NCBI GenBank assembly: GCA_002118135.1
Contig: BDIU01000185.1
Span: forward strand, 1-64,000
Length of the DNA: 64,000 bases
DNA from: Trebouxia sp. TZW2008
Lineage: Eukaryota > Chlorophyta > Trebouxiophyceae > Trebouxiales > Trebouxiaceae
Reading direction: 5' to 3'
The stretch's first letter is position 1. Every line of letters begins with the position of its first letter. The translations under genes and the position numbers were made by a program. This document shows positions 1 through 64,000 of the stretch, in pieces. The notes beneath the pieces were generated by a model. It saw only the letters and a list, made by a program, of their open reading frames with translations. It was not told where the DNA came from and made no database searches.

Positions 1-290
1 CTAGTAGTCAAAGCCTGCAATCAAGTCTTGGAGGTCAAGGTCGGGTGGGTGACGATCGACCTTATGTGGTCCCTTGCAGCTCTCGAGCACACCAAGGCAT
101 GCTTTGTGCAACCCGACAGTGTGACGAAGCTTACCTTCAGCAGACTGCCAGGCAGCTGGCACTTCTCAAGCACGCGCTGACACCTGCCAAGCTGACAGAG
201 CGCCTCGCGGGTCTGTGAATCCACAGACTCAAGGCCGTCACTAGTCAGAACAATGATCTGGCGGCCAGAGGCACAAGCAACCTCTCAAGA
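1..290 (-). CDS. 3' part of an unidentified gene (runs off the left edge)
   Basis: A minus-strand exon ends at 135 with a good donor (AAG|gtaagc). It encodes a coherent segment reading GRQIIVLTSDGLESVDSQT followed by REALCQLGRCQRVLEKC. After an intron, an acceptor (ttgattgcag) opens a further exon at 14 that leaves the window in frame (A-L-T-T). The upstream limit of the long exon is uncertain (about 280-290) because no clear acceptor was found. I do not recognise the family. It is divergent from the SCYL1-like gene, which starts 300 bp away, so the two may share a promoter region. Confidence 0.4.
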
Positions 291-590
291 GAACAGCGAT
301 GTTGCCGAACTGTCAAGTCGTGCGAACCCGTGCTACTGAAACCTTACATTCCATGCTCTGCTTCAAGTCAAAATTTCAAACAAGGGGTGACGAGTAATCT
401 GGCCATGGTTGCCGTCTGGTCGTCTGGGAATGAAACGCCTACAGGCAGGTAGATGTCTAGGAAGTGCAGAGCATGTGCATCATGCCAATACGATGCATGC
501 GCAGCGCGTAGAGAGGCAGGGATCGCGGCAGTGAACGTGCATGCGTTTGTACTAGCTCAGCTGCCTAGAGATCAAACAGCAAGTCACACC
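291..590. promoter_or_regulatory. Gap between divergent genes; presumed 5' region of SCYL1
   Basis: About 300 bp between the minus-strand partial gene and the SCYL1 start codon. It holds no recognisable coding exon. By position it should contain the 5' UTR and promoter of the plus-strand gene. No specific motif was identified. Confidence 0.3.
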
Positions 591-3500
591 ATGTTTGCCA
601 AACTCTCTGCATTGGTCAGCAGTGCGCCGAGTTTCCCATACGCTCTCGGGGAGCAATACCGCACAGCATGGGGAGGATGGAAGCATTTTCAGGGCACCAG
701 CAACAGCGATGGCTCAGCTGTGTCCATTTTCCGCACGTCCTCCACAAACAAGCAAGATCCTAAGCTCACATCAGCAAGAAACGGCGTGAAAAGACTTCGA
801 ACAGTGAGCGTATACAAAGGCAGGGCTGATTGGACTGGAAAGAACGCACTCCATCGAGTTTGTGAATGTGCCTGCAGTTGCGTCATCCAAACGTGCTGTC
901 TTTCAAAGACACTGCTGAGCTTGATGAGCGAGGAGAAACCATTATATACCTCGTCACTGAGCCTGTCACACCATTGCTGGAGGTTCTGCAGTCCCTGGAC
1001 GTGACTGGACCTGCCAGGTGCGCTCTTGGCTCAACAGTGCACAGCAGCGCTAAAGCACACGCTAGCTATTCTGCCTGGTCACACAAGATTGAGGAGAAAC
1101 ATTCTGTAGCAATGGCTGCAGGCAGGAGTACGTAGCAATGGGACTGTATCACATCGCCAAGGCAGTCAGCTTCATCAACAGTGATTGCAAGCTGGTGAGT
1201 ACTGCGACCCCAAGGCATACATGAGCATAGATGAGATGAAAACATTCTGAGTCTGCCTCATTTCATGCCTTGATGTGAGACCATACAAGCCCCTGCCAAG
1301 GTCTGCCTAATGGCATTGGTATCAATGTGGTTTGATGCCTGTACTTTGATGTCACAAGATCCACGCCGATGCCTGCATGAAGGCAGTTATGATGCTTAGG
1401 CCTCACATCCCTGCCTGCATGAACTGAATCTGATGACATACAATGCTGACACAAGTGCAAGTTTGGTCCAATCCTCTTGTATGACATGCAGATCCATGCC
1501 AACATCTGCATGAGGGCAGTGGTGGTCACAGAAACCCTGGATTGGCGCCTGCATGGGCTGGATCTGATGACCGAGCACATGGCGACAGGCGACCTGCCTC
1601 TCATGAGTGCCTCTTGGATGGTGGGTGCTCAGTACAAGCCCTCAGAGATTGCCAAATGCGAGTGGAGCTCAATTCAATCAGGCCCGCCTTGGGCTGTTGA
1701 TTCCTGGGGCCTGGGCTGTCTGATGCAGGTGTGCATCCAGTCTAGCACTTGTCCCATGCAGCAGCAAATGTTCCTTCATTCGTGTAGACCCTGTGCATTA
1801 CACCTTTTAAGCAATGATACAAGGATTGTGTTCGTCAGCATGCCTGATGCCTGTTGCACACGCCTTTGTAGGATTTGAACATTGCCATGGATGCCACATT
1901 GTGTGGCAACCAACTGATTACAGTGAGAGCAGACATCTGCTGAAACGTCGGTTATGTATGACACAATCCTTGACCGTGGTAAGGCGTGACCGTGCTCTCA
2001 GATCTTGGTCTTGGCCTGCTGTAGTGGTGCTGACATTGAAGCCGTGTCCTGACATAGGGGATAGACAGCTAATCAGATGAATTGCTCAGCTGATACGCTT
2101 TCCATCACCTAGGTCAGTGCAAGCCTCAATGTCGCTTGCTGCTAGCATCAAAAGATGAGTCAGCATGCCTGGCTGACGACTTGTGCCAATGCTTGCACTG
2201 CTTGCAAACGCCCTGCATGTGCTGTATCATGTTCTCGTTCTCCTCACCAATTCTCATGTCCACTGTTGATGCTCATGAACACGCGTTCTTACATGTCTGT
2301 AGGCCACCAGTGAGCGCACACATCTTCATGGTGCAGTCAGTTTTGTACAATCTCGTCAAGGTGTCAGGTGCGTGCGTGTGGCACAAGACACAGGTCTTGA
2401 TCATGGCAAGGCGCGTGCATGTCCTCTCATCTTGGTCTCTGGTATGGCTGCCGACATTGAGGCCTTGCTTTGACACAGAGGGTAGAAAGTGCATCAGATG
2501 CGTTTCTCAGCTGCTGCACTCTTTGCCATCTTGTGTCAGAGCAGACTTCAGTGTCACCTGCTGACAGCATTCAGAGATGAGTCAGCATGCCTTGCTGGAG
2601 CCCAGTTATGATGCACAAATTGCTTTTGAAGTCTTTTCAGAAGACAGTCTTTTCACAAGACAACAGGCCAGCCTTAACCTTTCCCTTTTGACAAAGGCCT
2701 CTGGACATGACAAACAAGCTGTGCGCTGCTGGCAGGAAGCATTCAATGGAGCAGAGATGGCATCTATGGAGGAGCTCAGAAACACAGCGCCCATCCCTAA
2801 GCCCGTCCTTCAGGTCAGATCTGAAGCTTGTCTGTTCATGTCTGATGGCTTATTTTGCTTTGGCGATTCCCAATTGTTACGTGCGAAACATCAGCGACAT
2901 AAGCGAGCTGCTGTCTGCTTTGGTCAGTGTCTGCCGCAGCAATGTTGCAAGTTGTGCAAAGATCTATTTCTCAAGCTCTGTTCTTGACAGTCTGCTGGCA
3001 AAGCAGAGGTGAAGCGCACATTTGCATCCCATAAATCTTCTCTGGCAGTGCTGATCTCGTGCAATACACATCTGGCACTGATCTTGACTGCCTGGTGCTT
3101 TTGTTGTCGCTGTTTTGCGATGTCATTGCCATGATCATCGTCGTCTGTCAAATCGTTCAAGTGCTACATGTAACACATTTTGCTTGCCTTGCAGGACTAC
3201 CAGCGTCTGTTGAGCTCGCAGCCTGCCCGGCGGCTCAACCCAGCAAAGCTAGCAGAAAGCAGCGTCCTCAAGAACAAGCTGGTGGACACAATCGCCTTCT
3301 TGGAGAACTTGGCAGTCAAAGACAGCGCAGAGAAGGATCTGTACTTCAAAAGGCTGCCTGGGGCTATCCCCAGCCTGCCCCTGCCAGTGCTTAGACGCAA
3401 GCTGCTGCCGATGTTGGCCCAGGCCCTCACTTTTGGAGGGGCGCCTGCAGTAGCCCTTGGCTCCATTCTACAGGTCACATACAGCAAGCTTGCCTCTGTA

Positions 3501-6500
3501 CTGCTCACTGCTTACTGTGCACGCTGAGAGGTACAAGTCTGGAGCTGTCCTTGCTAATGCCTAAGCACAAGCTGATGCCAATGTTGGCCCAGGCTCTCAC
3601 CTTTGGAGGGGCAGTAGCCCTTGGGTCCATTCTACAGGTCACATACAGCAAGCTTGGCCCTGTATTGCACGCTGCATTCTGCATACTTTCCATGCAAAGG
3701 AGGTAATTTTGAGCCTGCCCTTGCTGGTACTTAAGCGTAAGCTGCTGCCCATGTTGGCCCAGGCCCTTACTTTTGGAGCTGGTCATCTTCTCTCCTGCAT
3801 TGAGCATTACAGCTATGGGCTGGCTTGTACTACAGTACATACTGTGTCTTGAATCATGAAGGGGCTATTCCCAGCCTGCCCTTGCCAGTGCTCAGACGAA
3901 AGCTGCTGCCCATGTTGGCCTACGCTCTCACCTTGGGAGGGGCTCTTGCAGTAGCGCTTGAATCCATTTTGCAGGTCAATAAACTGCATTTATACTTGCT
4001 GGCTGGCTCATTCACAGGTTCGGTGATTCTGGCATCAGGTCAAACTTGGTGTCTGTGCAGATTGGCAGCTCCATGGAGGAAGCTGAGTTCACCCAGAGAG
4101 TGGTGCCCTGCGTTTCAAAGCTGTTCACATCAACAGATCGCAGCATCCGCCGCAGCCTGCTGGAAAACATTGATGCTTTTGGCAAACACCTTACTCAGGT
4201 ATGCCATCATGAGCATCATGCCTGATGGTGAGGTGCCTTGACCTTGTCAGGTGCATACAAAAGCAGTGAACTGCCTGAAAAGAATTCAGTCCAAAGCCTG
4301 TTTTGGTAGCATTGCAGTTTCACTCCTAAGTCCCAAAGCTCTTTGACCATGCACATTGGTCAAAGCATACAGAGAGCCATGACTATATGCTTGACCTACA
4401 GTGGCTCACCATCAGATCCCGGGCGTGACTTGACTGCGCTGCAGCTGTGAGTGCTTGAGATTAAACCGAGCCTAGCCCTTGGTGCTGTGACATAGCCAAC
4501 TTGCAAACCTCAAAATGCATGTCTAGCTTTGGCCACAAGGGTGAACGTGTTTGCAGTGCAGTGCAATCAAATCTGTCAGGGCACCAAACTTGAGCGTGGG
4601 CATCTGTTGACCAGGGATCATAGTATGGATCTCCGTCTGATGCATGGTATCTGTCTGTTTGCAATGTAGAGGTACTGATCAGCTTGCATTCACCAATGTC
4701 AATGTCACCACATGCTTTCAAGATGGCACAGCGTATCACTGCTGTGCTGCAGGCAGTTGTAGAGCAGATCTACCCAAATGTCACCACAGGCTTCACAGAC
4801 AGCAATGCCTACCTCAGGGAGCTCCCCCTCAAGTCCATGCTGACGCTGACAACCAAAACATCAAGGACACCAACAGTATCTCACCATTGCTGTGCTGCAG
4901 GCAGTTGTTGAGGAGCAAATTTATCCTGACGTCACCGTATCCCAACGTCACCACAGGCTTCACAGATAGCAATGCCTACCTCAGGGAGCTCATCTTCAAG
5001 TCCTGCCTTCAACTTCTCATGCAGTTTACTGTCGCCAGTGCTGTGTTGCAGGCAGTTGTTAAGAAGCAGATTTATCCCAACGTCACCACCGGCTTCACAG
5101 ACAGCAATGCCTACCTCAGGAAAATGCTGCCTTGATGTTTTCACACAGGCCACTGTTGTGGTGCAGGCAGTTGTAGAGGAGCAGAACTACCCCAACCACA
5201 GGCTTCACAGATAGCAATGCCTACCTCAGAGAGCTCATCTTCAAGTCCTGCCTTCAACTTCTCATGCAGTTTACTGTCGCCAGCGATGTGTCTCAGGCAG
5301 TCGTTGAGGAGCAGATCTACCCCAATGTCACACAGGCTTTGCAGACAGCAATGCCTACCTCAGGAAAATGCTGCCTCAATGTTTTCACACAGGCCACTCT
5401 TGTGGTGCAGGCAGTTGCAGAGGAGCAGATCTACCCCAATGTCACCACAGGCTTCACAGACAGCAATGCCTACCTCAGGAAAATGCTGCCTCAATGTTTT
5501 CACACAGGCCACGCTTATGGTGCAGGCAATTGTAGAGGAGCAGATCTACCCCAACGTTACCACAGGCTTCACAGACAGCAATGCCTACCTCAGGGAGCTC
5601 ACTCTGAAGTCCATGCTGACGCTGGCGCCCAAGCTATCTCAGCGCACCCTCTCCAACTCCCTGCTCAAGTTTCTGGCCAAGCTACAGGTACAGCCTGTCT
5701 ATCGATTGAGTTCATTTGCCATATGTGCCCGCGCAAACGCGAGGTAGGTCACAGGTATGCCTCACCCTGTTCCTGTAGGCCATACAGTAGGCTAACGTTG
5801 TCACCTGAAGGTGTGCAGACGATGGGGTCAGCCCTTCGACTGCATATCAATCTTACACGATATCAATCTGACACGAAACCGTACCTACTTAACCCAAACC
5901 CTAGCCTACCTACAATCTTAGCAATCAGAGGTTCCAACTCCTCTGGGGCGCTTTGCCAAAGCTCTGAGGCTGCTGCATATGCAGCACATGGCATGCATCA
6001 TTTTGAGCCACTTGTCATGGTTGACTGCTCTTGGCTGTACTCCCTGCGCAAATTCCTAGCCAAGCTACAGGCATGGCCTTTGCATAGTCTCAAGAATTTC
6101 AAACTCTTACTGGTTTGAGATTGTGAAAAAGAGAGAAAAAAACCTCTGAGACTATTGCATGTCTTGGACAGGTTGCCTGAAAGCACCTGCTAACTCTAAT
6201 TGCTTTTCGCTCACCTGCCTGCTCAACTTCTTGGCCCAGCTGAAGGCATGCTCCATCAGTTGACGACGAGTTGGGTTGAGTTGTGTTCAGACAGCTGTGC
6301 TGTGCATAAGTTGCTGACTCATGCATGAACCACATGCGCTGGCCAGCTTGATTGGTCAGTTTGCCAAGTCCCTGCAGCTGTTGCATGTGTTGGAAAGCTT
6401 GCTTGTTTCAGCTTGACATGTCTGAATGCTCTTTACTGTACTCCCTGCTCAATTTCTGAGCAAGTTACAGGCATGCTCTGCAGCCTCAGCAACTCAAACT

Positions 6501-9500
6501 ACAAACGCTCATGTTGGAAAGTGTAATGATCCTAAGTATCTGCCATTTTGCTGCAATCGACACACTCAGAAGCGTGTTTTGCATACCGACGCTAGGACAC
6601 ACTCATGGTTGTCAAGTGGTTGTTAGGTACTGTCATGCCTTGCACAAATAGCAGGCAATAGTTCATTGTGAAACATCAACATCATCACGGTCACTCATAT
6701 TGTTGCAAGATTGATCTGACTGTGTTCGTTGCTCTACTCTGCATACTTGTCGAGGCCCTTCTGCATGTGTTCCTGGCAGGTTGACAAGCAGCCACCGATC
6801 ATTAGCCAACACCACAATAAAGAGCAATAACCACAACATGATTTTGATCAATGCGTCGAGTGACTTGTGCTACATTTGTGACAGGTTGACGAGGAGCCAC
6901 CTAGCCAGAGCCAACACCAGCATGTTGCATGGCCATGGTGATTGCTCTCAATTTTCCTGATCACTTTCATCAATCTTTTCATTGACCTCTGCATGTTCCT
7001 GGCAGGTTGATGAGGAGCCGCCAATCAGAGCCAACACCACCATTTTGCTGGGCAACCTAGCGCCGCACCTCTCTGAGGCCACCTGCAAGCGAGTCATGCT
7101 GAACGCATTCACACGCGCCCTCAAGGACAGCTTCCCTCCAGCCCGCTCTGCAGGCCTCAAGGTGAGGTGTCGCCTTGTTTGTGTCCTGTGCTGTGCAGCA
7201 GGTTTACGCCTGCGCTAGGGAGCTGAGTCAATCTGATCAAAACTGCAGCTGAGATCATGTTGAGTCATGCTGTCCTGACTATGTGCTGTGACTCACCCAT
7301 TCCTTTGGCTGCCCGCTCTGTCAGCCCTGGTTAGTTTTGCTGATTGCCGAACATTGCAAGTCATTCAGCTTCTCTTGAGCCTGCAGAGCAGGCTTTGAGT
7401 TGATGTGGACAGCTTCTCTCCTGCCTGCTTTGCCAGCTGTGATCATGTTATGGTTGAGAGCTGCTTTGAAGCATGCAACATGAGTAGTGATGACCATGCA
7501 AGCAGTCAATGCGAGTATCTGGCTGGCCAAAGTATGTGAAGTTTTGCCCTCAGTTTTCAAAGTTGTCTTCCTTTGAGATTTGTCTGAGGCAACAATCTGG
7601 TACAGGCCACGCTGGCGACAAAATAGTCATATGCAGCTGAGGAGGCAGCTGGCAGGGTGCTGCCCGGTGTTGCCCCTCTGGCAGTTGACGCTAGCCATCT
7701 GACTCCAGCACATGACCTTTTCCTGTTTCCCAGCTTCTCCTTCGCCTTCTCAAGGCTGTGCTTACTGCAACTGATCATGCTTGACAGGCTATGATGGCGA
7801 CATAACAAGCATATGCGGCTGAAGAGACAGCCAGAAATCACTTTGTCCCCGTACCAAACTACTGCAATCACTGTGATCCATGATGTCTCATAGGCCATGC
7901 TGGCGACCAAAGAGTCATATGCATCTGAGGAAGGGTGCTGCCCAGTGTCGTTCTTTTCCCCAGCTTCTTCTTCTCCTTCTCTAGACACTGTGCTGACTGC
8001 AAAGAATGATGCTTGATAGGCTACGCTGGCGACAAAACAGTCATATGCAGCTGAAGAGACAGCCAGAAGCCACCTTGTCCCCTGCCTCTGTGTACCAAAT
8101 CACTGCACTTACTGTGATCCATGATGTCTCATAGGCCATGCTGGCGACTAAAAAGTCATATATGTCTGAGGAAGCAGCTGGCAGGGTGCTGCCCAGTGTT
8201 GCCCCTTTAGCAGTTGACCCTGTGCCAGAAGTGCGCCACGCTGCACTCGCCACCCTGGAAGCCTTCGTCAAGCTGCTGCAAGAGCACTCAGCCATCAGAG
8301 ATAGCACAGCCGCTGCTGCTGATCCTGCCTCACAACAGGTACAGTAGACATCCGTAGTGCTGCATCACTTTCATGCATGGACAAAACCACGCTTGAAGCC
8401 TTTGTCAAGCTGCTGCAAGAGCACTCAGCCATCAGAGATAGCACAGCCGCTGCTGCTGACCCCGCATCACATCAGGTACAGTCTCCTCTGAGCTAGGCGG
8501 AGCTTGTTTGTCAGCATATACTCTGGGCATATGTTGTAGGCTCTGTGGCTCCGTTGACCGTTCACTTGACCCCCAGAGACAGCACAGCAGCTGCTGCTCA
8601 TCCAATCTAGCAACAGCTGTGATTTGTCCCTGTGACTTGCGCTGTGTCTGTCTGTGGTCATTCGTTTTTCAAAGACCAGTGGCTGCCTTGACTGTGCTCC
8701 AAGCCTTTGTCAAGCTGCTGCAAGAGCACTCCGCCACCAGAGACAGCGCAGCCGCTGCTGCTCATAGTGCTATCCTTGAACTTGTGTTGAGATCGTGCGT
8801 GGTCATGTGAGCTAGGCAAAACCTGTAGCTGCACAGACCGCCCTCAAGCCCCTGTCAAGCTGCTGCCAGAGCACTTGAACTGCCAGAGACAGCGCAGCAG
8901 CCACTGATCCAGCCTCACAGCAGGTGCAGCTTCTTCGTCTTTGGGCTGTGTATGCTGATGGCTACTTGATTTGTGAATGCCCTGATCACCCTTCAAGCCT
9001 TTGTCAAGCTGCTGCAAGAGCACTTGAACTGCCAGAGACAGCGCAGTTGCTGCTGATCCTGCCTCACAAGAGGTACATCAGATATCATGTCTTCTGCATC
9101 AATTCCATGAACTGATACACTGATACAGCCTCACAGCAGGTGCAGAAACGTCTGCGCATCAGACTGCAAATGAGAGGTGCTGCCTATGTCAAGCTTAAGT
9201 TGCAACTTGGAGGGGTGTACACACAAGCTCTTACAACTCAGTGGTTTGTGCATCTGGATCGTGCTGTCAATTATACAAATACAGTCAAGAGAAATATCAG
9301 TCAGTATGGTCTTGAAAGCCAGGGTGTACGTGCAGGCAACAGTAGTGTTGCGCATGCATGCTGCCTTTCCCACCTTGTGCATAACACATAATGACTTTGT
9401 GTGATGGCATCAAACCCAAGAACAAGGAAAACAAAGTGTCAGTCTTGTCCCTGCCACTCTTCAACATTCCTGAATGTTGTGGTGTGCATGCAGGGGGCTG

Positions 9501-11316
9501 GGGGCGCGGGGTGGAGTGCGGGTCTGGGCAGCAATTTGGGCTGGGCCCTCTCCAGCTTTGGCGCCTCAAAAGCCAAAGGTCAGCAAAACGCCATGCATGT
9601 AAAGCAAGTGTGCATGAATTGTGAAAATTAGCACACTGCCATGAATGCAGAATCCTTGATGACGCCTGCTTTGCTTCAGTACGTTTGCCCCAGTTCTCCA
9701 TTAGCAGTATACACACAGGCAGTGGCCATAAGCGTACTCATAGTGAATGCCTTTAGGTATGCAGAGGACGCAACAGGGCAGATGACCAGCAGCAGCAATG
9801 GCACAGCCAACATTCTGCTTCTTTTACTTCAGCAGCCTCTGCACAACCCCCCACCAGTCCCATTGCGGAGGGACTGCAATGCCAAGCTCCGACTGTTCAT
9901 CGTCGTTTCCCTATGAGTTTGAACGTCGCTCTCATCATTGTTTTGTGGTTGCAGAGGGTGCGACAGGGCAGATGACTAGCAGCAGCAACGGCACAGCCAA
10001 CATCCCCAGCCCGCCCAGCACTTCTTCTTCAGCAGCCTTCGCCCGGCCCCCCTCCCTCCCCAGTGCAGGGGGTCTGCAACCCCCCAGCCCCCCACACTCC
10101 TCAGCTGCCGCTTCTGATGCATTTGGGAGCAGCAACAGTCTGGCTGCTGCTGCTGATGGCTGGCAGGATGATGACGATGTTGGGGCAACCATACAGGTGC
10201 TGCAATTTCCACCTTCAAATTAGCTTTTCCTCGTGAGTACGGCACTTGTTGGGCTGCTTACTGCAATATCACCCTGTTGTTTGTGACTGTTCCATCCACT
10301 GACATGTTGCTGTGGTCCATACATTTGCAGCACCTGTGATGGGTGACAAAGACGAGCTGGCAGCGTCAAGTCAGCGCTCTATTCGTTCTGGCTTGCTAGT
10401 CTCATCACCAGTGATAATTGGATGGATCTAAACGATCTCATTCTGCTGCAAGCATGTCATCATGACTTCAACTTCTGTCATTGCAGGAAGATGCAGAGGA
10501 GGCAGCAGCTCGCCAGCGCCTAGGCCGACTCAGCACTCGCACCTCAGCTGCTCAGAGCACCCGAGCGCCCCTCAGCACCTCAGGCTCACTCGGCGCTCAG
10601 CGCCAACCGTCAGCTGCTGCCTCAACTTCAGGGCAGCATGTGGCGCCGCCCAAGCTTAGTCAAGATGACAGCTGGGCTGCTGAGCTGGACAACGATGAGT
10701 CATGGGACAGCTTGGATCAGAAGCCCTCTGCAGGTATAGAATTTTGACATGTGTTTTGTGGCATGAGTCTGCCGTCACAATCTTTTGCTTGGTAAAAAAG
10801 CATGTTTTGGCCACTGATTTGAACCATGCTATTTCAAGGAGCACCAGTACCATAACGTGTGATCTGTGAAGGTATGGGCATCTTCCTGATGCAGTACTTT
10901 ACATGACTTACTAGCTCAGTCCTGCTTGCTGGTCAAAGCCAATATGGCATGTTCCATAGCCCTCATCAGCATAGCAAAGCTTTAACAACTATTCCTGCAC
11001 TAGCACAGCGTACAATGATGTGGATTACCCATCTTGTTTGCGCATTCTGCAGCTTTAGATAAGCATTACTGATCATGTAGCACATGTACACATGTGCTAG
11101 AAAGCGTAAAACTCATAAGTTTGTTATGACTGATCACGTCATGCAGGCTCAGCAGCCAGTAGTCGACCAGCAGCAAGAGCGCGGGGCAGAGGGCGGTTAG
11201 GGGCTTCTGCTAGGGGCAGCAGATTGGGGGCTAGTCGAACAGGTTCCACAGGTCGAGGAGGCATGAAGCTGGGTGCTTCAAAAGTGACAAAACCTGAAGA
11301 AGCTTTTGAGTTTTGA
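591..11316 (+). CDS. SCYL1: SCYL1-like (SCY1 family) pseudokinase with HEAT repeats
   Basis: Fourteen exons keep phase throughout: 591-803, 878-1017, 1122-1194, 1492-1728, 2736-2813, 3195-3473, 4061-4198, 5526-5687, 7006-7161, 8135-8338, 9494-9578, 9955-10196, 10487-10733, 11147-11316. The product is about 806 aa, close to human SCYL1. The N-terminal region is a kinase fold without catalytic motifs: the VAIK lysine site reads VSIFR, and LRHPNVLSF and an ATP-site-like segment are followed by IHANICMRAVVV and DWRLHGLDL where HRD and DFG should be. Exons 6-10 encode HEAT repeats (for example IYPNVTTGFTDSNAYLREL). The C-terminus is Ser/Ala-rich, with acidic DDSWAAELDNDESWDS and an RG-rich end. 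SCYL1 proteins act in COPI and Golgi trafficking. Several introns are packed with copies of exon edges, listed separately. Confidence 0.93.
1357..1400 (+). repeat. Decayed copy of SCYL1 exon 4 head
   Basis: The segment around 'atccacgccgatgcctgcatg' resembles the first 40 nt of exon 4 (1492 onward, 'atccatgccaacatctgcatg'). It lies upstream of that exon inside the intron. Confidence 0.7.
3545..3975 (+). repeat. Three copies of SCYL1 exon 6 tail
   Basis: Copies at about 3545-3640, 3708-3785 and 3860-3975 repeat the 3' edge of exon 6 (…LRRKLLPMLAQALTFGGA…SILQ) with its donor. They lie in the intron after the intact exon (3195-3473). The third copy is the least decayed and keeps a long open frame (AIPSLPLPVLRRKLLPMLAY). 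Confidence 0.9.
4748..5485 (+). repeat. Six tandem copies of SCYL1 exon 8 head
   Basis: Copies begin near 4748, 4895, 5046, 5158, 5288 and 5403, and the intact exon begins at 5526. Each carries the acceptor (gtgcag or ctgcag) plus the code for AVVEEQIYPNVTTGFTDSNA and up to about 60 further nt. Spacing is 110-150 bp. Some copies are frameshifted or miss a few bases, for example 'accccaaccacaggc' at 5190. Only the last copy continues into the rest of the exon. Confidence 0.95.
6030..6472 (+). repeat. Three copies of SCYL1 exon 8 tail
   Basis: Sequences at about 6030-6072, 6205-6247 and 6430-6472 match the end of exon 8 ('tccctgctcaagtttctggccaagctacag|g'). They lie downstream of the intact exon, in a long intron. 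Confidence 0.85.
6775..6925 (+). repeat. Two copies of SCYL1 exon 9 head
   Basis: 'ggcaggttgacaagcagcc' near 6777 and 'acaggttgacgaggagcc' near 6883 duplicate the exon 9 acceptor and first codons (7006 onward, VDEEPPIRANTT). Confidence 0.85.
7605..8070 (+). repeat. Four copies of SCYL1 exon 10 head
   Basis: Copies near 7605, 7785, 7885 and 8010 share 'aggccatgctggcgac…' with the start of exon 10 (8135). The first copy extends about 85 nt and keeps EEAAGRVLPGVAPLAVD. All lie upstream of the real exon. Confidence 0.9.
8391..9077 (+). repeat. About five copies of SCYL1 exon 10 tail
   Basis: Copies near 8391-8480, 8574-8605, 8695-8765, 8848-8928 and 8992-9077 repeat the end of exon 10 (FVKLLQEHSAIRDSTAAAAD, then the donor). 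They lie downstream of the intact exon 8135-8338. Confidence 0.9.
9757..9855 (+). repeat. Copy of SCYL1 exon 12 head
   Basis: 'acagggcagatgaccagcag' and about 80 following nt duplicate the start of exon 12 (9955: EGATGQMTSSSNGTANI). The copy is upstream of the intact exon. Confidence 0.9.
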
Positions 11317-11893
11317 TGCACTCCCTGCTTTTGATCATGTACCATACTTTGTTGCTGTGATGATCTCTTGGGCAAGCACAACAGTATCAAGCTCTTGACA
11401 GCAACGACTACGACATCAGGCCACATTTGTCACGCCAGACCTGTGACACAACACAGCCTGTGTTCATGGCATCGTGCAATGTTGCCGCTTCAGATCTGAT
11501 GCAAAAGTCATGCTGCTGCGCTTTTACACAAGGTGTCAATGCATGATCAACCTCGCTTTCTTTTGCAGCAAATCTATAGTAACACAGTAATTGTGCCAGG
11601 CTTGTAAAGCAGGTACAACAAAGCCAGTGTCTAGAGTTGAAGATGCCACAGTAGTTAACAAGCAACACTTGAGAATTGTATGGCTACGGTAAGGCCTTTG
11701 AAACAGGGACGATTCGTCAACTTTCAACGCTTTCAGCCCTACATAGCTTCTGCAACATATGCAACCAACACAACTTGACAATCAACAAAAAAAAGCAACA
11801 CTCCACTTGCGCTACCTGTCCTAAGCAATGTGCTGCATAGTCATCAACATGTTCCTCCAGGAAAACAAAAACCCTGCTTCGCAATCAATAACC
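11317..11893. other. Convergent intergenic region
   Basis: 577 bp between the SCYL1 stop and the SGNH hydrolase stop on the opposite strand. It must contain both 3' UTRs. No coding exon or structured RNA was recognised. Confidence 0.4.
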
Positions 11894-12972
11894 CTAATTT
11901 GCCTGAGGCCCGTTCACATATCTATCAATTGAGGGCTTCAGACAACTGGCCAAACGAGCCATGCCAGCTGCATTGGGATGAAGACCATCTGGGAACACAG
12001 ATGCCGATAACTGCAAGGCAAACACACAAAAACATTCAGGAAGTCATCCCACACTCAAAACGCCAAGTTTTGCTTTATACTTGGCACTTATGGTCGGCAG
12101 CTTGCAGCATAGCTTCAGGCAGCCTCAGCTTGATGCCGATGCAGCAGCCTCAGCAGCAACAACTGTGATCACTATACCATGTACGAGATTGTGCAGCATA
12201 TGCATCAGCTTATTTGTGAATGGTGTCACAGATACTCTCATGCCCAAGTGACCTCTGAGTCTCGAACACAAACATGGTAAGCAGTTAGGCTGGCTAAGTG
12301 GCAGGTCGACCCTGCGCTTTCATACTCACGTGTTGCAAATGGATGCAGCAGTAAGCACTGAGAAAAAGGAAGGAACAGTCTGCGCCGTTAGGAATCATAG
12401 CGGGAGCCTCTGTGAAGAGGCAGCCCAGGAACAAGCACTGATCATACAACGTGAAGGCAGGGATTGCGCGCTGTATTCACTACGTATGCTTGCCAAGTGT
12501 CCGCAACTGTATCGTGCGTAACAGCATGTTAATCATTTGGAGACACAGACGCAAAGCAAGCTAGTGCCCTTGCACAACAGACAAGCTCTGCAATCTGCAA
12601 TACAAGACACAAGCACCATTGACCTGATAGCATGTTGCAAGTGCAGCACCCCTCACCTGGCCGTCTGTGAGCATGTCTTCTGCACAATCGATGTAATGTA
12701 CCAAGCTGTGTTCTGAGGCAAATGTCTCTAGGGCTTGATTGACATGTCCAATGGCGGGATCAAACAGATTTGGCCACTCGAACACTCCCTGGTCATCTGG
12801 AGAAGTCTCCACAGCGACAGGCAGGATGCCAACCAATAGGACCACTGTATCTGGATTCTGCTGCTGAAGATGTGACACAATGTGTACAAGTCTGCAGACA
12901 GACACAAAATTGCTTAGTTGGTCAAGTGAAAACAAACAGACGATGAATAGACAAGCAAGCTTTAAGTCAGAT

Positions 12973-13018
<46 letters not shown>

Positions 13019-14179
13019 AAAAGCAGCAGCAGAAGCAGCAACAGCAACAGCAGCAGCAGCAGCAACAGCAATAGCAACAGAAACAGAACCTGTACCTTTC
13101 AGCTACACCAACAGCTGCATCATTGACAAAGGATGACGCACATCTGGCAGCTGTGCCGAGATCATTGACACCAATGAGCACCACAGAAACCCGAGGCGGA
13201 TGCTGCTCAAAAGTCTGGCCGTGCAACAATCTCCACCAAAGGTTTGCTGTTTGATCACCTGCACAACAGCTTCTTCACTAAGAGATGGCTTTTTGTTTAC
13301 AGAAGCCTGACACGGTGTCTGCTCAAACGTCTCGCAATGCAACAAGCTCCACCAAAGATTTGATTGGTCACCTGCACACAGCTTTCAAGCTCATCATCAA
13401 TAAGCAGCAAGACCACAGGCTTTGCTGAACTTTGCCAAAACAATTTATATTGTTTGGGAGCCCATTTGAGGGTACAACCCTTTGCATGGACGTACAGTAT
13501 TGCAAGTGCGCCGACAAGTCTGAGCTTGTGAATCCTTGCAGAAAGGCTGGCGTTGGCTGAGAGTATGCAGCATGCAACTTCGCGCCTGACAGCTACCCTG
13601 CAGCTTGCAGCTTTGCAAATGGCGCAGCACTCACAATCTGCATTTGTGCAAGGATGTCTTGCAGAACAGCAGGCACCTATGATATAAAATGCTGCTGGCA
13701 ATATGCAGCTTGGGCACTTAACAAGACATGCATCGAACTGCATCTTACAGAGCTCTTTCATTACGTGTAGGTTTGAAGCATACCTCCAACAGCTAGTACG
13801 GTGGATGTGTAGGAGCCAAAGCTGTCCCAGAAGGCATTTGAACGCCCAGCATGGGCAGGCACGCCATTTCTCCATAAGTTTGTGATGCTGTCTCCATAGA
13901 AAGCAAGGTCCACTCCCTGCAACAAGACTTTCACATTCAGTGTGATGCCAGTGCTAAGCATACATCCACGCTTTCACATCACATGACACCTGTAGGCACC
14001 TTTGTCATATTTGGCTGCAGCCCTTGTGACCGCATTTGTCCAGAGAATGCTGTAGTGCAAGTCGTTCTCCAGAAGAGCACAGCATGCCATAGACATGCTG
14101 AGGACACAGAGAACACTCCAGGCAGAGCATGCTTCACTTGGCACAACAGGACTGGACAGAGTGGTTGGAGAAATCTCAT
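11894..14179 (-). CDS. SGNH/GDSL-type hydrolase (PAF-acetylhydrolase-like), catalytic residues intact
   Basis: Exons in transcript order: 14179-14000, 13916-13784, 13258-13096, 12891-12657, 12010-11894, all phase-consistent; about 275 aa. Block I is VDLAFYGDSITNLW (catalytic Ser present), block III is IGVNDLG, and block V is DGLHPNAAG (Asp and His). These are the defining SGNH-hydrolase signatures. The ATG at 14179 opens a moderately hydrophobic leader (MRFLQPLCPVLLCQ…), so secretion is plausible, but this start is the weakest part of the model. It begins only 38 bp after the stop of the upstream secreted GT-like gene, so one continuous transcript or a fusion cannot be excluded. Substrate unknown. 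An intron holds a long CAG tract (12973-13081). Confidence 0.85.
12378..12433 (-). repeat. Dispersed hairpin-containing repeat, copy 1
   Basis: Shares with 25163-25222 the core 'gccgttagg…tcatagc.ggagcctctgt', then 'aggcagccc.ggaac'. On the minus strand it ends in an AAG/T-rich stretch (cagactgttccttcc). Probably the tail of a retroposed or structured RNA-derived repeat. It lies downstream of the SGNH1 penultimate exon, in an intron. Confidence 0.7.
12973..13081 (+). repeat. Interrupted CAG/CTG trinucleotide tract
   Basis: About 110 bp of CAG/CAA-type triplets with a few interruptions, inside an intron of the minus-strand SGNH gene (so CTG in the transcript). It produces artefactual poly-Ala, poly-Gln and poly-Cys frames and is not coding in the gene model. 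Confidence 0.95.
13310..13385 (-). repeat. Copy of SGNH1 third-exon head
   Basis: Resembles the start of exon 13258-13096 (DQTANLWWRLLHGQTFEQ); here it reads roughly NLWWSLLHCETFEQ. It is upstream in transcript order, in the intron. Confidence 0.85.
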
Positions 14180-14216
14180 TGCTTCTGTATGCACCTAGTA
14201 GGGTCAGAGAACCTCA

Positions 14217-17200
14217 TTAGCAAGCACATACATGGCAATGATGCTTCACCTGTGCATGGTCAAACTCAGCTACTTCAGCAGCTAACTGAGCAGCTTCATT
14301 CTGCAAGTGTAGACTCTTCCGAGGAGTTGGCTCTGTTGCGAGCTCAGGGCACAACTCAGAAACCCTGTCAGCCTCAGGTTCTGTCACATGGGTTCTGCCA
14401 GGGTGCACCAGTTGCACTGTTTCATCTGCCTGGGGTTCTGTCAGGGTTGGGTTCTGCCCAAGTTCTGCCATGTGGGTTCTGCCAGCTTCAATAGGGTTTA
14501 TGTCCTCTTCAGGCTCTGTCACATGGGCTCCTGCTGGAAAGACTTGATTTTCAAATTCTGTCATGTGCAGCTCAGCAGGCTCAGTGGGATCCTGAGTTGA
14601 GGCATGTGACGCCCCAGCATGCTCAGCAGCGTCTGTCACATGGTCCCTGGTGGCATGCTGGGAGTTTGAACCGCTGACATGGTCCGCTCTAGTGAGATGA
14701 TCCGGCTCGGCTCCGTCGATAATTTCTGCTGTGTTACCCATTTCATCAGGATTTTTGAACTCGCCACGCTGCTTGCGCTGTGCCGCATGCTCCATGGCAT
14801 CTTCAAATTGAAGCCTGCCAAATCCAGATTCCACCAATCTCCCGCCAATTCGAGCAGTTTCCTCCTGGTCAGCATCCGGGTTCTCATGCTGCAAGGGTTT
14901 CACAAACCCTGCCTCCTTCAAGCTATCACTAACCCTCTGTTCTCTGTGCTGACCAGACCCTTGTTGTGCCGCTTCTAGGGCTTCCAAATCATACTCTTCA
15001 TCTTGAGGAGCCTCAAAACCCTCTCCTCCCAGGGGCCTGAACTTCTGCAAAACATTGCATGCCAAAAGCCAAGTCAGCGGAAGGTGTACGTCGCGTTGTT
15101 GGGTGAAAAGATTTGGAGTTGCTGGGCGGAGGCGTTAAGCCTGTCAACAATCAGGCAAGAGAGGTTTTGCACAATGCTTCACAATCGCTTCACATGGACT
15201 TGTACTATCAAATTACAGGCAACAAGTCCAGTCAGCAATAGACTTCAATTTGAATTTTGAGCAATTGATGATGACTTCATGATGTCAACAGCCGGGACAA
15301 AGCTTGCTATGCGATTCTGTCATCAGAAATTGCATTGTTAGCTGAAAAGACACTGCAATCTCAGAAGCACAGCTGATGTTGTAGCTGATGCAGCAACCAC
15401 AGACAGCTGACTGCTCAAAGTGTCAGCTGCAATATTGATGCAGCTGACCTGAAATGTGTGAAAATGTGTCAGTTATTGCAACTCTTGACAAACAGCTTGC
15501 TTTGTGGTTGATGCAGCCACCATGCAGCTGACCTCAACATGTGCTGAAAGTGTCAAATGCTGCAACCTGACAGCTGATACCTGGTGGAAAAGCTGACTTT
15601 GTTTGACGCAACTGACCTCAACAGTGTGTTGATAGCGTTGTATGCCAACCTCATGCAGCTGAACTCAACATGTAGGTTGCATGTGTCAAATGCTGCCTCT
15701 TGCGCGTGCAAAGGCAATGCAGCTGACCTTGACACATGTGTTGATAGTGTCGTTCCTGCAACTTTGCACATTCATGCAACTGACCTCAACATGTGTGTGG
15801 AAAGCACTAGGTGCTGCAAAACCAGAGAGCATCCTGATGCGATAACCAAGCAGCTGACTCCCACGATTGTATGTTGAAGCTGACGCTTGATGCAAGTATA
15901 GATGGTGAGCTGATGCAATGGCCATGCAGCTGACCTCAACATGTGTCTTGAATGCATCAGACGCTGCCTCTTGTGTTGCTCAGGGACACCGTATGTTGCA
16001 GCAGAGGCCATACTCATGCAGCTTGATGTGTGTACTGTCTGTGTTGGATGCCACATGCACGCAGCTGACCTCTACATGTGCACTGAGAGTACTGAATGAT
16101 GCAGTTGCAGACAACAGCTGATGCAATGCAAGCAGCTGACCTCAACATGTGTGTTGAAAGCATCAGATGCTGCCTCTTGTGGATGTTGTCTGACTGTCTT
16201 GGCACAGGGCCAAGCTCTCTTATCCCGCCAGTTCACTCCTTGGTATGGGGGGTTGAAGCAGTCTAGGTTGTAGCCAGCATTCAGCATTGCTGCACTGGCC
16301 GCTATTTCACCTGCAAGACCACAACATCATTACAACAATAGAGCAGGAACACAGAGGATGTGACTGGTTGTTCTGTGGGGTTGACGCAGTCTAGGTTGTA
16401 GCCAGCATCTAACATTGCTGCCCTGGCTGCTAATTTGCTGAGGAAGCATGAAATATGTGGCAGCAGATCACATGCTGCAAGCATTTGAAGCCAGAAAGAA
16501 TAGCTTGTCATGAATGAATGGCTAGTGGCTTGACATGCTGCAGCGTATAACAATAAGAATAAAAGTAGTAATGAATGGTTGCACTTTCTAGCACATGTGC
16601 TGCAGCGTATTGCCTTGTACAGCAACATGAGTGCCATCCTGCTGATGTAGCTGCAAAACTTAATGGCTTGTAGTGACCAGAACATCAAAATTCTACTGTG
16701 GTTGTGTCAAAGGATAGCTTGCCTTTCATCTTGGCTTCGTGCCACGTGGCGTAGCAATCAAAACACCTGGCATTCTGCAAAACCTCCAGACCAACTGTAT
16801 CTGTTGCCATTAGAGTTGCCTCAACATGAGGGATAAAGTCCTGCAGGTCATCAAAATTGTTTGCTTGATGTCTTAGAGTCACTGAAGCCATGCAGAGGGT
16901 CTTTATGGGAACAACTTTAGACATGAGCAAAAGCATACAGCATGGGTCGCTGCAGGCTCAAACACGAGACACCACCATAGCTATGTACAGGTGGCCTCAA
17001 GCATAGTAGCATGAGCACGACTGCAGGTAGCACGATACCTCTCTGACAGGCTGACAGACAATGTTTGCGCCGACCAGCTTGGTAGTTGTGGTGATCCTGG
17101 ATGTCAACAGAGTATGCCAAGCAGGGGCGCGGTCGCCCTGTACTGTATGGCTGGGCAGCAGCGGTCCTTTGGCAGAGCTGTCTAGCCATACAAAGTATTT

Positions 17201-17593
17201 GTATTGCTCCATGTTGACATGGACTGAGCTCTTATTGCCCAGGAGGACCTTGCCTACATGGCCTAACTCGAAGCAGTCCCTGATTGTGAGGTACTCCGCG
17301 TTGGCGGGAAGTTTGGGCAGCCCATGGGATGACATGTGGCCGTGCTGCTGCATCGCATGGTCGACGAGGAAGATGTATCGCGCAGAGTCTTGAGGCTTTA
17401 TGACTGTGCTGACGAAGTACTGCAAGTTGTCGAGCGCATCAGGCTCTGTATGCCGGTAGCTGTAGACGACCAGGGTTGCGTCGTCCTCGCGCGTCCTCGC
17501 CGTTGGCTCCGCGCGCACAGTGCTGAAGGCAGCGGCGCAGCAACATAGCAGTGCTACCAAGCATTGACTTGCAGGCCGACTGCTCTGAAGCAT
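14217..17593 (-). CDS. Secreted glycosyltransferase-like algal protein with acidic C-terminal tail
   Basis: Exons in transcript order: 17593-17039, 16840-16723, 16310-16195 (donor weak), 15044-14217; about 538 aa if spliced directly. One more exon could hide in the 1.1-kb repeat-filled intron. The N-terminus is a signal peptide (MLQSSRPASQCLVALLCCCA). The next 240 residues match an uncharacterised algal/oomycete family with VVYSYRHTEPDALDNLQYFV, QYKYFVWLDSSAKGPLLPS, LLTSRITTTTKLVGANI, MATDTVGLEVL and MLNAGYNLDCFNP…GVNWRDKRAW. That family is thought to be glycosyltransferase-like. The long last exon is rich in Glu, Asp, Ala and His, with repeated THVTEPE-like motifs, and is probably disordered. 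A GC-AG intron (AAAG|gcaagc) is used after 16723. Function inferred only. Confidence 0.65.
15400..16180 (+). repeat. Irregular intronic tandem repeat
   Basis: About seven copies of a unit containing 'gcagctgacctcaacatgtg', with spacing of roughly 60-140 bp, fill the intron of the secreted GT-like gene (for example near 15526, 15658, 15722, 15926, 16066, 16132). No homology to the flanking exons was evident, unlike the exon-edge copies elsewhere. Confidence 0.8.
16378..16440 (-). repeat. Copy of the head of exon 16310-16195
   Basis: Reads NLAARAAMLDAGYNLDCVNP on the minus strand, a decayed duplicate of IAASAAMLNAGYNLDCFNP. It lies upstream of the intact exon in transcript order. Confidence 0.85.
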
Positions 17594-18366
17594 GTTTGAC
17601 CAATGCGCATGGGCTACGCAACCTGACTACTGCATCCGGTGCGCACAATGGCGCGGCCGGACCTGCAGCCCGGAACTTCAGCACGTTGGCGACCCAAATA
17701 TCTCAACTTCGTCTGTCGTGCCGCAGAGTGATGAAGCCCGCAACGGGGGGCTGCAGTTGGGGGCCAATGCTTGCACAAGCCGACAGTATAACTTCGGGTG
17801 GATTGCTCAGATAGATGATCTTCTCACGCAGTGTTCGCTGCCGACATGTTGAAAGCGTTGCTGCAGTTCAGTTGGGAAGCGAGGAACGCATCCCGTACGC
17901 GTGCCTGACTCCGCAGTTTCCGACACGCCGCACGTGATGATCTGGCACTTTCAGCAGCACTGGTTGTTCAGCAGCAAGCAGCGCGGCAACAGCCACATGA
18001 TCACATCATCTGCGTCAAGCGCAGTATGCGGTGTTTTTCAACTGGTATTTGCCAGCTGTGCTGGACTGAGCGATGCGTGACTGACTGATCATGACTGCCT
18101 ATACTCAGCAAACATTCACTTTGAAGCAATTGCAAAGCAGTGCTGACTGTATCTGTGTGTGTTGTGATCTCAGAGCCTTAACAGCATGAAGCTAGATCAC
18201 TGAAAGCCTCAATGGGCAGCCCACGCTTACTTGTATTCAGCAGTCAGTCAGGAGTTTGTAGAAAACGCTCCGATCAACATTCACAAGTTTCAACAAAAGT
18301 CAACACACAAAATACATACTGCATGGCATTGATCACAACTACAGTTTTGTGACTGAGGCAATTGTG
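17594..18366. other. Intergenic region between tandem minus-strand genes
   Basis: 773 bp holding the presumed promoter of the secreted GT-like gene and the 3' UTR of the second SGNH gene. No coding exon was recognised. Confidence 0.35.
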
Positions 18367-20400
18367 TCACTTGTGTGAGGCGTCTCGATAGATTGCAGGG
18401 GACAAGCAGCTGGCAAGGCGATCCAGACCCTCAGCGCTGGGGTGCAAACCATCAGCCAGGATCGAGTCATAGATCTGCACACACAAACCCGCTCTCAAGA
18501 CAGCTTGTCAAGACAGCAATGACAACATCTGCGTATCTGCTTGCAAGTGGTGGTCTGAGCTGTGTAAGCTTGAGTCTTGCTTTGCACAATGAAGTAGGAT
18601 TGTATGCACACTCACGCAGTGCATACCAATATTGATATTAATAGCAACATGCAAAACTCTGACACGTTGGGACAAAAGCGTCAGTCAGCATCATGTGGCA
18701 ACAAGGTCATGACAGGCCAAGACTGGCAAAAATTCATGCCATACAGTGTGTGGCAACGAAGCACGTCAGTGCAGCGCTGGGTGTGAGAAAGCCAAGTATG
18801 CATGTCATGACGTACAGATCAAGAATGTCAGCAGACTCACCTTCAAGTTGCCATCAATAAAAAGCTGAGAAGTGCAAACAATAAAGACGAGCTGGCCATG
18901 TGCAATGCATGGCGCCATCACGCGGGCGTGATACAGCCAAGTATGCATGTCATCAAGCACAATTTGGGGAGAGGGGGGGGGAAGGGCTTGTGAACTTACT
19001 TTGCCATCAGGAATGAGCTGAGAGGTGCATTCAACATATACAAGCTGGTTCTGTCCAGCCGCAAAGCTGCTCAGTGCTGCATTGACTCTTCTGATGCCGT
19101 CCGTGAACTTGTTAGGCTGTGGATAGATGCTGCCTTGCTTGCTATCGCCACGCGGCAACAGCCCCATCAAGATCACTGGACTCTCAGGAATCTTCTGCTT
19201 CAACAGGTTGACAATGCTCTCAATTCTGCAAAGTTGCAGAATTCTGGCATGGCGCACTTTAACCTGCTTGGCCAGAAGATAAGCTTGGCATGCATTTGTC
19301 AATCTGTTTGGCGTATACTGAACATGCTGAGTTGGTACAAGTATACTGAAGTTGCGCTTTGAGCAAACACAATACATACAGCCATGACAGTGTACACTGC
19401 TGTTAGTGTAGTTGTGGCCCACAGCCACTGCGGTGACCGCTGTTTTGACAGCAGCTTTGAGTTGCCGTACTGACATCATGATGCCGTCTGCTGAATAACG
19501 TACACCACATCTACTTCAGGGCAATCTACATCAAGAGGCGCAATTGCTGGCCGCCTTGCTGCCATGCCGCAACACATGTTGTACAACAGGAAAGACAATA
19601 ATGCACAGGGTTTGCTGGTGGAGGGCCTGTGATAGACAGGCACAACTGCTGGCTGTCTGAACTGCCTCACCGTGATACAACGCCAGGAACGGCTGCCTCA
19701 ACACCTGACTGTCCGACACCACAGCTTGCGGCTCCCAGGTCATTTGTGCCAATCAAAAGAATGGACGCCTTGGGTGGATGCTGAGTAAACACATCACCGT
19801 TCTCAAGCCTCCACCAGAGGTTAGCAGTCTGGTCTCCTGCAGCAGTCAGAGCCGTGTTGACAAAGTGGACCAGTTGGTGTGCATATGATCAGTTGCTTGT
19901 GACTTTACCTCCTACTCCAAGCACAGCAGCTGAGTAACTGCCAAAATGACGCTGATACACGTCTGACATGCCATTGTGCGCTGGCGTTCCGTCTTTCCAG
20001 AGCTTAGTGATCGGATCGCCGTAGAAAGCCAAGTCGACACCCTGCATAAATTGCATAATTTGAGTGAGTCAGGAACACTGCAGTACTAGTGATCACGACG
20101 CTGATCATAACGACGAGCGGCGATGAGACGGCAGCTATGCACCTTATTGCCGTCAGCATTTGACACCACTGTGGCCAGCTGCTGCGCGTTCTGCTGTGAG
20201 CATGAGTCGCTGCGTGGCGCAGGCTTCTGTAATAGCGTGCAGGATGACTGTACATAGCTGTTGCAGGCATCTGAGCCTTGCGGCAGAACTGTCTGCTGTA
20301 GTGACCTGGCGGTTGCACATCCAGCCTGCAAAAGAGCGACCTGCAGCAGGATTGCAATCAAACAGGCGTTGCCAAGCCTCTTCGCTTCACAGGCGAACAT
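18367..20400 (-). CDS. SGNH-hydrolase-like protein lacking the catalytic serine
   Basis: Exons in transcript order: 20400-20143, 20041-19909, 19836-19671, 19225-19000, 18474-18367; phases agree; about 295 aa. A clear signal peptide starts the protein (MFACEAKRLGNACLIAILLQ…ALLQAGCATARS). Block I reads VDLAFYGDPITKLW: the nucleophile position is Pro (CCG at 20014-20012) where the neighbouring paralogue has Ser. Block III (IGTNDLG) and block V (DGLHPSAEG) are intact. Exon 2 has the same length (133 nt) as in the paralogue, which supports duplication of a common ancestor. Either a pseudoenzyme or a recently inactivated hydrolase; one base change would explain the substitution. Confidence 0.85.
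18836..18960 (-). repeat. Copy of SGNH2 exon 4 tail
   Basis: The minus strand reads GQLVFIVCTSQLFIDGNLK, a decayed copy of NQLVYVECTSQLIPDGK at the end of exon 19225-19000. It is downstream in transcript order, inside the last intron. Confidence 0.9.
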
Positions 20401-21200
20401 GCTGCAGTCTTGCACACTTGCAGGTTGCGCTTGGAGTACGACTTGCAAGAGCTGGATGTCGTAGAACGCAGGCCAAAGTCGCACTAAGCACTAGTTGATC
20501 AAAGACTGCAATTTTGTAAAATGTATTGATACGCGCAACGGCTTGGCTGTTCTTGACGCCTTTCAAATGGCTGCACTGCCATGCTGGCACTGCCAACTCC
20601 CTGACGGCTGCAATCACAGCATTCAGAGTTTGTTCACAGCATGCACAAGCACCTAGCTGTCGCGCTGTCTGCATGCCTATGCTTGACATAAAATCCTTAA
20701 TTAGTGCAGCATGGCATGATTTCTCACACGTGCACAGACATCTGCAGACATCTTCACATTTTGATTTGCGCAAGTCGGACGCAGTAAGCGTGATCGGTCT
20801 GACCGTTGGACATCTTGTGCTCTCAGTGTTAGGCATCAATGATGCCTGATCAGATCATGGCCTTGTGCTGTTGCTGACTTGAGCTTGATCATGCTGCAAT
20901 AAGCATCATGGCATGTCAATGGTCATGCATTTCGTACGTGCAGTTGAAGTAGTCAGGTGTCTAGGAGCAGGCAACTCTCGGACAGACCAAGCATGGACCG
21001 TCGAGCAGCTTTGTGCTGGCTGGCCAGCGTCCGGTCCGAACCGCAGTCAAGCTGTCAGCTCGGCTTTGACATTGGCTGGCTGCAGTTGCTGCGACAGCGG
21101 TGGTCAACGTTGCTGCCGAGACTGCCCTGGTTCAGGCAGGCGGCCGCGGCTTGTTTGACGACACACTGCCTGCGCAACATCTTATAATTACAGGGCGTGC
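20401..21200. promoter_or_regulatory. Divergent promoter region between SGNH2 and the GT61-like gene
   Basis: 800 bp between two divergently transcribed start codons (20400 minus, 21201 plus). Short open frames occur (for example 20957-21187) but have no family support. It should hold both promoters. No specific motif was identified. Confidence 0.4.
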
Positions 21201-24200
21201 ATGGGCGCGGCTGCACGAGAAGATGCTCCTGAGAGTAGTCACAACCGCTGGGAGCTTCTGAGGAAGCACCGCTCTGTGATAGCTGTCACTGCTTTCACAC
21301 TGGTCACCCTGCTGCTGAGTGTCTGCTTGGCGCTGCCTTTGCTGGCTATCACCAGGCACAGGCGTTACGTCTTGGATCCAATTGCATTGCGCTCATCCCA
21401 CAAGGTAGGCCACAGCTTTGCTGTCAGCGATACTAGGACTCAATGTGCCGCACGAGACATGCACCTACCGTAGTATTGCCCTGAATGCATCTGCTCAACA
21501 GTCAACTGCCCTAAGGCTTAATCTGAGCTGCGCCTGAGCAATGCATTGCACCTGATGCCCTAATGCACGATGTGTATCTGTGCAGCTGATGCACTACACA
21601 GTTTGCACCAGTGCTTGATAGACTGTTCATGAAGAACCCTGTAGCTGTTGACGGCATCTGTGATTCTGCTGGCATTGTCAGCGTTATGACACAGCACAGA
21701 ACCAATACTGCAGCATTGATTTGTGCATTTGCTGACATCACCAGCGTGATCGCAGCGATGCCATAATGTGTGCTGCAGTGCCTTCACGACCTGGGTCAAG
21801 CAGAATCAAGGATCTGCCAATTCGACAACCTGGTCATGTATCATGGACAGCTGCACTACATCCACTCAGGTCAGGACTCAGGTCCCCAAGGAGAAGCTTC
21901 TGTTCACCTGTTGCGTTCTTCTGCATGGCCAGATGGATCATGCTGCCCTAGACATTTGCTCTGACTTGCTGCAACCCCAAAGACTGCACCAGATCTACTT
22001 CACCTTGTAATGCATGTCAACATTTGCATAAGCCTGGCGTCGGCGTTATGTCGCAGACATTGTCAGATCATAAGGAATCTATGAGTCAAACTCCAATGAC
22101 TGCTCAGAGCTGAGTAAGCCACATCTGTTGTGGCAATAGCACATGCTGACAGCAACTTTGCAAATTGAGCAGAATGAGACATCAGAGCTTCTCTTGTCGC
22201 ACGGCAAACAGCATCAGAATTTGCATGAACAAAATTTGCAGTTATGGAGCAGTCACTCACAATCATGCATAGCATAGCATTGCATAGCATTGCATACAGC
22301 ACTAACGCTTCTGCCCTGTGTTTGTGACTCAAGGTCAGTTGGGTATGAGAATATCTGCAAAAACAGTCACACCTTTGCTGATGCATATACTGCACAATAT
22401 TGTAGCTAGTGCTGTGATACTGCCTTGCAGGGTCAAAGCCTGACTTGCCCGACATTATGACCAACTGGCATCATGACATACACTTTCAGCTGTCACCTCT
22501 GCCAGCAGTCAACATCAGCGCGGATACGCTGGTTGCAGAAGTAAGCCTTTCATCTACATTGTCAACTTCTTGGCAACAACTCTTGCGCGGATGCTGTCAG
22601 GTTGGCAGGCTCTTGTTGACTTGCAATGGCGCCATGCTAATATAACCATGCGCTGTTCTGCCTCGCTGTTCTGCCAGGCTGTCATGCAGCACTCTTGATT
22701 GGGCTGTTCTTCCTCAATGCTCTTCCTCACTGCTCTGCCATTCTGCTCTGCCATTTGCGGTGCCATGCATATGCTGTCTTGCTGAAGCTGTCTGCAATGC
22801 TGCTTTACCTATGCTGTCCTTCTCCACAGCTTACCCAACTGTTCTGCTATGCAGCTCTGTTTTTGTTGCTGTGCCATGTATGCACTGTCTTGCTACTCTG
22901 TTCAGCTATGCCTGCCTGCAGACTTCTGCCAGACTTTTCTGCTACAGTAAACTCTCTTTGTAACGACTGCTTTGGTTACCAAAAGGTCCTTACATCGCAT
23001 TGTCCTTACTCAGAGGAACCACTGCAGTCGGAATGCAGTGATTGGTCACCAATGGCGTCGTCCTTACATCAAGGTTGTCCCTACATCGAGTATCCTTACA
23101 AAGAGAGTTTACTGTATGCAGGTTTGCAGTACTGCCATGCCATGTATACACTGTCCTGCTCAACTGTGACCATGCTGCTGTGCCAATGCACATACTGTTC
23201 TGCTGCACTGTTGTGCCATGCTGCATTGTGTCATGCTAGATTCCACACACATGTTGTGCCATGCAGGTCTGCCATGGTGCTATGCCAAATATATACACTA
23301 TCTTATCATCCTGTCCTGCCATGCTGATATGCCATGCCTGCAGGCCAAAATCATAAGCAAAGCCACACTGACGCACAGACAGTGGCACTTGAACTACTAC
23401 CACAGCATAGCAGAGTCAGCCTTCGAGGTGTACAACCTGGCATGCACGTATTTTCAATTGTGCAATTTACACACAAGGGGTGACTTTGTTCCCATATTTC
23501 TTGACAAGCCTGGCATAGCGGGTTGGGACACAAGGCTTGGGGTTACTGAAGGGGGCTGGGACAGGGTTCTGCCGCCTGTTGCAGAAGCTCTCCAGTGCTT
23601 CTACCCTAAGCCAGCCCTATGGATAGCTGACCCACGGCTGCACAATCAGGTTTGTGTGAAAACCGATGTGTCACAATTATATTTCCCAGCCTTTTTGATG
23701 GGTGCCTGTCAGACCGTTGAAAGATCTGCAGCTGCATGACCAAATTTTTGAGCTTGGAAATCACTCCATGGGCAGGATCTTTCAGCATCTCCTGCAGTTG
23801 AACAGTCCACCCGAAAAGATACAAATTGTACCAGTCTCTATGCATTTGGCATGATCTGTTTACTGACAATCAATTCTACACTCAGACGGCAACCTATGGC
23901 ATGGGAAATATTGCTGTATACAAATCAAGCAAAGGAATGAAGTGCTTGTAGAGCACAACATTGTGGCTGTTGCCAAGCATAGCTTCATGTCATGCAGCCA
24001 AGGATAGCTCCATGTAACACAGCATTGTGGCTATCGTCAAGCATAGCATAGCATAGCATAGCATAGCATAGCATAGCATAGCATAGCATAGCATAGCATA
24101 GCACAGCATAGCATACAGCCAAGCATAGCTCCATGTCACACAGCATTGCTACTGTTGCCAAGCATAGCTGTGTCCAATCACTTGCAAAGCACACACCATC

Positions 24201-27200
24201 CTCACGGCCTATTGCATTTGAAGCATGCATTGAAGCGCCAGCAAGCACACTGAAAATCAGTGCCATGCAGGTGTTCATCGTCAAAACAGCCCTAGTGGGC
24301 ATAGGGCCATACAATCGAAAGTGGCCTGGACCACCTGGAACTGCGCGCAGGTAGACACCAATTACACGACAAAACCTGAGTGCCGCCCCCAACAGATTGA
24401 ACACGATGTGCACTGAGCCTGCATGCACATGTTTGTCTGATGGATCCGAGGAGTGACAGTCCATGGGTCAACATATCTTGCTTGATACCCCTGCAACAGC
24501 AATATCAGATGTTGAAAACAGTCTGCTGCCATGAAAAGCGGCGGGTATGACTTTCTGTTCTGTTCAGAACCCTCAACACACATGGTGACAACCGCATGTT
24601 GCATGTGACAAAAGCTTCAGGCTGTCGCTATGCACCACTTCCTGTCAATCAGCATCATGTGGACACGTGTATGTACATATCCACATGGCAATCAGCATGT
24701 TTACTAGAATACTCTGTTGTTGCTCGCAGGTTCAGGTCAGTGTACAGGAATGTTGACACACAGCTCAGCTCCCAATACCGGAGAGGACTTTTGCAATGCT
24801 TTGGAGTTCCGCCCTCTCATTTTCATGTGGGCCTCTGTCTCTATTTGTAATAGACTAGTCTATTACCTGGAAACCCTAGCGTGTAAACCACACTGTTGAA
24901 GTGGTCCCTGGTAGGCACAGCCGCCGCCGGCAGCATTCCTCTTTCCCGCATGACTCATCCTGAGCCAGGCGCTACAGTATTGATCGGTCAACGCTACAGA
25001 CTGGGACACTATTCACATTGTCAGGCCGGTTGCCTTGAGAATCCCAGCAGGCTTAGCATGCCTGCACTCAAGCCTCACTCAAAGCCTGAAGACATGTGCC
25101 CTGAGCTCAAAACATGCACTCAGGCTATGCACTCAGGCTAAAAGAAAGAAAAGAAAAGAAAAGTCTACGCCGTTAGGCGTCATAGCCGGAGCCTCTGTCT
25201 AAACAGGCAGCCCGGGAACTCAGGCTATGTTTATGTCTGGTCGAGCTTTGCACATGTCTACTCAAGCTTTCCACTGGTCTGTTGGAGCAATGCACTTGTT
25301 CATTGATGCTCAGGTGTACTCGAGCTGTAGACACACGTCTTCTCATGCTGTAGACACATTTTCACTGCAAATATGCACATACTGTTGTGCACTTGTTCAT
25401 TGATGATGATGTGCTCAGGTGTACTCAAGCTGTAGACACACGTCTACTCCTGCTGTAGACACGCATTCACTGAACACATGCACATACTGTTGTGCACAGA
25501 CTTGGTGTGGATTAGTTTCCAGGCTCAGATCCCTACAGGGTGACTATTGTCATATGACATCATGGCGACCATATCATAAAAGCTGACCAAACATGCAAAG
25601 GTCTACCTGCAGTGTAGACACATGTCTACTGATGCTGCGCATAATAGTGATGTGGGCAGACAATGTGTGACAACTTTACGCTTGCAGACTGAGGGTCCTT
25701 ACAGGGTGACTATTGCCAATAGGCAGTACCATGCCGGCCGCCATATTGTGAATGCTGACCAGATTGCTGGTGAAATTAAAGCATTGGAGCAAGTCAGCAC
25801 CTGCAGGTGATCCAACACCTTGCTTCCCTTGCACAAACATGCAGGGCTGACATGTTGCACTATTCACACTTTGCCGACTCAGCAATACAACTCAGTACAA
25901 TACAAAGGCTAGCATCGAGGAGTTTCTAATGCCAAGCATATCTAGCTGTAAAGGTGTAACGTGTCGTGTTGAGACACAGCTGCTGAGTTTGCCTTATGCA
26001 GAGCTCTGCAACCTCACACCACTCGACTGTACAGCTTGCATGTTCTCAGCATGTTGAAAGGTGTCTCAACTTTCTGACCCCTGAGCAAATTTCACGCACA
26101 AATCCCGTTCATTAACAGGTGTACGGTCTAAACAACTTGCCTGTGCTCAGCATGCGTGGTCCTGTCACAAGCTCTTGACTGCTGAGCATGTGCTACATAA
26201 GAAGCATGCTGGGCAATCATGCCATAAGTGATCATCTGACCACAGAAATGGGCATTTGTACAGGGTGGTACAGCTTGAGCAGTTGACCTTCAAGCAACAG
26301 ATGGCAGTCTTTGCTGAGTCCCACATTGTTATCATGACACATGGCGCCGCCTTGGGCAACGTGATGTTTATGTCAGAGGTAATGGGTGTCGGCAACCATC
26401 GTTCTTCCTAATCAGCACGCTTACAAGCTAAAACATGCATGGTCAGCATTGAGCTGCTTTCATACAAGGCACCTTGTTTGTAGAGTCTCACGGTGTCATC
26501 ATGTTGCCATCTTGGGCAACGTGATGTTCATGTCAGAGGTAATGCATGTCTGCATCAGCATGCACTCCTGGCTTGACTGTTTTCATTCATTTCATTGTAA
26601 ACGTGGGCTAGGCAGGCTCAGCAGACTCATCTAGGTACATACAGAACTCCTGGCTTGACTGTTTTGGGTCCCTTAATCATGCTTTCTCTGCACTGAGCTG
26701 GAAATGTACTGCAATGCTTGAGCTGCAGACTCGTTCTGAGCGTCTGGGTTGCTCTGTGTGATACTGCAAGTATTGGGCACCTTGCTGCAATGCGGCTTGC
26801 AGCATGTTTGAGGCATGATAAGCTGCTGCGCTTGTGGCCTTTCATGCACTTCCTAGGCTGAAGTGTTTGCCTTACTGTAGTTGGCAATTGAGCAGGAAGC
26901 ACGTCCTACAGGGCAGTCTGGCCATGTTCTACAACTGGCTCAAGATTGAGGGTGACCCTCACACATGGGTCACAGATCTGATCAGGGACTATGCCCTTCC
27001 AATCCACTTCTTGGGTCTGAGTACAGAGGATAGGAGACACCTGTATCCTCAGAAAGAGGTCAGCGCTCTTGCATCAGATCAATGACTGACTTCAGTGCAG
27101 TAAGCTGTCTGCAATGAACTGGCTGCATGTTGATGACAGGAACTTCTCTGCTGCTGTAAAGTGACACAACCTGCTAGAGCCTTGTGTATCAAGTTGGATG

Positions 27201-27636
27201 ATTGTGCACTGCATATATTGATTGCATTCATGTAAAGCTCCAAGTCGACTCTTACCTCAACAGAGTGGTACATTTCACAGAGACTTGATGCCCTGCCATG
27301 CTTGGGGCGTCACTTTGCTGCAAAAGCAGCAATCATGCAGTCGCGGCCACAATGGTATTGTCATGCACACGCAACAAGGCATCCATGCTTGTTAAGCAAG
27401 TTCGGTCTTTGCAGAGGTACGTATTCCAACCAGGGTACGCCTCGTTGCCCGCTGATGACAAACGTGCTTTGCTGGAGGAGGGAATTTGCCCAGCCTCTGG
27501 GCAGCTATCAGAATGCACAGACTTGAAGATGAACTTCGCCATTGACTGGAAGTTGCTGCACCCGGCCCTTTTGATAGCATTCAAGGACATGCAGAGTAGA
27601 CAACACACCCGTGTGCTGGATGGTGGCAGCAGCTGA
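21201..27636 (+). CDS. GT61/EOGT-like type II membrane glycosyltransferase
   Basis: Ten phase-consistent exons: 21201-21404, 21779-21869, 22431-22540, 23344-23649, 24271-24350, 24730-24826, 25688-25806, 26264-26378, 26912-27058, 27415-27636; about 497 aa. A cytosolic N-terminus is followed by one membrane anchor (SVIAVTAFTLVTLLLSVCLA), typical of Golgi enzymes. Diagnostic GT61-type segments are CQFDNLVMYHGQLHYIHSG, LNYYHSIAES, KWPGPPGTAR, PYRVTIANRQ…RHIVNADQI, and VIMTHGAALGNVMFM, the last being the strongest. By family it should transfer GlcNAc or a pentose to protein or glycan in the secretory pathway; donor and acceptor unknown. The donor of exon 24730-24826 (CAT|gtgggc) is weak. An intron holds a TIR transposon remnant. 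Confidence 0.87.
22265..22295 (+). repeat. Short TAGCA/TTGCA pentamer tract
   Basis: 'catagcatagcattgcatagcattgcata' within an intron, related to the longer pentamer array at 24030. Confidence 0.8.
22660..23340 (+). repeat. Low-complexity intronic region rich in 'tgctatgcc/ctgttctgcc'
   Basis: Degenerate short repeats of Cys/Leu-coding character (tgccatgc, ctgtcttgct) flank the TIR element inside the GT61-like intron. Long but meaningless open frames cross it. Confidence 0.6.
22945..23114. mobile_element. 170-bp non-autonomous TIR element (pogo/Tc1-mariner-like MITE)
   Basis: The ends are perfect inverted repeats over at least 19 bp, CAGTAAACTCTCTTTGTAA, or 21 bp counting the flanking TA. 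They are flanked by TA at 22943-22944 and 23115-23116. CAGT-type termini and a TA duplication are typical of the pogo/Tc1-mariner superfamily. The interior has no coding capacity but contains further imperfectly repeated 'tccttacatcga' motifs. It lies in an intron of the GT61-like gene. Confidence 0.85.
23965..24180 (+). repeat. TAGCA pentanucleotide microsatellite with flanking 'catagctccatgt' repeats
   Basis: About 14 uninterrupted copies of 'catag' lie at 24040-24110. Both sides carry imperfect copies of 'aagcatagctccatgtcacacagcattg'. It is intronic. Confidence 0.95.
25163..25222 (-). repeat. Dispersed hairpin-containing repeat, copy 2
   Basis: Second copy of the element at 12378. It has an ACGCC-GTTA-GGCGT hairpin and a GCCT…AGGC stem. 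On the minus strand it ends in 'ttttcttttctttt' (25141-25162), which resembles a T-rich 3' tail. The two copies lie in introns of different genes. Confidence 0.7.
25285..25500 (+). repeat. Tandem duplication, about 110 bp unit, in an intron
   Basis: Two adjacent units share 'gcacttgttcattgatg', 'ctcaggtgtactc' and 'agctgtagacacacgtct'. They lie in the GT61-like intron before exon 25688. Confidence 0.85.
25515..25585 (+). repeat. Copy of GT61-like exon 7 head
   Basis: 'ccctacagggtgactattg' duplicates the start of exon 25688-25806 (GPYRVTIANR), with decayed sequence after it. Located upstream of the intact exon. Confidence 0.9.
26483..26545 (+). repeat. Copy of GT61-like exon 8 tail
   Basis: 'cttgggcaacgtgatgttcatgtcagaggtaatg' repeats the last codons and donor of exon 26264-26378. 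Located downstream of the intact exon. Confidence 0.95.
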
Positions 27637-28000
27637 TGACTGAATTTACAGGGCAAGAGTCAAAACCTGTGATGATTGTAAGTCGCGCAGTTTACTATAT
27701 CAAGCCTGACCCATGAATTTTTATTTGAGGGAGTTGCCTGCACTCAGCATGCACGTCCTGACTGTCACGTTTTGAAGTTTGCCTTTGTCAACGCTGCTCA
27801 ATCACAAGCAAGTGACCCAGCGTGTTTTCATAAGTGTCACATGGTGTCTGCACGTGTACCATTGAGACGAAAGAGCTCTGCACTGGCCTTGCAGCGAGGA
27901 ATCGAAAACACACCTTCGAAAATAGCTCGGAACAAACAGCGCAGCGGCTGTGGCACGGTGGCCGTTTTGCCCGTCAATTAACAGGCTTGTTCCGCAGTCC
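27637..28000. promoter_or_regulatory. Intergenic region between the GT61-like and NudC-like genes
   Basis: 364 bp between tandem plus-strand genes. A TGTAA motif (27676) about 40 bp after the GT61-like stop fits the green-algal polyadenylation signal. The rest should be the NudC promoter; no motif was identified. Confidence 0.4.
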
Positions 28001-28902
28001 ATGTGTGCTGAAGCTCTTGCACCAAGCCAACGACACACCTACAGTCACAACGGTCGTGTGATCTACGAGTGGGATCAGACGCTTACAGAGGTCAACATAT
28101 ACATTACTGTCCCTTCTGGCGTCCGTGCCAAGGACCTTGCAGTCAACATCCAAAGTACACACTTGACAGTAGGCATCAAAGGCAATCCGCCATACCTTGA
28201 TGTAAGTTTGCTGCTGACTGCAACATCAACATTTTTGGCAGCACAGCTGATCTGCCCTGCGATAGTGATAATTCAGAGCCGGCAATCTACGCACTGCAAG
28301 CCAAATGTTTCTTGCAGATTGACCTGGCTGGCAAAGTCAAGGCTACTGAGTCTTACTGGACTTTAGGTATGGCATGAAAATTGTGTGCATAGCTGCTTAA
28401 GCAATCTGCTTTCTGACATTGCCTTGCTCATTGCAGAGGACAGTATTGCAAACTTGCAGCTGTGCAAAGCTGAAAAGGTACATATCTGTCTGGCAGGCTT
28501 GCCAACACTTACACTTTGCTGCAGCGCAGTCAGTATTGCCATCTACTGTTCTCCCTTTGTAGGGAGAGCCCTGGACTGCTGCCTTGGCAGGGCACCATGT
28601 TGATCCCATGAAGCAGCAGCAGGAGCAACAGCGGTTGATGCTTGAACGCTTCCAAACAGAGGTAAGCCGCAAACTTCAGACTGTCATCAGACAATGAGCA
28701 CAGTGCTTTGCATACAGCACCGCAGCCCAAACAGCAACCTCATAGTGTGATGTGAGCACATATGCCATGCTCATGCTTGAAAATGCTGACATGCTGCACG
28801 CTATGTTGTGCGCAGCATCCTGGTTTTGACTTCTCTGGTGCCAAGTTCTCCGGTCAAGCCCCAAACCCCAGGACCTTCATGGGTGGCATGTCAGAAAACT
28901 GA
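28001..28902 (+). CDS. NudC/CS-domain (p23/HSP20-like) co-chaperone
   Basis: Exons 28001-28201, 28318-28366, 28437-28477, 28563-28661 and 28816-28902 give about 159 aa in phase. The protein follows the plant NudC-like family over its length: YEWDQTLTEVNIYITVPSGV, KGNPPYLD, SYWTLEDSIANLQLCKAEKG, and a C-terminal EHPGFDFSGAKFSG…FMGGMSEN. It is one CS domain followed by a short helical tail, the layout of NUDCD2-type proteins, which assist HSP90 and dynein-associated clients in the cytosol. The start codon at 28001 yields the expected family length. Confidence 0.95.
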
Positions 28903-29255
28903 GACAGCCATTCAGCTTCTTCATCGGTAACCCATGCTCAGCTGTCATTCAAGCTGAGCACGAATTAGGCTTCAGGGTACCCAGAAACTAGCCATATTCA
29001 CTGGTCCGACAGCACACTGCCAGAGGATCAGGCCAGCCTGCCAGCTTCCTCATCATTTGCTCATGATCATTTATCTTGCAAGCTGAACACGATACAGCTA
29101 TAGCATACACAAGGACCAACCACTAAAAGCTTTCAGAACTCATCATCAGCTGACCAGCAAGCTGAGTCAACATAGACTACAGCATACACACAGGCCATCC
29201 ACTGCAATCCTTCAGCTGCAACACAGCTCTCCATCACCTTGTCAGCACCAGCACA
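28903..29255. promoter_or_regulatory. Intergenic region upstream of the ARC3-like gene
   Basis: 353 bp with several 'caagctgagca' and 'cagcatacaca' short repeats and no coding exon. It is presumed 3' UTR of the NudC-like gene plus the promoter of the ARC3-like gene. Confidence 0.4.
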
Positions 29256-32200
29256 ATGACTTGCACACTCTTGCCACATGCAAGCTGTCACATGCGCCAA
29301 GCTTTCAGCTCAGCAGCAGGGTTGCACCAGCGCAGCCAGTTGCACAGGCCACAGGATCCATTTCACCCAGCACAGAGGAGCAAGCATGCGGTGGCCAGGC
29401 AGTGCAGATCAGCTCCTATCCTTGCAACTGATGCCACAGCTGTGGTGGCATCTGCGACCAACCAACCAGTTGCGGCTGCCCCCAGGCAACAGACAGGCAA
29501 TGAGCACCTGGATGGCAAACTGAAAGTCATTGGTAAGAATTCAGCATTGTGTTGAAATGCCCTTGTGCAGAGCGTAAATTGAGTGAAACATGAAGTTTAG
29601 GGTTTGTATGTCCCGCCCCTTTTTACAGCGCTGTAGCATCTGGCAATCTGCTACTTTGGGTTGCTCAATCACTGCTTGTCAGACATCACAAGAACAGTGC
29701 ATGGCAGCAGTGGCACGTCATTAACCCCACAGCATGAGTTTGCCATTCAGCATTGAGTACTGCCAATGCATGCATCACCTCAGAGCCCAATCACACAGAG
29801 CTTTCATATGTGTGGGAACATGGCAACATGCCAGATGCACAAGAGCATGCAAACCCAGCGTGACAAAATGCTCCATGTCTGCACTACAGCAAGCATACAC
29901 GCACAAATCTGCAACCTGGCTGCAGGCATCAGCTCCTGGGCATGCCAGTGTGCTGGCTGGCCTGCCAGCACGCTGGCATGCTAGCAGAGCACTTTTGCAC
30001 GGCTGTGCATCTGGCTAATGCTTTTGGTGAGAGCGCTGCTTGCTGGCAATCTCACAAAGGGCTCTGAGGTTGCAGGAGTGGGCAACAGGGGTAGCAGTGC
30101 CGTGGGGCGCCTCATCAACAATGGCAGAGTCAGTGGAGCAGAGGTATGGTGTGTGGATCATGACCGGAAAGTGTTGGAGGCCTCTGGCACTGGCAATGTG
30201 GTGCTTGTTAGGAAGGAAGAGCCTCATATGGTGAGCATTCACTTTTGCAAAATTATTGAGAAGCCTCGATCTGAACTTTCTGCTCCTTGTTCTCACTTAA
30301 ACTATGACCATAATGAGCTCAAAGCATCTGGCACTGGCAATGTTATGCTTGTCAGAGAGAGACTCACGCGGCACGTGACCACTCGTTTCAAGTTGCTGAG
30401 GCCCTTTGGTTCAAAATTTTGACTCATTATTCTGTCACTTCCTGGTCATGCGGACAATGCAGGCAGGCCCTTGATAAGCCCAGATCACATCCAGCACATT
30501 AAGGGCCCGGGCACATATGACCAGCATGGCAAAGGCAACATCAATGTTGGGGATGGTGGAGTAGACTTCTTGCCTGTCAGCCCTTACCGCATGTCAATGG
30601 CTTGCTAAACGCTTTTCTGGTTTCACAATGCAGGACAATGCAGGCAGGCCCTTGATAAGCCCAGATCACATCCAGCACATTAAGGGTCCGGGCACACATG
30701 ACCAGCATGGCAAAGGCAACATCAATGTTGGGGATGGTTAGACTTCTTGCCTGTCAGCCCTTACCGCATGTCAATGGCTTGCTAAACGCTTTTCTGGTTT
30801 CACAATGCAGGACAATGCGGCAGGCCCTTGATAAGCCCAGATCACATACAGCACATTAAGGGCCCGGGCACATATGACCAGCATGGCAAAGGCAACATCA
30901 ATGTTGGGGATGGTGGAGTAGACTTCTTGCCTGTCAGCCCTTATTGCATGTCAATGGCTTGCTAAACGCTTTTCTGGTTTCACAATGCAGGACAGTGCAG
31001 GCAGGCCCCTGATCAGCCCAGATGACATGCAGCGCATTGTTGGTCCAGGCGCGTATGACCAGCATGGCAAAGGCAACATTAATGTTGGGGATGGGGGCGT
31101 AGCCTTCTTGCTGGCGTCTGCGGGCACCATTCCAGGCGGCGCACCCTTGGTGAGTACTGCCCTCGAAAAGCAGACGCCTTTGCGTGGCTTCTCTGTTAAT
31201 TCACAAGTAAACAAACCATCAGGCTGATGTAAAAGGTCAGACAAAAGCTCACTTTGTCACGCTCACAAGGAGGCAACTAGCCCCGCCCCCACACTGTATG
31301 TGAAAGGACAGGCCAGGCAAATTCAAAGTACTGTCTCGGCGGATGTTTGTTGCACATGAGACATCCCTGAGTGGCATTTGAGTTGCCTTGAATTGTGCGT
31401 CAAGTCTGCATGTTGAGACAAAATCTGGAATCTTAGATCGTGTTGCTGACGCCTTGAATGTTTTGCAGCTGCTTTCCTTGGTAACAGCTTTGCGGGATAC
31501 TGGACACTTCACAGTTGTCTCAGTGACGCGGCCATTTGAATTTGAGGGCCAGCGCAAAGTTGATGCAGCTGACCGCATGATTGCGGCCTTGGAAGAGGCA
31601 GCGCATCTGGTTGTTGTGGTTGAGCAGGTACTGTTTTTGGTCCCAGAGCCCAGCTGTCATGTAAGGCATGCCATGAAAGCATGTCATGCCGTTCCCTGCA
31701 TCATGCATTGCCCAGAGAGCAATTCTCTTTCCATCAAAACAATCTGCATTCATTGCAATATTGAGCTAAGGGTCACAATGTACCATGCTGCTCTCTGTCC
31801 AATGCACTGTCTAGAGACACAGCCTGTTGTCATCAAAGCATCTTTCACATCAAATTCCAGTATAGCATGACACTTTCTGATGCTGCCTGCACTATGAACT
31901 GCTCAAAGATGCCCCTGTTGTATACAACAGCAGTTTGCATTCATTATAACACGTAAGTAAGTTTCACGTAGTGTTCAGGGCGATATGCTGTTTTGCCAAT
32001 GGTGCGATTACGTTTCCGCTGTGCATGCGACATGACAGTGATTTCAGAACAAGTCATTTGGTTCTTCAATGATTGTTTACCATGCAAGATTCAACTGCTG
32101 CATGCAGGACGTCTTGTCAAAGGCAGTAGGCGGGTCCACCATGACAGTGGCAGAGGCTACCAATATAGCGGACAATGCCTTGGAGCACACTGTGCGCACC

Positions 32201-35200
32201 ATCTTAGCTGCTTTGCAAGCCCCTGAGATCCTGAAGTCCACCTCAGGTCCACCTCATAGTGCAATACCTGTTTCTTTCATCTTGCATTGCATTTTTGCAC
32301 TGTTCATTTATCACATGTTAAGCAAGTGTTAAGCGCTAGCAGTCCATGTAGTGCGCACATCTTGCAAGCCCTTGGAACCCTCAAGACCACCTCAGGTCTG
32401 TTGTACTGTTTTGTGGCTGTTTGCTTTTCCCAATTTGCATTGCTGTACTGCACTGCAGGCTCATCTCAGCAGAGGCTTGTTCGTCGCAAAGTATCAACAA
32501 CTAGAGGCACACTTGGAATCGACTCAAACCTCTTCTGCATCTTTGACATGAAACACAATTGTGTGATCAATAAAGTACTGCCACAAGGCAATGGATGTTT
32601 AGGTGACCATGCGCACAGTTGCTTGTTGGTGAAATTATGTTTGCAAAGCACATGCAGCGTGGAGCTCTTGAAAGTGTAGAGTGGCAGGGCTCTTTAATAT
32701 GCAAAACGCATATTCATCGACATCCCATGACTATTTCTCAGCCTTCCGCAAAAGCCAAAATGTGCCAGTTTGACCTGGTCATTGTTTTTTACTCGTTCAA
32801 GCTTTCTTTTATTGTTGCAGGGGCGTTGATATGGCATGGGCGGGACTTGAGACGGTACAAGCGGCTGTTGTCACCGCCGCTGCAACGGCTCCTAACGTGC
32901 CCTGGCACTGCTGCGCTAGGACGAGGCATTGCTTCCATGCCTGCTTCATATGCCCATCAGGTGCACAGCACTTGATCCCTGTAAGCAATTGTTGCCTTGC
33001 AATCCCTGAGCAAATTTGCTTGCAGGCATCGTAAGACATCAAGAACAGGCTTGTTTTGTGACTTTGCTGTCCTTGTGGCCTAATGCTGGCCTTTGAATGT
33101 GGAGGCACACAGCCTCCTGCACACCTTTGGAGCAAACAAGAGCTTAGCTTTGGGTTGATGTGACGGTGCCCTGCACAGTTGGTAGCTATGCATTTTTGCG
33201 TTTAGACTGCTGGTATCTCAGCAGCAGCCAAAAAGCAGAGAATGCCTTTTTCGGTGCTGCTGTGATATCAGCATCCTAAAGCTGCCTCCTGAGTGCAGGG
33301 TTTGACCTGACAAGGCAATCTGTCCTGACTCACACTGTGGCCTGGTTTGCTGGTGCATGCCCTTGCACTGTGTCCACGTTGCTGCTCCAGGGTCGGAAGG
33401 CTTGCCATCACATTGTTTGCTTTGGTCCTTCGGCAATGCTGTTGCTTTCTTGACAATTATACCTGTGCGTGCACAACAAGTTGAGAGTGCGTGCAATAGC
33501 ACCAACTGCCTTGATGCCTTAGCAAATGTACTTGATGCTGACCTGATCGTCACAGTCTGGACGGATGGAACCTGGTCAGTCGCTGATGCACTTGGCCTCA
33601 GACGCCGTCAGAGCAGCAGCAGAGTCACCTTTCCTGGAGGAGGCAGTGAAGAAGTCGTCAGCTACCCTGTGCTCTTGCTGCCTTGCCAATGCCAACTCTT
33701 GCTATACTGACAATGGCAAAGGCACCGTGCAGATGGAGCCTGGTCAGTCGCTGATGCATTTGGCATCAGATGCCGTCAGGGCCGCAGCAGAGTCGCCTTT
33801 CTTGGAGGAGGCAGTCAAGAAGGCTTCAGCCATCCTATGCTGCATCTCCATGCCCTCCCCCAAGCAGCGCTTTGCAGGTGAGCGCTGCGATTATTGACGC
33901 GGGCTGAAGGGATGGTGACAAACTTGTGCGACTAATGGCTGCCATGTGCGTCAGAAATATGTCTGTAGCCCAGTAGGCTCATGCATGTCTGAAGCTCGCC
34001 CTAGGCCAATAACCACATTCAATGCTATCTGCACGTTGATCCACCTATATTCGCAGTCTGGTAGCTTGCATTGAGAGTCAGGCTTTTATGGATGTCACAT
34101 GCGTGTACATGTTTGAGGGCTGCCCCTGTCCCCTCAACCCCTCCTCCCTCTCCAACCCCTTTTACGGTCCCTCACTGGGTTCTGTTGCAATGTGTGCAAA
34201 TGCAACCAAAGCTTAGAGCTGGCAACAGATGTTGCTAAGCCAAGTGGTTGCGTTGGAAGCTGTGAGGGGTCTGTTATTTTTGATTACGACAAGATCCATT
34301 CCATCTTTTTGCATGTGTCTGGAGAGCAAGCAGCAGGAATGCTGTGTGCAGGTGACAATGGTGATATGATTGTGACACATCACCTGAGGGACTATGCCGC
34401 AGAGAAGCCAGCTGGGCGCATGGCAGTGCAGTGATGCAGCAAGGAAGCATGGTTGTGTGTGGGTGCAGGTGACAATGGGGATATGATTGTGACATACAGT
34501 GTGAGGGACTATGGTGCAGAGAAGTCAGCTGGGTCAGTCACACAAATCAAAACAGGAATGAGTCAAGCAGGAAACAAGGTGACTGCTTTGCAGGTGACAA
34601 TGGCGATATGATTGTGACCCACAGTCTGAGGGACTATGATGCAGAGAAGTCAGCTGGGCGAATGGCAGTGCAAGCTGCTGCTGGGGCTCTGATGAGCGTT
34701 TCTGGCCACTCCTGTGAAGACATTGTCATGTGCTCCACCTCAAGGGAATGGGATGACATGCTTGAGGTGGGCATCTTGTGTTGATCCTGTCATACATGTC
34801 ACCCCTTCAGTAAGAATTGACATGCGCAAGCTGTTGCTCAAACACTGATGAGCGTCTCTGGCCACTCATGTGAAGACATTGTTATGTGCTCCACCTCAAG
34901 GGAATGGGATGACATGCTTGAGGTCAGCATGTTGTCAAACTCATCGCGAACATGATGACAACTTGTTGTGGCTATTGTTGTAAGGCATGGTCGTGTGCTC
35001 ATCTGTGAGCGAATTTGCCCGTATGCCTGAGGTCATGCCAAGCGCAATAAAGGCTGTTTCTGGCCATTGATGTGCGCTTGGCATGACATCACAAAGTACT
35101 GACCTCAGGCATATGGGCAAATGCTCTCACTGTTGATGTGAGACATGGTCATGTGCTTTAGCTCAAGAGGCTAAGGTAACATGCTAAGGTCAACAGTTTG

Positions 35201-37445
35201 CGATGTGATTTCTTGTCAATGGCGATTGCAATGGTGGGTGTTTGTGATTGCACTTTCTTTATCTTTAGACATGCCTGAGGTGAGCATTGCGTTGAGTCTT
35301 TGCGGCAACAACACGGTGGGTATCTTGCCAAGTACGGTTCAGTGTGTATGGTGACTTCTGTGGATAACATGGTCATGTAGGCCGACGCAGCAAACACAAG
35401 ACACTGCTTTTGCAGGAAGATGATGGCGGGAGGACAGTGAAGGTCGAGGTGTCTCTGTTGGTGCTACGGCTGCCTCCAGGAGTGCCACCGCCCGCCATAC
35501 CCTCCCCAGCCGTTGCAGCCCGCAACAACTTGGCTGTAGTGAACCCTGCCAATGGCAACCCTGGTATGTCATCACTTCTCATGTGTTGCCACCTCAAAAA
35601 AAGGGCGCTTACGGCCTTTGAAGTGATTGTGTCAGTGTGTCTGAGCAGAGTTTGTTGAGCACTGCATGTGATTGTCAATGCATGCAGATCCAGAGGGTGA
35701 TGGGCAGCAGCTTAGTGAAGAATCAGCAAACACAGCAGGCCCACACACAGTTTAAAGGCAACGGCTGCCACACTCCAGGCTGATTGAGTCTTTGATTAGT
35801 CACCGATTAGCCCAGTGAACAGATGATGTGGTCATTGTGTGCAGATCAAGAGGGTGATGGACAGCAGCCTCATACGAGACAAAGAGGAGCCGCGAGCCCA
35901 GCACCAAGGCAGCGGTTGCCCAGCAGCTCATGGAACGCCATGTCAGCCATGGCAGGGGGCACTAGGGTTCCTCCCCCTAGGCCACGAGAACCCCAAGACT
36001 CTGCTCAGGTCAGTCCAAGCTATTGATGCTCATGCATCTCGGAATTTGAATGCCTAATGCAACTTGCTTTATGCAAGCATTCTTAGAAATTGTGCAGTCG
36101 TAGTGCAGACTATGCACCCTCATACATCTTGGGCTGTGAGTCCATGAACCAGCGCCATCAGATTCAAATATTTGTCAGGTCATGTATATCATAGAATAAG
36201 TCGGGGACCCACGCATCAAGCAGATTTGCTCAAGACTGCACTGTATTTTTGCGACTAGTCATGGTACATCAAGGTCATGCTGACTAGAAAAGCTGTGTGC
36301 AGTTAATCATAAGTTGCTGTCAAGTTTCCAGTTAGCATGCTGCCAAAGACATGACAGCTCATACACATGACAAGAAGGCTTGCACATTGCGCTGTTGCTC
36401 TGAGTTGTTCACAGTTGCAGGACTTGCAGAATATGTGCTTTTCATGTTGCATAATGTACAACCTGTATTGAAGCCAAGGGCTGCTTCTATGAAGGGATCA
36501 AAAGGCGGAATATGTATGTCTCAAAGAGGTCTAAATCTATGAACCTCTATTTGGAATGCCCAAGTGTGCACATTTGTCATGTAATCACATGACTAGCATG
36601 CACATCAACAGGAGGCTGCTGTGATGCAGGGGTCAAAGGATGAGCTGTCCCCCAGTGCTTTGCCAGCACATGCCTCCATGTGGCATGCCAACCTGCCAGA
36701 CATTAGTCAGTGCAGCGTGAACGCAGCTGCCAAGGCAGCTGCTCTGGCATCTGTGGGAGACAAGCTGGTTGACTCATTGCAAGCACAGTCTTTGGATCTA
36801 CCCCCTCAAGCTGCAAAGGTACTGAGTTTAAAATGCAAGATTGACACCAGCATTGTTCTAGCATCCAAGCTGTTTGCATATACACTTGCCTCTGCTCAGC
36901 GCCTGCTATCTGACTGTGCCATGAATAACACAATTACTACTGCAATTTTGGCGCACATGTTGCCGAAGTGGTTGCTCTGCTTGCATTGCATACGAAACAT
37001 CACGGTGCCCCTGAACGCTGCTACAGTCAAGACTTTCTTTGTGGGTGGCTGTTTCAGCATGGGTGGCAGAGTCGCAGTCCACCAATCAATCAGCTGTTTT
37101 GGACTCTTTCCTTGCTGCGCCATTTTGTCACAAAACAGCCTTTTACTGAATGACGAGTGAGAACTTGTGAACCTGCTCAGCTGTTGATCTAAGTGATCAT
37201 CCATGCTTGAGCTTGAAACAAAGTCTGGCTTGTGAGTGCAGTGGCGCCAGAAGCTGCGCAAACCTGAGCATACATTGATTGTCAAGGAAGCTGGGGAGGA
37301 GGATCTTCAGCCTGAACCAGATACAGTTGCTAGCGGCATTCGCAGCTTCATGCAGAGAGGGCAAAAGAAGGAAGTTGATGTACGGGAACGGACATCAGGC
37401 ATACTCCTTAGTGACAGGAATGAGTCCTGGGATCAGATTGATTGA
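29256..37445 (+). CDS. ARC3: ARC3/FtsZ-like plastid-division protein
   Basis: Twelve exons in phase: 29256-29532, 30076-30230, 30991-31149, 31469-31627, 32108-32246, 32821-32960, 33733-33877, 34594-34766, 35416-35563, 35845-36008, 36612-36818, 37242-37445; about 690 aa. The first about 85 residues look like a chloroplast transit peptide (Ser, Ala, Arg, His; few acids). An FtsZ-like fold follows: KVIGVGNRGSSAVGRLI is the N-terminal glycine loop, VSVTRPFEFEGQRKVDAADR the central strand-helix, and MTVAEATNIADNALEHTVRT resembles ARC3. The tubulin/FtsZ GGGTGTG signature is degraded to ASAGTIPGGAP, so GTP hydrolysis is unlikely, as in ARC3. A Pro/Arg-rich linker (exons 9-10) and a helical C-terminus follow; no MORN repeats were recognised. 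Role inferred: Z-ring positioning at the plastid. Confidence 0.78.
30310..30352 (+). repeat. Copy of ARC3-like exon 2 tail
   Basis: 'catctggcactggcaatgttatgcttgt' duplicates the end of exon 30076-30230 (ASGTGNVVLVRKE), downstream of it. Confidence 0.9.
30452..30990 (+). repeat. Three near-identical tandem copies of ARC3-like exon 3 head plus intron
   Basis: Units begin near 30455, 30633 and 30811 with a period of about 178 bp. The intact exon starts at 30991. Each contains the acceptor 'tttctggtttcacaatgcag' (except the first), the code for NAGRPLISPDHIQHIKGPGT and GKGNINVGDGGVDFL, then shared intron sequence. The copies resemble each other more than they resemble the intact exon. Each lacks the exon's last third and any good donor. 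Confidence 0.97.
32341..32400 (+). repeat. Copy of ARC3-like exon 5 tail
   Basis: 'gtgcgcacatcttgcaagccc' and 'aagaccacctcaggtc' repeat the end of exon 32108-32246 (VRTILAALQAPEILKSTSG), downstream. Confidence 0.9.
33550..33695 (+). repeat. Copy of ARC3-like exon 7, nearly whole
   Basis: A segment encoding EPGQSLMHLASDAVRAAAES and PFLEEAVKKSSATLCSC duplicates exon 33733-33877 immediately upstream. The acceptor AG has been lost (…ggacggatggaacc), so it is probably not spliced. Confidence 0.92.
34345..34925 (+). repeat. Copies of ARC3-like exon 8: two heads upstream, one tail downstream
   Basis: Head copies at 34345-34438 and 34465-34536 carry the acceptor 'gcaggtgacaatgg' and encode GDNGDMIVT…LRDYAAEKPAG. 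The intact exon is 34594-34766. A tail copy at 34845-34925 encodes SVSGHSCEDIVMCSTSREWD plus the donor. Confidence 0.95.
35014..35111. repeat. Large imperfect palindrome
   Basis: The left arm 35014-35046 (tttgcccgtatgcctgagg…catgccaagcgca) is the near reverse complement of the right arm 35071-35111. The right arm carries a 12-14 nt insertion (atcacaaagtac). The loop is about 24 nt. Intronic in the ARC3-like gene. It may be a foldback duplication of intron or exon-8-derived sequence ('gctgtttctggccat' in the loop resembles exon 8). Confidence 0.85.
35675..35745 (+). repeat. Copy of ARC3-like exon 10 head
   Basis: 'gcagatccagagggtgatgggcagcagc' repeats the acceptor and start of exon 35845-36008 (DQEGDGQQ), upstream of it. 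Confidence 0.9.
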
Positions 37446-38130
37446 AATGCTAGTTGCTGATGCAATTCTGACTATGTTGCTGCAACTTCTAATGTGGCTT
37501 CTGTCCACTGTCATGTACAACAGTAAACCTCCCGCAATGACACTGTCTTGCACATTACAATGTCATGCAGAACATAGTGTTACACTCGTTAGTCAGGGCA
37601 GAGACATCATCAATTGAGCAACATACTGGAACCCGTCTTGTGCATGTAATTTGGCTCAGCAGGTCTGTGCCAGAACTAGTCTACATGAGTGTCAGAACTA
37701 CAGTACGTTAAACCCAACATATGTGACAAACGCTACCCGGGTGCCAAACATGACAAGCTTAGTTCACCCTTGCGCTGGTCATCCTAGCATGCTCAGCATC
37801 AGGTCTCAATGTCACAGACTTGCTGGTGTTCTGCCCATGAGCGGACAAAAGGCTCCAGCATGCATCAGGACAGGCCTTCTCTATTGCAAGCAGGTTTGGG
37901 GGCTGAACTTGCAACTTGAGGCAAATGGGGCACTGCAAACCATGCAGACAAGAATTTGCGGAGATGTCTGGACATCAGCCAACAAACAAAGGCTTCATCA
38001 GTCCAAAGATGTACATCAGGATGCCAAACACTTGTGCTGCAAATACGCAAAAGGAATTAGGGCTGAGCTTGCTCATTTTCAACATCCAACAACCCTTCTG
38101 TCCAGTACTGAAGAACAAAGTCACATGTGG
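37446..38130. other. Convergent intergenic region
   Basis: 685 bp between the ARC3-like stop (plus) and the GDT1 stop (minus). A TGTAA occurs near 37645. Open frames on the plus strand (37651-38208) have no family support. Confidence 0.4.
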
Positions 38131-41100
38131 TCAGAAGTAGCCAAAGCCGGTGGCTACAGCAAATACCAAAAACAGTACACCGCCAATGTAGCCAACTGTC
38201 TTTTCTGAGATATACTGTGATGCAATGGATCCACCAATGACTGCAATGGCAGTTGCAACAGCATGTCCAACAATGGCACCGCTTGCAACACCTGCAAGCA
38301 ACATGACCATGAGCAAGCTCTGCCTGACATCGCTGCAAAGTCAACATCAAGTACCCACGCAGAAATTGTTTGTGTGGAATGTTCATTCACAGCAATACTT
38401 TCCCATGGGCAAGAGAATATACATTGCAGAGCTGGCAGAAGCAACGTCAGTTCCAGTGGCAATCAGCAGACCAGAAAGGACAGCAAAATTGCTGTGCTTG
38501 CATGATGCACCACCAGCAATCGAGGCAATGCACCTTGTGCGATCCCTTCTGAAGCCAACACAAGAGACTGGCCTAAGTGGGACACAATTCCTGATGTTGG
38601 CTTCAGAAGAGGTAGTACAAAACACCCAGCCAATGTGTGACAGACCGCATGCACAGGCGGGATTACACAGGACATCCTGCCAGCACAGACCACATGCATT
38701 CAGTCATTCAAGACATGTGCTCAATAGGCTCAGCAGGCCCAGCTAGGTGCACACTGGAGCAATCAACTGTCTCCGACCAGTTTGGTCCTATGCTATCCTA
38801 AACGAACACAAAGACAGAGCTGCGCAAGACAGTCCAAAGCATGATCATCCTGCCTGAGAGCAGTTACGGTCCCTCAGATATTAAACATGCTGAAGACAAA
38901 TGAAGCCATGCTCTCCATGTTGAAGATAAAGAGATCTAAAATGCAGCCACACTCTCCATGTTGAAGCGCAATAATGCACATGGCAATTTGCATGCCTGGA
39001 AGCTTCATCATGCATAGTCTGAAGTATGAGCAGACTACTCATGCTGAAGCAAAGTGGTCCACACTGAAATTCGCATGACAGGGAGGGTTGGCACAGAAAG
39101 CTACTCACCAACAGGAGATTGTGCAGCGCCTAGGGCAATGGTGGCAAGCATTGACCTGTCTCCCCACTCTGCTACGAATATCAAGGAGCCCACCTGCAAC
39201 ACTCACCACTGTGTGTCATTGCTCATGTAGCTGGTGTCAGTGGGCCATAACATCAGCTGCGGACTGTTCCTCCACACAGCGCTCACAGCCTGCTTGAACC
39301 ACTCATGGCAATGCAATGAGACGACAATGACATCAGCTACTTCAGGGCAACAAAGTTTCATGGTTGCTGCCACAGGGAGATTTGATGATTCAGCAGGTGC
39401 CTCAGACCTGTCCTGACCTGAGATGAGCTGAGCGACATGTACAGCCAAGCGTCAATAGCCAAAGACAGGGGATTGCCCAGGCAGGAAGCAGAGATGCACC
39501 AGATGATATGGCATAGTCCTGTTATGATTGCAATTGACTGCCATGCATCCAGTAGCATATCGCATATACAGCACAGCTTAAGACTCAGGCAGAAGGCCAG
39601 ATTTGTAAAGCCCCTTGATATTGAGTTAGCTTTTGTAAAATAATCTCAGCAAGGTCTGCTCAGTGAGATCAGCATCTGTGAGCTCAGCAAATGCAACATT
39701 AGCAGCTGTCAGGTTGACAGTTGAGATTTTGAAACTTTGAGAGGTGAGCAATTGTGAGGTTAGAAACCATGAAATCAGTCCACATGATGTCAGCCGCTGA
39801 ATGGCGAGGCATTCACCTCGGCAAATTTCTGCCACCAGGCGCCTCCTAAGCGGTTGCTGTACTCACTGAGAGAGGACTCTGCATCTCCTAGCTGGCCCCC
39901 AGCAGCTGGATCAGCAGGCGTATCATATGCTTCCTGCATATAGGTAGGTCAGCACAGGGACAAGGAAGAGGTGCAAGGGCTGACTGCAAATTGAGCACAA
40001 CCTGCAGCCGCAGACAGTATACAGGAAAGGCAAAGTTGAGGGCTGTAGTTTTGAGGACAAGGGGCAAGGGGTGCAAGACATAGAATGCAGCTACAATCAG
40101 CAGCAAAGCAGTGCTACGCTATTCTCTCCTGTACCATGAATGAGGGTTTTGCTGCATTTCCAGTTGTTGACGGCAGGCAGGATATGTCATACCAGCAAGA
40201 CAACAGCAAACATGATACACGATGCAAAAGCTTTGTCAAAGGTCTGAAACTTTTGTGGGCTGCAAGCCTTACAGATGGTCAAAACTGCAAATTCTGCATA
40301 GCTTCGTATGCATGTCAGACAATGTACTCAGGGATCAGCACGTGTTGGGCAGCAGCATACCTTGAGGGTTTTGACACCAAAGTACACCAGGAAAGCTATG
40401 CCCAGGTACTTCCCAACAGGAACAGTGGAACTGAACTGGTCCGGAACATTCTTGAAGACCACACCAATGCCAACAGAGATCAGCGTCATGAGACCAAGTG
40501 CTGCGACTGAGCCTACAAAGCTGAGCCATTTGCCAACCCTCATGGCTAAGAGGGCCGCTATGAAGAACGTCTTGTCACCAAGCTCTGATAGAAAGATCAG
40601 GGTGAAAGCGGCTAGGAAGCCAGACTGCCCCAAAGGCGACTTTGCTGCATACTCCTGCAATACTGTGCACTTGAGCTCTTGCATGATGTTGTGTCACAAC
40701 ATTATAGCAGCTATTTTGGCATGCCTGTAAACACTGTTGAAAAGGTCAGAAAAGTGAAAGGTTGCCCCAAAGGCAATTTGGCTGCATACTCCTGTAGTCA
40801 CGTGCACTTAGTATCGTTGCATGACTCTCTGTCACAACATGTCAGCAAATTTGGCAGATGTAGAGACAGTCTTGGAGAGGTCAGGGTGAAAGCGGCCAGG
40901 AAGCTTGATTGCCCAAAGGGTGAATTTTCTGCGTACTCCTGCAAGTAGGTGCATTGAGTACGCTTGCATGAGGCTCTGTCACAACAACACAGCAGCAACT
41001 TTGGCAGAACTTTGGACACTGTCAAATACATCAGGGTGAAAGCAGCTAGGAACTGACTTTGCTCCAAGGGTGACTTTGCTGCATACTCCTGCAGTCATGT

Positions 41101-42339
41101 GCTCTGAATGCGGTTGCATGATGCTCTGTCGCAGCATGTCAGCAACTTTGGCAGAAGGTTAGACACTGTTGGAATCGTCAAGGTGACAGCAGATAGGAAA
41201 CCAGATTGCCCCAAGGGTGACTTTGCTGCATAATTCTGCAATTGGGTGCATCGAGTACACTTGCATGCTGCTCTTTTCACAGGAGCACAGCGGCAACTGC
41301 AATCATGTGTACCAAATAGGCTTGCATGATGCTCTGTCACAGCGTTACAGCGGCAATTGCAATCATGTGCACTGAATGCGCTTGCATGATGCTCTGTTGC
41401 AGCAGCAAATTCAGCAAAGCTTTGGAAACGCTGCGTTTTCTGCTTTGAAAAATTCCCTTGATTCAATGCTTTCAGCACTTGTGCCATTTTGCTGAAAAGC
41501 ACAAAATTGAGTGATCAGGCCTGACATTCAGAGGGTCCTGTCAGAATGACATTCTGGGTAATTATGCGGCAGCCCTGGTAAATGTCATGGACCTGCTTGG
41601 CATACCGCATTGACTGCGCATGCAGCGTCAACCCCAAGAATGGCATCCTGAGGCAATTCTCTACATGTCAGCCCTCTCACTTGACTTTGTGCCACACATT
41701 AGGAGGCACACAGAAGCATCAACGGAGTGCTGTGACAGCGCTTGGAGTGATGGTGCTTATCTCAGCAGAAAGTGATTTATGCTATCAAGCTGACCTGTAC
41801 TGCCGGGAGATAGCCGCCTTGGTACAAGTAGAACGCTGCTGCTGCACCGAAGGCAGCGACAAAAGCAAGGCCTTGCAAACTTCGGGTATTGCTTTTGCTC
41901 AAAGTCCTGCGCGCCGCAAGACTGCTGTTGGCTTGATGTGGATGCAGCAACAACATGCTGGCAGAGCCTTTTGCTGTAAGCAGTAATGGAGATGCTACTG
42001 AGGCAGTCAGATCCGCACACTCACTCTTCAGAGCTGCTGGCAGCTTGTTCTGCTGGCAGGTCAGCACCTGAATTGGACGCTGCTGATAGGCGCGGTTGCC
42101 TTCGCTGGGACAACGTTGGCTTTCTGAAACTCCCTGAGACATGTATACACATGGTTGAGCTCAAGGCAAGTCTTGAGAGCTTGCTGCCGTTGGTGTGCTG
42201 CCGGCTACTCACTGTGCGTCGCTCGATTTGTCTGCCAGCTGCAGCTGCATCGAAGGGAGGTGCTGCATACGGCCTGGGGCGCAGTAAGACCCATGCGCGG
42301 TTGACTGACCATACCGTTCAAGATCTGCGAGGACTGCAT
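38131..42339 (-). CDS. GDT1: Chloroplast GDT1/PAM71-type cation transporter (UPF0016)
   Basis: Exons in transcript order: 42339-42213, 41973-41795, 40654-40361, 39933-39817, 39193-39109, 38291-38131, all phase-consistent; about 320 aa. The N-terminus is a Ser/Arg-rich transit peptide, followed by LAFVAAFGAAAAFYLYQGGY. The two family signature motifs are present in their six-helix context: FLSELGDKTFF and FVAEWGDRSMLATIALGAAQ. The protein ends with VASGAIVGHAVATAIAVIGG and YISEKTVGYIGGVLFLVFA, matching plant PAM71/CMT1. Family role: Mn2+/Ca2+ transport across thylakoid or envelope membrane. An in-frame upstream ATG at 42447 would lengthen the leader. Divergent from the glycerol-3-phosphate dehydrogenase gene. 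Confidence 0.93.
38870..39020 (+). repeat. Short intronic tandem repeat
   Basis: 'catgctctccatgttgaag' recurs at about 38910 and 38950, with a related 'acatgctgaagac' near 38885, in the last GDT1 intron. No exon similarity was seen. Confidence 0.6.
40740..41245 (-). repeat. Four tandem copies of GDT1 exon 3 head
   Basis: Copies near 40745-40800, 40888-40950, 41030-41098 and 41175-41240 each read, on the minus strand, an acceptor (tgcag), then EYAAKSPLGQSGFLAAFTL with decay. The intact exon starts at 40654. All copies lie upstream in transcript order, spaced about 145 bp. Further weak 'gcttgcatgatgctctgt' units continue to 41400. Confidence 0.95.
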
Positions 42340-43098
42340 TCGGATCACAGCGAAAGCGCGCACTGGCTTGCCGCTGAGATCACCACTCAATTTTGACTGC
42401 AAACCGTTTGCAGTAAGTCCGCAACCGATGCAGCTTAAGCGCAGCATGCAAAGCTCACGATGAACCTTTCGCAGGCTTGAACCTAAATTCAGATAGCGAA
42501 TGACTGAGCCCTCTCCCCCCCCAAACCTGGAAGTGTTCAACACATGTTTGCTGTGCTTTGTCACGCCATTGCTGAGCAGTCAGGTGGCCTAGTTGCCATG
42601 CACCACTGCCTGTTCATGCTGTTCTAATCTTTGCCTTTTGGCAGCTTGCAAACGCATGCAGAGTGTATCACATACAGTAGACACAAGTACTACATTGCTT
42701 GGTGATGACCGAATTCAGTGCTCATGGTGCTTGTAAAGGCCTTGTGCAAGCGCAAACCGAGCAGCGCCGAGTGACATGGGCTGAAGAAGCGTAGCATCAC
42801 CACAATGATGGCCTGCATGGAGGGGCAGTTTCGCTTCGCCCTTAGCTTTTCTGCCCCTGTTGTTATCTTGCTGCTACAGAGTTGCTACGCATCTACTTCT
42901 ACTTTCGTCACGCACAATCGCTCCAAGCTGGCACCGCACATCCGCACCGCATTATCCCGTTGCACAGAAGCGTGTGCATTAGCTGAAGCCGTCACATTTG
43001 CACCTCGCTCAGCGGCCTGCCGCCTGCAACAAAGTTGGTTTTGAATATTATAGGACAACTTTCGGCAAAGACTAGACCATTTTGGCCTGGGGCTTGGT
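42340..43098. promoter_or_regulatory. Divergent promoter region between GDT1 and G3PDH
   Basis: 759 bp between two plastid-protein genes. It includes an 80-codon ATG frame (42805-43044) that ends before the G3PDH start and could be a uORF; no family support. Presumed bidirectional promoter. Confidence 0.45.
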
Positions 43099-46000
43099 AT
43101 GGTCGCAAGTCTGGAAACCTGCCAACACCTCAGGCCCCCCAAACTCAGCGACTGCGGCCAGCGTTTACCGCAAACCAGGCTGCCGTCAGCTCAGCAGGCT
43201 GCACGCAAGCAGCACAAACGTAGACGCACACTGCCTCAAGCAGTTGCTCAGCTTGTCTTGGGAGATGCTGCCACCAGAACACACACATCCACTGCAAACA
43301 CAGACAGGGCCAACAGTGCCAGACTCTGCAGCACATCCTACAGCTTGAACTGTGAGGAGTGCGCAACTTGCGGCAGACCTCTATCAGGCGAGGCAGCGCT
43401 CTGGTGGAACAAGCTAGACAGATACAGTCAGTCAACCAGAAGGCCCCGCCTACGGCAATGCTGCAGCCCCACAGCACAGCTTGCATCCTCACACTCCTCT
43501 AGCAGAGCCACACAGCCTCACAGGCGAGCAACTGCCTTGAACGCTAGCCGACAAGCAGACAGCGCCAGCAAGCTTGTACATGACTCTGGCGTTTCCACTG
43601 CCACTGAGCATGACAAGGATCAGCACACAGAAGCTGCTAGTCATGTCACAACTTCGCCTTCTAAGCCAAAGGCACCTCCCAGTGCCCCACCTCAACTACC
43701 AGCCCCATACGCCTCACGTAGAACCGCTTTGTTCCCAGCCAAGGAACAGACTCACATCAAAGACTCTTGGCAGACCCTAATGCGGTGGTCCAAAGTGTTC
43801 AAGAAAGACCAGAACGGTGTGCACGTCCTGGACAAAACACAGAAGGTTGTTGTCTTTGGAGCGGGATCCTTTGGCACTGCCATGGGTGTTGCGCTAGCCC
43901 GTCAGAGAAGCACTTTGGGTGTATCTCTGCTGCTCAGAGACCCTTGCATCTGCAAAGATATCAACACTCTGCACACCAATGGGCGTTACCTGCCGGTAAG
44001 CCTTGCTTTTTAGCACTGCTGCTGTCACTCAAAAACAGTGCAAAGATTGCTGTGATTGGCAGGTTCTTGGAAGACCCATTTGGTGCAAAGTCTGTGACAT
44101 TTTGTGGCAAAGTAGCATGTGCACATGGTTGAAGATTGTCTCTGTGCTGATTTGGCAACGCTGCTGACGAAAATGGCGTTTGCAAGCATGGAAGCAAGCA
44201 TAGATCAGCACATCAGCATACAACCTTGGCTCACACATGGTCTTGTCATGATGGCAAATGGCGTCAAATTTCTGCTGTCTTTGTGAACGTATGTGGTGAC
44301 TGCTGCAGGATTTGATGCTCCCAGATAATGTCTCTGCGACGACCAGCACCTCAGAGGCCATTGCTGGAGCCAGCTTTGCTGTGCATGCATTGCCAGTACA
44401 GCATAGCAGGGCGTTCCTCACATCCATCAAGGTGTGTGCAAGGCATACACTTTAATTTGCTGCTGGGCTATGCAAGCATTGTCTAGCTGTACAAGGCGCC
44501 AAGGAACATGTCCTGCTGACACGCATCGTTGTTTGTTGCTGCGGCATGCATTGTCCCAGTTGTGTCAGCCATCAGAGTGTGTGTCCTGCTGACAAGCAAA
44601 GATGCTCAGCTATGCATGCTTTGTTTGGGCTCTACAAGCTGAGCGGGTGGAACTGCTGTGCTCATCACCTGGTTGCCATGGCTGAACATTCCAGCTAATT
44701 GGGAAGAGAGCTCTGGTGGCCATGTAGAGCCCAAATGCTCATTGGGGCTGCAGCCTTCTCAGGTGGCCTGAATCAACAAGACTCAAGATGCAACCACAAA
44801 ACATCGTACCTGGAGTGCTCAGCATGTGCAGCTTAATGGGTAGCGCATCTGGATTTTGTACGTTGTTTGCAGAGACTATGCCTAACGGGGCTGTGGCTTT
44901 TGCACACATGCATCCAAACCCAAGATGTGCGGTTCATGCTCGCAGCCTGATGTAGCCAGGCATTTGCAGTCATGCCTCCTTTCAACAATGCAGTGCATGG
45001 AAATTGTAGGCTGCGTGCAGACGCAAGTCGATGCTCAGGCCAACCTCTCATGCTAGCCGTAGTTACCTTCTCACAGCTGCTGTGTGGCGTGAAGTGATGT
45101 GATGTAAGCATTGTGGGACAAATTCTGCACTGCAAGCAAAAGAAGACAATATGACGCTTCTGCTCAGCACACATGTTGCCTGTTATAGCTGGAATCACTG
45201 CAGGTTGCGAGAATTCAGGGTCGGGGTGTTCAGCACATCCTTTTGTTTTCAACCTCTTCTCCTGCAGCTAGCATGCGGCAGATCCTTTCACTCAATTGTA
45301 CTGTGACACGCTGTAGGACATACTGCCACAAGATTTGCCAATCATGTAACTTAGCAAAGGACTGGAAAGGGTCGCCCGCAAAATGATGTCAGAGCTGTTT
45401 GTTCATGTCCTGCAATCAGTGTGCTGCAGATCCTGTCAGTCATGCGGTGCGATGCTGCAGGACATTCTTCCACAAGATGTGCCAATCATCTCAGTCAGCA
45501 AGGGCTTGGAAGTGGGCACCGGCAAGATGATGTCAGAGCTGATTGTGGATGTATTGGGCCGCAAGCACCCGTCAGTCTTCATCTCTGGCCCCTCATTTGC
45601 CAAAGAAGTCATGACCCTGCAACCAACAGGCGTTGTTGCTGCTTCCAAGGTGGGGTCTTGGATGCATCACCACAGTAGTTTGTCCATTGGTGGCAGCGCT
45701 GTTCTGTTGGAACACAGCCTGGACCCCTACTTCAAGCAAGGGTGTCTAGATAATCCACAACGTTAGATACATCAAGGAAAAGAGTGTACACAAATCTGAT
45801 AAATCTTCGCGCTTTTTATCTCCACCTATCAAAAAGTTTAAATCTAGCTCAGATGGTTAGAACAAAGGACTGAAAATCCTTGTGTTGGCGGCAATGCATC
45901 CCTGCTATGGCATTGTTTGCTGCGTTGCTTGCCAATGCTATGTTTCAAGTACTCATGCTCAGTTTGTCATGGAGTGCCAGATCTGTCTCTGCTGGCAGAA

Positions 46001-49000
46001 TGCGCCACAGCTGCTGGTCTTTGCCTTTCAGTGCCAAATTGCATCATGCAACATGGGTGGCACATTGATGCATGTTCTACCCCCTCTTGCAACATGAGGC
46101 ATCACTGTTGAAGAAAGTGTGGAGCGCATGTACATGCCCCCTGTGCATCATTTTTGGATGCTTGTTTGTGAGCAATGTGCATGCGCATGCAGGATCCAAA
46201 ACTCGCCAGGGATGCACAGCAGCTCTTTGCCAGCCCATACATGCGAGTCAACACCACCACAGACGTGACTGGCGTCGAGATCTGTGGAGCACTCAAGAAT
46301 GTGTTGGCAATTGCGGCCGGCATAGTGGAAGGGCTTGATCTAGGGCACAATGCAATGGCTGCCCTAGTGGCACAGGTGGGTTCATGCCCTGCATTTTGCA
46401 AGCAACAGACAGATGACAATCTGCAGCATTGTGTACATGGCTGTCCTTCGGTGCAAGTGCTCAATGCTACTCCCCTTGTGCATGTCTGGGCCACTGTGTA
46501 ATCGGCTATCAAGCTTCAAAGCGAAGCGTCGTTAGTCACTCATCCATTTTGAAGTTGACATTCTGCATGCAATGTGGCAGAGCGGATTGATTTGCAAGCT
46601 GTCGCCACCCTGCTGCTTGTCACACTAGCTGTGCTCGATATTCGTGCTTTCTGTCATGCCAGCTGTGCGTGCTCAGGGGTGTACTGAGATCAAATAGAAA
46701 GCAGCATACCTAGGTGCACTTGTCATGCCAGCTGTGCGTGCTCAGGGGGTGTACTGAGATCAAATACAAAGCAGCATACCTAGGTGCACTTGTCATGCCA
46801 GCTGTGCGTGATCAGGGGTGTATTGAGATCAAATACAAAGCAGCATACTTAGGTGCACTTGTCATGCCAGCTGTGCGTGCTCAGGAGGTGTACTGAGATC
46901 AAATAGAAAGCAGGATACCTAGGTGTACTTGTCATGCCAGCTGTGCGTGCTCAGGGGTGTTTTGAGACCAGATAAAAAGCAGGACATTCAAGGGCACTTG
47001 TAAGATGTGACAGAAACACTTCCCACTTTTGTCATCACGACAGCCTGGCGTGATCACGGCTGTGCTGAGATCAAATGGCAAGCACGATAATCAATGGCAT
47101 TTGCGGGCTGCCAGAATCATTCTCCTCATGCCACTTGTGATTTACAGGGCTGCGCTGAGATCAGATGGCTGGCAGAGAAGATGGGCGCCAAGTCAGCCAC
47201 TGTATCTGGACTGTCAGGCCTTGGGGATATCATGCTCACCTGCTATGGCAGCCTCTCACGCAACAGGTGAGGCAGTTAGGCCCCTGCACATATTGTCAGG
47301 CTTTGACATCATACTCACCTGCTATGGCAGCCTCTCACGCAACAGGTGGGGCAGTCAGCCTTTTGCATATCGCGTCGGCCTTGGAGATCATGCTCACCTG
47401 CTATGGCAGTCTCTCACGTAACAGGTGAGCCATCTGACTCTCTGCATCAGGCTTTGACAGTATGCTCACTTGCTATGACAGTCTCTCACCCAACAGGTGA
47501 GACACTTTTGCTGGCAGAGAGTCGACTTTGGTACCAGGCGAGCTTAAAATTCTTTGGCCTGCTGCACGGACTTAACCTGCAGAAGGCTGGGGAATTTAAG
47601 CTCACTTGCTGCGGTAGTTGCCTCTCTGCCAGCAAAACTGTCATCAAGCACCAGGCGTGCTCTGAGCACATGATTGCATGTGCAGTTGACAAGATCGTTG
47701 TCAGTTTTGCTTGGGGCAAAACCTTCCAGAAAGTCCTGCACCTGTAGTAGTGCCTGCAGATGCTGGCTTGATCTAGAGCCCATGGGCTGACTTGCAACAG
47801 AAACTACAATGGGTCATCAACAGCAATTGTATATTGCATCTTGCATGCTGTTGCCACTTTTAAAGTATGGCATCAGAAGTCTAATTGCAGAAACAGCACG
47901 GCGTTGATGCATAAGATTTAAGCTGTGTAGGATGAGTTGTATCCACAGTTGAACATTCAACACAACTCGCTGCGGCACAGTTTTGCTGTCAGACCCACAT
48001 ATGATCAAATCTGTATAGACAAGTGGGTGGTTTCAGGACGGTGGGAGTGCGACTGGGTGCTGGGGAGAGCTTGCACGACATCCTGTCAAGCAGCCGCCAA
48101 GTGGCAGAAGGCGTCAGCACTGCAGGTCAGTACAGCTATCACGTAACCTTGTCATGCAATTGTTTCTGCTTAGCTTTTACAATGACATCCTGTCCAGCAG
48201 CCGCCAAGTGGCAGAAGGTGTCAGTGCTGCAGATATGTACAGCTACCACGTAATTATGTCATGCAATTGTGATTGTCCAGCACTTCAAATGACGTCCTGC
48301 CCAGTAGCCGCTCAGTAGCAGAAGGCGTCAGCACTGCAGGTCAGCAAGCTCATCAAGCAATTATCTTCTAGTAGCATTCCTGATCACATTTTGTCTAGTA
48401 GGCATTACGTGGCAGCATTACGTGGCAGCATTACCTCTGTGGGTTTGCAAAACTAGCACGCAATGCTGCAGTCATGCGCTATGCACTTTTCATGCAAAGG
48501 CGCTTAGCTGAGATGTCTGCATGCATGCCAGGCAGTGGCTGGTCCTCACTATGCTGAGTCACACCTTGAACAGTCGCTGCCTGTATGCTGCATCTTGTAT
48601 ATGCGCACTGTGTCATGCACTTTGCACTCACGGAGCGAAACTGTGATGCTGTGCACAAGCTGATGTGAAAGCCATAAGTTGCCATTGAAACTCAAGTCAC
48701 AGCGCAAAACTACTTGAACGCAAAAAGCTTCTATTGATTGCTTTCAAGGGCTGGGCATCATTGCTGTCTCTGTCAGCATAGTGTTGCACATCATTTGTGT
48801 CCAGGTGTCAGGGCTAAGAGAGAGAGAGAGAGAGAGATTTCACATGCTTTAGCCAGCCAACAAGGCTGATCACATGTGCCACACCGTGGCAATGACTATA
48901 TTCCCATGAAATTCAGGCAGTCTATGACATAGTTGAAAAATGTGATGTGCTGGCAATGCAGGTGTTGTTGTCACTCTGGCCCGCAAATATAGAGTCAGTC

Positions 49001-49101
49001 TGCCTGTTCTGACAGCTGTGGCTCAAGTGCTCAACGGCCACCTCAGTGCACAGGAGGCAGTCTACGAAATTATGAACCTTCCTCAAATTGAGGAACGATA
49101 A
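43099..49101 (+). CDS. NAD-dependent glycerol-3-phosphate dehydrogenase (GpsA type), plastid form
   Basis: Seven exons in phase: 43099-43995, 44309-44431, 45461-45649, 46193-46375, 47148-47266, 48037-48125, 48962-49101; about 578 aa. An unusually long N-terminal region (about 245 aa, rich in Ser, Thr, Arg, Gln and His) probably includes a transit peptide. The catalytic part is canonical: [20 protein letters not shown] (nucleotide-binding GxGxxG), [55 protein letters not shown] (catalytic Lys region), and [19 protein letters not shown]. It reduces dihydroxyacetone phosphate to glycerol-3-phosphate for glycerolipid synthesis. An intron contains a mitochondrial-type tRNA-Phe fragment. Confidence 0.95.
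44622..44734. repeat. 13-bp inverted repeat spaced by 87 bp
   Basis: 'tttgggctctaca' (44622-44634) and 'tgtagagcccaaa' (44722-44734) are exact reverse complements inside a G3PDH intron. Could be a decayed TIR element; no target duplication was seen. Confidence 0.6.
45312..45460 (+). repeat. Copy of G3PDH exon 3 head
   Basis: 'aggacatactgccacaagatttgccaatcat' and 'aaatgatgtcagagctgtttgt' duplicate the first about 100 nt of exon 45461-45649 ([10 protein letters not shown]…KMMSELIV), directly upstream. Confidence 0.92.
45837..45890 (+). pseudogene. Truncated mitochondrial-type tRNA-Phe(GAA) fragment
   Basis: 'tagctcagatggttagaac' (D arm), then 'aaggactgaaaatcctt' (anticodon stem AAGGA/TCCTT with loop CTGAAAA, anticodon GAA) and 'gtgttggcgg' (variable loop and 5' half of the T stem). 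It stops before the T loop, so it cannot form a complete tRNA. It closely resembles plant and algal mitochondrial trnF. The about 80 bp before it are AT-rich, unlike the surroundings, suggesting a small organelle-DNA insertion (45760-45890) in the G3PDH intron. Confidence 0.8.
46653..47110 (+). repeat. 70-bp tandem array derived from G3PDH exon 5 head
   Basis: Five units start at about 46653, 46723, 46793, 46862 and 46932 with 69-70 bp period, plus a more diverged one near 47040. Each contains 'tcatgccagctgtgcgtgctcagggg' followed by 'gtactgagatcaaat', resembling the exon 5 start 'ggctgcgctgagatcagatgg' at 47148. Confidence 0.93.
47280..47505 (+). repeat. Three copies of G3PDH exon 5 tail
   Basis: Copies near 47307-47350, 47387-47430 and 47458-47502 repeat 'atgctcacctgctatggcag' through the donor 'caacaggtga' ([12 protein letters not shown]). 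They lie downstream of the intact exon 47148-47266, period about 78 bp. Confidence 0.95.
48168..48345 (+). repeat. Two copies of G3PDH exon 6 tail
   Basis: 'gacatcctgtccagcagccg' near 48183 and 'gacgtcctgcccagtagccg' near 48291, each with 'ctgcag' and donor-like sequence, repeat the end of exon 48037-48125 ([16 protein letters not shown]). Confidence 0.95.
48820..48838 (+). repeat. GA dinucleotide microsatellite
   Basis: Nine to ten uninterrupted GA units in the last G3PDH intron. Confidence 0.9.
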
Positions 49102-49919
49102 TGCCTGAGCTTGAGTAGATTGCTCTTGGGCCAATTTTGTTCCTGCCTGATTCCACATGGTTTGTCGTGGCCAAAAGCGCTGGCCATTCAAGGCACTCTG
49201 TTGCTATACCATGGCTGCGGTGTCTTGAAGCAATTTTGAGAGTGAAGCAGTTGAGTACGTTGGCTGCCAAGAACAATTGAGGCATGAATTTTAGCAAATC
49301 CTGTTGTCTTGATGGTTGATTGTTGGCAATACTTGTGTTAGTTTAGGATTGATAGGGCACACTAGCTTTGTATGCATGCACAATGTCGATGACGTTATGT
49401 TTGATTTCCAGCGCACTGTGCAAAGCATGGTAGCATTGCTTGCAAATCTTGAGCAATTTTGGCAATGATTTCAAGACATTATCCAACTGCACCTAGGAAC
49501 TTAGGTATGTTGATCATCATGACTGTTTGCTGCAGGTTCAGAAATTATTGTACTTATAGGATTAGGCTAATCGCATTGTTAGGTCATTGGACCATGGAGT
49601 GGCTCCTGACGTTGGAGTCTATAGCGCAATAATCCCATGGTCTACAGACATGATGATGTGCTGTGCATGGCATCAGCAATAGCACTTAGCAGCATTTTGG
49701 CTTGCTGGTGTGTAGTGCAGCATGCATGCAAGAGTTGATGTAATGCTGCGGCCAAAGGTGGTGCCCTCTGGTCGTGGTGTTTGTCAGCACAAGGTGGTGT
49801 GTCGAAACCAGCTGTTCTTACTGAGTCTGACTTGTCTGCTGAAAATAGCTACTGTCACCTAGTGAGTCCATCTACATATTGTTATTAACAATGCACTAAG
49901 GGAAGCAGCAAAAAAGATG
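49102..49919. other. Convergent intergenic region
   Basis: 818 bp between the G3PDH stop (plus) and the LSD1-like stop (minus). No coding exon was recognised. It must contain both 3' UTRs. Confidence 0.4.
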
Positions 49920-51890
49920 TCATATCAAGTCTGGCACTTGCCGCTGACTATGCTGTTGTCTAGCTTGATTAGGTGGTTGTTCACCTGCTCTTTGGCCTGT
50001 TGCTGATGTGACACCCACCACATAGTCTTCCACCTAACAGCGCACAAAAGAAGTGACACAAATACCCTGCTACAGTGAAAAGTATGTCGTGCAGACATCA
50101 AGCAGCAATGGTCATGTTGTTTATTTGACATCACACCAGAGGCACAACGAGAATGATTTGAGTGTGATGGGCTGGAAACACATCAAGCAGCAACGGCAAG
50201 GTTCTTGGTTCGTAATCATACTAGAGGCACTGAGAATCGACAATCTGAGTGCAACTGGCTGAAACTGGTAGTCAAACCTGCCACTGACAGGTCAAGGTAT
50301 GCATACCAGATTACAGCGAGTTGCACCCAATTCGTCGTGGCTGAGTGCCTCAGATCTGAATTGTTTCAACTCACTTGAGAGCGCATGAAAGCGTGCTTTT
50401 CACACTTAAGCCAGCCAACAAGCTTGGTTGGATGTGCCTTACAGTCGCAATGACAATATATTCATCAAATGACGATGACTGCAGCAGTCAAGCCTTACCT
50501 CATTACCATCTGCATCTAAAGTGGGTGGATTCACAATCACAACAGTCTGGGACTGTTGGGGCCGCGAACTGCCAGAGCCGCTATCTGCCCTATTGGAAAG
50601 GCCCTGCCCTTGCTGTGACGGCGCACTGGTGATAGATTGCTGATTGACTGGTGTGACCGTATTGCACACTGCACACTTGACGGAAGCTGCTCCAAAAGCG
50701 TACATGAGGGTGATATGGCAGCAGCTGCAAATTATATGACCTATTTGGTTTGCCTGCATTCACCAAACGCATGCTTTAGTCAGCAGCAGCTGCAACCTAT
50801 ATGACCCTTTTGGTTTGCCTGCATTCACCAAACGCATGCTTGAGTCAGCAATGATTGCAATGATCTGTTGCATGCTATGGTGTCTGCTTCTTATGCTGAA
50901 CTTGTATCTGCCACAAATTTGCCACAACAAGCTGCCAGAAAAACATTTTGTGGTGTGTTAAACTGTTGTCACAGATCGTGATCTCAGCACTGTACAGTCT
51001 CACTGCCAACCAACATCTTACCGACATTGAGTTATTGATGTTCCCACACAATGAGCATTGCACTTGCGACGCTCCTCTTGGGTACATGAGTGTTACTCTA
51101 CACTGAGCATTTGAGCATGTGAGCTGTGCTGAGTTGCCGCCTGCAGAATCAGGGCAAAGAGTTGCCGGTTTTTCTTGCAGAGTCATATAAGGGGCACTCT
51201 CAGTTGCTTTCAGTTGACTATCAAGAAAAGGATTGACAATTTTCCTGATCATATACATATTGCCTGCTCTACCGGCCCGAACAGCAGGGAAGGACATCCA
51301 CTACATGACTACTGAACGCCTGACAGGTATAATTCTGTCACAGCACATATGTTGTTGGCGACAAACGACGCACATGCGCTGGAAAGAGCAACCAGTAACT
51401 ATAATCGTTATAACAGCGCATGCAAAGCATGACTGTAAAACTCTTTATCAACAATGGGCCATGGGCGCTTGAACTGATGGGCGCTTGAACTGACCTCCAC
51501 TGAGTGGCACTGGTGTGATCTCACCACAGCGCGCACAGCGCACATTCTGTGCTCCCTGCATGAATGATGCTTCTTTTGACTTTTGTCAAGTCAAGCCAAA
51601 TGTTAAAGTTGAGCCTGTGACGCATGCAGGCATGTAACAGCAGCCATACCTGGGGATATAGCAGAAGAGTTGTGCAGTTTGCACAGACTATATTACTTTG
51701 CGGCCCAGCTGCAATTCAAGACAAGGCTTGCAGAATTTGATCCGTATCTCATACATGTCCAGCGTGTTTCAGCGTGTCCAAAGGTCGCTGAATTTTTTGG
51801 CTGCTTACTTTGCTGCATCGGAGGTGGTCTGTTGGGAGGGACATTTGGTATAGAATACTGCTGAGTGTTGCCATAGTAGTTTGCATACAT
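49920..51890 (-). CDS. LSD1: LSD1-type zinc-finger protein with three zf-LSD1 domains
   Basis: Exons in transcript order: 51890-51809, 51708-51650, 51555-51495, 51140-51022, 50753-50499, 50033-49920; all phases agree; about 229 aa. The N-terminus is [16 protein letters not shown], then three CxxCxxxLxYxxGxxxxxCxxC fingers: [20 protein letters not shown] with [25 protein letters not shown] with CSLCG; and [20 protein letters not shown] with CAVCN. Finger 2 has an extra residue between its first two cysteines (CSNAQC). The tail has [11 protein letters not shown] and [13 protein letters not shown], the conserved LSD1/LOL C-terminal motif. Plant relatives are nuclear or cytosolic scaffolds that restrain cell death and oxidative-stress responses; that role here is inferred. 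Confidence 0.95.
50764..50838 (-). repeat. Copy of LSD1-like exon 5 head
   Basis: 'gcagctgcaacctatatgacccttttggtttgcctgcattcaccaaacgc' duplicates the region 50720-50780, which contains the exon 5 acceptor and the code for ANQIGHIIC. The copy is upstream in transcript order. Confidence 0.95.
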
Positions 51891-53045
51891 CTGGTGAGTG
51901 CGCTGCTCAGCAGGCGGACTTCAATATGCAGTAATCTACGCCATCAGCGGAATCAGGCGAAATTAAGAGTCCAGGTTGCTGCTGTATTCACGTTCGAAGC
52001 GTTCAAGGACTGATCACGACACGCCTAGACCAACTCAGTCCAAAGGGGCAAGCTGCTGCACTCGCGTCACGGTGGACTTTTGAAATTCAGGCAATGCAGT
52101 GCTCGCAAGAAACCAGCAGTGTTGGCGTTTATTCCTGCTGACAGAGTTTGTGTCGAGCACACGACCTCTGCAATCGCACAAACAAGCGTTATGTGTGACT
52201 GATGGCATGACTAACTGTGTGCAGCATGACACAATGCCTGGAAGTCAGGAAGGCAACTTGCCCAGCAGTCAATGTGTTTCGCACTGGGAAGAAAGCAGCT
52301 TGCATGCGGCTTGCCAACTTTGCGAGCAGCTTAACACTTGTATCTCTATGGCCAACCGCAAGCTGCTTGCAACTGCTTGCAAGCTGAACTAGAGAAACAA
52401 CCAAGTGCAAACATAGGCACACAGGGCCTAGGCTCCTACTGGCTTCACCCTGGGTAGCGCAGTGGCTATCCACTGGATAACTGGCTTTTTAGATCACCGT
52501 CGTAAGCAAAAATTGCACTACGCTATTCACCTGGGAAAACCCCTCCCTTTATTTGTAGTGTCTTACAGTCACACAACCGCAGCCTGTCTTGATCCACGAC
52601 TTGCATGCACATTTAGCATCAATGAGGCAGCACAAGCTGAATTCATCTTCGGCATTGGAGACCGCCTTGTAGCTGGACGCATCTTGCAATCTGCCCAAAC
52701 TCATGATCTACGTTTTCTGGAGATTGCCATCAACAGGAAGGACATATGCGTGTTGCAAGTAACTTACAAAAAACATTTCTCCTTTAGCTTGTGGCAATCT
52801 GCAGATCGCCTCGGACTGCCTGCGGGCTGTGCTTTGTGTTGCACTTTCTTGTGCACTGACCAAGGTCATGATCGCGAGTTTGAGCATGATGATTGTGATC
52901 ACCAGTTTGAGAATGACCCATGGCACAAATTGGGTCATGGTAGTACCAGTGTTGACATGCGTACATGACAGGCAGCCACAAACATACATGGCAAACTGTT
53001 CACTACTCTGAGAGCAATGTCTGACTGAGAGGATCCATTGTGCTG
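51891..53045. other. Intergenic region with an unsupported open frame
   Basis: 1155 bp between two minus-strand genes. A 168-codon plus-strand frame (52462-52968) has no early ATG and no family resemblance, so it is not called as a gene. The LSD1-like promoter should lie at the left end. Confidence 0.35.
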
Positions 53046-53940
53046 TCAATTGAAAGTCATACTGCTTGAACAGCTCTTGTCCAAATGGCCAGACATAGTC
53101 ACAGGTGCTCTCCAAACGTCTGTGCTTGTTATAGCTGTACCACCTGAACCTGATTATGCCAGAGCCACTGATCATGGCTTCAAATGCATGAGCCCATGCT
53201 CATGACATGTACAGTTGACTGTACAGTTGACCTATACAAAGCATTCATCAGCAAACACGGCAATTGCAAAATGCCACAACCAGTCGTGCTGCAGCAGCAG
53301 CAGTGCATAGCACATCTCAAGGTGTCGAGATAATCTAGCTTTGCAATGATCTGCATTGTACACTGATGCCCTCATGTCAGGTAGCTTTGTTTGGTTTTGA
53401 ATACACACCACCGTCAAACTTGTGATAGCGTTGCCACTCAAGGTTGACGCCGTTTCTCTGAGCCAACTCTTTTTCTGCCATGGCTGCTGCAAAGCGCCTT
53501 TTGGATGTCTCAATAGCAACTTTAGCAGCATCGTCAAATAGCATGTGAGGGGTGTTATGCACAGGCAGTTGTATTTTGCTCTGCATGAAGTCTGATGCGC
53601 TGCTGTTGTCAGAAGCCTGTCTCCAAGTGGCCTTCAAGTGCAGCTGTTCTGAGAGAATTGCAGGAACTGACAGATGGAAATCAGCAATCATGCCGACTGC
53701 CACAACCATGATCAGCGTCACTGCTAGCATCTGCCAACCAGAGAGTCTGTGCTGACTGCCTAGGGTCCCATTTTTGAGAGGCGCTTGGTGCTCACCATGT
53801 TTGCACTGATCCTGCTGCTGTTCCTCTATGTCATTTCTGTAAAGCATGGAGCTGACTGGAGCTTTGGTCGCTGGATGCTGCGTGTGACTGTCGACTACAC
53901 TGTGAAAGCCTGGCTTGCCAGCGGAGTTTGGCTGATACAT
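53046..53940 (-). CDS. Unknown single-pass membrane protein
   Basis: Two exons, 53940-53412 and 53149-53046, join in phase (GAC G|GT TCA) to give about 210 aa. An ATG at 53940 opens a Gln/His-rich cytosolic-type segment of about 70 residues. One hydrophobic helix follows (MLAVTLIMVVAVGMIADFHL), then a region with charged helices (ETSKRRFAAAMAEKELAQR) and a short Ser/Thr-rich end. Type II orientation is likely. No family was recognised. Read-through of exon 1 would instead stop at 53377. Confidence 0.6.
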
Positions 53941-55235
53941 GAGCAGGACAATGCCTCAAGCCTTAAGGTGAAAGCCCAAGCTGTTACCCTACCAGCAGTT
54001 GCTGCTGGAATTGATCCTACATAACAGCCAAAGCAAAGCTCATAACGGTGCTAAAGCACAACAACCATGGTTCTGAGGCTGCTTCAATTGCAAGGCTTGA
54101 CAGGTTGGCAATCACTCAAGACAGACAGCCCTGCACTGTCACAGCCATGCTGCAGCAAGGACGGTGCCTGAGAGTGCTACCAGGATGCACAACTCGACAA
54201 TGCGTAAGCTGCAGGTCTTGCTTGAAGCCTACCTTTCCCTTGGCTTTGCTTCGTGCGAAAGCCGCTGTGACCGCCGAAGCAGGCGAAGCGCAGAAGCTTC
54301 GCAGTCTGGTGTCCACCGCTATCCCCTCACTAGCACTGCTTCAGCCTGGCAGCTTGATCGCCTCTGTTCGCGTGCTGCGCAGCATAGTGTTACGCTCATA
54401 GCATGAGCAGCATGACGGCGATCCTGCTTGCAGGCCTAGGTGGCTCACGGGCAGCATTCATCGGTCCGATCAAAAACGTATGCATGGGTCCTGGCAATCA
54501 TTATGGCTGCAGGGAGGCAATCACTATGCCAAGCCATCGATCTACAGCGCAGCATTCGAGCACACTCGTGGTGTGGCGCTTTTATTGAGCCTTCCCAAAG
54601 CAGCCTGAACGGCAGCTAAATCAGAGTCAGATTCTGATGCAGTGTTACAGTCACACTGCATCAGAATCTCAGTAACTGTGCAGCCCAGCAAAGGGCCTGT
54701 GCTGAGTCAGATGTCGTCTTGCAACTGTGCAATATGCTGTCAGAGACTTGGTGTTCAACAGGTTGGTCTGGAAGCAGCTGGTGCAGGCTAAGAAGACAAC
54801 TCATTGCCAGCTGAGCTCAATTGCTCAAGTAATCTAGCTCTATAGAGCAGGGGTTGTACAAAAGATGGGTGGGCCATCCCCGCAACGTCTACAGCAGATA
54901 CATAACAGGTCTTCAGGTCAAGCGTACAACAACGCCAAAGGCCTGTGCAACTAGGGGACCATCACTAAGCAAAGTGTTTTGCCATTCCTGTTCTCATGGC
55001 ATCTGCAGTCACGAGCATTGCCAAAGCAATGTCGGCGGTCTGTGCATTTGCAAACGCATGCACATCATAGTGCGTGCTGCATAGGGCATACATGTACAGC
55101 AGTATCTGGTGCTACAGATATACTTGGTGCTGACAAAAAGTACATTGAATTTCTTTTGAGCCATACAGACATTGACACGCAGAGCGACAAGATTGAGTCC
55201 AGAGCAAAGGCTGATAACAATGGGCATCTGCCTTG
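53941..55235. other. Intergenic region with a perfect hairpin
   Basis: 1.3 kb between the ATG18 stop and the unknown membrane protein's start, both minus strand. Several short open frames exist around 54050-54590 without family support. It holds the perfect hairpin at 54629-54669. Confidence 0.4.
54629..54669. repeat. Perfect 17-bp stem hairpin with 7-nt loop
   Basis: The left arm AGATTCTGATGCAGTGT and right arm ACACTGCATCAGAATCT are exact reverse complements around the loop TACAGTC. No T-run or flanking TIR/TSD was seen. It could be a small RNA precursor, a foldback remnant, or 3'-end structure. Confidence 0.9.
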
Positions 55236-58200
55236 TCAACTGCCAGACTCCACAAATCTGCATAGTGAATCTTGTCTGCAGATGCCGCCCTTTTCTGGGT
55301 CAAATGAGGCAGTGTAGAAGCTGCCGCTGGCACTGACAACCAACAGGCTGCTGTTGTTCGCTCCAAATCCGACCACAGCTCTTGTGTCTTCTGGTAATCG
55401 GTACTGGGCAAACGACCGCTCTGAAGCAAAGTAGGGGACGGGAAGGAACGACTGCAGTCGACAGACACTGTCATAAACAAACTAAACTCTTTCTGTGTCG
55501 CAGCAGCATGTCTTGTGAAGCGTCGTGTGCAACTGTCTCACAAGCGCAAAATGAAGTGATCAGCGGGCACAGTAAGTGCTGGCATCACAATATCCTAGGA
55601 GACCAACAGGAAAATTCCAGACTGAACAGCTACAATAGCTTGATGGACACGGCTGCTGCATGGGAATGCCTCAGGTGGGACAAGGCTGCAAGGCAGACAG
55701 CACCAGTGCTATCACAATGATCAAAGACAAGACCACCTTTCATCAGCTGATCTGCCTCTGAACTCATCAGCATGACACACACCCCTGTCTTTGCTGCAGA
55801 ATTGATGATGACATAATTGTTTGATGTGCATGCACATATCATGCACATCAAGCCTGATGAATACACTGCTCATGTGTTTGTGCAGTGTTCAGTGATGTAA
55901 AATGTACAGCAGCAAAAGCCCTACACTGACAAACTTGAGGGCAGAGACTGGGTTTTTGGGGCTGCTGCCGTCTGTCTGATTGGCTGTAGCGTCTGTGGAG
56001 GGAATAGCCGCTGTGCGGTGAGGATCTAGATTGAAGACATGCACTGTGCCTTTGTCACTTGACACTGCCACAAACTGAGGCATGTCCCCTCGTGAGAACG
56101 TGATGCTGAAAATTGTAGCTGGATCAGCGCCTCTTCTTAGCTCCTGGATGTAGCAGCAAGGTAGATGGGTCTAGTGTCATACTAGTTGCAGTGAGGCAGC
56201 TGTACTGAGACATGCCTGGCAGCATGTCGGTGCTTGCGTGCTGCATAGCATGCTGATACTGAGTCATTGCACAAGTGCAGTTGCAAAGGTCTCGTCTTTA
56301 TTCAAAGCTGTGTACGCAATACATCAGGAATGCAGGCTGCCAACAAGCTCGCAGTCCTCAAAACAAGCTTGTCCAAAGCTGTGTACGCAATACATTAGGC
56401 ATGCCGGCCGTTCATAAGGCCTCAGCCTCAACAAGGCAAAGAACACCTATAGCTTTGACCTATGGATGCTTCCCGATGCTTATCCAACAAATGAACAATC
56501 CCAACAGGACAATCATTGCCAAGCTGTGCGTGAGGAGTAGCATTGAAGCAGACTCTTCCAACATACCTGTAGCTTTGAGCCATCAGTGGTTGAGAAGACC
56601 CTGATGAGGGTGCCCTTCTCAGATGCTGTGGCCAACAGCTTGCCATCTAGTGATAAGGCTAAGGACGCCAGCGCTGTTGTATGCGCCTGCACAAACTTTG
56701 TCCGCCGCACATCATACAGCTCAACTCGCACCTGCATGCCATTAGGTACAGCTCTTCAGCATCACCATGGTACAATAGCTTGCACACTACTGCATAGGTA
56801 CCTTGTATGTGTGGCTTTCAGTGTATTTGGGCAATGAGATGACAAAGAAGCTAGTGACTTTGTTGCTTCATTGTCATGCAGCCAAAAATAGAGCGTGGGA
56901 TGCTGCATTGCAGGTACATGTGCCATGAGTCATGCATGCGTTGTAGTCTGCTGATGAAAGCCTGAATGGCAGGACTGCAGAAAAGCGCTTAGTTCACCTA
57001 CCTGTCCGCAATGTAGGCCTGGGCAGGCCATGACAGTATTATCTTGCGCTGGTGACAAGGCCACAAGGCCCAGGGTGTTGCTGACGGTCTCTATGGAGTG
57101 CAGAAGCTTCAAGTCTTTGAAGTCATAGACCAAGACTTTGTGCTCCAAAGCCACAACTATCTTTTCCCTTCTGAGTTTAACTGCCCTGACCTGCAGCATG
57201 GGAAATGTACATTGCAAGCATGCTTGCAAGATGATACCATTGCAACATGCTGATGCTCTGCGTAAGATGAGGCAGCACAGGAGCATGGAAGCTATGTTTC
57301 TGCTGGCTAGGAAAGCTGAAGTTTTGGTCCCGTCCAGCGCCTGACGCAACATTTTGCCGGCATTGAGCCATGTTGGTGATTGCAAGGGTGTCCAATAGTG
57401 CATGTGTGCAGAAGCATGCATGGCACTGCTTCTGCGCACATGCCTAGCCTGACCCCAGGCTACCAAAGCAATGTAGCAGTAGCAGTCCCCACTTGCAGTC
57501 AAAAGCACTTTTCAAACAGCTCCGTTGCAAGGAAGACACAGCGTCCTTCAACAGCTTGACAGAGCTTCTCAGGAAGACTGCGGTGCAAAAGCCATGACAG
57601 CAAAAATGTAGCTAACCTGGCTGCGGAAGCTGAGCTCTCCTATACACCGATTCTGATGATCATCCCAGATCATGACCTGTGCAATGCAATGAGCAATCGT
57701 TAGCACAGTACCATGAGCTATCTGCAGTGACCCTGTCAGGAGGAGTCTGAGTGACAACTTTGCATGCACGCACCAGACTTGAGCAATTCAAGCAATTCTT
57801 GTGCAGTGCACCGGGTAAGCGCATCAATGGCACACACTTGAGCAATTCCAAGCAATGATCCTGCAGTGAGTTGGGTGAGAGCGTTGCTGACTGGCAGTAT
57901 GTATAGTTGACTGCACAGCATGCTGGGAGGATGATTGTTGGCAGACACAGCATGCTGATGCACATTGGTACAGTACTTGCTCCTTAATGAACCACTCAGA
58001 ATAGGGATATTCTTGTTGTCAGGTCATTGCGATTGGGTACCATCCACTACACTCTGACTGCAATATGACCTGTCAGTAGGGTTCATTTGATGTCAGGACA
58101 TTTGTGTTGGTGCCCAAAGCAGTCATTATCAGGAGACATTACAGAGGCTGTCCCTAAGTTGTCAGGCCAGTGGCACAGAGAGCTGCTGACCTTGCTTGGG

Positions 58201-58591
58201 GGCCATCTTGGTGTGTCGCCTCCACCCACTAGAGCAAATATGTTACATCTGAACAACATCTCCACAATACCTATGCCGCCATCCTTGAAGCTGCGTCTCA
58301 TCTGCAGCAGCTGAAGACAGGGTGTGATCACACAGTCTGTGTTGTGCGTGCGGATTGCACGTCTTACTCAGCACTTGAGTGCAGAGAGATGATCATATCA
58401 CTGGTCCAGGCAGCATGCATCAGAGGGCAAAAGTGATGATGAAGTGGTAAGCAGGCATCCAGAGGAGAAAGTACCTTTTCTTGGAAGGGGTCGCAGTTAT
58501 ACACCCTGAAGCCATCGTTTGTCCCGCAAGACATGCACCCTTGATCTTGATTGAAGCCAAAATACTGTATCCTGAGCGCCTCTCTGACCAT
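55236..58591 (-). CDS. ATG18: Autophagy protein ATG18 (PROPPIN beta-propeller)
   Basis: Seven exons in transcript order: 58591-58475, 58301-58191, 57676-57617, 57190-57002, 56731-56567, 56143-55927, 55420-55236; phases agree; about 347 aa. The start [20 protein letters not shown] and [12 protein letters not shown] are family-typical. Then come [60 protein letters not shown] and [12 protein letters not shown]. The phosphoinositide-binding L/FRRG motif is present as [20 protein letters not shown], and the last blade reads [14 protein letters not shown] and [19 protein letters not shown]. It binds PI3P and PI(3,5)P2 on autophagic and vacuolar membranes. It shares a 426-bp divergent promoter with the CHZ-like gene. 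Confidence 0.95.
56290..56410 (+). repeat. Intronic tandem duplication, about 75 bp
   Basis: 'caaagctgtgtacgcaatacat' occurs at about 56300 and 56375 with similar flanks ('aggaatgcagg'/'aggcatgccgg') inside an ATG18 intron. Confidence 0.9.
56425..56455 (-). repeat. Copy of ATG18 exon 5 tail
   Basis: 'aacacctatagctttgacctatgg' resembles 'aacatacctgtagctttgagccatcagtgg' at the donor of exon 56731-56567. It is downstream in transcript order. Short, so weaker than the other cases. Confidence 0.6.
57775..57895 (+). repeat. Intronic tandem duplication
   Basis: 'acttgagcaattcaagcaat' near 57778 and 'acttgagcaattccaagcaat' near 57836 mark two 58-bp units in an ATG18 intron. Confidence 0.9.
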
Positions 58592-59017
58592 TGTGATCTG
58601 TCTCTGCTACGAAGCTGAGACCAAGTGAAGCCAAGACTGCAAGGTGCTGCAGGATGTGGCAGTGTGCTGACGCACAGCTTGCTCTGCCAGTGACTGAGTA
58701 CAGCACAAGCTCAACACAGTCGCAGATCGCTCCGATGACTGTGCCAAGCGGGTCGGACCGTGACCTGAAAGCTGGTCGATTGTGCAAAGTCAACGCGCGC
58801 AACTGGGGGGATCTACCACGCAAGGCACGTGACTGCTTGGGCTGACAACTCTTCAACGCCAGCGCCTTTTGCTGCCAGAGTCTTATTGACTTCTTACCGC
58901 GCTGTTGAGCTAGCAAGAGTGCAAGCTCGCTCGCAACAGGAGGAGGCGCCAAAGATCAGCAGATTGTGTGGGGGAGCAAACTTCTTATACCATCCTGTGC
59001 TTTTCTTGTGTAACAGA
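58592..59017. promoter_or_regulatory. Bidirectional promoter region of ATG18 and the CHZ-like gene
   Basis: 426 bp separate two divergent start codons. The presumed start of the CHZ-like 5' UTR is near the right side. No TATA box was identified with confidence. Confidence 0.5.
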
Positions 59018-61200
59018 ATGAGCCCGCAAGGCGGCGAGTCTGACTCGAAAAGTAAAGGTAGCAAGACAGGTACAATAAGACGCATTTGGTCGTAGTTCTG
59101 CAGTTTTTTCGTACGAGGTCAGAAGCCTGATCTCCGAAACTGATCAGACATGTCAATAGCAGTTGCGCCTGCTAAAGCAGCTCGGCGGCTCGATGCTGCA
59201 TGCATATACCAATAAAGCCGCCTTGGAGCGTGACTTCCCTGGCAGCCTGCTTTTGTTGCAATGTGGCTGGTGCAGCGACAAACCTAGGCTCATTTGCCGT
59301 GCTCAGCAGAATTTGAGCAAACAGCTTTGCTGATGGCGTAAGGCTGTTTGACTACAGATACAAAAGGCAAGGGCAAGGCAACCGAGCAAGATGTGAAGGA
59401 TTCAAAGGGCAAGGGCAAGCTTGTTGAACCTTTGGACGATGACGAAGAGGACGAGGAGGATTTTGATGCGGAGGTGAAATCATTTGAACTTTTGACAGAG
59501 CTTTCATGTGCCTCATCACATGCGTGCGAGCTATGGTCAGGCCTCTATATTGGTACATGTCACAGATGACTTGAGGACTACATTGGCCTCGAATATATGA
59601 GCTGGATGATTGCTCATGAAACGTCTCTTTGTTGGCTACAATTGGCAACACCCTTGTGTCGCCTGTGTCGTCATCCTTCGTCACCTGTTGAAGCATATGC
59701 ATGCATCTTTGCCTTGAGATTGCAGGCATGGTTTCTGCCAGGGTTGTGGTAGCAAACTGATACAGACGCCAGGATTGTCTTCTTTATCATCATGCAATGC
59801 AATCTGCTGGCTTGCCCACAGGCTGGCTCAGGTAGCGAGGACGATGATGAGTTAGATGAGGAGGACGAAGATGAGGATGACGACGAAGAGGAAGAGGAGG
59901 ACGAGGATCAGCCACCCTCAAAGAAATCCAAGGCATGCTCCGTTCAAGCGTCAGAGACATTGCAGCAATGTCAAGCATGCTTGGAGATGTGTTGCAACCT
60001 TTTCACGCATAGTCGATGATGTGCAAGCTTGGGTATTCAAAACATTGTTTGACACGTTGCGCCTCTGCTCAACACTGAAGGTGTTGCTTGCGGCATGCCT
60101 AATTGTTCTGTGGCATCTGTGATGGGCAATTAGGAAGACGGCAATTGTGGCCAAAGGTCCAATAGAGGAGGTGTGCATGCAGGTTGGACAGGGCAGCTCA
60201 CCAAAGCCCAGCATCTGCAGTAAATGTTGTGACAGGTGGCAGACTTCATCCTGATGAAGCTAGTTGCACTTGTGATTTACAAAATGACAGGCAGCAATTG
60301 ATGACAAAACAGTTGATAAGCAAAGATTGCATGCAGGTTGAACAGGGCAGCTGATCAGAGCCCAGCATCTGAAGTACATTGCAACATTGCAACTTAATAC
60401 CTGATCAAGCTTGAGGTGTTGCTATAATTCCAATAGGTGGAGACCAAGACAGGCAATTGTTGGCCACAGAGCTGATAAGTGAGGATTGCATGCAGGTTGA
60501 ACAGGGCAGCTCATCAAAGCCCAGCAGCTCTTCCAAAGCTGGTGCAAGCAGCTCATCAAAGCCAAAGCCAAGCAAGAAGAGGAGGAAGGGAGATGGTGAT
60601 GAAGAAGATGAGGTCAGTTATTTGAACACAAAGTGTTGCAGTGCTCCAATTTTTTGTCATTGTAGAGCTGGAGAGGCAGTCATGTTCAGCATGATCACCA
60701 AATCATTTCTACGTGCTGCTCCTACGACAGCGTTTCTGAGCATGTTTTTGGGCCCACAGGTCTGGCGCGCGATGCCAAAGAGTTGACTTTCAGCGCTTCT
60801 CATGTTCTGCTGCTACAAAAAGCATGTACAGCCAAAACCTGCAGCTTGTGCTGCTTCTGCTGCTGCAGCTATACAAGCTTTGTCACAAACGCTGAAGCAA
60901 TCAAGAAATCACAGCAACGCCTGTTGCTGGCACACTCACGTCGCGTGTCAAGAGCTTGTGCTTGTTGCTTGAACAATCTCAGCCTTGAGATATAGGGCTT
61001 TCCGAGACATTGCACTCTTGTGTTGTGTGCAGGAGGACGCTGAACCAGAGACAATAAATCATGCCTCAGGCGATGAAGTCGACCCATCCCTGATCATCCC
61101 GGGTGGTCGACGAGCACGCAAAGGGCGACCACAAATTGGTGGCGGAAATCAGTATAAGTATCAGCAGAAGATGGCTGACTCAGATGAAGACAGCTGGTGA
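59018..61200 (+). CDS. Acidic nuclear protein with a CHZ-type (H2A.Z-H2B chaperone) motif
   Basis: Exons 59018-59057, 59358-59473, 59822-59932, 60496-60612 and 61033-61200 join in phase to about 183 aa. The N-terminal half is Lys/Gly (TKGKGKATEQD) then very acidic (LDDDEEDEEDFDAE; EDDDELDEEDEDEDDDEEEE). A Ser/Lys segment with a nuclear-localisation-like KPSKKRRKG follows. The C-terminal part has VDPSLIIPGGRRARKGRPQI, which resembles the short CHZ motif of Chz1/HIRIP3 histone chaperones (IDPSNII..GRRTRGK). The combination of acidic tract and CHZ-like motif supports histone H2A.Z-H2B binding. Exon 3 uses a GC donor (AAG|gcatgc). Confidence 0.75.
60175..60375 (+). repeat. Two copies of CHZ-like exon 4 head
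   Basis: 'catgcaggttggacagggcagctcaccaaagcccagc' near 60176 and 'catgcaggttgaacagggcagctgatcagagcccagc' near 60331 duplicate the acceptor and start of exon 60496 (VEQGSSSKPS), upstream of it. Confidence 0.95.
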
Positions 61201-62113
61201 AAGCACAACTATCTGCGCAGCTTCTGTAGTCAGAATAACTTTGAAGAGCGTGTGAGTAGGCAATGGTTTCCCAACAGCGTGCTCATTGCCTTTCTATGTG
61301 TGAGCAGTGCTGAATGACTTGCTTCGGCAACTCAGAGAAGCAAATGGTCTCAAAGCATGCATGGCCATGCATTGCGCAACATTGCCCCTGTTCTTCGTTA
61401 CCGTATGTAACTGTTGTACCTCATGTCGGCAAAGACGACCTTCTGTATAGTTTCAACAGATTTTCTGACTTGGAGACCAGACTCTGTGTAGTACTGAACA
61501 ACAACTGCAAGAGGGTGTTACAGTACACGGGACGCAGCAGCCTGAGCTCCACATGGCTAGCAATTGTGATAGCGTCTTCCATCTCTGACTTGGTGTGTTG
61601 CTGGGCGCATTTTCCAGGAAGCATAATGATTGACATTGTGGCCACGAATCAATACAGGTATTGCAATGAGCATCGTACATTTGTGACAATGCTGATCACT
61701 GGCAGCTGCTGCAGCTGGACTGACAAAATTCAGTCCGCTGCCGTGAGTGGCCATGCATTCAGGAAGATAACAAGTTGCTTGTTAGCCAAGCACCAATAAG
61801 CAGCAGGCTGAGCACATGGCAAGTGCAAGGTTCAAGCTTTATACAGAACTTTTGCTGCAGTCTGCAAAATATGCTGAGCCGCAAGCACAGAAACCTGACA
61901 GTCAGTCTGCTTCTCAGTATGCTGCATTGGTATTGCAATCATTGATCTCTTTGCCTGGAGGCGATTGTCCATGACAGAGTGCAGCGTGGCATCAGGACTA
62001 CCCCACAAGCAGCCATCTTCAGTGCTGAAAGCAGCAACACAAATACTGTTCTTGCTTTCTGTGTGCAGCTGGCTTGAAGTGCACGCAACGCTTTGACCTG
62101 CTATATTATCTAC
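61201..62113. other. Convergent region; 3' end of the binding-protein gene unresolved
   Basis: The plus-strand CHZ-like gene ends at 61200. A TGTAA occurs at about 61406. The minus strand probably contains the last exon or exons of the gene at 62114 onward; a candidate segment around 61925-62035 reads STEDGCLWGSPDATLHSVMD. Neither its boundaries nor the stop could be fixed. Confidence 0.35.
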
Positions 62114-63937
62114 CTGGATGGCTAATTTCTCCAGTTGTAAACTGTCCTCATCGTTGACTAAAATGTGCTGTTGAAGGCCTGATGCTGCAAGTGACATGCT
62201 GGTGTGCGACTGCCACAGATAGATTCTGTAACTGCTAGGGCCGACATCCTTCCTGTTGATCCTGAGTAGTGTTGGCTCCTGCAGAAAGTACAAAACAACA
62301 AACTCATCACTAAATCATAGCGGTCGGCAATAAGCAATTTACAAACCGGAGGCTATGTTTGAACACTTCTTCAGACAAATTGATGCTAGCGCGCTCAGGG
62401 GCACAAGCAGGTTGCCACTTCATAGGGCACTGACCCAAACACATCTTTAACAAGAGACAGATGGTGTCTGTATAAGCACAGCAACATATTTGCTTCAATA
62501 CCCACAAACAAGCAACACCTTGCGCACACAATGCAAATGATGGTCATAGGCGTTGCAGTACAATTTGATCGAGCGTCTGTACACTGTGCTTTACTATCAT
62601 TCCGATGTCGCAGAATTTACTTCTGGAACTCACCGTGATCGAATTTATCCTGTCACCTCTGTTGGATGGAACCTTGAAATGTCCATACGGACAATGCCGG
62701 CAGCGGTTAGCGCAACATACTGATTGCTGCCTGAGGGTCTGCTCAGTCATGACCTACAAGAAAACCAAAATGTTTCAGGACTTGTCACATGGGCACGTGC
62801 CTCACAAAACAACTGATATGAGGGCTGTTCTCTTTGTCCTAGCCTTGTGCATTATGTTTGTGGCTCACAATCCCTGTTTGGTCTGACCAGACCTTTTGGG
62901 AAATGATGCAAGGAACTGGTTTGCAATCACCTCCTAGCACCAGGGCGCAAGGCGTTCTTCATTAGCAAGAAGACCGGCAGAGCTGTATGTCACGCAATGC
63001 CATACACATGCTGTTGCCAGCCTGTTGTATGCTGTGCAGTTTCCATCATTCAGCCTCTCTGTGTAATGCACAAATGGACAGCAGCACTGAAAGAGCTGTA
63101 TGACTTTCAGCATCAAGGGCAGATGGATGCGTGGGCCTCAGACAAGGTGCACTGGCCCTAGACAAGCCAAAAAGCGCCACCTTGTAGCCAGTGGCAGGAT
63201 CAGTGTAGGTGGACTGACCAGCAGCAATAGCTGTTGCATGCGCATCCTCAATTTCTGGACCTAGGTATGGAGCTGCCCTCCACTTACGCTCCTTCGACTG
63301 CGGTGCTTGCATAGTTTGTAAGCTGGGTGTGCCAATTTGCTGCGACTGCATGCTGTCCTGCTTTGCCTGCTGATGCTTATGCTGTGCCTGCTGAGCTTCA
63401 TGCTGAGCATGTGGAGTGCCGAGCTGAGTCTGCTGAGCTTCAGATGCTGACTGAGCTGGCTGTTGTGCTTGCTTCTTGCCCTGTTGCACTGACAGAGGCA
63501 CTGTAGACTCAGCATCCTTATGCAAGATCCCAGCGCACTCAGCATGAGCGGCATCCTGATTGTCTGAGCTGCTGCCAAGCCTGTTCTGAACACAAACAGC
63601 TATCTTGTCATTGTGAGAGGCGCCCTGAGGGTGGGCAGACACACCATTGCAAGCAGGCACACTATTGCTTGCTGCCTGACTTGGCTGGCTGGCCTCTGTC
63701 GCTGTGCTTTTAAAAGTTTTTGCAGAGCTTGCACGCTTTGTGTCCCACCATGTCCAAGGGAAGTCCTGAGGGATGAGATCATGCCTGTTGTGTAACAGCC
63801 CCACCAAAAATTCAAGAGCATCCACCAAGCGAGGCCCTGGCCTGGCAAACATCTGATTCCCATCAACAATAGCTACTCTGCCCTCCTTCACAGCCCTCAG
63901 GCCCTGCCTGCAGATAGCCAGCAGAGCCTTAACGCCC
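62114..63937 (-). CDS. Partial gene: BtuF-like binding domain fused to a Cys-rich CRHCPYGH (DUF5522-like) motif
   Basis: Exons in transcript order: 63937-63181, 62753-62673, 62278-62114, all phase 0 to 0. The 5' part lies beyond the window and the 3' end is unresolved. The first exon begins with a segment like cobalamin/siderophore periplasmic-binding proteins: LRAVKEGRVAIVDGNQMFAR, then PGPRLVDALEFLVGLLH. A long Gln/Ala/His-rich linker follows, then DAHATAIAAGQSTYTDPATGYK and, across the intron, QQSVCCANRCRHCPYGHFK, a Cys motif typical of DUF5522. EPTLLRINRKDVGPSSYRIY follows. The binding-protein resemblance suggests a corrinoid or tetrapyrrole ligand, but this is inference; the third exon is not recognised. 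Confidence 0.65.
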
Positions 63938-64000
63938 CTGGCAGCAGAAGAGAAAATGCAAAGCCAGACTGTCATGTGAGTGGCGCTGCTGATGTGGTCA

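What the first reader, a model, noticed from the sequence alone, without database searches (positions are those of the whole stretch)
1357..60375. Pervasive 'exon-edge' tandem duplications hidden in introns
In nearly every multi-exon gene here, introns contain tandem copies of an adjacent exon's edge together with its splice site. I read at least 20 such boundaries in SCYL1, both SGNH genes, the secreted GT-like gene, GT61-like, ARC3-like, GDT1, G3PDH, LSD1-like, ATG18 and CHZ-like genes. The topology is strict in every case: head copies (with acceptor) lie upstream of the intact exon, tail copies (with donor) downstream. This follows if short tandem duplications spanning a splice junction occur often and are tolerated because the outermost intact site is used, so the protein is unchanged. 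Purely exonic duplications would be removed by selection. The scale, copy number (up to 6) and range of ages in one 64-kb window look unusual and may reflect a lineage-specific mutation process that lengthens introns and seeds cryptic exons.
Basis: partly seen in the sequence, partly recalled or inferred. Interest (0 to 1): 0.93.

Follow-up and report, generated by a model that had tools for sequence, protein, structure and literature searches.

The report
Exon-edge copies filling algal introns
In this green alga (a Trebouxia), short DNA stretches at the borders of exons have been copied repeatedly into the neighbouring introns, and although many copies still look like working splice sites, the two finished messages we could examine ignore them, which makes the genome a natural test of how cells choose where exons begin and end.

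Summary
The window is Trebouxia nuclear DNA. Proteins inferred to come from spliced transcripts fix the exons of two genes (SCYL1 853 of 853 aa; ARC3/FtsZ-like 637 of 638); a homologue fixes a third, G3PDH. Of 30 introns, 16 hold a copy of a flanking exon above the 99.9th percentile of 930 control pairs. Acceptor-edge copies lie upstream at 11 of 30 edges and downstream at 0; donor-edge copies lie downstream at 8 of 30 and upstream at 0. Many copies keep strong splice signals, yet neither transcript protein uses one. It is widespread but patchy: local direct copies cover 15% of the window and 0.4-13% of seven sampled regions. Best explanation: local tandem duplication (units mostly 100-200 nt), tolerated because splicing pairs the sites nearest each other across the exon. 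The strict topology is mostly geometry. Two things exceed that model: exon-edge units outnumber intron-only ones (18 against 2-4; about 41% expected), and some exon halves are far better preserved than their intron halves, suggesting gene conversion from the live exon. Each ingredient is known; the density is the new part.

The parts
453..11313 (+). SCYL1 gene (N-terminal kinase-like), 14 exons: 453-803, 878-1017, 1122-1194, 1492-1728, 2736-2813, 3195-3473, 4061-4198, 5526-5687, 7006-7161, 8135-8338, 9494-9578, 9955-10196, 10487-10733, 11147-11313 (protein start probably 591, as in relatives; 453-590 would be 5' frame)
   Evidence: spliced alignment of P0001 (853 of 853 aa)
1359..1431 (+). head copy of exon 1492-1728, upstream, decayed and weak
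   Evidence: score 24.5; 19.5 against a control maximum of 21
3545..3974 (+). three tail copies of exon 3195-3473 (3545-3637, 3712-3802, 3861-3974), downstream
4753..5465 (+). six head copies of exon 5526-5687 (acceptor copies at 4753, 4901, 5052, 5167, 5297, 5411), upstream
5952..6479 (+). tail copies of exon 5526-5687 (6039-6070, and weaker 6212-6245 and 6440-6470) inside a locally duplicated stretch of intron
6780..6935 (+). two head copies of exon 7006-7161
7606..8063 (+). four head copies of exon 8135-8338
8387..9072 (+). five tail copies of exon 8135-8338
9765..9890 (+). head copy of exon 9955-10196
29391..37442 (+). ARC3/FtsZ-like gene, 12 exons: 29391-29532, 30076-30230, 30991-31149, 31469-31627, 32108-32246, 32821-32960, 33733-33877, 34594-34766, 35416-35563, 35845-36008, 36630-36818, 37242-37442
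   Evidence: spliced alignment of P0121 (637 of 638 aa)
30304..30370 (+). tail copy of exon 30076-30230
   Evidence: not above control in the edge test
30448..30930 (+). three head copies of exon 30991-31149 in a 181-nt array (copied junctions at 30453, 30634, 30811)
32351..32395 (+). tail copy of exon 32108-32246
33565..33672 (+). head copy of exon 33733-33877
34352..34533 (+). two head copies of exon 34594-34766
34827..35188 (+). two tail copies of exon 34594-34766 (34827-34922 and 35137-35188)
35688..35769 (+). head copy of exon 35845-36008
43672..49098 (+). glycerol-3-phosphate dehydrogenase gene; exons used here 43672-43995, 44309-44431, 45461-45649, 46193-46375, 47148-47266, 48037-48125, 48962-49098 (start of the first is uncertain)
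   Evidence: spliced alignment of homologue P0166
45317..45400 (+). head copy of exon 45461-45649
47344..47424 (+). tail copy of exon 47148-47266
48186..48339 (+). two tail copies of exon 48037-48125
1960..2598 (+). intron-only local duplication (unit about 215 nt, offset about 425) in SCYL1
46644..47002 (+). intron-only 70-nt tandem array in the G3PDH gene
   Evidence: gene-finder exon only
16141..16310 (-). predicted exon of the gene model that carries an SGNH/GDSL domain, with a copy at each edge in the stated direction
   Evidence: gene-finder exon only
26264..26378 (+). predicted exon of the gene model with a GT61 domain, with a tail copy downstream
   Evidence: gene-finder exon only

Best explanation
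Short direct local duplications (units mostly 100-200 nt) arise often in this genome. A unit that spans an acceptor leaves an extra exon head plus acceptor upstream; one that spans a donor leaves an extra tail plus donor downstream. [quoted passage not shown] The spare edges then decay mostly like neutral sequence, and can multiply by unequal exchange with the real exon. Shown: the copies, their direction, and the exon choice in two proteins inferred to come from spliced transcripts. Inferred: the break-repair origin, exon definition as the reason, and exchange between exon and copy.
For: Direct, not inverted: at >=32 bits, 77 direct against 0 inverted hits at offsets 20-1999 in the window and 95 against 5 in the 180 kb sample. 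372 local against 1 far-control diagonal hits. 99 of 181 primary offsets fall in 100-199 nt. 19 of 60 supported edges have a copy in the tandem-expected direction, 0 in the other. P0001 and P0121 use the intact exon at all 15 of those edges that lie in SCYL1 and ARC3; 33 of the 38 copies at score >=25 lie in these two genes. Decay: over 38 copies, mismatches fall 135/112/223 at codon positions 1/2/3, close to what a free copy and a constrained parent would give; 29 of 38 carry a stop or a frame-breaking gap in the alignment. Introns are long (median 580 nt) and exons short (mean 171 nt), the setting in which nearest pairing across the exon is reported (PMC9225289, abstract). Break-repair routes to small tandem duplications are described (PMC8355091, passages).
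Against: Uniform tandem duplication predicts 39-41% exon-edge units among detectable ones (simulation); observed 18 edges against 2 intron-only clusters, 3 with one at score 24.5, or 4 if 5952-6479 is also counted as intron-only (p 8e-6, 3e-5, 1e-4). A tandem unit should carry equally old intron flank, but at 13-48 nt from the junction only 11 of 36 adjacent pairs show significant homology, and at 8338/8475, 34766/34922 and 30453/30634 the exon part is over 90% identical with no flank homology. Survivorship could produce the observed exon choice without exon definition. Copy 8387-8475 has all 7 mismatches at third positions, unlike a free copy. Predicted intergenic DNA holds fewer copies (3.7% covered) than introns (10.7%), below all 500 circular shifts (mean 11.1%), which a uniform process does not predict, though the annotation is from my gene finder.
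Confidence: 0.72

Rival explanations
1. Concerted evolution: an ordinary old tandem duplication whose exon half is repeatedly overwritten by gene conversion from the functional exon, so exon-edge copies stay recognisable long after their intron flanks, and intron-only duplications, have faded. It can be true together with the best explanation.
For: Exon halves outlast intron halves. Mismatches within copies are clustered (p 0.0025; p 0.0003 for 38 untrimmed copies, 0 of 3000 for 31 copies trimmed by 8 nt, 0.024 for 25 copies trimmed by 15 nt). It would explain the excess of exon-edge units. Codon-position pattern is compatible.
Against: Clustering could reflect alignment ends or uneven mutation. 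Shared lineage-special residues fit recent origin as well as conversion. No outgroup DNA was available to polarise changes.
Confidence: 0.35
2. Exon-targeted, non-tandem copying: a process that copies exon edges with only a few intron bases and places them some tens of nt away.
For: Some copies end about 5-13 nt past the junction with an unrelated-looking spacer (sequence; scores). Excess of exon-edge units.
Against: Among the 25 pairs without significant flank homology, 19 have positive flank z-scores, so many flanks are probably faded homologues; several copies show clear tandem intron homology.
Confidence: 0.12
3. Functional alternative exon edges (alternative or mutually exclusive exons kept by selection).
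For: Splice signals kept: AG at 20 of 22 acceptor copies, GT at 10 of 15 donor copies. A few copies have third-position-rich mismatches, such as 0/0/7 and 4/3/12.
Against: Copies are partial; 29 of 38 carry stops or frame-breaking gaps; the pooled codon pattern looks mostly free of amino-acid constraint; no copy is in P0001 or P0121, nor do the four ARC3-like orthologues aligned carry a duplicated segment.
Confidence: 0.06
4. Assembly artefact (mis-resolved or duplicated haplotype sequence).
For: The three ARC3 head copies are 97-98% identical to one another in their exon part, so recent or false expansion of that one array is not excluded.
Against: Most repeat pairs differ by 6-40%; the proteins P0001 and P0121 match the intact exons; local direct duplications appear in all seven other sampled regions, though with only 1-2 clusters in two of them.
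Confidence: 0.01

Closest known systems
[quoted passage not shown] passages, including part of the abstract)
   Same: A local tandem duplication that carries an existing intron-exon structure, so the copy inherits a branch site, pyrimidine tract and 3' splice site.
   Different: There the copy made a new working intron in one gene; here the copies are left unused in many introns.
Internal gene duplication (Gao and Lynch 2009, PNAS; not held, known here only through citations in PMC4974935 and from recall)
   Same: Frequent duplication inside genes, including segments with introns.
   Different: I could not check whether it reports unused exon-edge copies filling introns.
AGGT tandem-duplication model (Rogers 1989 and Hellsten 2011 as cited in PMC4974935; Drosophila cases in PMC2891723, passages)
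   Same: Tandem duplication and splice-site reuse that leaves the protein unchanged.
   Different: That model duplicates purely exonic sequence and makes a new intron; here the unit spans an existing junction and lengthens an existing intron.
Exon definition by splice-site proximity (Carranza et al. 2022, PMC9225289; abstract and section list)
   Same: With long introns, the sites closest across the exon are chosen, which is what is seen here.
   Different: There from a database of alternative splice sites, with section headings naming plasmid and RT-PCR tests; here the competitors are natural, near-identical duplicates.
Small tandem duplications from break repair (Nat Commun 2021, PMC8355091, passages; the rice and Arabidopsis papers seen only in its reference list)
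   Same: A described route to small direct tandem duplications in eukaryotes.
   Different: No link to splice junctions in what I read, and no evidence here on breakpoints because nearly all units are old.

Membership tests
Local tandem duplication | Copies are direct and close, not inverted or dispersed | tested here: met
Local tandem duplication | Whole unit (exon part and intron part) is repeated | tested here: inconclusive
   flank homology at 13-48 nt significant in 11 of 36 adjacent pairs; weak positive trend in the rest, 19 of 25
Local tandem duplication | Breakpoint microhomology or fill-in signature | not tested
   only 8 of 153 listed local pairs reach 90% identity, and several of those are patches
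AGGT intron-gain duplication | Unit is purely exonic and creates a new intron | tested here: not met
   48 of 49 copies span an existing junction; whether these introns are old was not tested
Introner or other transposed element | Related copies at unlinked loci | tested here: not met
   one SCYL1 unit searched in the whole genome gave 3 matches, all at its own locus; 1 far direct hit in the window; other units were not searched genome-wide
Tandem (mutually exclusive) alternative exons | Full exon copies with both splice sites and open frame | tested here: not met
   copies are exon parts, 29 of 38 with stop or frame-breaking gap
Exon definition | Sites nearest across the exon are used among competitors | tested here: met
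   33 copies at score >=25 in SCYL1 and ARC3, none used in P0001 or P0121; survivorship not excluded
Exon definition | Moving or removing a site shifts choice as predicted | not testable with these tools
   needs minigenes

The most novel reading that the evidence does not exclude
A working exon keeps its own dead copies alive: gene conversion from the selected exon continually refreshes nearby exon-edge copies while intron-only duplications fade, so introns accumulate a lasting halo of near-perfect decoy splice sites and the spliceosome must rely on exon definition to ignore them.
Probability: 0.25. Interest if true: 0.75.

Novelty: new variant of a known kind. Interest (0 to 1): 0.52.

Why it matters
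Many natural introns here carry several near-identical competing splice sites with the outcome readable from RNA, so the genome could give a large-scale test of exon against intron definition in a green alga. It suggests a route to intron lengthening that standard repeat masking may miss (inference), and it misleads gene prediction: my own gene finder called copies as exons.

Tried and rejected
First gene-finder versions over-split genes or never ended them and were replaced. The whole-sample junction enrichment (16.9% of 645 predicted junctions against 8.9% after circular shifts) is circular, because copies attract exon calls; I do not rely on it. Seven of 46 rows run against the stated direction; they come from long gapped alignments that chain head and tail copies, and the edge-centred test has none. 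A nucleosome-length reading of the 100-200 nt mode was considered, not tested; detection is weak for short units. The null for the intron-only scan was flawed (a random stretch could overlap its own query), so the threshold of 25 does not rest on it; hits at 22-24.5 (7518-7804, 31668-32002, 34907-35201, 45255-45461) were not counted, except 31668 in the '3' and '4' variants. Cluster 5952-6479 (scores up to 34.5) was put with the exon-edge class because it surrounds tail copies; counting it as intron-only gives the '4' variant. No report of such copies in Trebouxia was found: literature searches, and word searches of three Trebouxia genome papers (PMC12712428, PMC11523091, PMC11126685; passages only), where 'tandem' does not occur. 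Subscription papers were not searchable.
Full report
What the window is. The window is bases 1-64000 of contig C177 of a 68.5 Mb, 527-contig genome. My SCYL1 query is 93% identical to a protein of Trebouxia sp. C0009, and six published Trebouxia genomes are 63-74 Mb at 50-51% GC (PMC11523091 table), so it is a Trebouxia. P0001 comes from a contig of 3355 nt with an unbroken 853-aa frame; mapping it to the window needs 13 introns, so I read it as a spliced transcript. P0121 (638 aa, longest contig 4715 nt) is read the same way. That both are RNA-derived is inference.

Exon maps. Spliced alignment gave 14 SCYL1 exons (853 of 853 aa), 12 ARC3/FtsZ-like exons (637 of 638) and, through a homologue, the G3PDH exons. 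I kept 33 exons, 30 introns and 60 internal edges; three short G3PDH exons proposed at its start were dropped as doubtful.

Is it more than chance? Intron-exon alignment scores for flanking exons exceed the 99.9th percentile of 930 non-flanking pairs in 16 of 30 introns (8 with the upstream exon, 10 with the downstream exon; 15 of 30 exceed the control maximum). Junction-centred 60-nt windows exceed the 99.9th percentile of 1800 distant comparisons at 11 of 30 acceptors upstream and 8 of 30 donors downstream, and never in the other direction (19 of 19, p 4e-6). Three of these 19 do not exceed the control maximum. Copies at score >=25 make up 2902 of 18703 intron bases, 15.5%.

Genome-wide reach. 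Of the first 14 stretches sampled (140 kb), 12 contained at least one local direct duplication. Over window plus 180 kb sample, coverage by local direct copies ranged from 0.4% (C1) to 14.9% (window), so the window is the richest of the eight regions. Tiled 60-nt windows matched a far 1-kb control stretch in 20 of 16206 tests and an inverted local copy in 69 of 8103. With gene-finder exons, 55 copies lay in the stated direction and 19 in the other over 424 sampled edges. In the region of the three supported genes the same gene finder gave 30 against 14, while supported exons gave 19 against 0, so copies miscalled as exons can explain such disagreement; I did not prove this for the sample.

What the copies look like. 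Offsets peak at 100-199 nt (99 of 181 primary hits). Splice signals are often kept: AG at 20 of 22 acceptor copies and GT at 10 of 15 donor copies; 15 of 22 and 10 of 15 score within 1 unit of, or above, the site actually used. The weight matrix was trained on gene-finder calls that may include copies, and the true acceptor 8135 is itself weak (0.6). Mismatches between copy and exon fall 135/112/223 at codon positions 1/2/3 over 38 copies, near 1:1:1.8, about what I expect if copies drift freely and the parent changes mostly at silent sites. Single copies depart from this (0/0/7 at 8387-8475).

Where the simple model falls short. Simulated uniform tandem duplication on these genes, with neutral copies, constrained exons and ages uniform up to 0.6 substitutions per site, gives 39-41% exon-edge units among detectable ones. 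I count 18 edges against 2, 3 or 4 intron-only clusters, depending on two doubtful cases (p 8e-6 to 1e-4). Counting edges on one side and clusters on the other is a crude match. Second, intron flanks fade too fast relative to exon parts: at 13-48 nt from the junction 11 of 36 adjacent pairs are significant, and 19 of the other 25 have a positive z. Both are accounted for if the live exon refreshes its copies by gene conversion; clustered mismatches agree but are indirect. If only pairs with visible flanks are counted as young, the excess shrinks; that is a rough argument, not a computed test. Third, predicted intergenic DNA has fewer copies than introns, which I leave unexplained.

Dating. The intact exon 30991-31149 closely matches the orthologues, while the copies have diverged from it; yet the copies share residues special to this lineage, such as GNIN where the four aligned relatives have GNVN. 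So these copies arose, or were last converted, after the split from the Trebouxia strains aligned.

How it works, most likely. Break-associated repair makes short tandem duplications; those spanning a splice junction leave a spare edge in the intron; splicing joins the sites nearest across the exon and ignores the spare; the intron grows. The direction of the spare edges follows from tandem geometry. What needs explaining is that strong competing sites are ignored, for example six upstream copies of acceptor 5526, four of which score above it. Reported exon-definition behaviour in long-intron genes (PMC9225289, abstract) fits, but only tolerated duplications would survive to be seen, so the finding alone does not prove it.

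Verdict. Real and widespread; every ingredient is known; density, decoy quality and the persistence of exon halves are the unusual parts.

Noticed in passing
window 4753-5525: Higher-order repeat: the spacers between the six SCYL1 head copies alternate between two types, so a two-copy block was itself duplicated (spacing about 244 nt).
   Followed up: partly
window 30448-31111: The 181-nt array starts about 5 nt before the first copied junction, with no detectable intron flank there, although later copies share a 97-100% identical 60-nt intron part.
   Followed up: partly
window 8387-8475: Tail copy with 7 mismatches in 89 nt, all at third codon positions, although I see no obvious acceptor of its own.
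   Followed up: no
window 12364-12432 and 25149-25219: The only direct repeat over 3 kb apart in the first window self-search (83% over 71 nt).
   Followed up: no
window 24040-24115: AGCAT pentamer array, about 15 copies, with a related imperfect array near 22260.
   Followed up: no
window 12974-13086: CAG/CAA repeat tract.
   Followed up: no
sample regions C1 (L004, L005) and C150 (L010, L011): These stretches carry few local duplications (0.4% and 3.1% coverage) compared with 7-13% in the other five sampled regions; cause unknown.
   Followed up: no
predicted genes: An ab initio gene finder trained on this genome calls intronic copies as exons (for example 4753-4832 and 4901-5125), so automatic Trebouxia annotations may contain spurious exons.
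   Followed up: partly
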